Below are positions 1 to 41,568 of a stretch of 41,568 nt of DNA, piece after piece. The stretch comes from Acrocarpospora macrocephala (GTDB taxonomy: Bacteria > Actinomycetota > Actinomycetes > Streptosporangiales > Streptosporangiaceae), in contig NZ_BLAE01000010.1 in assembly GCF_009687865.1 (NCBI RefSeq), forward strand, positions 1 through 41,568. Direction: 5' to 3'. How positions within the stretch are numbered: the stretch's first letter is position 1; the number at the start of each line of letters is the position of its first letter. The notes under the pieces were generated by a model that saw only the letters and a list, made by a program, of their open reading frames with translations, searched no databases and was not told the origin of the DNA. The position numbers were made by a program, and so were the translations under genes.

Positions 1-1
1 C

Positions 2-217
2 CCCATCCCCGCCGACATGGCCGAAATCGACCACGTCCAAGGCTGGGCCGACGGCGGCACCACCGACCTCGACCAACTCGCCCCCGCCTGCACCTGGCAC
101 AACCGCGACAAAGCAACCCACCCCGACCGCTACCGCACCCGCCGCAACCACGACGGCACCTGGACCCTCCTCTACCACGGCAAGAGAAGCCGCTTCGCCG
201 GACGGTTCCGACGCTGA
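2..217 (+). CDS. HNH endonuclease domain protein, 3' fragment (5' end outside window)
   Basis: The reading frame is open from the window edge and ends at 217, so only the C-terminal part of the gene is present. Just after the edge there is an HNH-type core: the I-D-H-V segment, then G-G-T-T-D-L-D-Q-L-A-P-A-C and finally W-H-N-R-D-K. This is the order typical of the HNH nuclease domain at the end of actinobacterial DUF222/13E12-type proteins. The last 30 residues are basic. These proteins occur in many copies in actinobacterial genomes and their role is poorly known; nuclease activity here is inferred from the motif alone. The first Met codon visible is at 17, but the frame is open upstream of it, so it is probably internal. 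Confidence 0.7.
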   Translation, partial: PIPADMAEIDHVQGWADGGTTDLDQLAPACTWHNRDKATHPDRYRTRRNHDGTWTLLYHGKRSRFAGRFRR

Positions 218-320
218 ACCGGACCGGCACGAGAGCGCCACCCACCCAGGCCGGGAACCCAGGGGGTTGAGGGAGTTCTCCGATCCTGAGACAGCGCGTG
301 AAGGGTCGATCCTGGCCGGC

Positions 321-371
321 CATGCGTAGCTACACGATCGGCACGCCGCCATGCGTAGCTACGCGATCGGC
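321..371 (+). repeat. 22-bp tandem-spaced direct repeat
   Basis: Positions 321-342 and 350-371 carry the same 22 bases apart from one mismatch (tacacg against tacgcg). The two copies are separated by 7 bp. The second copy is the start of the transposase-like remnant at 351-470. This looks like a local duplication produced during decay of a mobile element. Confidence 0.65.
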
Positions 372-470
372 GCGCTACGCCTGCTGAACTTCACCGACAT
401 CGCCGAAGGTACCCGCTGGGCACGCGACGACTTCCACAACCCGCTCATCGCCCTCAGTCTCACAAGGTGA
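351..470 (+). pseudogene. Transposase C-terminal remnant (ISAs1-like)
   Basis: A 39-codon open stretch reads MRSYAIGALRLL, then N-F-T-D-I-A-E, then a T-R-W-A-R segment and a short tail. The pattern R-x-x-A-I-G-x-L-R-L-x-x-x-T-x-I-A followed by an Arg-rich segment resembles the extreme C-terminus of ISAs1-family DDE transposases. The rest of such a transposase (usually 350-400 residues) is absent, and the frame meets a stop codon at 327-329 just upstream. I read it as a remnant, not a gene. The family assignment rests on remembered motif similarity only. The region 218-502 holds nothing else that I recognise. Confidence 0.45.
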
Positions 471-502
471 GAACTCCTTCGACCTGGGAGCGGATCAGGC
501 GG

Positions 503-1735
503 TCACTGCTGTTCGTCATGTCGCAGTGTGCCGCGGAGGCTACGTCGGACCTGCGCGTTGCGCGTGGTCTCGATGACGATGAGGGCGGTCAGGACGGCCA
601 CCGAGCCGGTCAGCGCGGCAAGTGGTGGGAGGACGACGGCGGCCGGCATGGCGGCGAGCAACACGCAGGTCGTTACCAGCCGCGGAAGGCTCAGCGCGCC
701 GTGCATGCGGCGCTCGAACAGCAGGTGGCCGGCCAGGTACAGGGCGAGGCCGCCGAAGAGCGGAAGCGCGTAGAAGGCGCCTAACGGTTTGCCCTCGCTG
801 GCGTGTGCCAGCACGCCCTCGACGCCGAGGGCGGCCAGGACGATGCCGGCGACGACGGGGAAATGCCCGTACGTGTACGCCTCGACTGCCAGGTTGACCC
901 TGGCTCGGCCTCGTGCCTCGACGAGCCGGTGCTCGGCGGCGAGTGACACCACGTCGAAGTACAGCCACCACAGGCAAACGGCGACCGCGACGCCGAGAAT
1001 GGCCGCGAGCAGCAGCGGCGTGCTGATGGGACGGTCGGCGGCGCCGACACCGATGGCGACGACCGATTCGCCGATGGCCAGGATGATGAACAGGCCGTGC
1101 CGTTCGGTCAGGTGGGCCGGGCTGTGCAGCCGCCAGCCGCCGCGTCTGGCGGTGAGGTAGATGCCGAGCCAGTCCACCAGGAGGGCCACGGTGAACAGCA
1201 GCGTCTGGGTCCAGCCACCCAGCAGCGCCCCGGACACCAGCAGAGCCGCGCCCGCCGTCATCGGCAGCCAGGTGATCACGATCTGGTGCCGCAGCCCGGT
1301 GTCACCGGTGGCGGCCACGGCGTACACCGCGAGGTGCACGCAGCGGACCAGCAGGTAGGCGCACACCAGCACGAGAGGGCCGTCCAGGCCCCCGGGTCCG
1401 TCGCGCCACGCCTCGGGAATGGTCAAGGCGACCACGAACATCGCCGCCATCGCGACGACCATCCCCGCCCGCACGAACCCCTCATCGGCTCGCGAATGGT
1501 TTCCCAGCCAGGTGTAGCCCGACCAGGTCCCCCACAGCAGGGCCAGCATCAGCAGCCCCTGCAGGACGCCGTGAGCGCTGTGCTCCTCCGCCATGTAGCC
1601 GGTGACCTGCGTGACCGCGAAGACGTAGACCAGGTCGAAGAACAGCTCGAAGGGCGTCGCCCGATGATCCTCGCCGGTGGGGCGAACGCCCTTCGGCACC
1701 CTGACGCGCCGCTGGGCCTGACGCTGCTCAACCAC
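503..1735 (-). CDS. Low temperature requirement protein A (LtrA) family membrane protein
   Basis: About 410 residues, almost entirely membrane-spanning helices. The N-terminal signature T-P-F-E-L-F-F-D-L-V-Y-V-F-A and the later segment E-R-H-G-L-F-I-I-L-A-I-G-E-S are hallmarks of the LtrA family, first named in Listeria for growth at low temperature. The biochemical role is unknown. I chose the GTG at 1735 because a GGAGGAGGAGG ribosome-binding site lies about 8 bases upstream; a TTG two codons earlier would sit on top of that site. The frame stays open to 2482, but that extension runs antiparallel and out of frame through the next membrane protein and is Arg/Pro-rich, so it is not coding. 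It lies 74 bp downstream of the 1810-2388 gene and may be co-transcribed with it. Confidence 0.85.
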   Translation of the reverse strand: MVEQRQAQRRVRVPKGVRPTGEDHRATPFELFFDLVYVFAVTQVTGYMAEEHSAHGVLQGLLMLALLWGTWSGYTWLGNHSRADEGFVRAGMVVAMAAMFVVALTIPEAWRDGPGGLDGPLVLVCAYLLVRCVHLAVYAVAATGDTGLRHQIVITWLPMTAGAALLVSGALLGGWTQTLLFTVALLVDWLGIYLTARRGGWRLHSPAHLTERHGLFIILAIGESVVAIGVGAADRPISTPLLLAAILGVAVAVCLWWLYFDVVSLAAEHRLVEARGRARVNLAVEAYTYGHFPVVAGIVLAALGVEGVLAHASEGKPLGAFYALPLFGGLALYLAGHLLFERRMHGALSLPRLVTTCVLLAAMPAAVVLPPLAALTGSVAVLTALIVIETTRNAQVRRSLRGTLRHDEQQ

Positions 1736-1809
1736 GGCCAACTCCCTCCTCCTCCATGGACCACTCGGAGCATAGGGCCCAGGTGCGAAACGGACGACGG
1801 CCGTCTGCG

Positions 1810-2388
1810 TCAGCCCGTCCTTGGGGTGCCATAGGCAGCACGAGCACGGCGCCATATGGCCGTGGCCAGCCACGCCAGCGTGGCTCCGACGACCACGTGC
1901 AGGGCGCTGGTCAGCGGGGTGTCGGGGAGCCGGGCCGCGATGGCGAACACGGGCAGGGCGATGCCATAGATCCACACCGGGATGCGGGGATAGACGCGGG
2001 CACGGACCATGGCGATCGTGAAGAGCACCGTGCCGGCCGTGAACACCAGGGCGCTGCCGAGCAGCGCGGCCCTCGTGGGGGCGGCGAGGTCGTCCGCCAC
2101 GGTTTCGCCGAGATAGTAGAGGACGAGGTTCAGGGCGTACGCGGCACCGCCGAACAGGCCGAGCCCGATGAGGTTGACGGCGTACCCGATCGAGCCGAGT
2201 GCGCCGGCGGCGTGCATCTGGCCTATGTGCAGGGCGGTGAGCAACGGCACCGCGAGCGCGGGTGACACGCCGAGGACGAAGCTGGTGACCGCGGTCTCGC
2301 CCGTGAACGCCTCGACCGCCCCGGGGAGGGCGATGAACAGGCCGGAGAGCAAGCCGCAGACGGCGCCGAAACGAAGCAGGAAAGTCAT
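1810..2388 (-). CDS. Multi-pass membrane protein of unknown function
   Basis: About 192 residues with roughly six hydrophobic helices separated by short loops, ending in a basic cytoplasmic tail. I do not recognise a characterised family. I placed the start at the ATG at 2388, directly before the first hydrophobic helix (M-T-F-L-L-R-F). An ATG at 2451 would add 21 residues of Arg/Gly/Pro-rich sequence. Neither start has a strong ribosome-binding site. It is transcribed away from the two-component system starting at 2534 and could be one of its targets, together with the LtrA-like gene downstream; this is inferred from position only. Confidence 0.65.
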   Translation of the reverse strand: MTFLLRFGAVCGLLSGLFIALPGAVEAFTGETAVTSFVLGVSPALAVPLLTALHIGQMHAAGALGSIGYAVNLIGLGLFGGAAYALNLVLYYLGETVADDLAAPTRAALLGSALVFTAGTVLFTIAMVRARVYPRIPVWIYGIALPVFAIAARLPDTPLTSALHVVVGATLAWLATAIWRRARAAYGTPRTG

Positions 2389-2533
2389 GGTGGCGACGGT
2401 AGGAGCGCGGAGCAGGCCGGATAAGTGCCGACCAGGGGTACCTGCGGCCATGATTACCCGGTGCCGGGGTGCCGACCGGCACGTGCCGATCGGGCTATCG
2501 ATCGATCATCGCTGCCTGCCGTAGCCTGCGAGC

Positions 2534-3688
2534 GTGCCCTCTTTGCGCCCGGTGCCGTGGCTGTCGCCCCTGCTCTACGGCGTGGTGCTGGTCGCGGGCG
2601 GCTACGCGAGCATCATCGGCCTCGGCGGCACCCACCTGGTCCCGTTCGCGGGTGGCCTGGCCGTGCTGGCCGTGCTCGACCACGTCGAGCGCCGCCGTTA
2701 CCCGGTCAGGACGCCGCCCGGCTCGGCGGTCGCGCTGCTGACCGCCCGTCTCGCCCTGTACGCGCTGGTGGCCGCGGCGGATGGGTCGGGAATGTCCCGG
2801 GTGCTGTTCCTCCTGCTGCCGTTCACCGCGTACTTCGCGTTCGGCCGCGCGGCCGCCATCGCGATCGGGGTGGTCTGTGTCGGTTTCGTGGTGGTCGCCT
2901 TCGAACTGACGGTCCCGGACTGGCCTCGCCAGGTCGAGCAGGTGTCCGACCTGCTGATGTTCATCGTCGGTCTGGTTCTGACCATCGCCATGGCGGCGGT
3001 CGCGGTCCAGGAGCAGCGCGGCCGGGTACGGTTGGAGGAGTCCCACGCCAAGCTGCGCGAGTACGCGGCCCGGGTCTCGGAGCTGTCCGCCACCGCAGAA
3101 CGCAACCGGCTGGCCCGCGATATCCACGACGGGCTCGGTCACCATCTCACGGCGATCGCCGTACTGCTGGAGAAGGCCGCCGCCTTCAGCGAACGGGATC
3201 CCGGGGTCGCCCGGCGGGCCCTTGACGACGCGCAGCAGTCGGCGCGGCGGGCGCTGGAGGACGTCCGCCAGTCGGTCCGCACGCTGCGCGCGGAAACCGA
3301 ACGTTTCCGGCTGTCGTCGGCACTCGCCGACCTCACCCGCGAGGCCGGCGACGGGCGGCTGAACGTCACCCTCGACTGCACCGGCGACGAGACCGGGCAC
3401 GACTCCGCCGCGCTCCTGGCGATCTACCGGGCCGCGCAGGAGGGACTCACCAACGCCCGCCGGCACGCCCACGCCACCACCGTGGCGGTGAACGTCCATT
3501 GCGATCCGTCGCGGGCGCGGCTGGTCGTGGCCGATGACGGGCGGGGCTTCGCGCCGGAGCGGGAAGGCTTCGGCCTGCTCGGGATGCGGGAGCGGGTCGA
3601 GCTCGCCGGTGGTTCCGTCGAGGTGGACACCGGACCCGGGACCGGCACCAGGCTCACCGTCACCATTCCTCGCCGGACCGCGTCGTGA
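2534..3688 (+). CDS. Sensor histidine kinase, NarL/DesK-type (HisKA_3)
   Basis: A 384-residue membrane histidine kinase with a GTG start. Residues 1-160 hold about five hydrophobic helices and no recognisable extracellular sensor domain. A short coiled linker follows. The dimerisation/phosphoacceptor segment A-E-R-N-R-L-A-R-D-I-H-D-G-L-G-H-H has the phosphorylatable His near residue 198. The HATPase_c domain shows the N-box (A-Q-E-G-L-T-N-A-R-R-H-A), the G1 box (D-D-G-R-G-F) and the G2 region G-L-L-G-M-R-E-R-V. It autophosphorylates on His and passes the phosphate to the response regulator encoded next, whose start overlaps this stop by 4 bp. The signal is unknown. Confidence 0.93.
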   Translation: MPSLRPVPWLSPLLYGVVLVAGGYASIIGLGGTHLVPFAGGLAVLAVLDHVERRRYPVRTPPGSAVALLTARLALYALVAAADGSGMSRVLFLLLPFTAYFAFGRAAAIAIGVVCVGFVVVAFELTVPDWPRQVEQVSDLLMFIVGLVLTIAMAAVAVQEQRGRVRLEESHAKLREYAARVSELSATAERNRLARDIHDGLGHHLTAIAVLLEKAAAFSERDPGVARRALDDAQQSARRALEDVRQSVRTLRAETERFRLSSALADLTREAGDGRLNVTLDCTGDETGHDSAALLAIYRAAQEGLTNARRHAHATTVAVNVHCDPSRARLVVADDGRGFAPEREGFGLLGMRERVELAGGSVEVDTGPGTGTRLTVTIPRRTAS

Positions 3689-4335
3689 CCGAGCAGGTCC
3701 GTGTCCTCGTCGTGGACGACCAGCAGCTCATCCGGGAGAGCATCGCGTCCCTGCTCGACATCCAGCCCGGCATCACCGTCGTCGGCATGGCCGGCGACGG
3801 CCGCGCCGCCGTCGAGCTGGTGCTCGCGCTCTCCCCGGATGTCGTCCTCATGGACGTACGGATGCCCACGATGGACGGCATCGAGGCGGTCTCCGTCCTG
3901 CGCGGCCGGGCCCCGGCGTGCCGTGTGGTCATGCTCACCACGTTCGACGACGAGGAGTATGTCGTGGCGGCGCTGCGCGCGGGCGCGAGCGGATACCTGC
4001 TCAAGGACCGGCCGTCCCGGGAACTGGCCGACGCCGTCCGGCTGGCCCACGCGGGTGTCGTCCAGTTCGACCCGGCCGCGGCGGCGCGTCTTGCCGCGGC
4101 GCTCACCCGCACCGCCGCCGTACCACCCGTCGACCAGGCCGGGCACTCGCTCACCGGCCGGGAGGTCGAGGTGCTGCGGCTCGTCGCCACCGGCTCCACG
4201 AACCGCGAGATCGCCAGGCGGCTCTACCTGAGCGAAGGCACGGTGAAGAACCACATCTCAAGGATTCTCGGCCGCCTCGGGCTACGCGACCGAACCCAGG
4301 CGGCGGTCTACGCCCGCGACCACGGCTTGCTCTGA
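3685..4335 (+). CDS. Response regulator, NarL/LuxR family
   Basis: A 216-residue two-domain regulator. The receiver domain (1-120) has the acidic pair D11/D12, the phosphoacceptor D57 in V-V-L-M-D-V-R-M-P, Thr at 85/86 and Lys107 in Y-L-L-K-D. The C-terminal LuxR helix-turn-helix (about 150-213) starts L-T-G-R-E-V-E-V-L-R-L-V-A and contains the recognition helix around S-E-G-T-V-K-N-H-I-S. The GTG start overlaps the kinase stop in a GTGA, so the two are translationally coupled. It presumably binds DNA as a phosphorylated dimer. The divergent membrane-protein genes are the nearest candidate targets. The gene converges with the catabolic operon ending at 4359, with only 23 bp between them. Confidence 0.95.
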   Translation: MTEQVRVLVVDDQQLIRESIASLLDIQPGITVVGMAGDGRAAVELVLALSPDVVLMDVRMPTMDGIEAVSVLRGRAPACRVVMLTTFDDEEYVVAALRAGASGYLLKDRPSRELADAVRLAHAGVVQFDPAAAARLAAALTRTAAVPPVDQAGHSLTGREVEVLRLVATGSTNREIARRLYLSEGTVKNHISRILGRLGLRDRTQAAVYARDHGLL

Positions 4336-4358
4336 CCTCCCCTATTCGCGGCGGCACG

Positions 4359-6074
4359 TCATCCGATCGCTCCGCGGCGGGCTGGGAGTATGCCGCCGAC
4401 GCGTCGGTTCATTCCGGGTGACATGACTGAGTCGGAGACCAGAATGTCCAGAAGCATCGACTGGCTGCCTGACGCGAACTCTTCCAGGGCCGGAGGTATG
4501 TCCTCGATCTGGCGAATCGTCAGACCGCGCAGTCCGAAGCCACGGGCCACCCGAGCGATGTCGTTGCGTCCGTAGGTGGCCCCCCGATCGGCCAGGCCGG
4601 CCGCCCGGAGTTTGTGAACCTCGGATCCGAAGGCACCGTCGTTGAGAACACAGATCAGGATCTTGAGACCGTATCGTTGCAGTGTCTCGAGTTCCTGCAC
4701 ATGCATCATGACCCCGCCATCCCCTTCGACCAGGATCACCGGTGATCCTGGTCGGGCGATCGCGACACCGGCCGCGTAGCTGATGCCGTTTCCGACAGCC
4801 CCGAACTCCCTGATGGTCAGGAAGTGAGCCGCCGGCACATCGTGCATGTGCGTAGCGAAATACCCGCAGTGGCCAGCCGCGTTGACGTGTTCCCAGTCGC
4901 GTGGCACGAGACGGTCGAAGACCTCGATCACCGATCGGGGGTCAAGGTATCCATCCTTGATGTCGTAGGCGGTGCGGTCGGCCGGTTCGGCACGGACACG
5001 CGATGCGTACGAAGCGACATCCCAGCCTCCGTCGCCGGTGAAGCCTTGGCCGGTGAGTTCGTCGAACAGCGCCCGCACACCCGCCGCCGCGTCCGCGCCC
5101 ACGTGCGAGCTCGCGACCGCCCGTGCGTGCCTGAGGCCACCAGGACTGTCATCCAGTTGCAGCACCCGCTGCGGGTCGATGAGCTGTCCACTGTTCGTCG
5201 TGAAGCTCGTCATGCTGGCACCGACGGCGATGACCAGGTCGCAGCGGTCGAACACCTCGCGTGTCACGGCGTGGGAGAAGCCGCCGGCGACGCCGATGCT
5301 TCGTGGGTGGCCGGCGAAGAGGCCACGCACAGGCAGGGTCGTGGCCAGTGCCGCGTCGCAGAGCTCGGCGAGCTCTACGCACGCATCGGTCGCGTCCTTG
5401 GCGGTTGCTCCGCGCCCGGCCAACACGACGATCCGGGTCGCCGATCGGACCCGTTGGGCGGCTCGGCGGATGTACTCCGGATGCGGCAGTCGCGACCCGG
5501 CATCGGGCAGTCGGCCGATGCCGTCCTCGGCCCCGACCGGGTGCTCGTCTATGTCGATCATTTCCTGTTGGAGGTCCATCGGAACGCCGAGGACGACCGG
5601 GCGACGCTCGGCGCGGGCGAGATAGAACGCCTGGGTGACCAGCCGTGGCAACGTTGCCAGGCTGTGGACCTGGATATACTCGGCGCCGGTGGCCCGAACG
5701 AGGGGCGCCTGGTCGATCCCCTGGTTGTACCACGGCGAGTGCAGCGGACCTTCGCCCGCGAGCATGAGCAGGGGTATCCGCGCGGCTGCGGCCGTCGCGA
5801 GGGCGGTCATTGTTTGGGTGAGTCCAGGTCCACACGTCACCGAGGCGACGCCCAGGCGGCCCGATTTCTGGGCGTAGGCCAGCGCCATCGAGACCGCGCA
5901 GTGCTCATGGCGGACGTGAATCGACCGTACGTCCGGGTACTCGGCCAGGACGGCGTCCCAGTACATGTTGCCATCGCCGGTCAGCACGAAGACCGCACGG
6001 ACATCCTCGCGATAGAAGCGTTGCGCGAGATAGCGGTAAACCGGAATCCCGGTCCTAGCCGGTGTAGGCATCAT
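4359..6074 (-). CDS. Thiamine-diphosphate-dependent enzyme (acetolactate synthase/2-hydroxyacyl-CoA lyase superfamily)
   Basis: A 571-residue protein with the three-domain layout of the superfamily: Pyr domain (1-170), central domain (about 200-330) and PP domain (about 370-560). The catalytic Glu is E57 in R-H-E-H-C-A. Next come the S-V-T-C-G-P-G-L-T-Q substrate-channel segment and the ThDP/Mg motif, which starts E-G-D-G-G-V-M-M-H near residue 451 and ends with L-N-D near 478. The protein could be an acetolactate-synthase-like, benzoylformate-decarboxylase-like, oxalyl-CoA-decarboxylase-like or 2-hydroxyacyl-CoA-lyase-like enzyme. Its position behind CoA-transferases and a thiolase-fold protein favours a CoA-linked lyase or decarboxylase, but that is inference. 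There is no small regulatory subunit gene beside it, which argues against biosynthetic acetolactate synthase. It is the last gene of the leftward operon; its start overlaps the thiolase-like gene by 20 bp. Confidence 0.88.
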   Translation of the reverse strand: MMPTPARTGIPVYRYLAQRFYREDVRAVFVLTGDGNMYWDAVLAEYPDVRSIHVRHEHCAVSMALAYAQKSGRLGVASVTCGPGLTQTMTALATAAAARIPLLMLAGEGPLHSPWYNQGIDQAPLVRATGAEYIQVHSLATLPRLVTQAFYLARAERRPVVLGVPMDLQQEMIDIDEHPVGAEDGIGRLPDAGSRLPHPEYIRRAAQRVRSATRIVVLAGRGATAKDATDACVELAELCDAALATTLPVRGLFAGHPRSIGVAGGFSHAVTREVFDRCDLVIAVGASMTSFTTNSGQLIDPQRVLQLDDSPGGLRHARAVASSHVGADAAAGVRALFDELTGQGFTGDGGWDVASYASRVRAEPADRTAYDIKDGYLDPRSVIEVFDRLVPRDWEHVNAAGHCGYFATHMHDVPAAHFLTIREFGAVGNGISYAAGVAIARPGSPVILVEGDGGVMMHVQELETLQRYGLKILICVLNDGAFGSEVHKLRAAGLADRGATYGRNDIARVARGFGLRGLTIRQIEDIPPALEEFASGSQSMLLDILVSDSVMSPGMNRRVGGILPARRGAIG

Positions 6075-7215
6075 GGCTCCCCAAGATTACTGTTCCGGCG
6101 GCCTCGAACATGCCGCCAACGCCCTGAACCATGCTCACGTTGACGTTCGGGACCTGGGCGGCGGCCTCGCCACGAACCTGACGCACCGCCTCCAGGAGGA
6201 GGAAAATCCCGTAGAGCCCGGTGTGGGTGTAGCTCAGGCCGCCGCCGTTGGTGTTCATCGGCAAGGTTCCCCCGGGCCGCGTGTGACCATCGGCGATGAA
6301 TGCCCCGGCTTGGCCCCGTTCCACGAAACCGCAGTCCTCGAGGGCGTAGACCGGCAGGTGGGCGAAGGCGTCGTAGACCATGAGGTGGTTGACATCGGGT
6401 GGCCCCAGGCGCGCTTCGGCGAACGCCGCCGTGGACGCGTCGACGAACGCGCGCGATGTCGTCAGGTCGCGCATCGTCGAGACCATCGAGGTTTCACACG
6501 CCTCGCCGGCGCCGAGGACGAAGACCGGCGGCTTGGGGAAAGATCCAGCTCCGGCCCGGTCCGCCGACGTCACGACGACGGCGCCGCCGCCGTCGGTCAC
6601 GAGGCAACACTCGAGAAGGTGCATGGGGTACGCCACCATGCGGGACGCGAGCACGTCGTCGACTGTGATCGGGTCGCGGAACATCGCCCGCGGCACCTTA
6701 CTGGCCCACATCCGCTGAGCGACCGCCACCGACGCCAACTGTTCGTGGGTCAGACCGTACTTTTTCATGTACCGGAGCACACCGATCGGGAACAGGGTCG
6801 GTGGTGTGAACGCACCGTAGGGCTGTTCAAACTGGCCCGGCGGCGATGCCGGGTCGGTGATCCGGGGCGGACGGCCGATGCGGGAACGGTTGGAGGCCCC
6901 GTGGGTGATGAGGACGGTCTCGCACAGGCCGGATTGGATTGCCGCGACGGCGTGGCGAAGGTGGAGCAGGAACGATCCGCCGCCGATGTAGGTGCCGTCC
7001 AGGTAGCGCGGCCGCATCCCGAGGTGATGGCTGACGGTGATGACGGGAAGGCCCGCCGTCGCCAGTCCGTCGATGTCGTTCAGGGTCAGTCCCGCGTCCG
7101 CGACGGCCAGCCGCGCCGCCTCCGCGTGCAGTTCGAGAGCCGACTGATCTTTGATCACGCCCAGCTTCGTCGTCTCCGCGGCGCCGACGATGGCTCCGCC
7201 CGCGGGCCTAGCCAC
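6055..7215 (-). CDS. Thiolase-fold protein of the lipid-transfer/SCP-x type, no catalytic Cys visible
   Basis: A 386-residue thiolase superfamily member. It has E-A-A-R-L-A-V-A-D-A-G-L near the N-terminus, the Y-D-A-F-A-H segment, and N-T-N-G-G-G-L-S-Y-T-H-T-G-L-Y-G where true thiolases have N-x-x-G-G-x-x-x-x-G-H-P. The usual nucleophilic Cys position falls in G-G-G-S-F-L-L-H and the C-terminal C-x-G position in Q-G-V-G-G-M; neither holds Cys. Together with the DUF35 protein encoded just upstream, this matches the Ltp2/DUF35 type of retro-aldolase known from steroid side-chain degradation rather than a beta-ketothiolase. The GTG start at 7215 overlaps the DUF35 stop by 8 bp; a longer frame to 7263 adds residues without similarity. 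Confidence 0.87.
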   Translation of the reverse strand: MARPAGGAIVGAAETTKLGVIKDQSALELHAEAARLAVADAGLTLNDIDGLATAGLPVITVSHHLGMRPRYLDGTYIGGGSFLLHLRHAVAAIQSGLCETVLITHGASNRSRIGRPPRITDPASPPGQFEQPYGAFTPPTLFPIGVLRYMKKYGLTHEQLASVAVAQRMWASKVPRAMFRDPITVDDVLASRMVAYPMHLLECCLVTDGGGAVVVTSADRAGAGSFPKPPVFVLGAGEACETSMVSTMRDLTTSRAFVDASTAAFAEARLGPPDVNHLMVYDAFAHLPVYALEDCGFVERGQAGAFIADGHTRPGGTLPMNTNGGGLSYTHTGLYGIFLLLEAVRQVRGEAAAQVPNVNVSMVQGVGGMFEAAGTVILGSHDAYTG

Positions 7216-7651
7216 GGTCGTCGACCGGCCCCGGTCGAAAGACCGGAAGCATGACGTCCCCACGCGGTTCGAAGTCGACGACGAGTGGCATGTCGAGCAC
7301 CAGCGCCTCCGGGGTCTGGGCGATCCCCCGAACCGAGCTCATGAGGCGGGGTCCCTCCTCCAGTTCAACGATCGCGATGGCATACGGGACGTCCTCCTCG
7401 AAGCCCGGTGCGGCGATATGGCTGATCAGATACGAGTGAAGTCGTCCACGTCCGGACATCGTCGTCCAGGTCAGTTCCGTGGACCAGCAGGTCGGGCAGG
7501 CAGCCCGTGGATAGAAGACGTACTGCTCGCACACGCCGCAGTAGGGCAGGCGCAACTCCCCGCGGGCGGCGGCCTGCCAGTACTCGGCCGTCTCCGGGGT
7601 GGGCGTCGGAGCCGGCTTGGCCTGAAGGGACGTTGCGGTCCGGGTGGTCAC
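7208..7651 (-). CDS. DUF35 zinc-ribbon/OB-fold protein, partner of the thiolase-fold protein
   Basis: A 147-residue protein. After a Pro/Thr-rich start comes E-Y-W-Q-A-A-A-R-G-E-L-R-L-P-Y and a rubredoxin-like zinc ribbon with C38, C41, C52 and C55 (C-G-V-C ... C-P-T-C). An OB fold follows, with G-R-G-R-L-H-S-Y and P-Y-A-I-A-I-V-E-L-E-E-G. Members of this family act as acyl-CoA-binding partners of thiolase-fold enzymes or of MaoC-like hydratases. In steroid degradation the DUF35 domain is required for the Ltp2 aldolase. Here it is encoded immediately before the thiolase-fold protein, so a heteromeric enzyme is likely. The GTG start overlaps the stop of the CoA-transferase upstream by 4 bp; the 351-codon open frame around it is mostly a shadow of that gene. 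Confidence 0.9.
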   Translation of the reverse strand: MTTRTATSLQAKPAPTPTPETAEYWQAAARGELRLPYCGVCEQYVFYPRAACPTCWSTELTWTTMSGRGRLHSYLISHIAAPGFEEDVPYAIAIVELEEGPRLMSSVRGIAQTPEALVLDMPLVVDFEPRGDVMLPVFRPGPVDDRG

Positions 7652-8856
7652 GGGCCCACCTTGACGGTTCCCGCGTCGGTCAGGACCCGCACCTGGTCGG
7701 GTGAGTATCCGAGCTCCGTCAGTACCTCGACCGTGTGCTCGCCCAGGCGCGGAGCGACCGACCCGGTGCCCAACCGCGTACCGTCGAGGATTATCGGTGA
7801 GGCGAGCAGGCGGAATGCGTCCCGGTCTCCGCCCTTCGCCTCGTACACCAGATCCCGTGACGCCAGCGTGGTCGACTCCAGGACCTGGCGGATGTCGAGA
7901 ACCTCGTCGCAGCCGATGCCGTGCCTTCTGAGCAGGGCCAGCCAGGCCTCGGTGGAGTCCTGGCGCAACCGGCCTTCCAGCAGCTCCTGCAGGGCCTGCT
8001 GGTTGGTGACCCGACTCTGCAACGAACCGAACGCACTCACGTCGTCCGGGGCCAGACCCAGTGCCTCGACCAGCCGGTCCCAGTCCGCCGGCGCGTACGC
8101 GGAGAGCACGATCCATCCGTCGCGTGTCGGGAAGCATCCGTACGGCGCGACCGCGTGGTGGAGGTTGCCCACCCGGGACACCGGCTCGGCGTTGAGGAGG
8201 TGCCGCTGACCGACGTCGGCCAGCAAGGTGATGAGCGTGTCGTGCAATCCCAGGTCGATCCAACAGCCAAGGCCGGTGGTGTCGCGGTTGACGAGACCGG
8301 CGAGGACGGCGATCGACATGTAGAGGCCGCCCGACAGGTCCCCGATCGGTACGCCGATCCGGGACGCGCGATTGCCCGGGTGCCCGGTGACGTCGATCAG
8401 TCCGGCGAATGCCTGGTTGACGATGTCGAACGAGATCCGTTCCCGCATCGGGCCGGTCGCGCCGAACCCCGACAGTGAGCAGTACACGAGATCGGGTTTG
8501 ATCTTCTTGGCCGTCTCATACTCAAGTCCGAGGCGTCGCATCACCCCCGGTCGGAAATTCTCCACCAGAACGTCGGCCGCGCGGATCGCGGTGCGGAGAA
8601 CCTCGCGGCCCTCCCCCGTACGAGCGTCGATCGCGAGGCTCTTCTTGCCCCGGTTGACCGCCATGAAGTAGGAGCTCTCGTCGCCGACGAGTGGACGGTG
8701 GCGTCGGGTCGGGTCACCGATGCGCGGCTCCTCGACCTTGACGACCGTGGCTCCGAGATCGCTCAGGATCTCCGCCGACCAAGGTCCGGCAAACATCCGG
8801 GTGAAGTCGAGTACCCGGATCCCCGACAGCGGCAGGTTGGGTGGGGACTGGTTCAT
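7648..8856 (-). CDS. Family III CoA-transferase (CaiB/BaiF)
   Basis: A 402-residue enzyme that moves CoA between carboxylic acids. The N-terminal L-S-G-I-R-V-L-D-F-T-R-M-F-A-G-P, the segment L-G-A-T-V-V-K-V-E and V-E-N-F-R-P-G-V-M-R-R-L-G-L are typical. The catalytic aspartate is D144 in S-F-D-I-V-N-Q-A, aligning with the formyl-CoA transferase Asp169 region. The sequence resembles the general CaiB group (formyl-CoA, succinyl-CoA, carnitinyl-CoA and related transferases); substrates cannot be inferred. The start overlaps the stop of another CoA-transferase by 4 bp and the end overlaps the DUF35 gene by 4 bp, so the proteins are probably made together. Confidence 0.95.
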   Translation of the reverse strand: MNQSPPNLPLSGIRVLDFTRMFAGPWSAEILSDLGATVVKVEEPRIGDPTRRHRPLVGDESSYFMAVNRGKKSLAIDARTGEGREVLRTAIRAADVLVENFRPGVMRRLGLEYETAKKIKPDLVYCSLSGFGATGPMRERISFDIVNQAFAGLIDVTGHPGNRASRIGVPIGDLSGGLYMSIAVLAGLVNRDTTGLGCWIDLGLHDTLITLLADVGQRHLLNAEPVSRVGNLHHAVAPYGCFPTRDGWIVLSAYAPADWDRLVEALGLAPDDVSAFGSLQSRVTNQQALQELLEGRLRQDSTEAWLALLRRHGIGCDEVLDIRQVLESTTLASRDLVYEAKGGDRDAFRLLASPIILDGTRLGTGSVAPRLGEHTVEVLTELGYSPDQVRVLTDAGTVKVGP

Positions 8857-10049
8857 TGGCCGCTCGATTCGGGTTGAGCATCCGACGGCGACAGGATGCT
8901 CGCTGGATCGTGCTCACCGACGCGGGGCGCCCGCCGCGCCGCGGGGTGGTAGGTCGAGCCGTCGGAGAGCAGGAACCGCAGCGGTGAACCGATCATCCTC
9001 ACCGGGCGGGAAAGTCCAGCCATCGTCGGCGTCATACCTCGGTGGGTGGTCTGGTCGAGGGACAGGGCCCGGCCGACCGGTAGCACGGGGCCGTATGGCA
9101 CATCGGCCTCCTGCAGGATCGCGCTCCACTCGTCGGTTGTTCGCTGGAGAAACAGCGCGTCGAGAATGGCGGAAAGCTCGTCCTTGGCCCGCATCCGATC
9201 GGGGATCGTCTTGTATCGCGGGTTCTCCAGCAGATCCGGACGCCCGATACCGACGCAGAACTTCGACCAGAAGGCCTGGGTGAAGATCGCGATGACGATC
9301 TCACCGTCGGAGGTCCGGAACGCGTTGTACGGAAATATCGAAATGTGGCCTGTGCCCAGCCGCGACCGGTGCTCGCCCGTGGCGAAGTAGGCGGAGGCCA
9401 TGTTGCTCAGGAGCGTGACCGCGGTGTCGTACCCGGCCACCTCGATCCGCTGACCCGCGCCCGCCGTCTGGCGGCGGAAAATGGCGGCCAGCACAGCGAT
9501 GGCGACGTACGTACCGGACACGAAGTCGAAGATGGACGCGCCGGCCCGGGTGGGCGGGTCGTCGGCCTCGCCGGTGAGGTCCATGCACCCGGCGCTCGCC
9601 TGAAGCATCAGGTCGTTGCCGGCCCAGCCGGCCCGCTCCCCGAAGCTGCCCCAGGTGCTGCCGTCACAGGTGATGAGCTCGGGCCTGTGGGTGGCGAGCC
9701 GACGGAGGACTCCCGCCAAGTTCCGGCCGATCGGATTCGCCGAGTCGTAGAGAACCACGTCGGCCCAGTCGAGGAGCCGATGGATGACCTCCAGCTCCGC
9801 CGCATCGCTCGCCCTGAGGGCAACCGATCGTTTGTTGCGGCAGAACGCCAGGCGTTGGTAGCCCAGGCCGTCGATCACCGGGTCCACCTCGTCGATGGCG
9901 GGGCCCGAACCGGGATCCTCGACCATCACGACGTCCGCGCCCACATCCGCGAGGAACATCGACGCACAGTCGATCGGTAGGCCGCGCCCGAGCACCAGAA
10001 CCTTCGTACCCCGCACGGGTCCGGCGGCCGCGGCTCCTTCCCTATACAT
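8853..10049 (-). CDS. Family III CoA-transferase (CaiB/BaiF), second copy
   Basis: A 398-residue CoA-transferase related only distantly to its neighbour. It has L-A-D-V-G-A-D-V-V-M-V-E-D-P-G-S-G near the start, and the catalytic Asp is D146 in G-N-D-L-M-L-Q-A-S-A-G. The usual L-D-x-T/x-G-P start is replaced by V-L-G-R-G-L-P-I-D, and the normal E-N-F-R-P-G motif by Y-D-S-A-N-P-I-G-R-N-L. It is therefore a divergent member. Two adjacent genes of this family may form a heteromer or act on successive substrates. I chose ATG 10049, which overlaps the preceding stop by 8 bp; an ATG at 10094 adds 15 unrelated residues. Confidence 0.92.
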   Translation of the reverse strand: MYREGAAAAGPVRGTKVLVLGRGLPIDCASMFLADVGADVVMVEDPGSGPAIDEVDPVIDGLGYQRLAFCRNKRSVALRASDAAELEVIHRLLDWADVVLYDSANPIGRNLAGVLRRLATHRPELITCDGSTWGSFGERAGWAGNDLMLQASAGCMDLTGEADDPPTRAGASIFDFVSGTYVAIAVLAAIFRRQTAGAGQRIEVAGYDTAVTLLSNMASAYFATGEHRSRLGTGHISIFPYNAFRTSDGEIVIAIFTQAFWSKFCVGIGRPDLLENPRYKTIPDRMRAKDELSAILDALFLQRTTDEWSAILQEADVPYGPVLPVGRALSLDQTTHRGMTPTMAGLSRPVRMIGSPLRFLLSDGSTYHPAARRAPRVGEHDPASILSPSDAQPESSGQ

Positions 10050-11157
10050 GTGCCGCCCCGAGATGAGGAACGTCGGTGACGACCCGCGCCTCACCCTTGG
10101 CGGTCAGGCGGCCACGGTGGTCGACGGCCTGCATCTGTACCGTGAGCGACTTGGCGTCGGGGTCGACCGAGGTGACCGAACCGGTCAGGGTGGTGAGGTC
10201 GCCGACGTAGTTGGGCGCGCGCAGCTCGATCTTGATTTGCTGGACCCAGGCGCGGTCGCCGATCCAATCGGTCACGAGGTGCCCGAGCCAGGCGCAGCGC
10301 TGCCAACCGTAGTCGTACGGTCCGGGCATGCCGATCTTCTTGGCGATCCGCTCGTCCCAGTGCACGCACTCCGGCGCATCCGGCACTCCGTACTCGTCGA
10401 CCATACCGGCGGCGGGGTGGCGGTTGAGGTACTCGTACCACTGCCGCGAGGACTTGATGAACACGCCCGCGCCGACACCGTTCAGCCAGCAGATCACGTC
10501 GGCGACGCTGAGCGGACCCTTGATGAGCGAGGGAAGCTCGTCGCCGACTTTGACCTGGCTCAGGTCGAGCAGGCCGCTGCCGCGCCGCGCCTTCACCTCG
10601 TCCAGGTATTTCTGCTTGATCTCGGCGATCTCGTCGGCGGAGTACGTCTTGCGGGTGAGCGCCTGGTACTTCCCCCGCTCCCGCGCTTCGTCCCGCAGGG
10701 TCCGGAAGCTGTAACTCGTGGCCGTGGCGACAAGCTCGTCGCCGTTGGAGTGCGTCGTCACGTTCTGCTGGATGTAGCTCGTTCCGGAGTACTTGCCTTG
10801 CTTCTCCTCCAGGGAGTCCAGCGCGGTGATGGACTTCAACCGGTCGCCTTCGCACACGGGGCGTTGGAACTCGATCCGCAGGCCGGCGAAGAGGGCGTGT
10901 ACGCCGCGCAGTCCCTGCGGCCTGGACCTGGCCACGGTCGCGAGAAACGTCGGTGGTGCGATCACCCGGCCGAAGGGCGTCGACGCCGCGTACTCGGGTT
11001 CGCAGAACAGCGGATTGTCGTCGCCGACGCCGAGCGCGTACCGGGCGATGATGTCCGAGGTGATGAGCCGGTTCACCTGCTCGAGTTCGTACTTCTGCCC
11101 GATACGTGCTCGTAGCGCTTCGACCATCGGGGGAAGGTCAGCTGCGGTCAAGCCCAT
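10042..11157 (-). CDS. MaoC-like double-hotdog dehydratase (FAS1-like N-terminal domain)
   Basis: A 371-residue protein with two hotdog domains. The N-terminal one (about 1-150) contains R-Y-A-L-G-V-G-D-D-N-P-L-F and G-R-V-I-A-P-P-T-F, typical of the FAS1-like/MaoC N-terminal dehydratase family. The C-terminal one (about 205-360) contains W-L-N-G-V-G-A-G and W-Q-R-C-A-W-L-G-H-L. It probably hydrates an enoyl-CoA or dehydrates a 3-hydroxyacyl-CoA. It is the first gene of the leftward operon. ATG 11157 has a GAGG ribosome-binding site 5-8 bases upstream. The -35/-10 and a TTGCATGCAA operator lie at 11211-11251, so this start fixes a leader of about 55-60 nt. Confidence 0.9.
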   Translation of the reverse strand: MGLTAADLPPMVEALRARIGQKYELEQVNRLITSDIIARYALGVGDDNPLFCEPEYAASTPFGRVIAPPTFLATVARSRPQGLRGVHALFAGLRIEFQRPVCEGDRLKSITALDSLEEKQGKYSGTSYIQQNVTTHSNGDELVATATSYSFRTLRDEARERGKYQALTRKTYSADEIAEIKQKYLDEVKARRGSGLLDLSQVKVGDELPSLIKGPLSVADVICWLNGVGAGVFIKSSRQWYEYLNRHPAAGMVDEYGVPDAPECVHWDERIAKKIGMPGPYDYGWQRCAWLGHLVTDWIGDRAWVQQIKIELRAPNYVGDLTTLTGSVTSVDPDAKSLTVQMQAVDHRGRLTAKGEARVVTDVPHLGAAHV

Positions 11158-11210
11158 GGAGTCCTCATCTCGTACGGGGCACGGCAGGCGCACGTGAGCC
11201 GGGATGGAGA

Positions 11211-11251
11211 TTGCATGCAACATCTTTGTAAGCCATTCCTAGATGTGTCAA
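11211..11251 (-). promoter_or_regulatory. Promoter of the leftward CoA operon with TTGCATGCAA operator
   Basis: On the minus strand a perfect -35 TTGACA lies at 11251-11246. The -10 region tacaaagat covers 11230-11222, best read as AAAGAT with an 18-bp spacer. One base further on lies the perfect 10-bp palindrome TTGCATGCAA (11220-11211), covering the expected transcription start. The same arrangement occurs upstream of the importer at 22166-22205. A repressor bound here would block initiation. The palindrome has the size and symmetry of a GntR/FCD operator; the likely ligand is the GntR protein encoded at 15815. Confidence 0.65.
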
Positions 11252-11312
11252 TCCCTCAGGCACGACCATTCGAAAGCCCTGGTCTCACAAGGCGTTTTAT
11301 GCTCACACCAGA

Positions 11313-11341
11313 TTGGCGCGATTGCACGCAACCTGTATGCT
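11313..11341 (+). promoter_or_regulatory. Promoter of the rightward CoA operon with operator in the spacer
   Basis: TTGGCG at 11313-11318 and TATGCT at 11336-11341 are separated by 17 bp. The spacer contains TTGCACGCAA (11322-11331), a one-base variant of the TTGCATGCAA palindrome at 11211. Transcription would start near 11348, about 93 nt before the ATG at 11441. The two divergent promoters are therefore each covered by one copy of the same operator. Confidence 0.6.
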
Positions 11342-11440
11342 GCGGACGCAGACCCGCTCCGACCGCGTGGCTCGCCCCAGTCCGATCGAGAAATCAAGGC
11401 GTCGCCGCTTCCCCCAGCCGCGCGCCGGGATGGATGCGCC

Positions 11441-13873
11441 ATGGACAGCTTCACCGCCCTCGCCGGCCTGAGGGTCCTGGAACTCTCAGGTGACATCGCT
11501 GTCGCGTACAGCGCCAAGGTTCTCGGCGAGTTCGGGGCGGACGTGGTGAAGGTGGAGCCGCCGGGCGGGGACTGGGTGCGAGGCTTCGGCCCCACGGGTA
11601 CCGCCCCCGACAGTGCGGTCTTCATCTACACCAACACCGGCAAGCGGACCGTCGTCGCCGACCTCCACGACCCCGCCGACCCGACCGTGCCCGCACTCCT
11701 CGCGGCGACCGACATCATGATCGGCTCAGCCAGTGCGCAGGAACTCGAGGACCGTGGCCTGTCCCCGCACAAGCTCGCTCATGACTACGGCGTGGTCTAT
11801 GTGTCCATCCGCCCCTACGGCTTCAGCGGCCCGGGGGCCGGCCGCCCCGGCACCGAGCTGGACGTGTTCCATGCGGGCGGGGAGGGTCTTCTGCTGCCGG
11901 GAGGATTGAGCTACGAGCTGTTCCCGGATCGGCCACCGGTGAAGGCGGGACGGCACCTGACCGACTACGACGCCGGCAACGTCGGAGCCTTCCTGGCCCT
12001 GGCCCTCACCATGCGACGGCTCGAGACCGGCGTCGGTGCCTTCGCCGACGTCTCCAAGCAGGACGTCGCGATCTCGCTCGGCCGGGTCACCATCGACCGT
12101 CAGCTGAACCAGGGCATCCGGGCCAACCGGGCCGACCGCGGCTACGACTACGGCGGGATCTTTCCCTGCCTCGACGGGTACATCACCGTACGGCCGACCC
12201 AGGACGCTTTCTGGGCCAGCCTCGCGACCGGTATCGGCCGCCCCGACCTCGTCGACGATCCACGCTTCGCCACCCGGGGCGCCCGGGAGACGAACGCGGC
12301 GGCGCTGGACGAGATCATCCGCACCTGGTGCGCCACTCGGCGCGCCCGCGACATCTATGACCAGTTGGCCCCGCTCGGGACGCCGATTGGCTACTACTCC
12401 GACGCGCCGGCTCTGCTCACCTTGGAGCATGCCGCAAAACGCGGCGACTTGAGCGAGGTGACCGCGGCCGGGCTGAGCCTCGTGGTGCCACGCCCTGGCT
12501 ACACCTTCGGCGGCCGGGCCCTGCCGGGCCCCGCGGGTTGGCCGCCCGCGCCGGCGACGACGGAGAGCGCGCAGGTGGGTGGACCGCCTCGGATCTGGTC
12601 GGTGGCGCTTGAGCTGCCACGTCAACCGTCCGCGCGAGGTGGCCGGGGCCTACCCGCCCGCGATCCCCTCACCGGCATCCGCGTCCTCGACCTCACCTGG
12701 GTCGCCGCGGGACCGTACACCACCGAGCTGCTGTCCATGCTCGGCGCCGAGGTCGTGAAGGTCGAGTCGAGCGCACAGCCTGACCTGTTCCGGCAGATGC
12801 CCGACAATGACGAGGCCGGCCTGAACAGATCCGCTCGATTCAACTCGGTCAACCTGAACAAACAGAGCGTGGGAATCAACCTTCGGGTCCCGCAGGGGCG
12901 TGCCCTCCTGCACCGCCTCGCGGTGGGTGCCGACCTGATCGTGTCGAACTTCCGGCCGGGCGTGCTCGAACGGCTCAACCTCACCTACGACGATCTCAAG
13001 GGCGCCAACCCCGACGTGGTCGTCGTGTGCATCTCCAGCGCCGGCCGCGGCGGGACGGATCCCGGCTACGCCGGCTACGCGTCGATCTTCAATTCCATGG
13101 GTGGTCTGGGCCATCTGACTGGCTACGCCGATGGTCCCGCGGTGGAGGTCCGCGACTCCGTCGACCTCCGCACCGGCACGGTGGCCGCGGTGGGTGCCCT
13201 GGCCGCACTGCTCGCCCGCCGACGCGGCGGAGCGGGAACGGCGGTGGACGTCTCGGCCCAGCAGGCGATCACCGGCCTGGTCGGCGACTCCGTGGTCGAG
13301 TACCAGCTCGTGGGCCGCGTGCCCTGGCGCGCGGGCAACGGGCTCTATGACCTGTGGCCCTACGGCGTCTTCCCATGTGAGGGCGACGACGAGTGGGTCG
13401 CCATCGCCGCTCGCGACGCCCGGGATCGCGACCGGATCAGCGCCGTGCTGGGCCTGGACCTGTCGGCGGCGGTCAGCGAGGACGAGCGGCGAGCGGCGGA
13501 GTCCGGCATCGCCACGTGGACCTCAGCCCGGGATGTGACGGAGGTCGTCGCCGCGCTGCACGCCGTGGATGTGCCCGCGACGAAAGTGTTCGGTGGCGAC
13601 GACATCCTGCACGACGAGCACGTGCGTGAGCGAGGGCTGCTGCGCGAGCTCGACCATCCGACGCTGGGGCCGCAGATCGTCGTGGGCGCGCCCTGGCGCA
13701 TCGACGGCGAAGTGGCGCCGACGGCTCCAGCGCCCGCGCTCGGCCAGGACACGGTCCGGGTCGTCCAGTCCTGGACCGGGCTGTCGGCGGCGGACATCGC
13801 CGAGCTCATCGACCTGGGCGCCGTCGAGACCGACACCGATGTCGCGATCACGCCGAATGCCGCCGAAGGGTGA
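11441..13873 (+). CDS. Tandem-fused family III CoA-transferase (two CaiB/BaiF modules)
   Basis: An 810-residue protein made of two full CoA-transferase modules. Module 1 (about 5-385) starts L-A-G-L-R-V-L-E-L-S-G-D and has an Asp (D141 in T-E-L-D-V-F-H-A) at the catalytic position. After a linker rich in Pro, Ala and Arg, module 2 (about 407-790) starts L-T-G-I-R-V-L-D-L-T-W-V-A-A-G-P and has S-N-F-R-P-G-V-L-E-R-L. At its expected catalytic position it reads G-Y-A-S-I-F-N-S, with Ala where Asp is usual. Single CaiB proteins are about 400 residues and form interlocked dimers, so a fusion could give an intramolecular dimer. I chose ATG 11441; the frame is open to 11243, but the promoter lies inside that stretch. 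It is the first gene of the rightward operon, with a GTGA overlap to the next gene or a gap of a few bases. Confidence 0.92.
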   Translation: MDSFTALAGLRVLELSGDIAVAYSAKVLGEFGADVVKVEPPGGDWVRGFGPTGTAPDSAVFIYTNTGKRTVVADLHDPADPTVPALLAATDIMIGSASAQELEDRGLSPHKLAHDYGVVYVSIRPYGFSGPGAGRPGTELDVFHAGGEGLLLPGGLSYELFPDRPPVKAGRHLTDYDAGNVGAFLALALTMRRLETGVGAFADVSKQDVAISLGRVTIDRQLNQGIRANRADRGYDYGGIFPCLDGYITVRPTQDAFWASLATGIGRPDLVDDPRFATRGARETNAAALDEIIRTWCATRRARDIYDQLAPLGTPIGYYSDAPALLTLEHAAKRGDLSEVTAAGLSLVVPRPGYTFGGRALPGPAGWPPAPATTESAQVGGPPRIWSVALELPRQPSARGGRGLPARDPLTGIRVLDLTWVAAGPYTTELLSMLGAEVVKVESSAQPDLFRQMPDNDEAGLNRSARFNSVNLNKQSVGINLRVPQGRALLHRLAVGADLIVSNFRPGVLERLNLTYDDLKGANPDVVVVCISSAGRGGTDPGYAGYASIFNSMGGLGHLTGYADGPAVEVRDSVDLRTGTVAAVGALAALLARRRGGAGTAVDVSAQQAITGLVGDSVVEYQLVGRVPWRAGNGLYDLWPYGVFPCEGDDEWVAIAARDARDRDRISAVLGLDLSAAVSEDERRAAESGIATWTSARDVTEVVAALHAVDVPATKVFGGDDILHDEHVRERGLLRELDHPTLGPQIVVGAPWRIDGEVAPTAPAPALGQDTVRVVQSWTGLSAADIAELIDLGAVETDTDVAITPNAAEG

Positions 13874-13881
13874 CGGGAAAG

Positions 13882-14340
13882 ATGACAGATAGTCCACAGT
13901 GGACCAAGCTCACCCCCTCGCCGCCCGTCACCGCGACGGACATCCGGCGTTGGGCGATCGCCACGTACTGGCCCGAGCGGCCGCCGGCGCTCTACGTCGA
14001 CGAGGAGTACGCGGCGACGACCCGGTGGGCCGGCATCATCGCCCCTCGCGACTTCAACCCGTTCGCCTGGCTGCTCACCACCCCGCCCGCCCCGGATGGC
14101 GCCGCCAGGTCGGACTTTCCGCGCCATCCCCATGTCATGAACGGTGGACAGGCTGACCGCTACGGCGCACCGATCCGGCCGGGGGACGTCATCTCGACGC
14201 GGTCGCGGCTGGCCGGCGTGCGCAGCCGCGTCACCCGGCTCGGCGACACCCGGTTCGTGTCGACGGAAGAGGAGTGGGTGAACCAAGGGCACGAGCTGGT
14301 CCGGCTCCGGACCGGAACGCTCCTGCGGTACGCGTCGTGA
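13882..14340 (+). CDS. MaoC-like/FAS1-like dehydratase, N-terminal-type hotdog protein
   Basis: A 152-residue single hotdog protein. W-A-I-A-T-Y-W-P, Y-A-A-T-T-R-W-A-G-I-I-A-P-R-D-F and G-Q-A-D-R-Y-G-A-P-I-R-P-G-D match the FAS1-like dehydratase domain also found in the N-terminal half of the protein at 10042. It lacks the Asp/His hydratase dyad that the partner at 14337 seems to carry, so the two probably form a split enzyme. ATG 13882 has a GGGAAAG ribosome-binding site; a GTG at 13870 overlapping the previous stop is an equal alternative and adds four residues. The stop overlaps the next start by 4 bp. Confidence 0.85.
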   Translation: MTDSPQWTKLTPSPPVTATDIRRWAIATYWPERPPALYVDEEYAATTRWAGIIAPRDFNPFAWLLTTPPAPDGAARSDFPRHPHVMNGGQADRYGAPIRPGDVISTRSRLAGVRSRVTRLGDTRFVSTEEEWVNQGHELVRLRTGTLLRYAS

Positions 14341-14798
14341 ACAGCTCCACGAGCCGCCCGGCCGACATGCTCGCGGCCTCCGACATCCGGGCCGGAACAC
14401 CTCTGCCACCGTGGACCCGGCGGACCGATAGCATGAATTGGAACCGGTACGCGGCCGTCAATGACGAGTTCATCGACATCCACATGGATGATGAGGCGGC
14501 CCGGTCCGCGGGCAACGACCAGGGTGCGTTCGGCATGGGCAACCTCCGCTTGGCCTATCTGCACAACGCGCTGCACGCCGCATTCGGCGACGACGCGATC
14601 GTCACCGAACTCGAGTGCCGGTACCGGTCGGTCAACCAGAAGGGCGACGTGCTCACCGTCATCGGTGTGGTGACCGATGCCCGGTGGACGGACGGAGATC
14701 TCGTCGTCCGGCTGGATCTCGACATTCACAACGCCGGCGGGGCATCGACGTGCCCCGGCTCGGCCGTGGTCGTCCTGCGCGAGCGTCGGCATGGCTGA
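14337..14798 (+). CDS. MaoC-like hotdog hydratase, C-terminal-type
   Basis: A 153-residue hotdog protein. The segment Y-A-A-V-N-D-E-F-I-D-I-H-M-D-D-E-A-A corresponds to the MaoC hydratase motif with Asp and His catalytic residues. G-N-L-R-L-A-Y-L-H-N-A-L and Y-R-S-V-N-Q-K-G-D-V-L-T follow as in the family. With the preceding gene it makes the two halves of an enoyl-CoA hydratase, comparable to the fused 371-residue protein of the opposite operon. GTG start in a GTGA overlap; the stop lies 8 bp inside the next gene. Confidence 0.85.
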   Translation: MNSSTSRPADMLAASDIRAGTPLPPWTRRTDSMNWNRYAAVNDEFIDIHMDDEAARSAGNDQGAFGMGNLRLAYLHNALHAAFGDDAIVTELECRYRSVNQKGDVLTVIGVVTDARWTDGDLVVRLDLDIHNAGGASTCPGSAVVVLRERRHG

Positions 14799-15720
14799 GT
14801 CGCCGGCCTCGCCCGCGCCGGAGTCGTTCACCGACCTGTCGGCGTGGCTGCGGGCCGGGCTGTCGCGGCCGGCGACGTCGACGTGGCTCGAGTGCGACGG
14901 CATCAAGGTTCACGCCCGGGAATGGGGTACGCCCGGGCGGCCGGGACTTGTCCTGGTCCACGGCGGCGCGGCCAACTCGCACTGGTGGGACCACATCGCA
15001 CCGTGGCTGGCCGCCGAGCGCCACGTCGTGGCCGTCGACCTGTCCGGACACGGCGACAGCGAATGGCGATCGGACGGCTACAATTTGTCACGGTGGGCGG
15101 ACGAGGTCCTGGCGGTGGTCGACCGTTTCGCCCGCACACCGTCCAAACCCATCCTGGTCGGTCACAGTATGGGCGGTCTCGTATCCCTGCTGGCCGGGCT
15201 GCGGGGACACGCTCGCCTGGACGGCCTCGTCGTCCTCGACGTGACGGCCCGCCGGCGTGGTCCGACCGAACTCCAGCGCCTGCGCCGCCGGGCCACGTCC
15301 ACCGGCCGGACGTTCGCCACCAAAGAGCAGGCCGCGGCCGCGTTCCGAACGACGCCCGCCGACCGGCACGGAAACCAGATCCCATCGATCGTCCAGCACA
15401 TCGCGGCGGCGTCGGTGCGCTACGTCGACGGCGGTTGGACCTGGAAGACCGACCGTCGGATCTTTCTGCGCGACGAACTGCACCTCGAGGACCTGCGGGC
15501 CGCGCTCGTCCCGGTGTGGCTGGTCGCGGCGGAGAACGGTTTGCTCAGCGAGTCCCGGGCGGCCGCCATGGCGCAGCGTCTGGGTGAGGCCACGACGTCG
15601 CTGTCCATTCCGCTGGCCGGCCATCACCTGATGCTCGACCAGCCCGTGGCATTGGTCGCGTTCCTGAGGGCCGTTCTCGCGTCGCGGCGACGAGACGCGG
15701 ACCGGGATGACCTGGCGTGA
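14791..15720 (+). CDS. Alpha/beta hydrolase
   Basis: A 309-residue alpha/beta-hydrolase. The oxyanion-hole segment L-V-L-V-H-G-G-A-A-N (about 53-62), D-L-S-G-H-G-D-S and the nucleophile elbow V-G-H-S-M-G-G (Ser126) are clear. The general base is the His in A-G-H-H-L-M-L-D-Q-P near residue 277. At the usual acid position the protein reads V-A-A-E-N-G-L-L, so the acid may be Glu rather than Asp. It probably cleaves an ester, thioester, lactone or vinylogous C-C bond; the substrate is unknown. The ATG lies inside the end of the MaoC-like gene, so expression is coupled with the CoA operon. Confidence 0.92.
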   Translation: MAESPASPAPESFTDLSAWLRAGLSRPATSTWLECDGIKVHAREWGTPGRPGLVLVHGGAANSHWWDHIAPWLAAERHVVAVDLSGHGDSEWRSDGYNLSRWADEVLAVVDRFARTPSKPILVGHSMGGLVSLLAGLRGHARLDGLVVLDVTARRRGPTELQRLRRRATSTGRTFATKEQAAAAFRTTPADRHGNQIPSIVQHIAAASVRYVDGGWTWKTDRRIFLRDELHLEDLRAALVPVWLVAAENGLLSESRAAAMAQRLGEATTSLSIPLAGHHLMLDQPVALVAFLRAVLASRRRDADRDDLA

Positions 15721-15814
15721 TCGTCGCGCCGATGCGATTGGATGCTGGTTGGATACGAACTGGATTCTCTTGATATCGTGGGTCGGTGCAGTCCCATAGT
15801 GAAGCGCGGCGCGG

Positions 15815-16606
15815 GTGACCACCGAAAGCGATCCGAGTTATCTGTCGACGGATCGGGCGGACGACAGCACGTGGCCTCTCATCGCGGAGTCGGTGCGGCA
15901 GTACCTGCACCAGAGCAAGCGCGGCTCCACCACGGATGCGGTGACGGACGCGCTGCGTGAGGCCATTCTCGACGGCGTCATTTCACCGTCGACCTGGTTG
16001 CGCGAAGAGGATTTGGCGAATGCGCTCGCGGTCAGTCGCACGCCCGTGCGCGAGTCGTTGCGGCGCCTCGCCGACGAGCACCTCGTGAGTCGTATCGCCA
16101 ATCGCGGGTCCGTCGTCCAGCCCATGACGATCGACGACGTTTTCTCGATCTACCTCATCCGTAGTGCCCTCGAAGGCTTGGCCGTGTTCACGGTGACGTC
16201 CCGGCCGCCGGACGGCCTGCTCGACCGGCTGCTGCAGATCCAGCGATCCGCGGCCAAGTGCGCCGAGAGCGGCGACACCGTTGAGGGCAACAAGCTCAAC
16301 CTGGAGTTTCACCGGGTCATCCGCCGTGCGACGGCCAACGCCTACCTCGTACGGTTCCTAGACCAGGTGGAGAACATGGTCCGCCGCTCGGGAGTCAGCA
16401 CCTACGCCGATCCCGACCGGGTCCGCAAGAACCTGGAGGAGCATCAAGCGATCATCGAGGCGATCGCGTCGGGCGAGCCGGATCTGGCCCAGGACGCCGT
16501 GACCGAGCACATGAGGAAGGCCAGGGAAGCCCGTATCAAGGCGTTGATGGTCCCAAGCCCTCGTCCTCGCCGGCCCGTCCGCGGTGGCGACTCGCACCAC
16601 GACTAA
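15815..16606 (+). CDS. GntR family transcriptional regulator with FCD domain (regulator 1)
   Basis: A 263-residue regulator with a GTG start. After an unusual 40-residue N-terminal stretch comes the winged helix: [36 protein letters not shown] and the wing around N-R-G-S-V-V. The all-helical FCD ligand domain (about 110-245) has the metal/acid-binding residues of the family, including N-L-E-F-H-R and E-H-Q-A-I-I-E-A-I. FadR-type regulators usually repress catabolic genes and release DNA when an organic acid or acyl-CoA binds. It is the last gene of the rightward CoA operon, 94 bp after the hydrolase. Its stop overlaps the stop of the convergent importer ATPase by 4 bp. Predicted to bind TTGCATGCAA. 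Confidence 0.93.
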
Positions 16607-17448
16607 CGGGAATCCGTCACCAAGGATGCCCGTGATTCCCGGCGCCGGCGCTGCTCGCGAGGGTCCGCCACCGGGACGGCGGCGAGCAGCTCGCGGGTGT
16701 AGGACTCTTGCGGCCGCTCGATGACAGCATCGACGGCGCCCTGTTCCACGATCTTGCCGTGCCGCAGGACCGCCATCCGGCTGGAGAAGAACCTGACCAC
16801 GTCGATGTCGTGGGAAATGAACAGGTAGGCGAGGTGTGAATCGCGGCGTAGCGCGATGAGCAGGTTCAGGATCTGTGCCTGAACGGAGAGATCCAGCGCG
16901 CTGGTCGGCTCGTCGAGGATGACGAGTTGCGGATTGCGGATCAGCGCCCGCGCGATCGCGATCCGCTGGCGTTGACCGCCCGAGAACTGCGAAGGGTAAC
17001 GGCTCGCCACGTCCGGGGCCATGTCCACCTTGGTGAGCACCTCGGCGACCCTGCTCTGCGTCTCCCGCCTGTCGACACCGGTGGCCCGCAACGGCTCGCC
17101 GAGCGTCTGCCCGATCGTGCGGGAGGGGTTCAGCGAGCTGTACGGATCCTGGAACACCACCTGGATCCGGGAGCCGAGCGCCCGCCTCCGCTTCGGCGGC
17201 GCATGCGTGATGTCCTCGCCGTCGAATACGATCCGGCTGCCCGGTTGGGCCGCCACCAGCCCGAGCACCGCGTTTCCGATCGTCGACTTTCCCGAGCCCG
17301 ATTCGCCGACCAACCCGAGGGTCTCCCCCCGCTCGAGCCGCAGGCTCACTCCGTCAACCGCCCGGAACCGCTGCCGTCCCCTCCGGCGGTCGGTGGACTC
17401 GAACTCGACCGACAGGTCGGTCACCGTGAGCAATGGTTCAGCGGGCAT
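16603..17448 (-). CDS. ABC transporter ATP-binding protein, DppF/OppF type
   Basis: A 281-residue ATPase. Walker [10 protein letters not shown] (48-56), Q-loop V-V-F-Q-D-P (97-102), signature F-S-G-G-Q-R-Q-R (155-162), Walker [13 protein letters not shown] (175-186) and the switch His213 in S-H-D are all present. It powers import together with the ATPase half of the fusion protein encoded just upstream. The C-terminus is Arg-rich. It overlaps the preceding stop by 11 bp and is the last gene of the importer operon. Confidence 0.96.
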
Positions 17449-19390
17449 CGTTGGAGAAGACCTTCTCTTCGACGAGCAAGGGATAGAGGCAACGGGACGC
17501 GTGGCCGGCCGCAGTCGTGTTCAGCGCGACCGGATTCTGTCTGCAGTCGTCCTGGGCGATGGGGCAGCGGGGACTGAAGTGGCAGCCTGTGGGCCACAAT
17601 CCGGGCTGAGGCACCCGACCGCCGATCGCGGGAAGCAGGTCACCCCTCGCCGCACGACCTGGCATGCATCCGAGCAGGCCGGCCGAGTACGGGTGTCGTG
17701 GCGCGTCGAACAGGTCGAGGACCGGCGCCTGCTCGACGATCTGCCCGGCGTACATGACATACGCCCGCTCGCACACGTCGGCGATGACTCCCCAGTCGTG
17801 GCTGATGATCAGCACGGCCATACCGGTCTGCCGCTGCAGCCGCTGCAGCAGGCCGAGGATCTCGGCCTGCACGGTCACGTCCAACGCTGTCGTCGGTTCG
17901 TCGGCCACGAGCAACCTGGGCCGACCGGCCAGGGCCATGGCGATGGCGACCCGCTGCGCCATCCCGCCCGAGAGCTGATGCGGGTAGCTGCGCATGACCC
18001 GCTCCGGCTCGCCCAAGTTCACGTCGGTGAACAGAGCGACGGCGGCGCGGTTGATCTCCCCCCGGCTGCCGGGTTGGTGGCGTCGCAGCACCTCCTTCAA
18101 CTGATGCCCCACAGTGAAGACGGGGTCGAGACTGGCGATCGGCTCCTGGGAGATCAGAGCGATCTGCGAGCCTCGAAGCCGTTGCAGCTGGCGAGGGCCG
18201 AGCTTCGTGACGTCCTGACCGTCGAACTGGATCCGGCCGTCGGTCACGCCTGCCGGTTGGGGTAGCAGGCCTAGGATCGCGCGGCCGGTCATCGACTTGC
18301 CACAGCCCGACTCCCCCACCAGGCCAACGGTTTCACCCGCGCGGATCTCGAGCGTGACGTCCGAGATGATGTCCGTCTGGCCGGTCGCGGCCGGTACGGA
18401 GATGGTGAGGCCGCGAACGCGCAGCAGGGCGCCGTCGGTGTCGTCCGGCGTCTCGGCCGGGGATTGGGCCCGGGTGTCGCCCGGGTTCCCGGCAGCTCTC
18501 CGCCTGACCCGGTCGGCGCCCCGTGAGCGCGCGGCCGTCGAGTCACGGATCGCGTCGCCCAGGAGCCCGAAGGACAGAATCGACACGGCGATGGTCGCTC
18601 CGGCCGGCACCAGCATCCACGGCGCGATCGCCACGAACTGGGACGCGTCCGCGACCATGTTGCCCCAGCTCGGATCCGGCGGCTGGGCGCCGAATCCGAG
18701 GAACCCGAGGCCGGTCTCCACGAGGAGGGCGGTGCCGGCGAACAACGAGGCCCGCACGACGATGGGCCCGGAGACCCGGGGAAGGATGTGGTTCACGAGC
18801 ACGTGGCGCGTCGTCAGCCCGGACACGCGGGCCGCCTTGATGTAGAGCTCGTTGCGTACCGCGATGGTCGATCCCCGCACGACCCGGGCCATTCCCGGAG
18901 CGCCCAGCACACCTAGCGCGATCATCGCGACGAACTCGTTGTTGCCGAAGATGGCGATGATGACAAGCAGCATCACGATGCCGGGAACGGCGAGCAGGAT
19001 GTCGATGATCCCCCCGGCGACCCGGTCCACCCATCCGCCGAGATAGCCGGCCAACACGCCGATCGGTACACCGACGACGAGGAGGGTCGCGACCGCTTGG
19101 GCGGTGCCGGTCAGCGATACCCGCGCGCCGAACAGCAGGCGGCTGAGGAGGTCGCGGCCCAGGGAATCCGTACCCAGCAGGTGGGCACCAGTCGGTCCGG
19201 ACAGGGAGTTGGCGAGGTCCGTCGCGGTCGGGTCGTAAGGGGCGAGGATGTCAGCCAGGATCGCGCTGGCCGTCAACAGCAGCAGCAGGCCCAGGGCGAG
19301 AGCGCCCAACGGGTGGCGTCTCAACGACCGCAGGAAGCGTACGCGCTGAGGCCTGGCGCTGTTCGTATCGGGAGTCAGGGCGTAGGTCAT
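17438..19390 (-). CDS. Fused ABC importer subunit: DppC-type permease plus DppD-type ATPase
   Basis: A 650-residue protein joining two subunits that are usually separate. Residues 1-290 are a DppC-like permease: an N-terminal helix, the [14 protein letters not shown] segment and about five further helices including the EAA-type loop. A charged Pro/Ala linker of about 35 residues follows. From about 325 there is a DppD-like ATPase: Walker A G-E-S-G-C-G-K-S near 359, signature L-S-G-G-M-A-Q-R near 472, Walker B L-L-V-A-D-E-P near 493 and S-H-D near 530. The oligopeptide C-terminal motif with Cys at C-H-F-S-P-R-C-P (about 602-609) and two later Cys may hold a metal centre. ATG 19390 overlaps the DppB stop as ATGA; an ATG at 19417 is possible. 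Confidence 0.95.
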
Positions 19391-20328
19391 GAGACTCGGG
19401 CCTTCGGATTGAGCCATCCGTACAGGACATCGACGAGGAGATTGATCAGCACCACTACCACGGTGAAGGTCAGCACGATGCCTTGGATGGCCGGTATCTC
19501 GTGTCGTTGGGTGGCGTCGACGACCAGTCCCCCCAACCCCGGCATGGCGAAGACGCTCTCAACGAGAACCGTCCCGTCGAGCAGGCTGATGAACACCAGA
19601 CCGATCACGGTGGAGACCGGGATGGCGGCGTTGCGGAGCGCGTGCCGGAAGATGATCGACCGCTCGGAGATCCCGCGGGCGCGCAGGGACAGGATGTAGT
19701 CGCGGCTGAGAGTGTCGAGCATGGCGTCACGGGTCTGTTTGGCCACCATCGCGATCGCGTGGACGGCGAGGGCGGTGACGGGCAGGGCGAGAGCCAGCGC
19801 CCACGCCCGGGCGGAGATGTCGATCGGTACGAAGCCGGTGGCCGGGAACCAGCCGAGCTTGACGGCGAAGAACGCGACCAGGACCAGGCCCACCCAGAAG
19901 CTCGGGAAGGAGAAGCCTACGAGCGAGATGACGTCGACCGCCTTCGCCAGCCAGCCGGCGCGCAGGGCGCTGACGACTCCCAACCCGACCCCGATCAGAG
20001 TCGCGACCACAGTCGTGAGAAGGACCAACGACGCGGTCACGCCGACCCGGCTGAGGATCTCGCTGGATACGGAGAGCCCGGTGACCGGTGAGGTACCGAG
20101 GTCTCCTTGGACGACTCCGCGCAGCCAGTCCGCGTACTGCGCGAACAATGACTTGTCGAGGCCCAGCTCCGCACGGAGCGCCTGGTACGCCTCGGGCGTG
20201 AAGTCGTCCCCGAGGATTGTGCGAGCCGGATCGCCCGGCGCCAGCGTCGCCATCACGAATGTCAGGAACGGCACTACGAACAGCAGCGGCACCGAGATGG
20301 CCAGACGCCGGGCAATCAGCTTTGTCAC
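19387..20328 (-). CDS. ABC transporter permease, DppB type
   Basis: A 313-residue inner-membrane permease with six predicted helices. The N-terminal helix is followed by A-P-G-D-P-A-R-T-I-L-G-D, then L-G-L-D-K-S-L-F-A-Q-Y and G-D-L-G-T-S, all typical of the DppB/OppB group. The EAA loop reads R-A-R-G-I-S-E-R-S-I-I-F-R-H-A-L-R-N-A. GTG 20328 is preceded by AGGA at a spacing of 7; a GTG five codons further upstream (20343) would overlap that site. It lies 35 bp after the binding-protein gene and is followed by the fused permease/ATPase. Confidence 0.95.
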   Translation of the reverse strand: MTKLIARRLAISVPLLFVVPFLTFVMATLAPGDPARTILGDDFTPEAYQALRAELGLDKSLFAQYADWLRGVVQGDLGTSPVTGLSVSSEILSRVGVTASLVLLTTVVATLIGVGLGVVSALRAGWLAKAVDVISLVGFSFPSFWVGLVLVAFFAVKLGWFPATGFVPIDISARAWALALALPVTALAVHAIAMVAKQTRDAMLDTLSRDYILSLRARGISERSIIFRHALRNAAIPVSTVIGLVFISLLDGTVLVESVFAMPGLGGLVVDATQRHEIPAIQGIVLTFTVVVVLINLLVDVLYGWLNPKARVS

Positions 20329-20363
20329 ACGCAGTCCTTCCACACACTCAGCTTCGCGTGTGC

Positions 20364-21923
20364 CTACTTGGCGGGCATGAAGTCGACCGGGTTCGCTTGC
20401 TGCGCGCTCGGAGACACGGCCAGGCCCTGGACGGAATCGTTGGCGTAGTAGTAGATCGGGACCGCGACGACGGGCACGTAGCGGCCGGTCTCCACCAGGC
20501 GGCGCACCAACTGCTGATACAGGGCTTCCCGGCCCTCGACGGTGGGGATCGCCGCGGCGTCACTGCGCAGCTTGTCCACCGCGGGGTCGGAGATGCCGAA
20601 CGGGTTGAAGGTCTTGGAGTTCTGGAAGAGCGTCGTACCGAGGTTGTGGATCTCGCCATCACTACCGAACGACACCCCGAAGACCGGCAACTTCGCCGCG
20701 GTCTGGGCCTCGCTGTAGGTACCGTCGTTGGCTTCGGTCTTCAGGTCGACGGTGACGCCGACGGCCTTCCAATCGTCGACCATCGCCTGAACCACCAGGC
20801 CCAGACCACGCTTGTTCTGAGTCGTCACCGGCATCGTGAAGCCGTCCGGGTAGCCCGCCTCACGCAGCAGGTCCTTGGCCTTGGCCGGGTCATAGGTGTA
20901 GTAGTTGGCAGCGTTGTGGCCCGACTGGCCGGGCATGACGATCTGCTCGGTCGGAGCGCCGTTGTCGCCCAGCAGACCCTTGGCGATCTTCTCCCGGTTC
21001 ACCGCGTAGTTGAGGGCCTGGCGGACCCGCACGTCTTTCAGCGCCGGCACCAGCGTGCCATTGGCGTCGCCGATGATGACGCCGAACCACTGCCGTGGTG
21101 TGCTGGCGACCTGCAGACCGGCTTCCTTCGCCGCGTTGGCGGTGGTGAAGTCGCCCTGGATGGCGTCGATCTGGCCGGTTTTCAGCGCCGCCAGGGCGGT
21201 GTTCGCGTTCGCGATCACCTTGACGACGACCTTGTCGTAGTGGATCGCCTCCGGCTGCCAGTAGCGCGTGTTGCGAACGAACGTGTAGGTGTCCTTGGGA
21301 ACGGTCGCGTTGGGATCCAGGACGTACGGTCCGGCGCCGAACGTCCGCGTCGTCATGAGGTCCGGCTTCGCGAGGGCGTCGCCGCTGGCCAGATCGCCGA
21401 CGAACTTCGCTTGGGTGAACAGCTCGGGCATCGCCGGGTGGGGTTCGGAGAGGTGGATGCGCAGCGTCAGGTCGTTCACGACCTCGAGCTGCGAAAACAT
21501 CTTGATCTTCGAAGCCGCCGACGACGTCTCGGCGTAGTACTCGAAGTTGCGCTTGACCACGTCCGCGTTCAGCGGTGTGCCGTCACTGAACTGGACGCCG
21601 GCTCGGAGCTTGATTTCGAAGAGCGTGTTGTTGTTGCCGATGTACGACCACGACTCGGCCAGGCGAGGCTGAAGTTTGCCGTCGGAGGCCCGGAAGATGA
21701 GCGGATCGTAGGCGAGTTCGGTCACCCATAACGAGTCGGTCACCGCTTTGGCCGGATCTTGGTTGACCGCGGGGGCGGGCATGCCGAGCCGCAGGACCTT
21801 CTCGCCCGCTGGGGCTGCCGTACCCCCGGAACAGCCGACGGCCAGAAGGGCTAGAGCTACGAGGCCGATCGCGGTCAGCCTCCACAGTGTCCCGGGACGG
21901 GAGCTTGTCGGATGAACAGTCAT
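20364..21923 (-). CDS. ABC transporter substrate-binding lipoprotein, family 5 (DppA/OppA type)
   Basis: A 519-residue extracytoplasmic solute-binding protein. It has a lipoprotein signal peptide: basic n-region, hydrophobic stretch from about 16, and lipobox L-A-V-G-C with the lipidated Cys31. The mature part shows the family 5 pattern: L-Y/A-Y-D-P-L-I-F, L-A-E-S-W, G-V-Q-F-S-D-G-T-P-L-N-A-D-V-V and A-L-N-Y-A-V-N-R-E-K-I. Family 5 proteins bind peptides, but also opines, sugars, nickel and aromatic or heterocyclic acids, so the name does not give the ligand. It is the first gene of the importer operon, placed between CoA-ester and oxidation operons, which suggests an organic acid or its conjugate. 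Confidence 0.95.
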   Translation of the reverse strand: MTVHPTSSRPGTLWRLTAIGLVALALLAVGCSGGTAAPAGEKVLRLGMPAPAVNQDPAKAVTDSLWVTELAYDPLIFRASDGKLQPRLAESWSYIGNNNTLFEIKLRAGVQFSDGTPLNADVVKRNFEYYAETSSAASKIKMFSQLEVVNDLTLRIHLSEPHPAMPELFTQAKFVGDLASGDALAKPDLMTTRTFGAGPYVLDPNATVPKDTYTFVRNTRYWQPEAIHYDKVVVKVIANANTALAALKTGQIDAIQGDFTTANAAKEAGLQVASTPRQWFGVIIGDANGTLVPALKDVRVRQALNYAVNREKIAKGLLGDNGAPTEQIVMPGQSGHNAANYYTYDPAKAKDLLREAGYPDGFTMPVTTQNKRGLGLVVQAMVDDWKAVGVTVDLKTEANDGTYSEAQTAAKLPVFGVSFGSDGEIHNLGTTLFQNSKTFNPFGISDPAVDKLRSDAAAIPTVEGREALYQQLVRRLVETGRYVPVVAVPIYYYANDSVQGLAVSPSAQQANPVDFMPAK

Positions 21924-22077
21924 GGGGTTGTCGGATCCTCACGTGAAGTCAATCGGGTGGGCATCGGTGCCGATGACCACAGACCCAGGGCGCTGTGAAA
22001 CCGACCGGGCGCTTGGGCGGGCGGCGCGGCTTCCGTGGCGGTGGCGGCGGCAGTGAGCGGGGGTGGGCTCGACGATG

Positions 22078-22087
22078 GTGCATGCAA
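22078..22087. promoter_or_regulatory. Second TTGCATGCAA-type operator upstream of the importer
   Basis: gtgcatgcaa differs from the palindrome at 22166-22175 and 11211-11220 only in its first base. It lies about 80 bp downstream of the predicted importer start site, inside the leader, where it could serve as an auxiliary or roadblock site. Confidence 0.45.
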
Positions 22088-22165
22088 CTGTCTCAACGTC
22101 AGGGTCCACCCTTTGCGCTGCTTGTACCTCCGCTCCCCTCTCGCTGATCACGGTGGAGGCGACAA

Positions 22166-22205
22166 TTGCATGCAACATTGTGATTCTCCTCACCGTCACT
22201 GTCAA
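22166..22205 (-). promoter_or_regulatory. Promoter of the importer operon with TTGCATGCAA operator
   Basis: Minus strand: TTGACA at 22205-22200, a 17-bp spacer, CACAAT at 22182-22177, then after one base the perfect palindrome TTGCATGCAA at 22175-22166. The spacing from -35 to operator is the same within one base as at the leftward CoA operon promoter (11211-11251). This geometry argues that both are real and share one repressor. Confidence 0.7.
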
Positions 22206-22350
22206 CGGCTATGAGGGCGAGCGCCGGACCGAGCCATGTGCCCCAGGTATCGGGCGCGGCAAGGTCTGGTGCCAGCTGTGAGACGCGGGTACTGTCCCTG
22301 GTCAGATCGTGGACTGCGATTGACTGCGCGACACCGCACGCGCCCGTTCA

Positions 22351-22362
22351 ACTGTTGACAGT
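22351..22362 (+). promoter_or_regulatory. Operator ACTGTTGACAGT overlapping the -35 of the right-hand operon
   Basis: The site has 5-bp arms ACTGT/ACAGT around a 2-bp centre and contains a perfect -35 hexamer TTGACA (22355-22360). The -10 is weak (around 22378-22383). It lies 58 bp upstream of the first gene (22420). A related sequence covers the -35-like element of the gntR gene at 31953-32621, which suggests that regulator binds here. Confidence 0.55.
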
Positions 22363-22419
22363 CGACAGAACATACGCGACAGTGAGGCGGCGCACAAGGC
22401 GAGGGAGGAACCAGACTCC

Positions 22420-23202
22420 ATGCACGACCACCAGGTCTTCGCGGTCAAGTTCGGCGAAGTGAAGGCGGGCAGCCAAGCCCAGCACTTCCTCAACCCACCA
22501 CCAGAGCTTCACGAGCAGCCCGGCCATCTCGACTTCGCTGTATGGCTGGTACGCACCGTTTTCGGTGACATCGTGGTGGACGCGGGCTTCACCTCGACGG
22601 TGGCGGCGAAGCGGAACCGGACGCACTTTCGCGAGCCGTCGGAGGGAATTCGCTTGCTGGGGGTGGAGCCGGCCGACGTGTCCCACCTCTTGCTCACCCA
22701 CTTCCACTACGACCACGTCGGTGACGTCGGCCCGTTCACAACGGCGCGCATCGTGGTGCAGGAGCGGGAGATGACGTTCTGGACCGGCCGATTCGCCGCA
22801 CGCGCCGAGTTCCGTCGACTGGTCGAGACGGAGGACATCCAACGGCTGGTCGCACTGGGCTTGGCGGGGCGGGTGGACTACGTCGACGGGGACCGGGAGA
22901 TCGTCCCCGGAGTCCGGGTGCACCGGGTCGGCGGACACACTCCCGGAACGCAGATCGTCTCGGTCGAATCGGCCAAGGGGACTGTCGTGCTGGCCTCTGA
23001 CTCCGCCCATCTGCAGTACCACGTCACGCACGACTGCCCGGCCAAGCTGTTGACCGACCTTCCGGAAATGTATGCCGCCTTCGACACGATCCGTGCGCTG
23101 GCGGGCTCGCCGGAGCTGGTCGTTCCCGGGCACGATCCGGCCACCTTCGAACGCTTCCCCGCGGTGCCCGGACTCGACGACATCGCGGTCCGGATCGCGT
23201 GA
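22420..23202 (+). CDS. Metallo-beta-lactamase-fold hydrolase, N-acyl homoserine lactonase-like
   Basis: A 260-residue dinuclear metal hydrolase. The metal ligands are complete: H94-x-H96-x-D98-H99 in T-H-F-H-Y-D-H-V, H173 in G-G-H-T-P-G, D194 in A-S-D-S-A-H and H238 in P-G-H-D-P. The wide loop before the HxHxDH motif and overall length fit the AHL-lactonase-like group. In this setting it more likely opens a lactone or cyclic intermediate than quenches quorum signals; that is inference. It is the first gene of the long right-hand operon, with a purine-rich stretch (gaggcgg ... aggcgaggga) upstream of its ATG. An 83-bp gap separates it from the next gene. Confidence 0.92.
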   Translation: MHDHQVFAVKFGEVKAGSQAQHFLNPPPELHEQPGHLDFAVWLVRTVFGDIVVDAGFTSTVAAKRNRTHFREPSEGIRLLGVEPADVSHLLLTHFHYDHVGDVGPFTTARIVVQEREMTFWTGRFAARAEFRRLVETEDIQRLVALGLAGRVDYVDGDREIVPGVRVHRVGGHTPGTQIVSVESAKGTVVLASDSAHLQYHVTHDCPAKLLTDLPEMYAAFDTIRALAGSPELVVPGHDPATFERFPAVPGLDDIAVRIA

Positions 23203-23285
23203 CATCAGCCGTCTACCCAGCTGCTGTTTCACACCGTGACAATCCACCGGTGGCGATGGAGCCGGTAGCGAAGGAGGAGGACAGG

Positions 23286-24266
23286 ATGATGGACTCGCGA
23301 GCGCCCGACCGGGTGGTGTGCGTCGTCGGGCTCGGGAATCTGGGCGGGGCGGTCGCCACGCGTCTCGCGGCGGCCGGGTTTCGGACCTACGGGTTCGACA
23401 TCGCCGCCGCGGCTCGTCAGCGCTCAGCCGACGCCGGGGTACAGGTGTGTGACCGCTTGGCCGACGCCGTCGCCGATGCCAGCGCGGTGATCACCAGCTT
23501 GCCCGACGGCGCCGCGGTGACGGAGGCCTGGCTCGGCCGCGGCGGCCTCGTGGAGTCGGCCAGGCCCGGCACGTACCTGATCGAGCTGAGCACCATCGGC
23601 CCTGACACGATGCGCGCGGTCGCCGACCGCGCGGCGGCGGCTGATCTCAAGGTGATCGACGCTCCGGTCAGCGGCGGCCCGATGGATGCCGTCAAGGGAC
23701 AGCTCGTGGTGATCGTCGGTGGAGACGAGCCGGACATCGCGGCGGTTCACGACGTATTGCACGCGGTGGGCGGGACTGTGCACTTCTCCGGGCCGGTGGG
23801 TAGCGCGAAGACGGTCAAGCTGGTCAACAACCTCATCACCAACGCGACCGTGCTCGTGTCGGCCGAGGCCTTCCAGATCGGGGTCGCGGCCGGGCTGGAA
23901 CCCAGGCGACTATTCGACCTGCTGTCCCAGATGGGCGGCGGCAAGTCACATCATTTCCAGAAGCGGTTTCCCTGGGTGCTCGAACGCGACTACGACGCGC
24001 GGTTCAGCATCCGATTGGCAGAGAAGGACTTTCGACTCGGGCTCGAGCTGGCGGACAGCGTGGGCGTCCCCCCTCCGGCGGCTTCGGCGATGCGGTCCAT
24101 CTACGCGGTCGCGATGGCCGAGGGACTGGCCGACGACGACATCGTCGGGCTGGTGCAGCTTTACGAGCGGTGGACGAAACCGGCGCGCGTGACGGAGGGC
24201 CCGGCCGCGGCATCGGCGGATCCGGCGGGATCCGGGGCGATCGGCGACGGGAGGAAACAGCGATGA
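23286..24266 (+). CDS. NAD(P)-dependent oxidoreductase, 3-hydroxyisobutyrate dehydrogenase family
   Basis: A 326-residue beta-hydroxyacid dehydrogenase. The Rossmann motif G-L-G-N-L-G lies at 15-20, the substrate-binding segment D-A-P-V-S-G-G-P near 122-130, and the catalytic Lys178 in T-V-K-L-V-N-N. Such enzymes oxidise 3-hydroxy acids (hydroxyisobutyrate, tartronate semialdehyde, related compounds) or reduce the semialdehyde. The last 30 residues are Ala/Gly-rich and look unstructured. I chose ATG 23286 because AAGGAGGAGG at 23271-23280 precedes it. The frame is open to a GTG at 23199 overlapping the lactonase-like stop, but that stretch has no family similarity. Its stop overlaps the next start (ATGA). 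Confidence 0.93.
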   Translation: MMDSRAPDRVVCVVGLGNLGGAVATRLAAAGFRTYGFDIAAAARQRSADAGVQVCDRLADAVADASAVITSLPDGAAVTEAWLGRGGLVESARPGTYLIELSTIGPDTMRAVADRAAAADLKVIDAPVSGGPMDAVKGQLVVIVGGDEPDIAAVHDVLHAVGGTVHFSGPVGSAKTVKLVNNLITNATVLVSAEAFQIGVAAGLEPRRLFDLLSQMGGGKSHHFQKRFPWVLERDYDARFSIRLAEKDFRLGLELADSVGVPPPAASAMRSIYAVAMAEGLADDDIVGLVQLYERWTKPARVTEGPAAASADPAGSGAIGDGRKQR

Positions 24267-25072
24267 CGGGTGTTCTCAGCGGTCGGGTCGCCGTTGTGAC
24301 CGGCGCGGCCTCTGGGTTCGGTGCGGCGACCGCGCGGCGGTTCCACGCTGAGGGCGCGCGGGTCGTCGTGGCCGACCGCGATGGCGATGGCGCGAAGCGG
24401 GTCGCCGAGGCGTTGGGTCCGGACGCGCTGGGCGTGACCGTGGATGTCTCGCGAAGCGAGGACGTCGCGCAGATGGTCGAGGCAGCGGCTGACACGTTCG
24501 GCGGCTTGGACATCCTGGTCAACAACGCCGGGATCATTCACGCCAAGGGTTCGATCGACACCCTCGCGGAGTCGGAGTTCGACCGCATCGTGGCTGTCAA
24601 CCTGCGCGGTCCGTTCCTCGGGATCAAGCATGCTGTACCGGTGCTGCGCCGCAGCCGTCATGCGGTGATCCTCAACACCGCATCGGTCGGCGCGCTCGTG
24701 CCCAGACTCAACACCTCGATCTACTCCGCGACCAAGGCGGGGATCATTTCGCTCACTCGCTCGGCGGCACTCGATCTCGCCCCGGGGATCCGGGTGAACG
24801 CGGTGTGTCCGTTGGCTTCGCCCACCCCCTTCCTGGCCGGCGGCGCGGGCGGCGACGGCGCCGTCTACGACGCGTACGTCGAGGGCATGAAGTCCGACGC
24901 ACGACACGCGGTGCCGCTGGGCAGGCTGGTCCGTCCCGAGGAGGTCGCGGCCGCGTTCACGTTCCTGGCCAGCGACGACGCCGCCTTCATCACCGGCGTC
25001 GCACTTCCGATCGACGGGGGCCGCTCAGCCGGCGACATGGTCGGCCGAGGACAAGGGGGACGGTCGACGTGA
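24263..25072 (+). CDS. Short-chain dehydrogenase/reductase
   Basis: A 269-residue classical SDR. The cofactor motif T-G-A-A-S-G-F-G is at 13-20. Asp at the end of beta-2 (V-V-V-A-D-R-D) favours NAD(H). N-N-A-G lies near 90. The catalytic residues are Ser141 (N-T-A-S-V-G), Tyr154 and Lys158 (I-Y-S-A-T-K-A-G). It oxidises a secondary alcohol or reduces a ketone; substrate unknown. The ribosome-binding site GGGAGGAAA precedes the ATG, which overlaps the previous stop by 4 bp. The end overlaps the next GTG by 4 bp. Confidence 0.94.
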   Translation: MTGVLSGRVAVVTGAASGFGAATARRFHAEGARVVVADRDGDGAKRVAEALGPDALGVTVDVSRSEDVAQMVEAAADTFGGLDILVNNAGIIHAKGSIDTLAESEFDRIVAVNLRGPFLGIKHAVPVLRRSRHAVILNTASVGALVPRLNTSIYSATKAGIISLTRSAALDLAPGIRVNAVCPLASPTPFLAGGAGGDGAVYDAYVEGMKSDARHAVPLGRLVRPEEVAAAFTFLASDDAAFITGVALPIDGGRSAGDMVGRGQGGRST

Positions 25073-26049
25073 CCGACAACCGCGCCGGGGCAGGATCCAC
25101 CTACGGTCTGGTGCCGGGGCCCATGACCATTCCGAACGCCCACGAGCTGCGGCTCACCCTGCGGGCGTCGCTGGCCGGGCCGCAGCCGCTGGTACTGCCA
25201 GGTGTCACTGACGCGATGGGCCTGCGCCTGGTGGAGCAGGCCGGGTTCGCAGCGGCGTACGCGACCGGAGGCGGGCTCGCGAACGCCCAGCACGCGCTTC
25301 CCGACATCGGGCTGACCTCCATGGCGGAGGTCGTTGAGCACGCGGGACGGATCACGGCGGCGGCGTCGATTCCCGTCGTGGTCGACGCGGATACCGGCTA
25401 CGGCGGCCCGTTGGCGACCATGCGCACGATCCGGTTGCTCGAACGGGCGGGTGCGGCCGCCATCCAGGTCGAGGACCAACAGATGCCCAAGCAGTGTGGC
25501 CACTTCGACGATCACGATCTCATCCCGGCCGGCCACATGCAGACGAAGATCGCTATCGCCTGCGAGGCCCGCGCCGACGACGCGCTGGTCATCATCGCGC
25601 GGACGGACGCTCGGTCGGTCTACGGCATCGAGGAGGCCATCGAGCGGGCGAAGGCGTACGTCGAAGCCGGCGCCGATGTGATCTTCGTCGAGGCGCCGCG
25701 AACCATCGAAGAACTGGCGCTTGTCGGCACCGAGCTGGCCGGCGTCCCGCTCGTCGTCAACGTGGTCGAAGGTGGCAAGACTCCGGAGCTCGACCTGAAG
25801 GAGTACGCCGAGCTGGGCTTCAGCGTCATCCTGTTCGCCAACTACCTGATGCGGACGATGATGCGGGCCGGCATCGAGGCCCTGCGGCATCTTCGAGAGC
25901 ACGGGGAGACGGCGAGCCGCGCCGACCGGATGGTGACCTGGTCCGAGCGGCAGGAGCTGTTTCGGCTGGCCGACCTGGCCGCGGCGGAGGCGCTTCTCGA
26001 TCAGCCTCTCGCGGACATCATCGCGGCGAACCGGCGCCCGGTGCCATGA
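25069..26049 (+). CDS. Isocitrate lyase/PEP mutase family enzyme (methylisocitrate-lyase-like)
   Basis: A 326-residue TIM-barrel enzyme. Visible are the N-terminal L-P-G-V-T-D-A-M-G-L, the Mg-binding D-A-D-T-G-Y-G-G (106-113), V-E-D-Q-Q-M-P and the active-site loop K-Q-C-G-H (141-145, Cys143), then A-R-T-D-A and F-V-E-A-P. The loop Cys is the hallmark of lyases (isocitrate, 2-methylisocitrate, 2,3-dimethylmalate), as opposed to PEP mutases. A retro-Claisen/aldol cleavage of a substituted malate or citrate giving pyruvate or glyoxylate is the most likely reaction. The second loop residue is Gln rather than the usual Arg or Lys. GTG start in a GTGA overlap; the stop overlaps the next ATG. Confidence 0.93.
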   Translation: MTDNRAGAGSTYGLVPGPMTIPNAHELRLTLRASLAGPQPLVLPGVTDAMGLRLVEQAGFAAAYATGGGLANAQHALPDIGLTSMAEVVEHAGRITAAASIPVVVDADTGYGGPLATMRTIRLLERAGAAAIQVEDQQMPKQCGHFDDHDLIPAGHMQTKIAIACEARADDALVIIARTDARSVYGIEEAIERAKAYVEAGADVIFVEAPRTIEELALVGTELAGVPLVVNVVEGGKTPELDLKEYAELGFSVILFANYLMRTMMRAGIEALRHLREHGETASRADRMVTWSERQELFRLADLAAAEALLDQPLADIIAANRRPVP

Positions 26050-27464
26050 CGAGGATCGCGGGCCTGCCCTACCAGGACGACCTCCCCGAGCGGGCCGGAG
26101 TGGTCGTGCTCGGATCCGGGCTGGCCGGCTGCGCCGCCCTGCTCGCGGCGGCTGAGGCCGGCCGGTACGCGGTCATGGTGGAGAAGACCGGTTCGATCGG
26201 CGGCTCAACCGTGCTGTCAGCCGGCCTGTCGGCCTTCGCCGGTACCGACGAACAGCACGCGCTCGGCATCACGGACTCGATCGAGCTGCTTCGCCGCGAC
26301 CTGCTCGAGGTCGGCGACCACCGCAACGACGTAGCGCTGGTCGATCTGTATTGCGCGCACCAACTGGAGACCTACTCGTGGCTGCGTCGCCACGGCGTGG
26401 TCTACGGCGAGATCCACGCGGCGTCCGGCCAGACCGTCCCACGAAGTCACCCGACCGACACCACCGCGATGTTGGTGCGCCTCCTCGTCGCCGCGGGAAA
26501 GCTCGGCGCCCGGCTGGTCATGGACACCGCCGCGGAGCGGTTGGTGTACGAGGACGGCCGGGTGGTGGGAGTCGACGTCCGCCTCTCCAGCGGAGAGCGA
26601 CGCCGCGTGTGGGCGGACGCGGTCGTCCTGGCCACCGGTGGGTTCGCTCGGAACAACGAGTTGCTTACCAGGTTCGCGCCCCAGATGGAGCACGCACTGC
26701 GGGCCGGCGGCGCCGGGTGCGAGGGTGACGGGCTGAAGATGGCGATGGCACTCGGCGCCGGAATCCGCGACATGCCCTATGTCAAGGGTACGTACGGCAT
26801 CTATGCCGAGCCGCATCCACACGAGGACGGCACCGGCATCCTCGCCGTCTACAAAGGAGCGATCGCGGTCAACGGTGCGGGCCAACGGTTCGTCGACGAA
26901 TCGCGAAACTATAAGGAGATCGGCGATGTCGCGCTGCGGCAGCCGGGCGGGACGACCTGGCAGGTCTTGGACGCCACGGTCATGGCCCAGTCGAGCGACG
27001 ACGTCCCGATCTACGCATTCGCCGAGCGGGATCGAGCCGGCATGCTGGTGCGCGCCGATTCCGTCGAGGAACTCGAACAAAGGCTCGCCCTCCCGGCGGG
27101 CTCGCTTCAGACGACCGTCGCGGACTACAACCGGCGGATCGCCAGCAGTGAGCCGGATCCGATGGGCCGTGAGTTCCTGTGCGGTGGCTTCGGTCGTCCC
27201 TTCGCGCTCGATACCCCACCCTTCTACGCACAGCCGACCAAGACGGTCGTCCTGGCGACCTACTGTGGCGTTACTGTCGACACACACCTGCGGGTACTCG
27301 ACTGGTGGGGTGAGCCGATCGGTCGCCTGTTCGCCGCAGGTGAGATCGTGGGCGGATTCCACGGCAGTGGTTACATGACCGGTACGTCGATCGGCAAGGC
27401 CGCGATCTTCGGGCGGCTGTCGGGCACGCACTCCGCGGCCGTGGAGAGTGAGCTGACGTGGTGA
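26046..27464 (+). CDS. FAD-dependent oxidoreductase, fumarate reductase/KstD superfamily (first of three)
   Basis: A 472-residue FAD_binding_2 protein. The dinucleotide motif is V-V-V-L-G-S-G-L-A-G-C-A-A near residue 19-31, E-K-T follows, and G-G-S-T-V-L-S-A-G covers the flavin. A-T-G-G-F-A-R-N-N-E-L marks the second part of the FAD domain. The C-terminal L-F-A-A-G-E-I-V-G-G-F-H-G-S-G-Y is the conserved FAD end motif. The superfamily includes fumarate reductases, 3-ketosteroid dehydrogenases and tricarballylate dehydrogenase. It probably introduces or removes a double bond next to a carboxyl or carbonyl group. ATGA overlap with the previous gene. Confidence 0.92.
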   Translation: MTRIAGLPYQDDLPERAGVVVLGSGLAGCAALLAAAEAGRYAVMVEKTGSIGGSTVLSAGLSAFAGTDEQHALGITDSIELLRRDLLEVGDHRNDVALVDLYCAHQLETYSWLRRHGVVYGEIHAASGQTVPRSHPTDTTAMLVRLLVAAGKLGARLVMDTAAERLVYEDGRVVGVDVRLSSGERRRVWADAVVLATGGFARNNELLTRFAPQMEHALRAGGAGCEGDGLKMAMALGAGIRDMPYVKGTYGIYAEPHPHEDGTGILAVYKGAIAVNGAGQRFVDESRNYKEIGDVALRQPGGTTWQVLDATVMAQSSDDVPIYAFAERDRAGMLVRADSVEELEQRLALPAGSLQTTVADYNRRIASSEPDPMGREFLCGGFGRPFALDTPPFYAQPTKTVVLATYCGVTVDTHLRVLDWWGEPIGRLFAAGEIVGGFHGSGYMTGTSIGKAAIFGRLSGTHSAAVESELTW

Positions 27465-28225
27465 ATCTGTTCGACCTCACCGGCGCCACCTCTCTGGTCG
27501 TCGGCGCGGCCGCCGGAGGCTTGGGTGAGTGGGCGGCCCGGGCGCTGGCCGGCCACGGCGCGGCCGTGGCGGTGGCCGACCTCCCCGAACAACAGGACGC
27601 TCTCGCCGTCACCGGTAAGGCCGCCGACGCGACATGCCACAGCGTGGACGTCACGGACGAGGCCTCGGTGGCGAGGCTCATGGACGAGGTGCGCGAACGG
27701 CACGGACAACTGGACGTCGTGGTCAACGCGGCCGGCGTCATGCTGCGCAAGCCGTACGACGAGACCACGCCGCGGGAGTTCGAGCACGTGGTCCGCGTCA
27801 ACCTCACCGGCTGCTGGCTCGTCGGCCGGGCCGCCGGCATGGCCATGACGGCTCAGGGCGGCGGCGGGCGGATCGTCAACCTGACGACCGTGTACGCGGA
27901 GCGGGTGGGCCCGGTGCCCGAGTCGGCGTACTACGCGTCGAAGGCGGCAGTGGTCAACGTGACCCGGTCTCTGGCCAGCGAGTTGGGCGCGCACGGTATC
28001 ACGGTCAATTGCCTTGCCCCCGGCGTTTTTTACCCGACCAAGATGACGACGCCGTTGGCCGAGGACCCACAGCGACTGGCCTGGTTCGCGCAGCGCACGC
28101 TACTCGGACGGTTAGGCGATCCGGCCCGGGACTTCGCCGGCCCCCTGCTCCTGCTGTGCAGCCCGGCATCGTCCTACATGACGGGTCAGGTTGTGTACGT
28201 CGACGGCGGATGGTCGGCCTGGTGA
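27458..28225 (+). CDS. Short-chain dehydrogenase/reductase with altered motifs
   Basis: A 255-residue SDR. The glycine motif reads V-V-G-A-A-A-G-G-L-G, less regular than T-G-x-x-x-G-x-G. N-A-A-G is present. The catalytic Tyr159 and Lys162 are in A-Y-Y-A-S-K. At the catalytic Ser position the sequence is N-L-T-T-V-Y, so Thr probably replaces Ser. The start is GTG GTG (27458 or 27461); the second gives the GTGA overlap typical of this operon. The C-terminal T-G-Q-V-V-Y-V-D-G-G is as expected. Substrate unknown. A 96-bp gap with a tiny reading frame separates it from the next flavoprotein gene. Confidence 0.92.
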   Translation: MVNLFDLTGATSLVVGAAAGGLGEWAARALAGHGAAVAVADLPEQQDALAVTGKAADATCHSVDVTDEASVARLMDEVRERHGQLDVVVNAAGVMLRKPYDETTPREFEHVVRVNLTGCWLVGRAAGMAMTAQGGGGRIVNLTTVYAERVGPVPESAYYASKAAVVNVTRSLASELGAHGITVNCLAPGVFYPTKMTTPLAEDPQRLAWFAQRTLLGRLGDPARDFAGPLLLLCSPASSYMTGQVVYVDGGWSAW

Positions 28226-28253
28226 TGGACAGGCCGAAACGGATGGAGAGCGG

Positions 28254-28325
28254 ATGAACTCGACGAGGACAGCCCTTCTTATGCTCGACTATTCCCACCA
28301 TCGAGATCGAGGAAGCGCCCGATGA
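28254..28325 (+). pseudogene. 23-codon reading frame, possible remnant of an isochorismatase-like hydrolase
   Basis: An ATG preceded by GGAGAGCGG opens a 23-codon frame that ends in an ATGA overlap with the next flavoprotein gene, just as complete genes in this operon do. Its first residues, T-R-T-A-L-L-M-L-D-Y, resemble the N-terminal beta-strand of isochorismatase/cysteine hydrolases (T-A-L-L-V-x-D-x-Q). The rest of such a protein (about 180 residues) is missing. It may be the leftover of an in-frame deletion, now acting as a short leader peptide that couples translation. The family link rests on ten residues, so it is weak. Confidence 0.35.
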
Positions 28326-29785
28326 GGTATGACGTCGACGTCGTCGTGGTGGGGGGCGGGGCGGCCGGTCTGTCCGCCGCTTGTTCGGCGGCGGAGGCCG
28401 GTGCCACCGTCGTCCTGCTGGAGCGATCGCCCGAGGCCGAGACCGGAGGCAATACCCGCTACACCGAGGCATTCCTGCGGATGAAGTCGCTTGACGAGAC
28501 GGCTGACGGCTTCGAGGCCGCCCTGGTCGACGACTTCATGGGCTATCCCGATCCGAGCATCGTCCGAGACGCCGCGCTGCCGGCCTCTCAGCAGAGCGGA
28601 CTCTGGCGGTCCACACATACGGTTGATCCGGAGTACGTCGCGACGCTGTCGGAGAACGCTCCGCAGGCGCTGGCGTGGATGGCCGGGCACGGCGTGCGGT
28701 TCGACACTGTGCCGACGCCCTTCCTGACGCAGACCACGACGCGCATGGCACCGGTCGGCGGCGGACTCGCCATCGTCGACACGATGGGCAAGGCCGCGCG
28801 CGACCTCGGCGTCAGGTTCTGCTTCGAGACCACGGCACGTGACCTGATCACCCACAACGGTGAGGTCATCGGCGTCCGCGCCGCCACCGCCCACGGCGAC
28901 GACGAGTACCTGGGCCGGGTCGTGCTGGCCTCCGGTGGGTATCAGGGCAACGCGGAGATGATGGCCCATTACCACCCCGGCCAGGCCATGACCTGCCGAC
29001 CCGTCGCCAAGGGCGGCCACTACAACAAGGGTGAGGGCATCGAGATGGCCCTGCGCGTCGGTGCGGCGACCGCCGGGAACTTCAGCCTGTTCCATGCCGA
29101 ACCGGTGGATCCGCGCTCGGGACAGGCCGAGGCAGCCATTTTCTGCTTCCCGTACGGGGTGCTGGTGAACAAGGAGGGTCGACGTTTCGTCGACGAGGCA
29201 CGAGGTGCGATCGACGCGTGGTACGAGCGCACCACCCGGACGATCCAGGCGCAGACCGAGGGGATCGCCTGGGTGGTGCTCGACCAACAGGGTCTGGCCG
29301 TGCCGAACATCATGTCCGGGGTACGCACCGACGTGGCTCCCATCCGGGCCGGCAGTCTCGGTGAGCTCGCCGATGTCCTGGGCATCCCCGGCGATGCGCT
29401 CCAGTCGACGATCGACGCCTACAACCAGGCCTGCCCGAATCCCGCGACCTTCGACCACAGCGCGCCGGACGGGCTGGCCACGGTGGGACTGACCCCGCCG
29501 AAGTCCAACTGGTCGCGGCGCATCGAGACGGCTCCGTTCGTCGCCTACCCCATCATGTGCGCCAACGTGTTCACGTTCGGCGGACTCAAGACGACCGCCA
29601 AGGCTGAGGTCGTCGACCGGGACGGCCGGCCGATCCGGGGACTATACGCGGCGGGTGAGATGACCGGGCTCTACTACTCGAACTACGTCGGCTCGACCTC
29701 GGTGTTGCGAGGGCTGACGTTCGGCCGCATCGCCGGCGTCGACGCCGCCAGCCTCGCCCGCGCAACCGGCGAAGGGGGCGTGTGA
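28322..29785 (+). CDS. FAD-dependent dehydrogenase, tricarballylate dehydrogenase (TcuA)-like (second of three)
   Basis: A 487-residue FAD_binding_2 protein. The FAD motif V-V-V-G-G-G-A-A-G-L-S-A-A is near 8-20. The segment G-G-N-T-R-Y-T-E-A-F-L-R-M is characteristic of the TcuA group, which oxidises tricarballylate to cis-aconitate in Salmonella. A-S-G-G-Y-Q-G-N-A-E-M-M and the C-terminal A-A-G-E-M-T-G-L-Y-Y complete the FAD site. The electron-transfer partner TcuB is not encoded nearby, so either another acceptor is used or the true substrate differs. The start is an ATGA overlap with the short frame at 28254. Confidence 0.88.
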   Translation: MRYDVDVVVVGGGAAGLSAACSAAEAGATVVLLERSPEAETGGNTRYTEAFLRMKSLDETADGFEAALVDDFMGYPDPSIVRDAALPASQQSGLWRSTHTVDPEYVATLSENAPQALAWMAGHGVRFDTVPTPFLTQTTTRMAPVGGGLAIVDTMGKAARDLGVRFCFETTARDLITHNGEVIGVRAATAHGDDEYLGRVVLASGGYQGNAEMMAHYHPGQAMTCRPVAKGGHYNKGEGIEMALRVGAATAGNFSLFHAEPVDPRSGQAEAAIFCFPYGVLVNKEGRRFVDEARGAIDAWYERTTRTIQAQTEGIAWVVLDQQGLAVPNIMSGVRTDVAPIRAGSLGELADVLGIPGDALQSTIDAYNQACPNPATFDHSAPDGLATVGLTPPKSNWSRRIETAPFVAYPIMCANVFTFGGLKTTAKAEVVDRDGRPIRGLYAAGEMTGLYYSNYVGSTSVLRGLTFGRIAGVDAASLARATGEGGV

Positions 29786-29788
29786 GCG

Positions 29789-30592
29789 ATGCGAATCTGG
29801 CACCAGAGTTTCACCGTCCTCGAGGACGTACCTCGGTACCGGGAGGCGCTGGAGCGCCACCTGTACGCCCAGGTTCATCCGGAGACCACGATCGATCTGC
29901 ACGGGATGCGACCCGGTACGTACCCGTCGGACTACCCGGGATCGCACATCGGCTACGCGTACCTGGCCGGTCTGCACAAGGAGCAGTTCGTCCACGCGGC
30001 GTTGCAGGCTCAGGACGACGGCTACGACGCCTTCCTCATCGCCACGCTTCCCGACACGGCGTACGAGGAAATCCGCACGGTGGTCGACATCCCGGTCGTC
30101 ACCTTCGGGCAGACGTCGGTGCTCATGGCGGCGATGCTCGGAGACTGCGTGGGCATTGTCAACTTCATCGCCGCGCTCGAGCCACAACTGCGCCGCAACC
30201 TGCGAAACTACCGGCTCGACAGCCTGGTCGGCCCCATCCTGCAGGTGGAGGCGGGATTCAGTGACGTCATGGCCGCCTACGCGGATCCAGACCCGCTCCG
30301 CGCGGCCTTCGAGCGGGCCGCCCGCAAGGCGATCGGCGCCGGCGCCACGGTCATCGTTCCCGGTGAGGGGCCGTTGAATGTCTTCTTGGCCGATCTCGGC
30401 ATCGCGCGCGTCGACGACGTGCCCGTGCTGGATTCGCTCGGAACCTGTGTCCGCGTGGCCGAGGTCAGAGCCGCGCAGTACCGGACGCAGGGTCTGGTTG
30501 CGTCCCGGGTGGGGTTCTACGGCGCGCAGCCGCCGCGGCGGCTGCTCGATGCCGCCCGGCAGTTCTACGGCGTCCCGACGGCTCTGACATGA
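29789..30592 (+). CDS. Asp/Glu/hydantoin racemase-fold protein without the two catalytic Cys
   Basis: A 267-residue member of the Asp/Glu racemase superfamily (racemases, hydantoin racemase, maleate isomerase, arylmalonate decarboxylase). It has the family pattern: D-L-H-G-M-R-P-G-T near 36, G-Y-D-A-F-L-I-A-T-L-P-D, P-V-V-T-F-G-Q-T-S and V-I-V-P-G-E-G-P-L-N. At the first Cys position it has Thr86 (I-A-T-L-P-D) and at the second Glu193 (P-G-E-G). Two-base Cys racemisation is therefore excluded. It may be a lyase, isomerase or decarboxylase with other residues. A GAAGGGGG ribosome-binding site lies 10 bases before the ATG. The stop overlaps the next start (ATGA). Confidence 0.85.
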   Translation: MRIWHQSFTVLEDVPRYREALERHLYAQVHPETTIDLHGMRPGTYPSDYPGSHIGYAYLAGLHKEQFVHAALQAQDDGYDAFLIATLPDTAYEEIRTVVDIPVVTFGQTSVLMAAMLGDCVGIVNFIAALEPQLRRNLRNYRLDSLVGPILQVEAGFSDVMAAYADPDPLRAAFERAARKAIGAGATVIVPGEGPLNVFLADLGIARVDDVPVLDSLGTCVRVAEVRAAQYRTQGLVASRVGFYGAQPPRRLLDAARQFYGVPTALT

Positions 30593-32001
30593 CTGCTGAC
30601 CTGATCGATGTCGGGCCTGATATCGCCATCGTGGGTGGTGGCGCCTGCGGAGTGATGACCGCTCTCCGGGCCGCCCAGAACCCCGACCTCGTGGTAGCCG
30701 TATTCGAGAAGTCGACCCGAGAGGGCTGCAATGCGGCCATTTCGTCGGGGTCTCTGCCCGCCGGCGGGACGAGATTCCAACGTCTGGCCGGGATCGACGA
30801 CTCACCACAGAAGCATGCGGAAGAGATCCTGGCCGCCTCGGGCGACGAGGAGTGGCGCCCGATCGTGGAGGCACTGTGCGCGGTCGCTCCGGCGATGGTC
30901 GAGTGGATCGCCGATACCGGGTACCCCATCGAAGTCGGGACCGACATGCCGCGCGCCGGCATGTCGGTCCCACGCCTGCATACCGACGTCGGCCGGCAGG
31001 GCGGAGGACGGCTCATGCGGCACCTCCGCGGGCTGCTCGGGTCGTACCCCAACGTCGCGTTCGTAGACGAGGCGCCAATCGTCGGCCTCGTCATGGACGC
31101 CGGCGTCGTGAGCGGCGTGGTGGTCAACCAGAACGGCCGTCGACAACGGATCGGCGCCGGCGCCATCATGCTGGCCGTGGACGGGTTCGCCAACAACCCG
31201 GCGCTGGTGCGGGAATATCTGGGCGACCTCGGTAATCCCTACTACGGTGGCGTGTCCACGTCGACCGGGGATGCCCTCACCTGGGTCCAGCGACTCGGCG
31301 GCCGGGTTCGGAACATGGGCGCCGGCCTGAGGTCCGGGCTGGTCGTGGTCGATCACGGGACGCGCGTGTCGCCGGCCCTCCCGTTCCACGGCGCGGTACT
31401 CGTCAACGCCAACGGCCAGCGCTTCGTCGACGAGGAGCGGCACGGCTACTCCGCGATGGCGGGGATCCTGCAGGGACAACCCGGCGAGCGGGCCGCCATG
31501 ATCTTCGACGCCACCGCGCTGGCGGCAACGCGGGAGTCGGAGATGATGCGGGAGTGCCTGGCGGCCCGAGCCATCCGCGAGGTCGCGACGCTCGCTGAGC
31601 TCGCCGCATTGCTCAGGCTGGACGTCGAGCAGGCACGGGAGGCGGTCACGGCCCGCCCGGGCCGTCGCCAGCTCCGGCAACCATTCTATCTCGCATGGGT
31701 GACCCACGGCCTGCTCACCACCCAGGGCGGGGTCGTCATCGACGCCCAGGGACGCGTGCTGGACAGCGCCGACCGGCCCATCCCGCATCTCTACGCCGGC
31801 GGCGGCACCGCGTGCGGGCTGGCCGGACCGTCGTCGGACGGCTACCTGTCGGGCAACGGACTCCTGTCCGCATTCGGACTGGGTTGGATCGTTGGAAACG
31901 CTCTCGCGTCGGGGCCGGTCGGTCGGTTCGCGCCACCAGTCCGTGCCGCCGATCAGCCCAGAAGAAGTGCCACGGCATTTTCGAAGGAGCGCCATAGATG
32001 A
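30589..32001 (+). CDS. FAD-dependent oxidoreductase, fumarate reductase flavoprotein type (third of three)
   Basis: A 470-residue FAD_binding_2 protein. The FAD motif I-A-I-V-G-G-G-A-C-G-V-M-T-A is at 13-26, E-K-S-T-R-E-G-C-N-A-A-I-S-S-G follows, and L-A-V-D-G-F-A-N-N-P-A-L-V replaces the common A-x-G-G-F. The C-terminal L-Y-A-G-G-G-T-A-C-G-L-A-G-P is the FAD end motif. It differs enough from the two other flavoproteins of the operon to suggest a distinct substrate. It is the last gene of the right-hand operon. Its final 49 bp overlap the 3' end of the convergent gntR gene, so the Arg/Lys/Ser-rich tail may be dispensable. Confidence 0.9.
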   Translation: MTADLIDVGPDIAIVGGGACGVMTALRAAQNPDLVVAVFEKSTREGCNAAISSGSLPAGGTRFQRLAGIDDSPQKHAEEILAASGDEEWRPIVEALCAVAPAMVEWIADTGYPIEVGTDMPRAGMSVPRLHTDVGRQGGGRLMRHLRGLLGSYPNVAFVDEAPIVGLVMDAGVVSGVVVNQNGRRQRIGAGAIMLAVDGFANNPALVREYLGDLGNPYYGGVSTSTGDALTWVQRLGGRVRNMGAGLRSGLVVVDHGTRVSPALPFHGAVLVNANGQRFVDEERHGYSAMAGILQGQPGERAAMIFDATALAATRESEMMRECLAARAIREVATLAELAALLRLDVEQAREAVTARPGRRQLRQPFYLAWVTHGLLTTQGGVVIDAQGRVLDSADRPIPHLYAGGGTACGLAGPSSDGYLSGNGLLSAFGLGWIVGNALASGPVGRFAPPVRAADQPRRSATAFSKERHR

Positions 32002-32621
32002 GCCTCCAGGAGCTTGGTCACACGCGCGGCACGCCCGGCAAGCAGGGCCTCGGCGATCGCCACATGCTCCTGGTACGCCTCGCGTGCCCGGGCCGGTTCC
32101 CGCGCCGAACGCCGACGCGCGATCGAAATCTTGGCGTTCACCTCGCGAAGCGCCTGGTCCAGCGCCGCGTTGTCGGCCATGGCGACCAGCGACCTGTGGA
32201 AGTCCATGTCGGCCGGGTACGCGGCGTCACCCTTCAGGGCCGATTCGGCGCCTTCGAGCGCCTGCAGGATGACCTGCCGCCCGGCCGGAGGCAAGCTCAC
32301 GCATGCCTTGCGCGCGCTGTAGGTCTCCACCGCGATCCGTAGCTCGTACAGCTGGCGGAGCTCTTTCTCCTCAACCGCGGGGACGAACGCGCCCTTGTGG
32401 GGAATGATCTCCAGCAGGCCCTCACTCGCCAGCCTCTGGATAGCCTCGCGGAGCGGTCCCCGGCTGATCCCGAGCTCTTCGGCGATCACCACCTCGTTGA
32501 GCCGGGTCTGCGGGCTCAACTCGCCAGTCAGGATCATCTCCCGGATCGCGCTTTCGGCGACGTCCCGCACCGTGGTGCGCCTGAGCGCACCACGGGACAC
32601 CGTCGTAGGCGACTCGGTCAT
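31953..32621 (-). CDS. GntR family transcriptional regulator with FCD domain (regulator 2)
   Basis: A 222-residue FadR-type regulator. The winged helix covers about 15-85: V-A-E-S-A-I-R-E-M-I-L-T-G-E-L, L-N-E-V-V-I-A-E-E-L-G-I-S-R-G-P-L-R-E-A-I and the wing I-P-H-K-G-A-F-V. The FCD domain (about 90-215) contains D-M-D-F-H-R-S-L-V and E-H-V-A-I-A-E-A-L, the usual metal/carboxylate-binding positions. It faces the end of the right-hand operon and overlaps the last gene by 49 bp. Sites resembling the one in front of the right-hand operon (ACTGTTGACAGT) lie in its own upstream region, so it probably represses that operon and itself. Confidence 0.94.
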   Translation of the reverse strand: MTESPTTVSRGALRRTTVRDVAESAIREMILTGELSPQTRLNEVVIAEELGISRGPLREAIQRLASEGLLEIIPHKGAFVPAVEEKELRQLYELRIAVETYSARKACVSLPPAGRQVILQALEGAESALKGDAAYPADMDFHRSLVAMADNAALDQALREVNAKISIARRRSAREPARAREAYQEHVAIAEALLAGRAARVTKLLEAHLWRSFENAVALLLG

Positions 32622-32643
32622 GGAACTCCCAACTAGGCGCTCA

Positions 32644-32657
32644 GCTGTTGTGACAGC
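32644..32657. promoter_or_regulatory. Operator-like palindrome GCTGT-N4-ACAGC before gntR 2
   Basis: A 14-bp palindrome with perfect 5-bp arms, 23 bp upstream of the gntR start at 32621. The half-sites CTGT/ACAG are the same as in the ACTGTTGACAGT site at 22351. Its position between a CATAAT -10-like hexamer (minus strand, 32679-32674) and the start codon fits autoregulation. Confidence 0.45.
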
Positions 32658-32694
32658 GATCGTCGCCCCTACAATTATGACTGACTCAGCTTAC

Positions 32695-32715
32695 AACTGT
32701 TTTCAGTCAACAGTT
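32695..32715 (-). promoter_or_regulatory. Operator-like inverted repeat AACTGTT-N7-AACAGTT upstream of gntR 2
   Basis: Seven-base arms, perfectly inverted, spaced by 7. On the minus strand the right part reads ACTGTTGACTGA, matching ACTGTTGACAGT (22351-22362) at 9 of 12 positions, and it includes TTGACT (32710-32705), which could be a -35. The same combination of operator and -35 precedes the right-hand operon. Confidence 0.5.
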
Positions 32716-32827
32716 CCACTGCACTATCGGGGCTGGCTAAGCGATCGTTCAGCATCATTCGCTGGCGAAGCCCCTGGTGCCCGGGTGACCACCACGACCA
32801 CCGCCGTCAGGCCAGGCTTGGGGGTGG

Positions 32828-33241
32828 TTATTCGGCTTGTCGCTTGAGTCCCTCGGCGAACTGGCGGAACGACGGGCCCAGGTCGGGGATCGATTTGAAG
32901 ATCATGCCAGCGAGTGGGCCGGTGTATTCCTCGCGCATGGTGAAGCGGGTTCCGGTGCCCTCGGGCACGAGGGTGTAGGTGCGCTGGCCGGTGAATAGGC
33001 CGAGGGGCATGCCGCCGGCGAACACCATCCGCTCGGGCGCGGTCAGTTGGACCACTTTGACGGGAAACGCGCGGCCGGGGTTGGCCTCGACCGAGATGGA
33101 CAGTTTCTCGCCCAGCGCCAGCCGGCCGTCGACCTTCGTGACGCCTGAGTCCCAGTCGGGCCAGGCGCCGATGTCGGTGAGCAGGGCCCAGATCTTCTCA
33201 GGAGTCGATTCGATGAGGGAGGTTGCTTCGTACGAGCGCAT
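32828..33241 (-). CDS. SRPBCC family protein (polyketide cyclase/START-like)
   Basis: A 137-residue helix-grip protein. The start M-R-S-Y-E-A-T-S-L-I-E-S-T-P-E-K-I-W-A-L-L-T-D and W-P-D-W-D are typical of the SRPBCC/polyketide-cyclase group, which binds hydrophobic ligands in a deep cavity. The function is not defined. ATG 33241 has AAAGGAA 7-8 bases upstream; the frame is open to 33280 but adds nothing recognisable. It is divergent from the HxlR regulator at 33371, the usual arrangement for an HxlR-controlled target. Confidence 0.88.
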   Translation of the reverse strand: MRSYEATSLIESTPEKIWALLTDIGAWPDWDSGVTKVDGRLALGEKLSISVEANPGRAFPVKVVQLTAPERMVFAGGMPLGLFTGQRTYTLVPEGTGTRFTMREEYTGPLAGMIFKSIPDLGPSFRQFAEGLKRQAE

Positions 33242-33302
33242 GTCTGTTCCTTTGATTTTCGACGCAGCGCTGGGCCACATCCCTGTCAGCGGCGTACCAC
33301 AC

Positions 33303-33364
33303 TATCTAGCAGTGGACTTTCCTTTTGCAAGTGAAATTGCCTTCGTTAAGCGCAATGTTATGAT
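33303..33364. promoter_or_regulatory. Divergent promoters between SRPBCC and HxlR genes
   Basis: Plus strand: TTGCCT (33337-33342), 16-bp spacer, TATGAT (33359-33364). Transcription would start at about 33371, the A of the HxlR start codon, so the transcript is probably leaderless. Minus strand: TTGCAA (33330-33325), 16-bp spacer, TAGATA (33308-33303), for the SRPBCC gene. The two -35 elements nearly abut, leaving room for one regulator to control both. Confidence 0.5.
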
Positions 33365-33370
33365 CGCGAT

Positions 33371-34054
33371 ATGTCTTCGCCCGACACGATGGCGCGCAGC
33401 TACGCCCAGCTATGTGGCATCGCCACCGCCCTTGACGTGGTCGGTGACCGGTGGACGCTCCTTGTGCTGCGCGACCTGCTGCTCGGCCCGCTGCGGTTCG
33501 GCGACCTCGCCGAGGGCCTGCCGGGCATCGGCACCAACACACTGACGGCACGGCTCAAACATCTGGAGGCGCTGGACGTCGTCCACCGGCGGCTGCTGCC
33601 CCTGCCGGACCGCGGCACGGTGTACGAGCTCACCGACTACGGCCGCGAACTCGAGCCGATCCTGATGGCGTTGGGCCGCTGGGGAACCAGAAGCATGGGG
33701 CGCCTGCCCCGCGACGTCGCCTCCCGCTCGCGGTGGCTCGTCGCCGCGATGCTCGCCTTCCACGACGACAGCCAGCGCATCGCCCAGCCGACGACCTGGG
33801 AGCTGCGCCTGAGCGACGGCCCCTTCACCGTCCGGGCCGAGGACTCGACCCTCACCGTCGCCGCCGGCGCGCCCGACCACGCCGACCTCATCCTCACCAC
33901 CGACGACGAAACCCTGCACCAACTCCTGACGCATCGCCTCACCCCAGCCGAGGCGGTCACGACCGGCGCGGTCACCCTCGATGGCGACATCTCAGGCCTG
34001 TCGCGTCTGATCGGACTGTTCACCTTCCCCGCTCTTGAGGCGTCCGCCACCTGA
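33371..34054 (+). CDS. HxlR family transcriptional regulator with C-terminal SCP2-like domain
   Basis: A 227-residue regulator. The winged-helix domain (about 10-105) has the HxlR hallmarks: C15 in A-Q-L-C-G-I-A, V-V-G-D-R-W-T-L-L-V-L-R-D-L, G-P-L-R-F-G-D-L, G-I-G-T-N-T-L-T-A-R-L-K-H-L and Y-E-L-T-D-Y-G-R-E-L. Residues 125-220 resemble a sterol-carrier-protein-2-like domain, a fusion common in actinobacterial HxlR proteins and a possible ligand sensor. No ribosome-binding site precedes the ATG and a promoter -10 ends 7 bp before it, which points to a leaderless message. It probably controls itself and the divergent SRPBCC gene. Confidence 0.93.
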   Translation: MSSPDTMARSYAQLCGIATALDVVGDRWTLLVLRDLLLGPLRFGDLAEGLPGIGTNTLTARLKHLEALDVVHRRLLPLPDRGTVYELTDYGRELEPILMALGRWGTRSMGRLPRDVASRSRWLVAAMLAFHDDSQRIAQPTTWELRLSDGPFTVRAEDSTLTVAAGAPDHADLILTTDDETLHQLLTHRLTPAEAVTTGAVTLDGDISGLSRLIGLFTFPALEASAT

Positions 34055-34112
34055 ATAGGGCCATGAAGAACGGGCAGGGGAAGAGTCTAGGCAGCTCAGA
34101 GGGGAGACAGCC

Positions 34113-34655
34113 ATGATCGAAGGCAAGACCATCGCATTTCTCGCCGCACCCGAGGGCACCGAACAGGTCGAGTTGACCGAACCGTGGCAGACCATCATGA
34201 ACGCTGGCGGCACGCCACGGCTGATCTCCACCCGGGAAGGCCGGATCCAGGCGTTCAACCACCTCGACCGTGGCGACGCATTCCGTGTGGACGCCACCGT
34301 GGATGAGGTCGACGCCGCCCAGTTCGACGGGCTCGTACTGCCAGGCGGGGTGGCCAACCCCGACTACCTGCGCACCCGTCCCGAGGCGGTCCGGTTCGTA
34401 CGAGCGTTCTTCGACCTGGGTAAGCCCGTCGCGGCGATCTGCCACGCACCGTGGACGCTCATCGAAGCCGATGTCGTACGGGGGCGCACGCTGACCTCGT
34501 GGCCCAGCCTGCAGACCGACCTGCGCAACGCGGGCGCGACCTGGCACGACCGGGAGGTCGTGGTCTGCACGGCGGCCCCGTCCACCCTGGTCACCAGCCG
34601 GATGCCGGATGACCTGAAGGCGTTCGGCGAGGCGGCGATCGAGGCGTTCGCCTAG
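34113..34655 (+). CDS. DJ-1/PfpI family protein (type 1 glutamine amidotransferase-like)
   Basis: A 180-residue single-domain protein. The nucleophile elbow is A-A-I-C110-H111-A-P-W, E18 corresponds to the conserved acidic residue near the nucleophile, and D-G-L-V-L-P-G-G-V-A-N precedes. Such proteins act as deglycases, chaperones or proteases; which applies here is open. It is preceded by GAGGGGAG 5-10 bases before the ATG. It stands alone, 58 bp after the HxlR gene, and ends before a strong stem-loop shared with metE. Confidence 0.93.
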   Translation: MIEGKTIAFLAAPEGTEQVELTEPWQTIMNAGGTPRLISTREGRIQAFNHLDRGDAFRVDATVDEVDAAQFDGLVLPGGVANPDYLRTRPEAVRFVRAFFDLGKPVAAICHAPWTLIEADVVRGRTLTSWPSLQTDLRNAGATWHDREVVVCTAAPSTLVTSRMPDDLKAFGEAAIEAFA

Positions 34656-34667
34656 GCCCGTACATGA

Positions 34668-34700
34668 CGCCTGGTCTCAGCGGGGAGCGGAGACCAGGCG
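34668..34700. terminator. Stem-loop between convergent pfpI-like gene and metE
   Basis: A perfect 11-bp stem (CGCCTGGTCTC and its complement) with an 11-base loop. It lies in the 53 bp between the two convergent stop codons, the expected place for a bidirectional terminator. There is no T-run, as is common in high-GC actinomycetes. Confidence 0.65.
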
Positions 34701-34708
34701 GGACGATG

Positions 34709-36964
34709 TCACCTCAGGTGCGCCCGGACTTTCACGGCGGCCGCGACGAGGTTACGCAGAGACGCCTCCGTCTCGGGGTAGGCGCGGGTCTTGAGGCCGC
34801 AGTCGGGGTTGACCCACACTCTGGCGGGGTCGACGGCCTGCACGGCTCGCCGGAGATTGTGCTCCATCTCCTCGACCGAGGGGACGCGCGGGGAGTGGAT
34901 GTCCCAGACGCCGGGGCCGATGCCGTTCTGGTAACCCGCCCGGCGGAGGTCGGTGACGAGTTCCATGTGGGAACGGGCCGCTTCGACGCTGGTGACGTCG
35001 GCGTCCAGCGCGGCGATCGCGCCGATGATCTCGCCGAATTCGGAATAGCACATGTGGGTGTGGATCTGGGTGGTGTCGGCGGCGCCGGAGGTCGCCAGCC
35101 GGAACGCGGCGACCGCCCAGTCCAGGTACGCGGCATGATCGGCCTGGCGGAGCGGAAGGAGCTCGCGCAGGGCGGGTTCGTCGACCTGGATGACGCGGAT
35201 ACCGGCGGCCTCCAGGTCGGTGATCTCGTCGCGCAGGGCGAGGGCGACCTGGCGGGCGGTGTGGGCGAGCGGCTGGTCGTCGCGGACGAAGGACCAGGCG
35301 AGCATGGTGACCGGTCCGGTGAGCATGCCCTTGACCGGCTTGGCCGTCAGCGACTGCGCGTAGCTCGCCCATTCGGTGGTCATCGGGCGAGGGCGGGAGA
35401 TGTCGCCGTACAGGATGGGCGGGCGAACGCAGCGGGTGCCGTAGGACTGGACCCAGCCGTGGTCGGTGACGGCGTAGCCGGTGAGCTGCTCGGCGAAATA
35501 CTGGACCATGTCGTTGCGCTCGGGCTCGCCGTGCACCAGGACGTCCAGGCCGAGGTCTTCCTGGAGGACGATGACGCGGGCGATCTCCTGGCGCATCGCC
35601 GCCGTGTAGGCGGCATCGTCGATGCGGCCGGCCTTGTGATCGGCGCGGGCCGTGCGGATCTCGGCGGTCTGCGGGAACGAGCCGATCGTGGTGGTGGCCA
35701 GGTCCGGCAGGGCCAGCGCGGCCCGCTGGGCCGCGAACCTGGCCGCCCGGTCACCGCGGCGAACCTCGCCGAGCGCGTCGAGGCGGGCGCGGACCCGCTC
35801 GTCCACGGCCGGGAGCACCCGGTCCGGCTCAGCGGGCAGCGGCTCGGCCCCGCCGAGGACGCGGCCCAGGGCGGCGACCTCGGCGACTTTCTGCCGGGCG
35901 AACGCCAGCCGTCCCTTGACCGCCGCGTCCAAACCGGCCTCCGCCTCCAGATCGAGGGGAACATGCAGCAGCGAGCAGGACGTGCTGATCTCCACGTGCC
36001 CGGCCAGGCCCAGCAGGACGGCGTAGGCGGCCTTGGCCCGCCGCGGGTCGGTGCGCCACACGTTGCGGCCGTCCACCAGCCCGGCGACCACCGTGCGGTA
36101 CGGGAGGCCGCCGACCGAGGCGAGAGTCTCCAGGTTGCCGGTCCCGGCCGTCAGGTCCAGCCCAACCGCTTCGATCTTGGTCTCGGCGAGGGCGGCCAGC
36201 GCGCCGCGGTCGACGGCGCCGAAGTAGGTCGCGACGAGAAGCCGGGGGCGGCTGGGCAGGTCGCCGAGCCGGGTATAGGCGCGGCGGACGGCGGTGACCT
36301 GCGCTTCGGTGAGATCCCCGACCAAGGCGGGCTCATCGAGCTGGACGCGCCGGGCGCCCGCGCCGGCGAGCCGCTCCAGCAGTTCGCCGTACACCTCGAC
36401 CAGACCGTCGAGCAGGTCCAGCGGCTGGAAACCCTCGACGCCGCCGGCCTCGGCCTTGGCCAGCAGCAGGTAGGTCACCGGCCCGATGAGGACGGGCCGG
36501 GTCTCGATGCCGAGTGCCCTGGCCTCCAGGTACTCCCGCAGCGGTTTGGCGGCGGCGCCGTCGGCGAGGCGGAACCGGGCGTCCAGGGCGAGCTCGGGCA
36601 CCAGGTAGTGGTAGTTGGTGTCGAACCACTTGGTCATCTCCAGCGCGGGAACCTCCCGCGCGCCCCGCGCCATCGCGAAATACCGGTCCAGGCCGGTCAG
36701 TCGCCGGTAGCGGTCCGGGACCGCGTCGACCATCACGCTGGTGTCCAGGACCTGGTCATAGAAGGAGAAGGTGTTCGACGGGACCTCGGTGAGGCCCGCC
36801 TCGCGCAGTTCCGTCCACACCTGCGCGCGCAGGCTGGCGGCCGTCGCCTCCAAGGCGGCGGCGTCGATCCGCCCGGCCCAGTAGTCCTCGGTGGCGAACT
36901 TCAGTTCCCTGCGTGCCCCGATCCTCGGGTAGCCCAGGATCGTCGTGTTCGGGCTCTTCGGCAT
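34709..36964 (-). CDS. metE: Cobalamin-independent methionine synthase
   Basis: A 751-residue enzyme that methylates homocysteine from 5-methyltetrahydropteroyl-tri-L-glutamate without B12. The N-terminal half starts [16 protein letters not shown] and the C-terminal catalytic half starts [10 protein letters not shown]. Zinc ligands are in H-T-H-M-C-Y-S-E-F (His, Cys), G-E-P-E-R-N-D-M (Glu) and [10 protein letters not shown] (Cys). The length is normal. ATG 36964 follows GAGGGAAG at a spacing of 6; the frame is open to 37189 but that part is the riboswitch region. A cobalamin riboswitch lies in the leader, so B12 shuts it off, implying that the organism also has B12-dependent MetH or takes up B12. 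Confidence 0.97.
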
Positions 36965-37077
36965 GGCAGCTTCCCTCGCTGAGCCATAAGCGGCCGTACA
37001 GGAGGAAAGAGCGCACCGCCGTGCGCGCCCCAGGCCCTCCCACGAGGCCGCGGACCACCGCGCACCGGTCGGCGCGC

Positions 37078-37275
37078 GGGCGGAGGCAGGTCTTCGGACT
37101 CGCGGGCAGAACCTGAAACCAGGCGTTTCTACTGGCCGTCGCTTCCCAGGCCCGTCGGGCCCAGTGCGTATGACGGCGGTCGTTCCCACTCACCGCTGCG
37201 GGGCAGTCCCGGACTCCCACCGGGTTCCCTCTTACGACGCCCAGCCCCGCGGGGGCCGGGCGAACCATCCGCGCC
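37078..37275 (-). ncRNA. Cobalamin riboswitch in the metE leader
   Basis: On the minus strand the leader contains the conserved core of the cobalamin riboswitch. GGGAACCCGGTGGGAGTCCG is followed by G-ACTGCCCCGCAGCGGTGA, then GGGAACGACCGCC further on, and near the 3' end the B12-box-type sequence CGAAGACCTGCC (about 37096-37085). It ends about 115 nt before the metE start. A TAGACT hexamer (37285-37280) just upstream could be the -10. When adenosylcobalamin binds, expression of the B12-independent enzyme is expected to fall. Confidence 0.92.
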
Positions 37276-37297
37276 AGGCAGTCTAGCCCGACCTGTC

Positions 37298-37822
37298 CTA
37301 CAGAGCGTCGCGGCTCTCTTCGAACTCTCTCAGCACCGCTTTGCGCGCCGCCTTCGAGAGCCGGTCGATGTAGAGCATGCCGTCCAGGTGGTCGGTCTCG
37401 TGCTGCAGGCAGCGCGCCAGCACACCGGTGCCGTGTACGGTCACCGGCGCGCCCGTCACGTCGAACCCCTGGGCCGTCGCCCGGTCCGGCCGCCCGACCA
37501 CCGCTCGCGGACCCGGGATCGACAGGCAGCCCTCGTCGTCAGGATCGAGGTTGCGCTCCCCCGGTCCCAGCGGCACCAGCGTCGGGTTGACGACCACGCC
37601 CTTCTGCGAGACGCCGTCCCCGTCCGGGCAGTCGTAGACGAACACGCGCAGGTCCACGCCGATCTGGTTGGCCGCCAGCCCGACCCCTTCGGCTTCGTAC
37701 ATGCTGGCGAACATGTCCTCCACCAGCGCGGCCAGTTCCTCGTCGTAGCGCTCCACCGGGCGGCACGGAGTGTGCAGCACCGGGTTGCCGACGATGGTGA
37801 TGGGACGTGCCGTGCCGGTCAT
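37298..37822 (-). CDS. def: Peptide deformylase
   Basis: A 174-residue iron/zinc hydrolase that removes the formyl group from nascent proteins. All three motifs are present: G-V-G-L-A-A-N-Q (47-54), E-G-C-L-S (C99 as metal ligand) and H-E-T-D-H (141-145). ATG 37822 is the only start that fits the family; the frame stays open to 38218, but the upstream part encodes a tsaD-like fragment in the same frame with no stop between. The ribosome-binding site is weak (AAGGCGG). The end lies 13 bp from the metE riboswitch promoter region. Confidence 0.94.
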
Positions 37823-37839
37823 GTGTGTTACCGCCTTGG

Positions 37840-38093
37840 TCAAGGGAGCCGAGGGATCGGGTGACAGGCCGAGGGAGGCGGGAACGGCGCCCACGTCCAC
37901 CAGCAGGTCGCCCACGGCCGCGATCATCACACCGTTGTCGGTGCACAAGGCCGGGGCCGGTACGCGCAGGGTGATGCCCGCGGCGGCGCAAACGCTCGGC
38001 GGCGACCTGGCGCAGCCTCCCGTTCGCGGCCACGCCGCCGACGATGACCAGGATATCCACCGCGTGCTCCAGGCAGGCCGCATTCGTTGTCGC
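37840..38093 (-). pseudogene. tsaD (tRNA threonylcarbamoyladenosine synthase) C-terminal fragment, frameshifted
   Basis: Two adjacent frames of the minus strand together give the C-terminal part of TsaD/Gcp. The first reads [23 protein letters not shown]. After a one-base shift near 37990 the second continues [11 protein letters not shown], then [14 protein letters not shown]. The G-G-V-A-A-N and C-T-D-N-G segments are diagnostic of the family. The upstream 250 or so residues are missing. The second part runs in frame into the peptide deformylase gene. It is a decayed copy; a complete tsaD must lie elsewhere because the gene is normally essential. Confidence 0.8.
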
Positions 38094-38109
38094 TGGTAGT
38101 GGGATCGAC

Positions 38110-38141
38110 GTCCACATGACGATCCTGGACCGGAGTACTCT
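38110..38141 (+). repeat. Conserved 32-bp element, copy 1 (before the TPR gene)
   Basis: This element matches 38922-38953 at 26 of 32 positions with no gaps. Shared blocks are TCCACAT, ACGATCC and GGAGTA. Copy 1 begins just beyond the point where the tsaD fragment breaks off and ends 46 bp before the TPR gene. It may be a promoter: ACGATCC with GGAGTACTCT resembles the two-part layout of an ECF or HrdB promoter. It may otherwise be a trace of a duplication. Confidence 0.45.
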
Positions 38142-38186
38142 ACTGCTGATCTAGGACGTGGTGGCGATGCCAGGGCGGGGGCGGCG

Positions 38187-38849
38187 ATGAGCGCCGAAGA
38201 CCGGATCGAACGGGCCAAGACGCTCTATGAACGGGCAGTGTTCAGCGGCGACGCCAGCGTGCTGACCGACGCCGAACGGGGCCTGGACGCGGTGGAGGCC
38301 GATGCCGCGCTGGCCCGTGGGCGGATCCTGCATGGGCGGTTTCTCAACGAGCGCGCCAGCGCCGGCTCGTCACCCGTCGAGGACCCGGCTGAACTGCCGT
38401 TGTTCGAGCGCGCGGTCGAGCTGTACCGGGCGCTGGGCGACGCGCGCGGCGAGGCCGAGGCGTTGTTCTGGATCGGCTGCCTGCATCAGGTCATCCGGCG
38501 TGACAACGAGACCGCGGTTCCGGAACTGGAGCGGTCCTGGCGGCTGGCGGCGCAGGTCGGCGACAAGCCGACCCAGTCCGAGGCTCTGCGGCACTTGGGC
38601 ATCGCGGCACACATGGCCGGTCGGCTGGATGAAGCGCGCGAGCGGCTGGAGGAGTCGTCGCGGCTGTGGCGGGAGGTCGGGGCTCTGCCGCACGTGGCCT
38701 CCAACATGATCGGGCTGGCCTACATCGCCGCCGCCCAGGACCGCCGGGCGGACGCGCTCGCGACACTCGACGAGGCGCACGCCATCGCCCAGGCGCATGG
38801 TGCCCATGCCATCGTGCGGCATATCGAGCAGGCGAGAACGGAGATCTAG
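38187..38849 (+). CDS. Tetratricopeptide repeat protein
   Basis: A 220-residue all-helical protein built of about four to five TPR-like units: the segments around residues 70-105 ([14 protein letters not shown]), 105-145, 145-180 ([14 protein letters not shown]) and 185-215 ([12 protein letters not shown]). There is no signal peptide or catalytic motif. TPR proteins are scaffolds for protein contacts; the partner is unknown. It stands alone between two copies of a 32-bp element and follows a decayed tsaD fragment. Confidence 0.85.
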
Positions 38850-38921
38850 GCGCGCGATCACGCCAGGCGCAGCCAAGACCAACCACGACCGATACCGACG
38901 CCACCTCGACCATCGACCAAG

Positions 38922-38953
38922 GTCCACATAACGATCCCGGGCTGGAGTAACCT
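38922..38953 (+). repeat. Conserved 32-bp element, copy 2 (after the TPR gene)
   Basis: Second copy of the element at 38110-38141. It lies 72 bp after the TPR stop and 178 bp before the pentapeptide-repeat gene. If the element is a promoter, it would drive that gene with a leader of about 170 nt. The remaining intergenic sequence (38954-39131) shows nothing I recognise. Confidence 0.45.
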
Positions 38954-39131
38954 CCCCTTCCCTGACGTGCGTCTTGTCCGGTCGGCGGCAGGAACGACGT
39001 CACGGCCTGGTATTCAGGCCACGGGTCGAGAGGAGGGCCGGGACTCTCGGGAGACCTGCGCCAAATCCCGTGAGGGTATCGATCGGCGGATGGATGGTAA
39101 CGGGTGCCGCAGTGTCACCTGATATGACGGT

Positions 39132-40328
39132 ATGCGCCTGTGGTTGCCGGTTCCTCGTCGGTCGGACGGCTCTGACCTTGATTCCAACGCGCCACCCGAG
39201 TTGCGGACACCGCCCGGAGCGGTGTGGTGGATCAGTGTGTCGGCCGTTCTGGTCGGCGGTACGGTCGCGGGCGTTGCCTGGTGGCTCCTCGCGGCTTTGC
39301 CCGCGAATGGGCTCCAAGCGCCCGAACGGGCGACCGCCCGCCAAGGGGCCGTGCAGACCGCTTTGGCGGCCGGTGCGGGCATGGGCGCAGCGATCACGTT
39401 GATGCTGGCCTTTCGCCGGCAGCGCCATCAAGAACTCGCGGCCCGTGTCACGGCTCACGACGCGGACGAGCGGCGGATCACCGAACTGTATGCCAAGGCC
39501 GCGGAACAACTCGGTAGCGATAAGGCGGCTGTACGTCTGGCCGGGCTCTATGCGCTGGAACGCCTGGCCCGCGACAACAGTGACCATGCGCAGACCATCG
39601 TCAATGTCGTCTGTGCCTATTTGCGCATGCCCTATAACCTGACCAGCCCTCCTGGTACCCAGCAGCCGCCAGGACCTTGGCCCGCGGAGTCGGGCAGCAC
39701 GGATCACGACGGCGAACGACATGTCCGGGTGACCGCCCAACGGGTGCTTCGTGGACTCTTGCAAATCGAGTATCCCGGCCGGTGGCATCCGACACCCTTG
39801 TCAAGGGGGCTCGATATCGACCTGGCCGGGGCCACCCTCATCCATGTCGACTTCCGGAACTGTAACGTTGGCAGCGCTGACTTCACCGGTGCTCAATTCC
39901 TCGGGAGCGCGTCATTCGCCAACGCACGCTTCTACGGCCGTGCGACGTTTTCAAGTGCGCATTTCCGCGGAAGTGCACGATTCGGCGGCGTTCTCTTCGA
40001 CATGGAAGACCTGCGTGGTGGTGCGGTCTTCCACAGTATTGGAGATTTCCGGGAGGTGGTCTTCCACGGGGAGGCCGATTTCAACGGAGTGACATTTCAT
40101 GGCACTGCGGTGTTCAATCAGGCCGAGTTCGCCGAGCGGGCGTCGTTCGGCCTGGGGGCAGCTTTCCACGGTGGCATCCTTTTTGACGGGGCCATCGTTC
40201 GCCAACCACAGCAGAAACACAACTGGCCGGCCGGGTGGCATGTGATCGTCCAGGCGGATGGACAAGGACATCCCGCGTACTCGGCCGGAGACGCCCTATC
40301 ACCGACTGGCTCAGGTGACCAGCAGTAA
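39132..40328 (+). CDS. Membrane-anchored pentapeptide-repeat protein
   Basis: A 398-residue protein. Two hydrophobic helices lie near 30-55 and 70-95. A charged helical segment follows, containing E-L-Y-A-K-A-A-E-Q-L-G-S and L-A-G-L-Y-A-L-E-R-L-A, a part common to many actinobacterial pentapeptide-repeat membrane proteins. From about 228 to 345 there are pentapeptide repeats of the A(D/S)F form: A-T-L-I-H-V-D-F, S-A-D-F-T-G-A-Q-F, S-A-S-F-A-N-A-R-F, R-A-T-F, S-A-R-F, E-A-D-F and T-A-V-F-N-Q-A-E-F. They fold as a right-handed beta-helix. Function unknown; gyrase protection is known for other pentapeptide proteins but there is no reason to assume it here. No clear ribosome-binding site. Confidence 0.88.
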   Translation: MRLWLPVPRRSDGSDLDSNAPPELRTPPGAVWWISVSAVLVGGTVAGVAWWLLAALPANGLQAPERATARQGAVQTALAAGAGMGAAITLMLAFRRQRHQELAARVTAHDADERRITELYAKAAEQLGSDKAAVRLAGLYALERLARDNSDHAQTIVNVVCAYLRMPYNLTSPPGTQQPPGPWPAESGSTDHDGERHVRVTAQRVLRGLLQIEYPGRWHPTPLSRGLDIDLAGATLIHVDFRNCNVGSADFTGAQFLGSASFANARFYGRATFSSAHFRGSARFGGVLFDMEDLRGGAVFHSIGDFREVVFHGEADFNGVTFHGTAVFNQAEFAERASFGLGAAFHGGILFDGAIVRQPQQKHNWPAGWHVIVQADGQGHPAYSAGDALSPTGSGDQQ

Positions 40329-40356
40329 GCGCCACCGGCGGATGGCGTCGAGGTGG

Positions 40357-40929
40357 TCAGTGGCTGTCGTCTTGGTGGGAGCGGTTGAGGAGCAGGTCGG
40401 CGGCGCGGGTGAGGACCTGGGGTCGGGTGTGGTCGCCGTGGTCGGCGGCGAGGAAGTGTTCGCCGATCGCCAGGCAGAAGGCGAGCAGGCTGCGGGCCTC
40501 GACCTCGTCGGGATCGGAGCAGAAGGTGCCGATGAGTTCGCGCAGCAGCGCCATGCGCCGGTTGTCCACCCGTCGGAGGCGCTCGGCGACCGCCTCGTCG
40601 CGCCGGGCCCAGTCCCGGATCGCTAGGTCGATGGGCAGCAGGCGGTCGCTGGAGAAGGTGAGCACGCCCGCGCGCTGGATCTTGGTTCTCGGGTCGCCTC
40701 CTTCGCGCTCGACGCGGTCGAGCACCTCGTCGATGCTCTCCCTTTCCCAGGTGTCCAGCATCGCCTTCAGCAGCGCGTCGCGGTCGGCGAAGGACCCGTA
40801 GAACCCGCCTTTCGTGACGCCGAGCTTCTTCGCCAGCACCTCGATACGTACGGCATCCGGGCCGCCGGCGGCCAGCGCTCGCAGCCCTTCCTCGATCCAC
40901 CTGTCACGCGGCGTGCGAGTCGCGGCCAC
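40357..40929 (-). CDS. TetR family transcriptional regulator
   Basis: A 190-residue regulator. The helix-turn-helix is R-I-E-V-L-A-K-K-L-G-V-T-K-G-G-F-Y-G-S-F-A-D-R-D-A-L-L (about 28-54), preceded by W-I-E-E-G-L-R-A-L. The ligand domain is typical in length. I chose GTG 40929 because AGAGGTGAG lies 7 bases upstream. In-frame ATGs at 40959 and 40968 lie inside the operator/-10 region and would be in the promoter. It is divergent from the DUF2867 gene, with two identical palindromic operators between them, and so probably represses both. Confidence 0.92.
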   Translation of the reverse strand: MAATRTPRDRWIEEGLRALAAGGPDAVRIEVLAKKLGVTKGGFYGSFADRDALLKAMLDTWERESIDEVLDRVEREGGDPRTKIQRAGVLTFSSDRLLPIDLAIRDWARRDEAVAERLRRVDNRRMALLRELIGTFCSDPDEVEARSLLAFCLAIGEHFLAADHGDHTRPQVLTRAADLLLNRSHQDDSH

Positions 40930-40956
40930 GATGTGTCTCACCTCACCTCTCCAGCG

Positions 40957-41010
40957 CATATACGCCACCGTATAAACGGGTTAACCTCAGTCTATACGGT
41001 GGCGTATACA
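40957..41010. promoter_or_regulatory. Divergent promoters with two identical TetR operators
   Basis: The 16-bp sequence TATACGCCACCGTATA at 40959-40974 recurs as its exact complement at 40993-41008, 18 bp away. Each copy is itself a palindrome (TATACG-N4-CGTATA). Between them a GGTTAACC palindrome (40979-40986) supplies overlapping -35 hexamers. Plus strand: TTAACC (40981-40986), 18 bp, TATACA (41005-41010). Minus strand: TTAACC (40984-40979), 16 bp, TATATG (40962-40957). The operators cover the spacers and -10 elements of both promoters. Confidence 0.8.
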
Positions 41011-41028
41011 CGAAAGGCGGTTGTGGCC

Positions 41029-41511
41029 ATGAGGACCGTGGAAGGTGTCGTGGGGACGGACAACATACCCGAGTCCATCCGCGCTCTCAGCTCGCTGTCC
41101 CGCATCGACTACGTCGATTACTTCACCCTCTCCACCGACGCGGACGCGACACCGGAGCAGTGGGCTCGCGCGATGTTCGGCGACGTCCCCAGCGCGGCGG
41201 AGCAGCTGATCTGGCGCGTTCTCCTCGGTTTCCGGCTCAGCCTAGGGCGATCGCCGGACACCGTGGCCGGATGGCACATCGCCGAACGCGGCGAAGACTG
41301 GATCCGGCTCGAGGCCACCTCCTGGTTCCTGACCGGCAACCTTCTCGTCCAGGCAACCGATGGGCAGGTGTCGCTGGGGACCTTCCTGCGCTATGACCGG
41401 CGTCTGGGCCACAGCGTGTGGCCTCCGCTGTCCGCCGTGCATCGCCTCCTGGTACCCGGGGTCCTCCGCGACGCCGCGGCGAAGATAGCCGATCACCAAC
41501 TGCGACCGTGA
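41029..41511 (+). CDS. DUF2867 family protein
   Basis: A 160-residue soluble protein. Segments I-D-Y-V-D-Y-F-T-L-S-T near the start, W-A-R-A-M-F-G, W-R-V-L-L-G-F-R-L and the C-terminal V-W-P-P-L-S-A-V-H-R-L-L-V-P fit DUF2867, a family of unknown function often placed next to TetR regulators. ATG 41029 has AAAGGCGG at a spacing of 8. The frame is open to 40933 but crosses the operators and -10. The TetR operators upstream show it is the regulated target. The last 57 bp of the window after it show nothing. Confidence 0.82.
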   Translation: MRTVEGVVGTDNIPESIRALSSLSRIDYVDYFTLSTDADATPEQWARAMFGDVPSAAEQLIWRVLLGFRLSLGRSPDTVAGWHIAERGEDWIRLEATSWFLTGNLLVQATDGQVSLGTFLRYDRRLGHSVWPPLSAVHRLLVPGVLRDAAAKIADHQLRP

Positions 41512-41568
41512 TCCATCGGAGAGCCTGACCGCCGCGCTGAATCGTACGTGATCGGCTCTATCGGCGGG

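Follow-up and report, generated by a model that had tools for sequence, protein, structure and literature searches.

The window (the whole stretch of DNA analyzed, 41,568 nt) contains 25 catabolic genes at positions 4,359 to 32,621, a block of ~28 kb. Pfam and NCBIfam scans of the island open reading frames (ORFs) found each enzyme class that a sequence-only reading had listed here: an Opp/Dpp-type ABC importer (4 genes), a ThDP enzyme, a metallo-β-lactamase-fold protein, an α/β hydrolase, four CoA_transf_3 domains (two in single proteins, the other two fused in one protein), hydratases of the MaoC type (a fused double protein and a pair), a Thiolase_C_1 protein accompanied by a zinc-ribbon/OB protein of the ChsH2 type, a PEP_mutase/methylisocitrate-lyase-like protein, 3 FAD_binding_2 flavoproteins, 3 NAD(P) dehydrogenases, and 2 GntR/FCD regulators. 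None of the 25 island ORFs passed E 0.001 as an AMP ligase, an acyl-CoA dehydrogenase, a ring oxygenase, or a CitE-type lyase, which agrees with that reading. An Asp_Glu_race protein at 29,789 to 30,592 and an isochorismatase-family remnant at 28,226 to 28,321 lay outside its list. Operons were defined by gene spacing alone. The features, with classes from Pfam/NCBIfam unless a line says otherwise, are as follows.

4359 to 6074, minus strand: ThDP enzyme; under every cutoff shown, scoring best with the acetolactate synthase model (215.6 of 538.35 bits)
6055 to 7263, minus strand: thiolase-fold protein, probable retro-aldolase; true start may be ~7215
7208 to 7651, minus strand: stand-alone DUF35/ChsH2-type zinc-ribbon and OB protein; CxxC...CxxC retained
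7648 to 8856, minus strand: family III CoA-transferase CT3a
8853 to 10094, minus strand: family III CoA-transferase CT3b
10042 to 11223, minus strand: fused double hot-dog hydratase of the MaoC type; the His site is Phe in the N half and His in the C half
11210 to 11223, no strand assigned: motif 1, ATTGCATGCAACAT, overlapping the listed start of the fused MaoC-type hydratase
11243 to 13873, plus strand: fused double family III CoA-transferase CT3c-CT3d; likely start ~11441
11322 to 11332, plus strand: weaker motif 1 copy, differing from TTGCATGCAAC by 1 mismatch
13870 to 14340, plus strand: MaoC-type hot-dog with the His site occupied by Tyr, probably the inert partner
14274 to 14798, plus strand: MaoC-type hot-dog, His retained, probable active partner; likely start ~14334
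14677 to 15720, plus strand: α/β hydrolase, GHSMGG; likely start ~14791
15815 to 16606, plus strand: GntR/FCD regulator 1 (GntR1)
16603 to 17448, minus strand: Opp/Dpp ATPase
17438 to 19417, minus strand: fused Opp/Dpp permease and ATPase
19387 to 20343, minus strand: Opp/Dpp permease
20364 to 21923, minus strand: family 5 solute-binding protein
22078 to 22088, plus strand: weaker motif 1 copy with 1 mismatch
22165 to 22178, no strand assigned: motif 1, ATTGCATGCAACAT, upstream of the importer genes
22349 to 22368, plus strand: motif 2, CAACTGTTGACAGTCGACAG, upstream of operon D
22420 to 23202, plus strand: metallo-β-lactamase-fold, lactonase-like hydrolase
23199 to 24266, plus strand: 3-hydroxyisobutyrate-dehydrogenase family protein
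24263 to 25072, plus strand: short-chain dehydrogenase SDR1
25069 to 26049, plus strand: PEPM (core), PEP-mutase/methylisocitrate-lyase superfamily; KQCGH retained
26046 to 27464, plus strand: FAD1 (core), FAD_binding_2 flavoprotein
27458 to 28225, plus strand: SDR2 (core), short-chain dehydrogenase
28226 to 28321, plus strand: remnant of an isochorismatase-family gene, deleted apart from its tail and its first 13 codons
28322 to 29785, plus strand: FAD2 (core), TcuA-like flavoprotein; 361 bits versus a TcuA cutoff of 369
29789 to 30592, plus strand: RACE (core), Asp/Glu-racemase fold; the two Cys sites are occupied by Thr86 and Glu193
30589 to 32001, plus strand: FAD3 (core), FAD_binding_2 flavoprotein
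31953 to 32621, minus strand: GntR/FCD regulator 2 (GntR2), overlapping the end of FAD3
32694 to 32713, plus strand: motif 2, CAACTGTTTTCAGTCAACAG, upstream of GntR2

The same gene order is found in another actinomycete, Phytohabitans maris, as the sequence-only reading had proposed to check: 25/25 island genes are conserved there in order and orientation, which is more than chance would give. The DNA of the block from 4,383 to 32,715 matches P. maris at 84 to 89%, the flanks there differ, and the 25 genes, all open in the source genome, are 81 to 94% identical to their P. maris counterparts. Congener G001 lacks the island; its flanks are 94% and 93% identical and lie ~970 bp apart, and RACE has no match in any of the four congeners searched. 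Because the block is missing at the orthologous site of a congener with matching flanks and is flanked by other DNA in P. maris, we conclude that it is an accessory genomic island; the earlier proposal of a catabolic island is upheld. There is no tRNA within the window and no recombinase among the ORFs scanned, which are part of the window's ORFs.

The thiolase-fold protein has GGGSF in place of the nucleophile Cys and carries a YDAF motif, and on these two grounds it is probably not a thiolase. Its closest solved relative is 4u4e, an uncharacterized thiolase, and thiolase-fold/DUF35 pairs (52 to 63% for the thiolase part) occur in other actinobacteria apart from the core operon described below (3 of 6 neighborhoods read by eye). 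Among solved structures, the ThDP enzyme is nearest to 2-hydroxyacyl-CoA lyases, for which it scores 176.8 bits versus an equivalog cutoff of 600. Since motif 1 overlaps its listed start, the fused MaoC-type hydratase probably begins at ~11157, and the hot-dog protein at 14274 to 14798 has a Pfam MaoC score under the cutoff. A search with the fused CoA-transferase gave matches of 29 to 41% outside its own gene; 5 of the 29 loci have an adjoining thiolase-like (L006) or DUF35-like (L010 to L013) gene, and the rest of the island gene set is in none of the 29. The best match to MaoC1 in other genomes was 40%.

Motifs 1 and 2 are palindromic, and each occurs exactly twice (≤1 mismatch) in the whole 12.1-Mb genome. 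Each also occurs at 2 places in P. maris (≤1 mismatch), and G001 has 0 matches for either motif (≤1 mismatch); the reversed patterns gave 0 matches. The two palindromes mark two candidate promoter sets, that is, two candidate regulons. Regulon 1 (motif 1) comprises the CoA-transferases, the hydratases, the aldolase-like pair, the ThDP enzyme, and the importer, and regulon 2 (motif 2) comprises the lactonase, the dehydrogenases, and the core operon. GntR1 presumably goes with motif 1, ATTGCATGCAACAT, and GntR2 with motif 2, CAACTGTTnnCAGTnnACAG; motif 1 was not found immediately upstream of GntR1.

The 28 kb had been read as one unit, and both the two promoter sets and the distribution of the core speak against this: PEPM-FAD1-SDR2-FAD2-RACE-FAD3 occurs in other genera without the CoA-transferase half. 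We examined 79 loci from 147 relatives. The core, in the order PEPM-FAD1-SDR2-[ISOCH]-FAD2-RACE-FAD3, is complete on one strand in 24 of 30 actinobacterial loci (L072 to L101, P. maris included), which are not mutually independent; of the other six, 5 are truncated where a contig ends, and in L096 PEPM is inverted. In many proteobacterial loci, RACE is present but most of the remaining core genes are not. Ring-cleavage-type genes lie in the fetched stretch of many of the 30 loci (BPHC in 15/30, HSAA in 18/30, and HSAD in 21/30), with scores under the family cutoffs; all three are missing from 9/30, 5 of which are cut by a contig end upstream. The statement that there is no ring oxygenase holds for the island ORFs, but elsewhere the core adjoins HsaA/BphC/HsaD-like genes in at least half of the loci. 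The best BPHC match is 49 to 75% in 4/4 other-genus genomes tested, 36% in the source genome, and 39% in P. maris; the two island-bearing genomes lack a close BphC relative. The corresponding contrast for HSAA is weak, with best matches of 58% in G027, 31 to 36% in G060, G103, and G106, 29% in the source genome, and a partial one in P. maris (Actinomadura-type query only). As the sequence-only reading had anticipated, no described pathway with the gene set of the island, or with the core, was found in the literature searched, which consisted mostly of open-access papers.

The top match in fold prediction for RACE is allantoin racemase 3qvk (E 1.2e-13). In weak sequence alignments with 2eq5 and 5lfd, its first Cys site is Thr86 (Thr in 38/41) and its second is Glu193 (Glu in 39/41); the aligned Cys residues are those we take to be catalytic in racemases. 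The isochorismatase-family gene is present in 28/30 actinobacterial loci, P. maris among them, according to tblastn, the figure adopted here (ORF calling gave 17/30), and the usual enzyme of the core is missing its nucleophile Cys. Because this core gene is deleted in the source genome and its best relatives there are only 29 to 38%, regulon 2 may be incomplete in that genome. The nearest solved relative of PEPM is petal death protein, with methylisocitrate lyase also near, and PEPM scores 273.7 bits versus the prpB equivalog cutoff of 354.4. FAD1, FAD2, and FAD3 are related to 3-ketosteroid dehydrogenases.

The explanation that we favor, with somewhat better than even confidence, is that the island consists of two modules with two private regulons, a CoA arm and a core-containing arm. 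In regulon 1, the importer would take up the substrate, the α/β hydrolase would open an ester or lactone, and the family III transferases would perform CoA activation, a route that the sequence-only reading had also proposed and that is probable. The MaoC pairs, with one inert and one active hot-dog each, would then hydrate an enoyl-CoA, the thiolase-fold/DUF35 pair would carry out retro-aldol cleavage, and the ThDP enzyme would supply a lyase or decarboxylase step. In regulon 2, the lactonase and two dehydrogenases would be joined to the conserved core (PEPM, three FAD dehydrogenases, SDR2, and RACE), which may dehydrogenate an alicyclic or polyacid skeleton and end in PEPM-type C-C cleavage; several C-C bond-cleaving enzymes had been claimed for the island, and such enzymes are present. 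Both arms may serve one compound. In many other actinobacteria the core would be coupled to an HsaA/BphC/HsaD-like ring-fission arm, and in Phytohabitans-type genomes the CoA arm would take its place.

That all 25 genes are kept together in P. maris suits a single linear pathway for one branched or multi-carboxylate compound, with all operons co-induced, but two distinct rare motifs and a core found alone in other genera make this unlikely. We give still less credence to an island that degrades the side chain of a steroid- or terpenoid-like acid, working like ChsH1/ChsH2-Ltp2 and with the FAD_binding_2 enzymes as ring dehydrogenases. It would account for the inert/active MaoC pairs, the DUF35 protein beside a Cys-less thiolase-fold enzyme related to Ltp2, the kinship of the FAD proteins to 3-ketosteroid dehydrogenases, and the HsaA/BphC/HsaD-like partners of the core elsewhere; it fits poorly with an unfused DUF35 protein, YDAF rather than YDHF, the lack of an acyl-CoA dehydrogenase or ligase, and Hsa-like matches that fall under family cutoffs.

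Equally improbable is a small-polyacid pathway of the itaconate, methylcitrate, or tricarballylate type, in which FAD2 would be a TcuA-like dehydrogenase and PEPM the final lyase. FAD2 comes within a few bits of the TcuA cutoff, PEPM is close to petal death protein and methylisocitrate lyase, and MmgE/PrpD or tricarboxylate-transporter binding proteins lie near related genes in Janibacter, in Intrasporangium, and on a Variovorax plasmid; yet every score is under its cutoff, and the island ORFs lack TcuB/TcuC, PrpC/PrpD, and CitE. Least probable of all is that regulon 2 is decaying in the source genome after core-gene loss and the island is partly nonfunctional. The internal deletion of a gene otherwise so widespread in the core, and its distant own-genome relatives, point that way, but all 25 remaining genes are open and closely similar to those of P. 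maris, and both motifs are retained.

Compared with the two-module explanation, a broader proposal is more tentative, and we put it a little short of even: the core may be an undescribed central degradation pathway of actinobacteria, with a RACE that has Glu for the catalytic Cys and, in most cases, an isochorismatase-family enzyme lacking the nucleophile Cys, fed by lineage-specific upstream arms, namely, meta-cleavage in Actinomadura, Nocardioides, and Streptomyces and CoA-transferase/retro-aldol chemistry in Phytohabitans. The operon is conserved across several actinobacterial genera, and its function is not described in the literature searched. Two genome-rare motifs offer handles on regulators and inducers; further handles are P. 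maris with the whole gene set and two enzyme families without the expected catalytic cysteines. If the two-arm explanation is true, the island is an example of a catabolic core being rewired to different upstream chemistry.

Tricarballylate utilization (Tcu) involves TcuA, TcuB, and TcuC; FAD2 is a near-threshold relative of TcuA, but Pfam detects neither TcuB nor TcuC among the island ORFs. Itaconate degradation (ict-ich-ccl) uses a CitE-type citramalyl-CoA lyase, which Pfam likewise does not detect there. PEPM shares the sequence family and KQCGH motif of methylisocitrate lyase and petal death protein but scores under the PrpB cutoff, and the ThDP enzyme resembles 2-hydroxyacyl-CoA lyases but has acetolactate synthase as its best model, far under the cutoff. 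RACE has the predicted fold of the Asp/Glu/hydantoin/allantoin racemase superfamily but not, in those weak alignments, its catalytic Cys residues. Benzylsuccinate (Bbs) chemistry was ruled out (BbsA, 34.6 versus 250 bits; BbsB, 116.2 versus 750 bits), and vitamin B6 and benzoxazinoid degradation were dropped, with superfamily-level matches only. Flavonoid/isoflavone degradation (fde, ifc), raised by hydroxylase and extradiol partners elsewhere, was considered and set aside; PMC11069340 describes an FdeE-like FAD-binding monooxygenase, a glyoxalase-type dioxygenase, and cupins. Relatives of the HsaA/HsaB/HsaC/HsaD and BphC/BphD meta-cleavage systems adjoin the core in at least half of the 30 actinobacterial loci, but with sub-cutoff scores, and none is in the island. 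Like ChsH1/ChsH2-Ltp2 and Shy-Sal, the island has hot-dog pairs with one inert half (judged by the His site only) and a DUF35 zinc-ribbon/OB partner; unlike them, it has CoA-transferases and no acyl-CoA dehydrogenase or ligase, and its DUF35 protein (7,208 to 7,651) stands alone, whereas that of ChsH1-ChsH2 is fused to the inert MaoC domain. According to PMC12329534, Ltp2/Sal-type aldolases lack the nucleophile Cys and have the catalytic Tyr in YDxF, which is YDHF in Ltp2 and YDCY in Sal. The island protein shares the missing Cys and the Tyr but has YDAF, and therefore we describe it as probably working like an Ltp2/Sal-type aldolase rather than as a member of that class.

Pfam and NCBIfam scans of the ORF list place 25 genes within positions 4,359 to 32,621, with the choice among ORFs made by GC at codon positions. 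The true starts of several genes probably lie inside the listed ORFs. The genes listed in the sequence-only reading were all correctly assigned, and what that inventory overlooked was the Asp/Glu-racemase-fold gene RACE and a gene remnant. The layout is as follows:

4,359-11,223, minus strand, gene set A
11,243-16,606, plus strand, gene set B
16,603-21,923, minus strand, gene set C
22,420-32,001, plus strand, gene set D
28,226-28,321, gene remnant
29,789-30,592, RACE
31,953-32,621, convergent GntR gene (GntR2)

One ORF (17438-19417) is a fused Opp permease and ATPase, a fusion that is present in Phytohabitans maris too. The FAD_binding_2 gene FAD3 and the convergent GntR2 share 49 bases at their 3' ends (31953-32001).

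P. maris carries 25 of the 25 island genes with order and orientation unchanged and with protein identities of 81 to 94%. DNA alignment of the window with P. maris extends from 4,383 to 32,715 (84 to 89% identity), and outside these limits there is no match longer than 250 bases in the P. maris stretches compared. The congener G001 matches the left flank of the window at 498-4,336 (94%) and the right-flank gene at 34,050-34,655 (93%), and these two flanks are separated in G001 by about 970 bp of sequence unlike the window. Since the block is found in P. maris without a flank match and is missing between the G001 flanks, we conclude that it is an optional island. The matches would also place the genome of the window near Phytohabitans (Micromonosporaceae). 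The window contains no tRNA, and the ORFs scanned gave no recombinase. The G001 right-flank match begins at 34,050, so the 1.3 kb past the island end is absent from G001 too. In this stretch (32828-34054), which separates the island end from a DJ-1 gene, are an SRPBCC gene and an HxlR/SCP2 gene; the stretch is variable as well, since one of four congeners (G002) has a close match (87%) to the HxlR gene. Near the empty site, G001 contig C12 (L006) pairs a fused CoA-transferase gene (35%) with a thiolase-like gene (52%). Another part of C12 (L198 and L199, 34692-35779) has 65% DNA identity to the window thiolase gene.

A search for RACE in 100 relatives (E 0.001) gave matches in 20 genomes, and strong matches only in the own genome, in the other-genus genomes G027 (73%) and G060 (68%), and in a further relative, G063 (56% and 48%). 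None of the four congeners had a match at this threshold. The P. maris RACE (91%) came from a named-genome scan (147 relatives; among the 79 loci examined).

RACE belongs to a core of seven genes, in the order PEPM-FAD1-SDR2-ISOCH-FAD2-RACE-FAD3, whose members tblastn detected as follows in 30 actinobacterial loci (L072 to L101), P. maris among them: FAD2 and RACE in 30, FAD3 in 29, SDR2 and ISOCH in 28, FAD1 in 27, and PEPM in 26, counts that are not independent because the loci include close relatives of one another. All seven lie on one strand and in this order in 24 of the 30 loci; of the other 6, five (L076, L088, L095, L097, and L098) end at a contig edge and one (L096) has PEPM inverted. 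The order PEPM-FAD1-SDR2-FAD2-RACE-FAD3 is common to G027 and G060. Among 49 mostly proteobacterial loci (L102 to L150), the core is kept in part only. On a Variovorax plasmid, two RACE-type genes are accompanied by three FAD_binding_2-type relatives, an SDR, and an isochorismatase-family protein, together with MmgE/PrpD and tricarboxylate-transporter binding proteins. This plasmid, from Variovorax sp. PBL-E5 (L171, 10095-25133), also has TcuA and ETF genes near the two RACE-type genes, which may hint at the electron acceptor.

P. maris has an open isochorismatase-family gene between SDR2 and FAD2, of which the window retains the first 13 codons and the tail, with the middle lost. The closest relatives of this gene in the own genome are at 29 to 38%. 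All 28 copies that were aligned conserve Asp and Lys at their positions, and the site normally occupied by Cys holds Val in 27 copies and Ala in 1; in this family, these three positions are catalytic.

In actinobacterial loci, the core has HsaA-, HsaB-, BphC-, and HsaD-like neighbors, all under NCBIfam cut-offs. Within the stretches fetched for the 30 loci, BphC-like genes occur in 15, HsaA-like genes in 18, and HsaD-like genes in 21, and 9 have none of the three. Among six genomes, the best BphC-like match is 75% in G060, 69% in G106, 66% in G103, and 49% in G027, and in the island-bearing genomes it is 39% (P. maris) and 36% (own genome); thus, in both of the latter the core has no closely related BphC partner. 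The genome contrast is weaker for the HsaA-like protein, whose best match is 58% in G027, and 31 to 36% in G060, G103, and G106; in the island-bearing genomes, it is 29% (own genome) and partial only (P. maris). An HsaA-type gene adjoins the BphC-like gene in G060, G103, and G106. The core region of Janibacter sp. Soil728 (G106, L195 and L196) also contains HsaD-like, FAA-hydrolase, TauABC-like transporter, and MmgE/PrpD genes beside its HsaA- and BphC-like genes, as well as, on inspection by eye, an ABC transporter of the sugar type. On the own contig, outside the window, G000:C10:167519-199739 has MaoC1-like (30 to 32%) and HsaA-like (27%) matches and is perhaps a further CoA or aromatic catabolic region.

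Two rare motifs lie before island operons. Searches allowing at most 1 mismatch placed them as follows:

11,210, motif 1, divergent A/B promoter
22,165, motif 1, before the importer
22,349, motif 2, before operon D
32,694, motif 2, before GntR2

Motif 2 (CAACTGTTnnCAGTnnACAG) occurs at exactly these 2 places in the 12.1-Mb genome and at exactly 2 equivalent positions in P. maris; at this stringency there were 0 in G001 and 0 for the reversed pattern. Motif 1 (ATTGCATGCAACAT) likewise occurs exactly twice in each of these two genomes, with 0 in G001 and controls, and weaker copies lie at 11,322 and 22,078. With 3 mismatches, motif 2 is also found in G027, Janibacter, and Intrasporangium stretches, each with a GntR2 homologue, although chance matches are possible at this setting; none was found in locus L081 despite a GntR2 homologue, or in G060, L073, and L094. 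The sequence directly before GntR1 showed no motif 1; this regulator gene would be transcribed together with operon B. We infer the pairing of each motif with its regulator.

Regulon 1 (motif 1) would likely import an acid, activate it with CoA, hydrate it, and cleave it by a retro-aldol step, while regulon 2 (motif 2) would likely open a lactone, dehydrogenate, and make the final C-C bond cleavage with PEPM. Against this reading, one usual core gene is missing in the window, thiolase-fold/DUF35 pairs are found apart from the core as well, and the HsaA contrast is weak.

An Asp lines up in each of the four CoA-transferase domains and is presumably the functional residue. For PEPM, which retains KQCGH, the closest relatives are petal death protein and methylisocitrate lyase. 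The relatives of FAD1 to FAD3 are flavocytochrome c fumarate reductases, urocanate reductase, and ketosteroid dehydrogenases, and in alignments FAD1 has Tyr and FAD3 has Gly at the site of an Arg of wild-type fumarate reductases that we assume to be catalytic. The RACE model (mean pLDDT, 92.7) has a fold like that of allantoin racemase. Weak alignments to 2eq5 and 5lfd place its first Cys site at Thr86 (Thr in 38, Ser in 2, and Cys in 1 of 41 sequences) and its second at Glu193 (Glu in 39 of 41); Cys occurs at position 85, beside the first site, in 11 of 41. Both hydratase sets pair one hot-dog without His (Phe, Tyr) with one in which His is kept, the roles of His and Tyr being those given in PMC11321319. 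The thiolase-fold protein is closest to the uncharacterised thiolase 4u4e, followed by Ltp2 (6ok1), and its nucleophile site is GGGSF. According to PMC12329534, the nucleophile Cys of Sal is replaced by Gly, and retro-aldolases have YDHF or YDCY with the catalytic Tyr; in contrast, the second motif of the thiolase-fold protein is YDAF.
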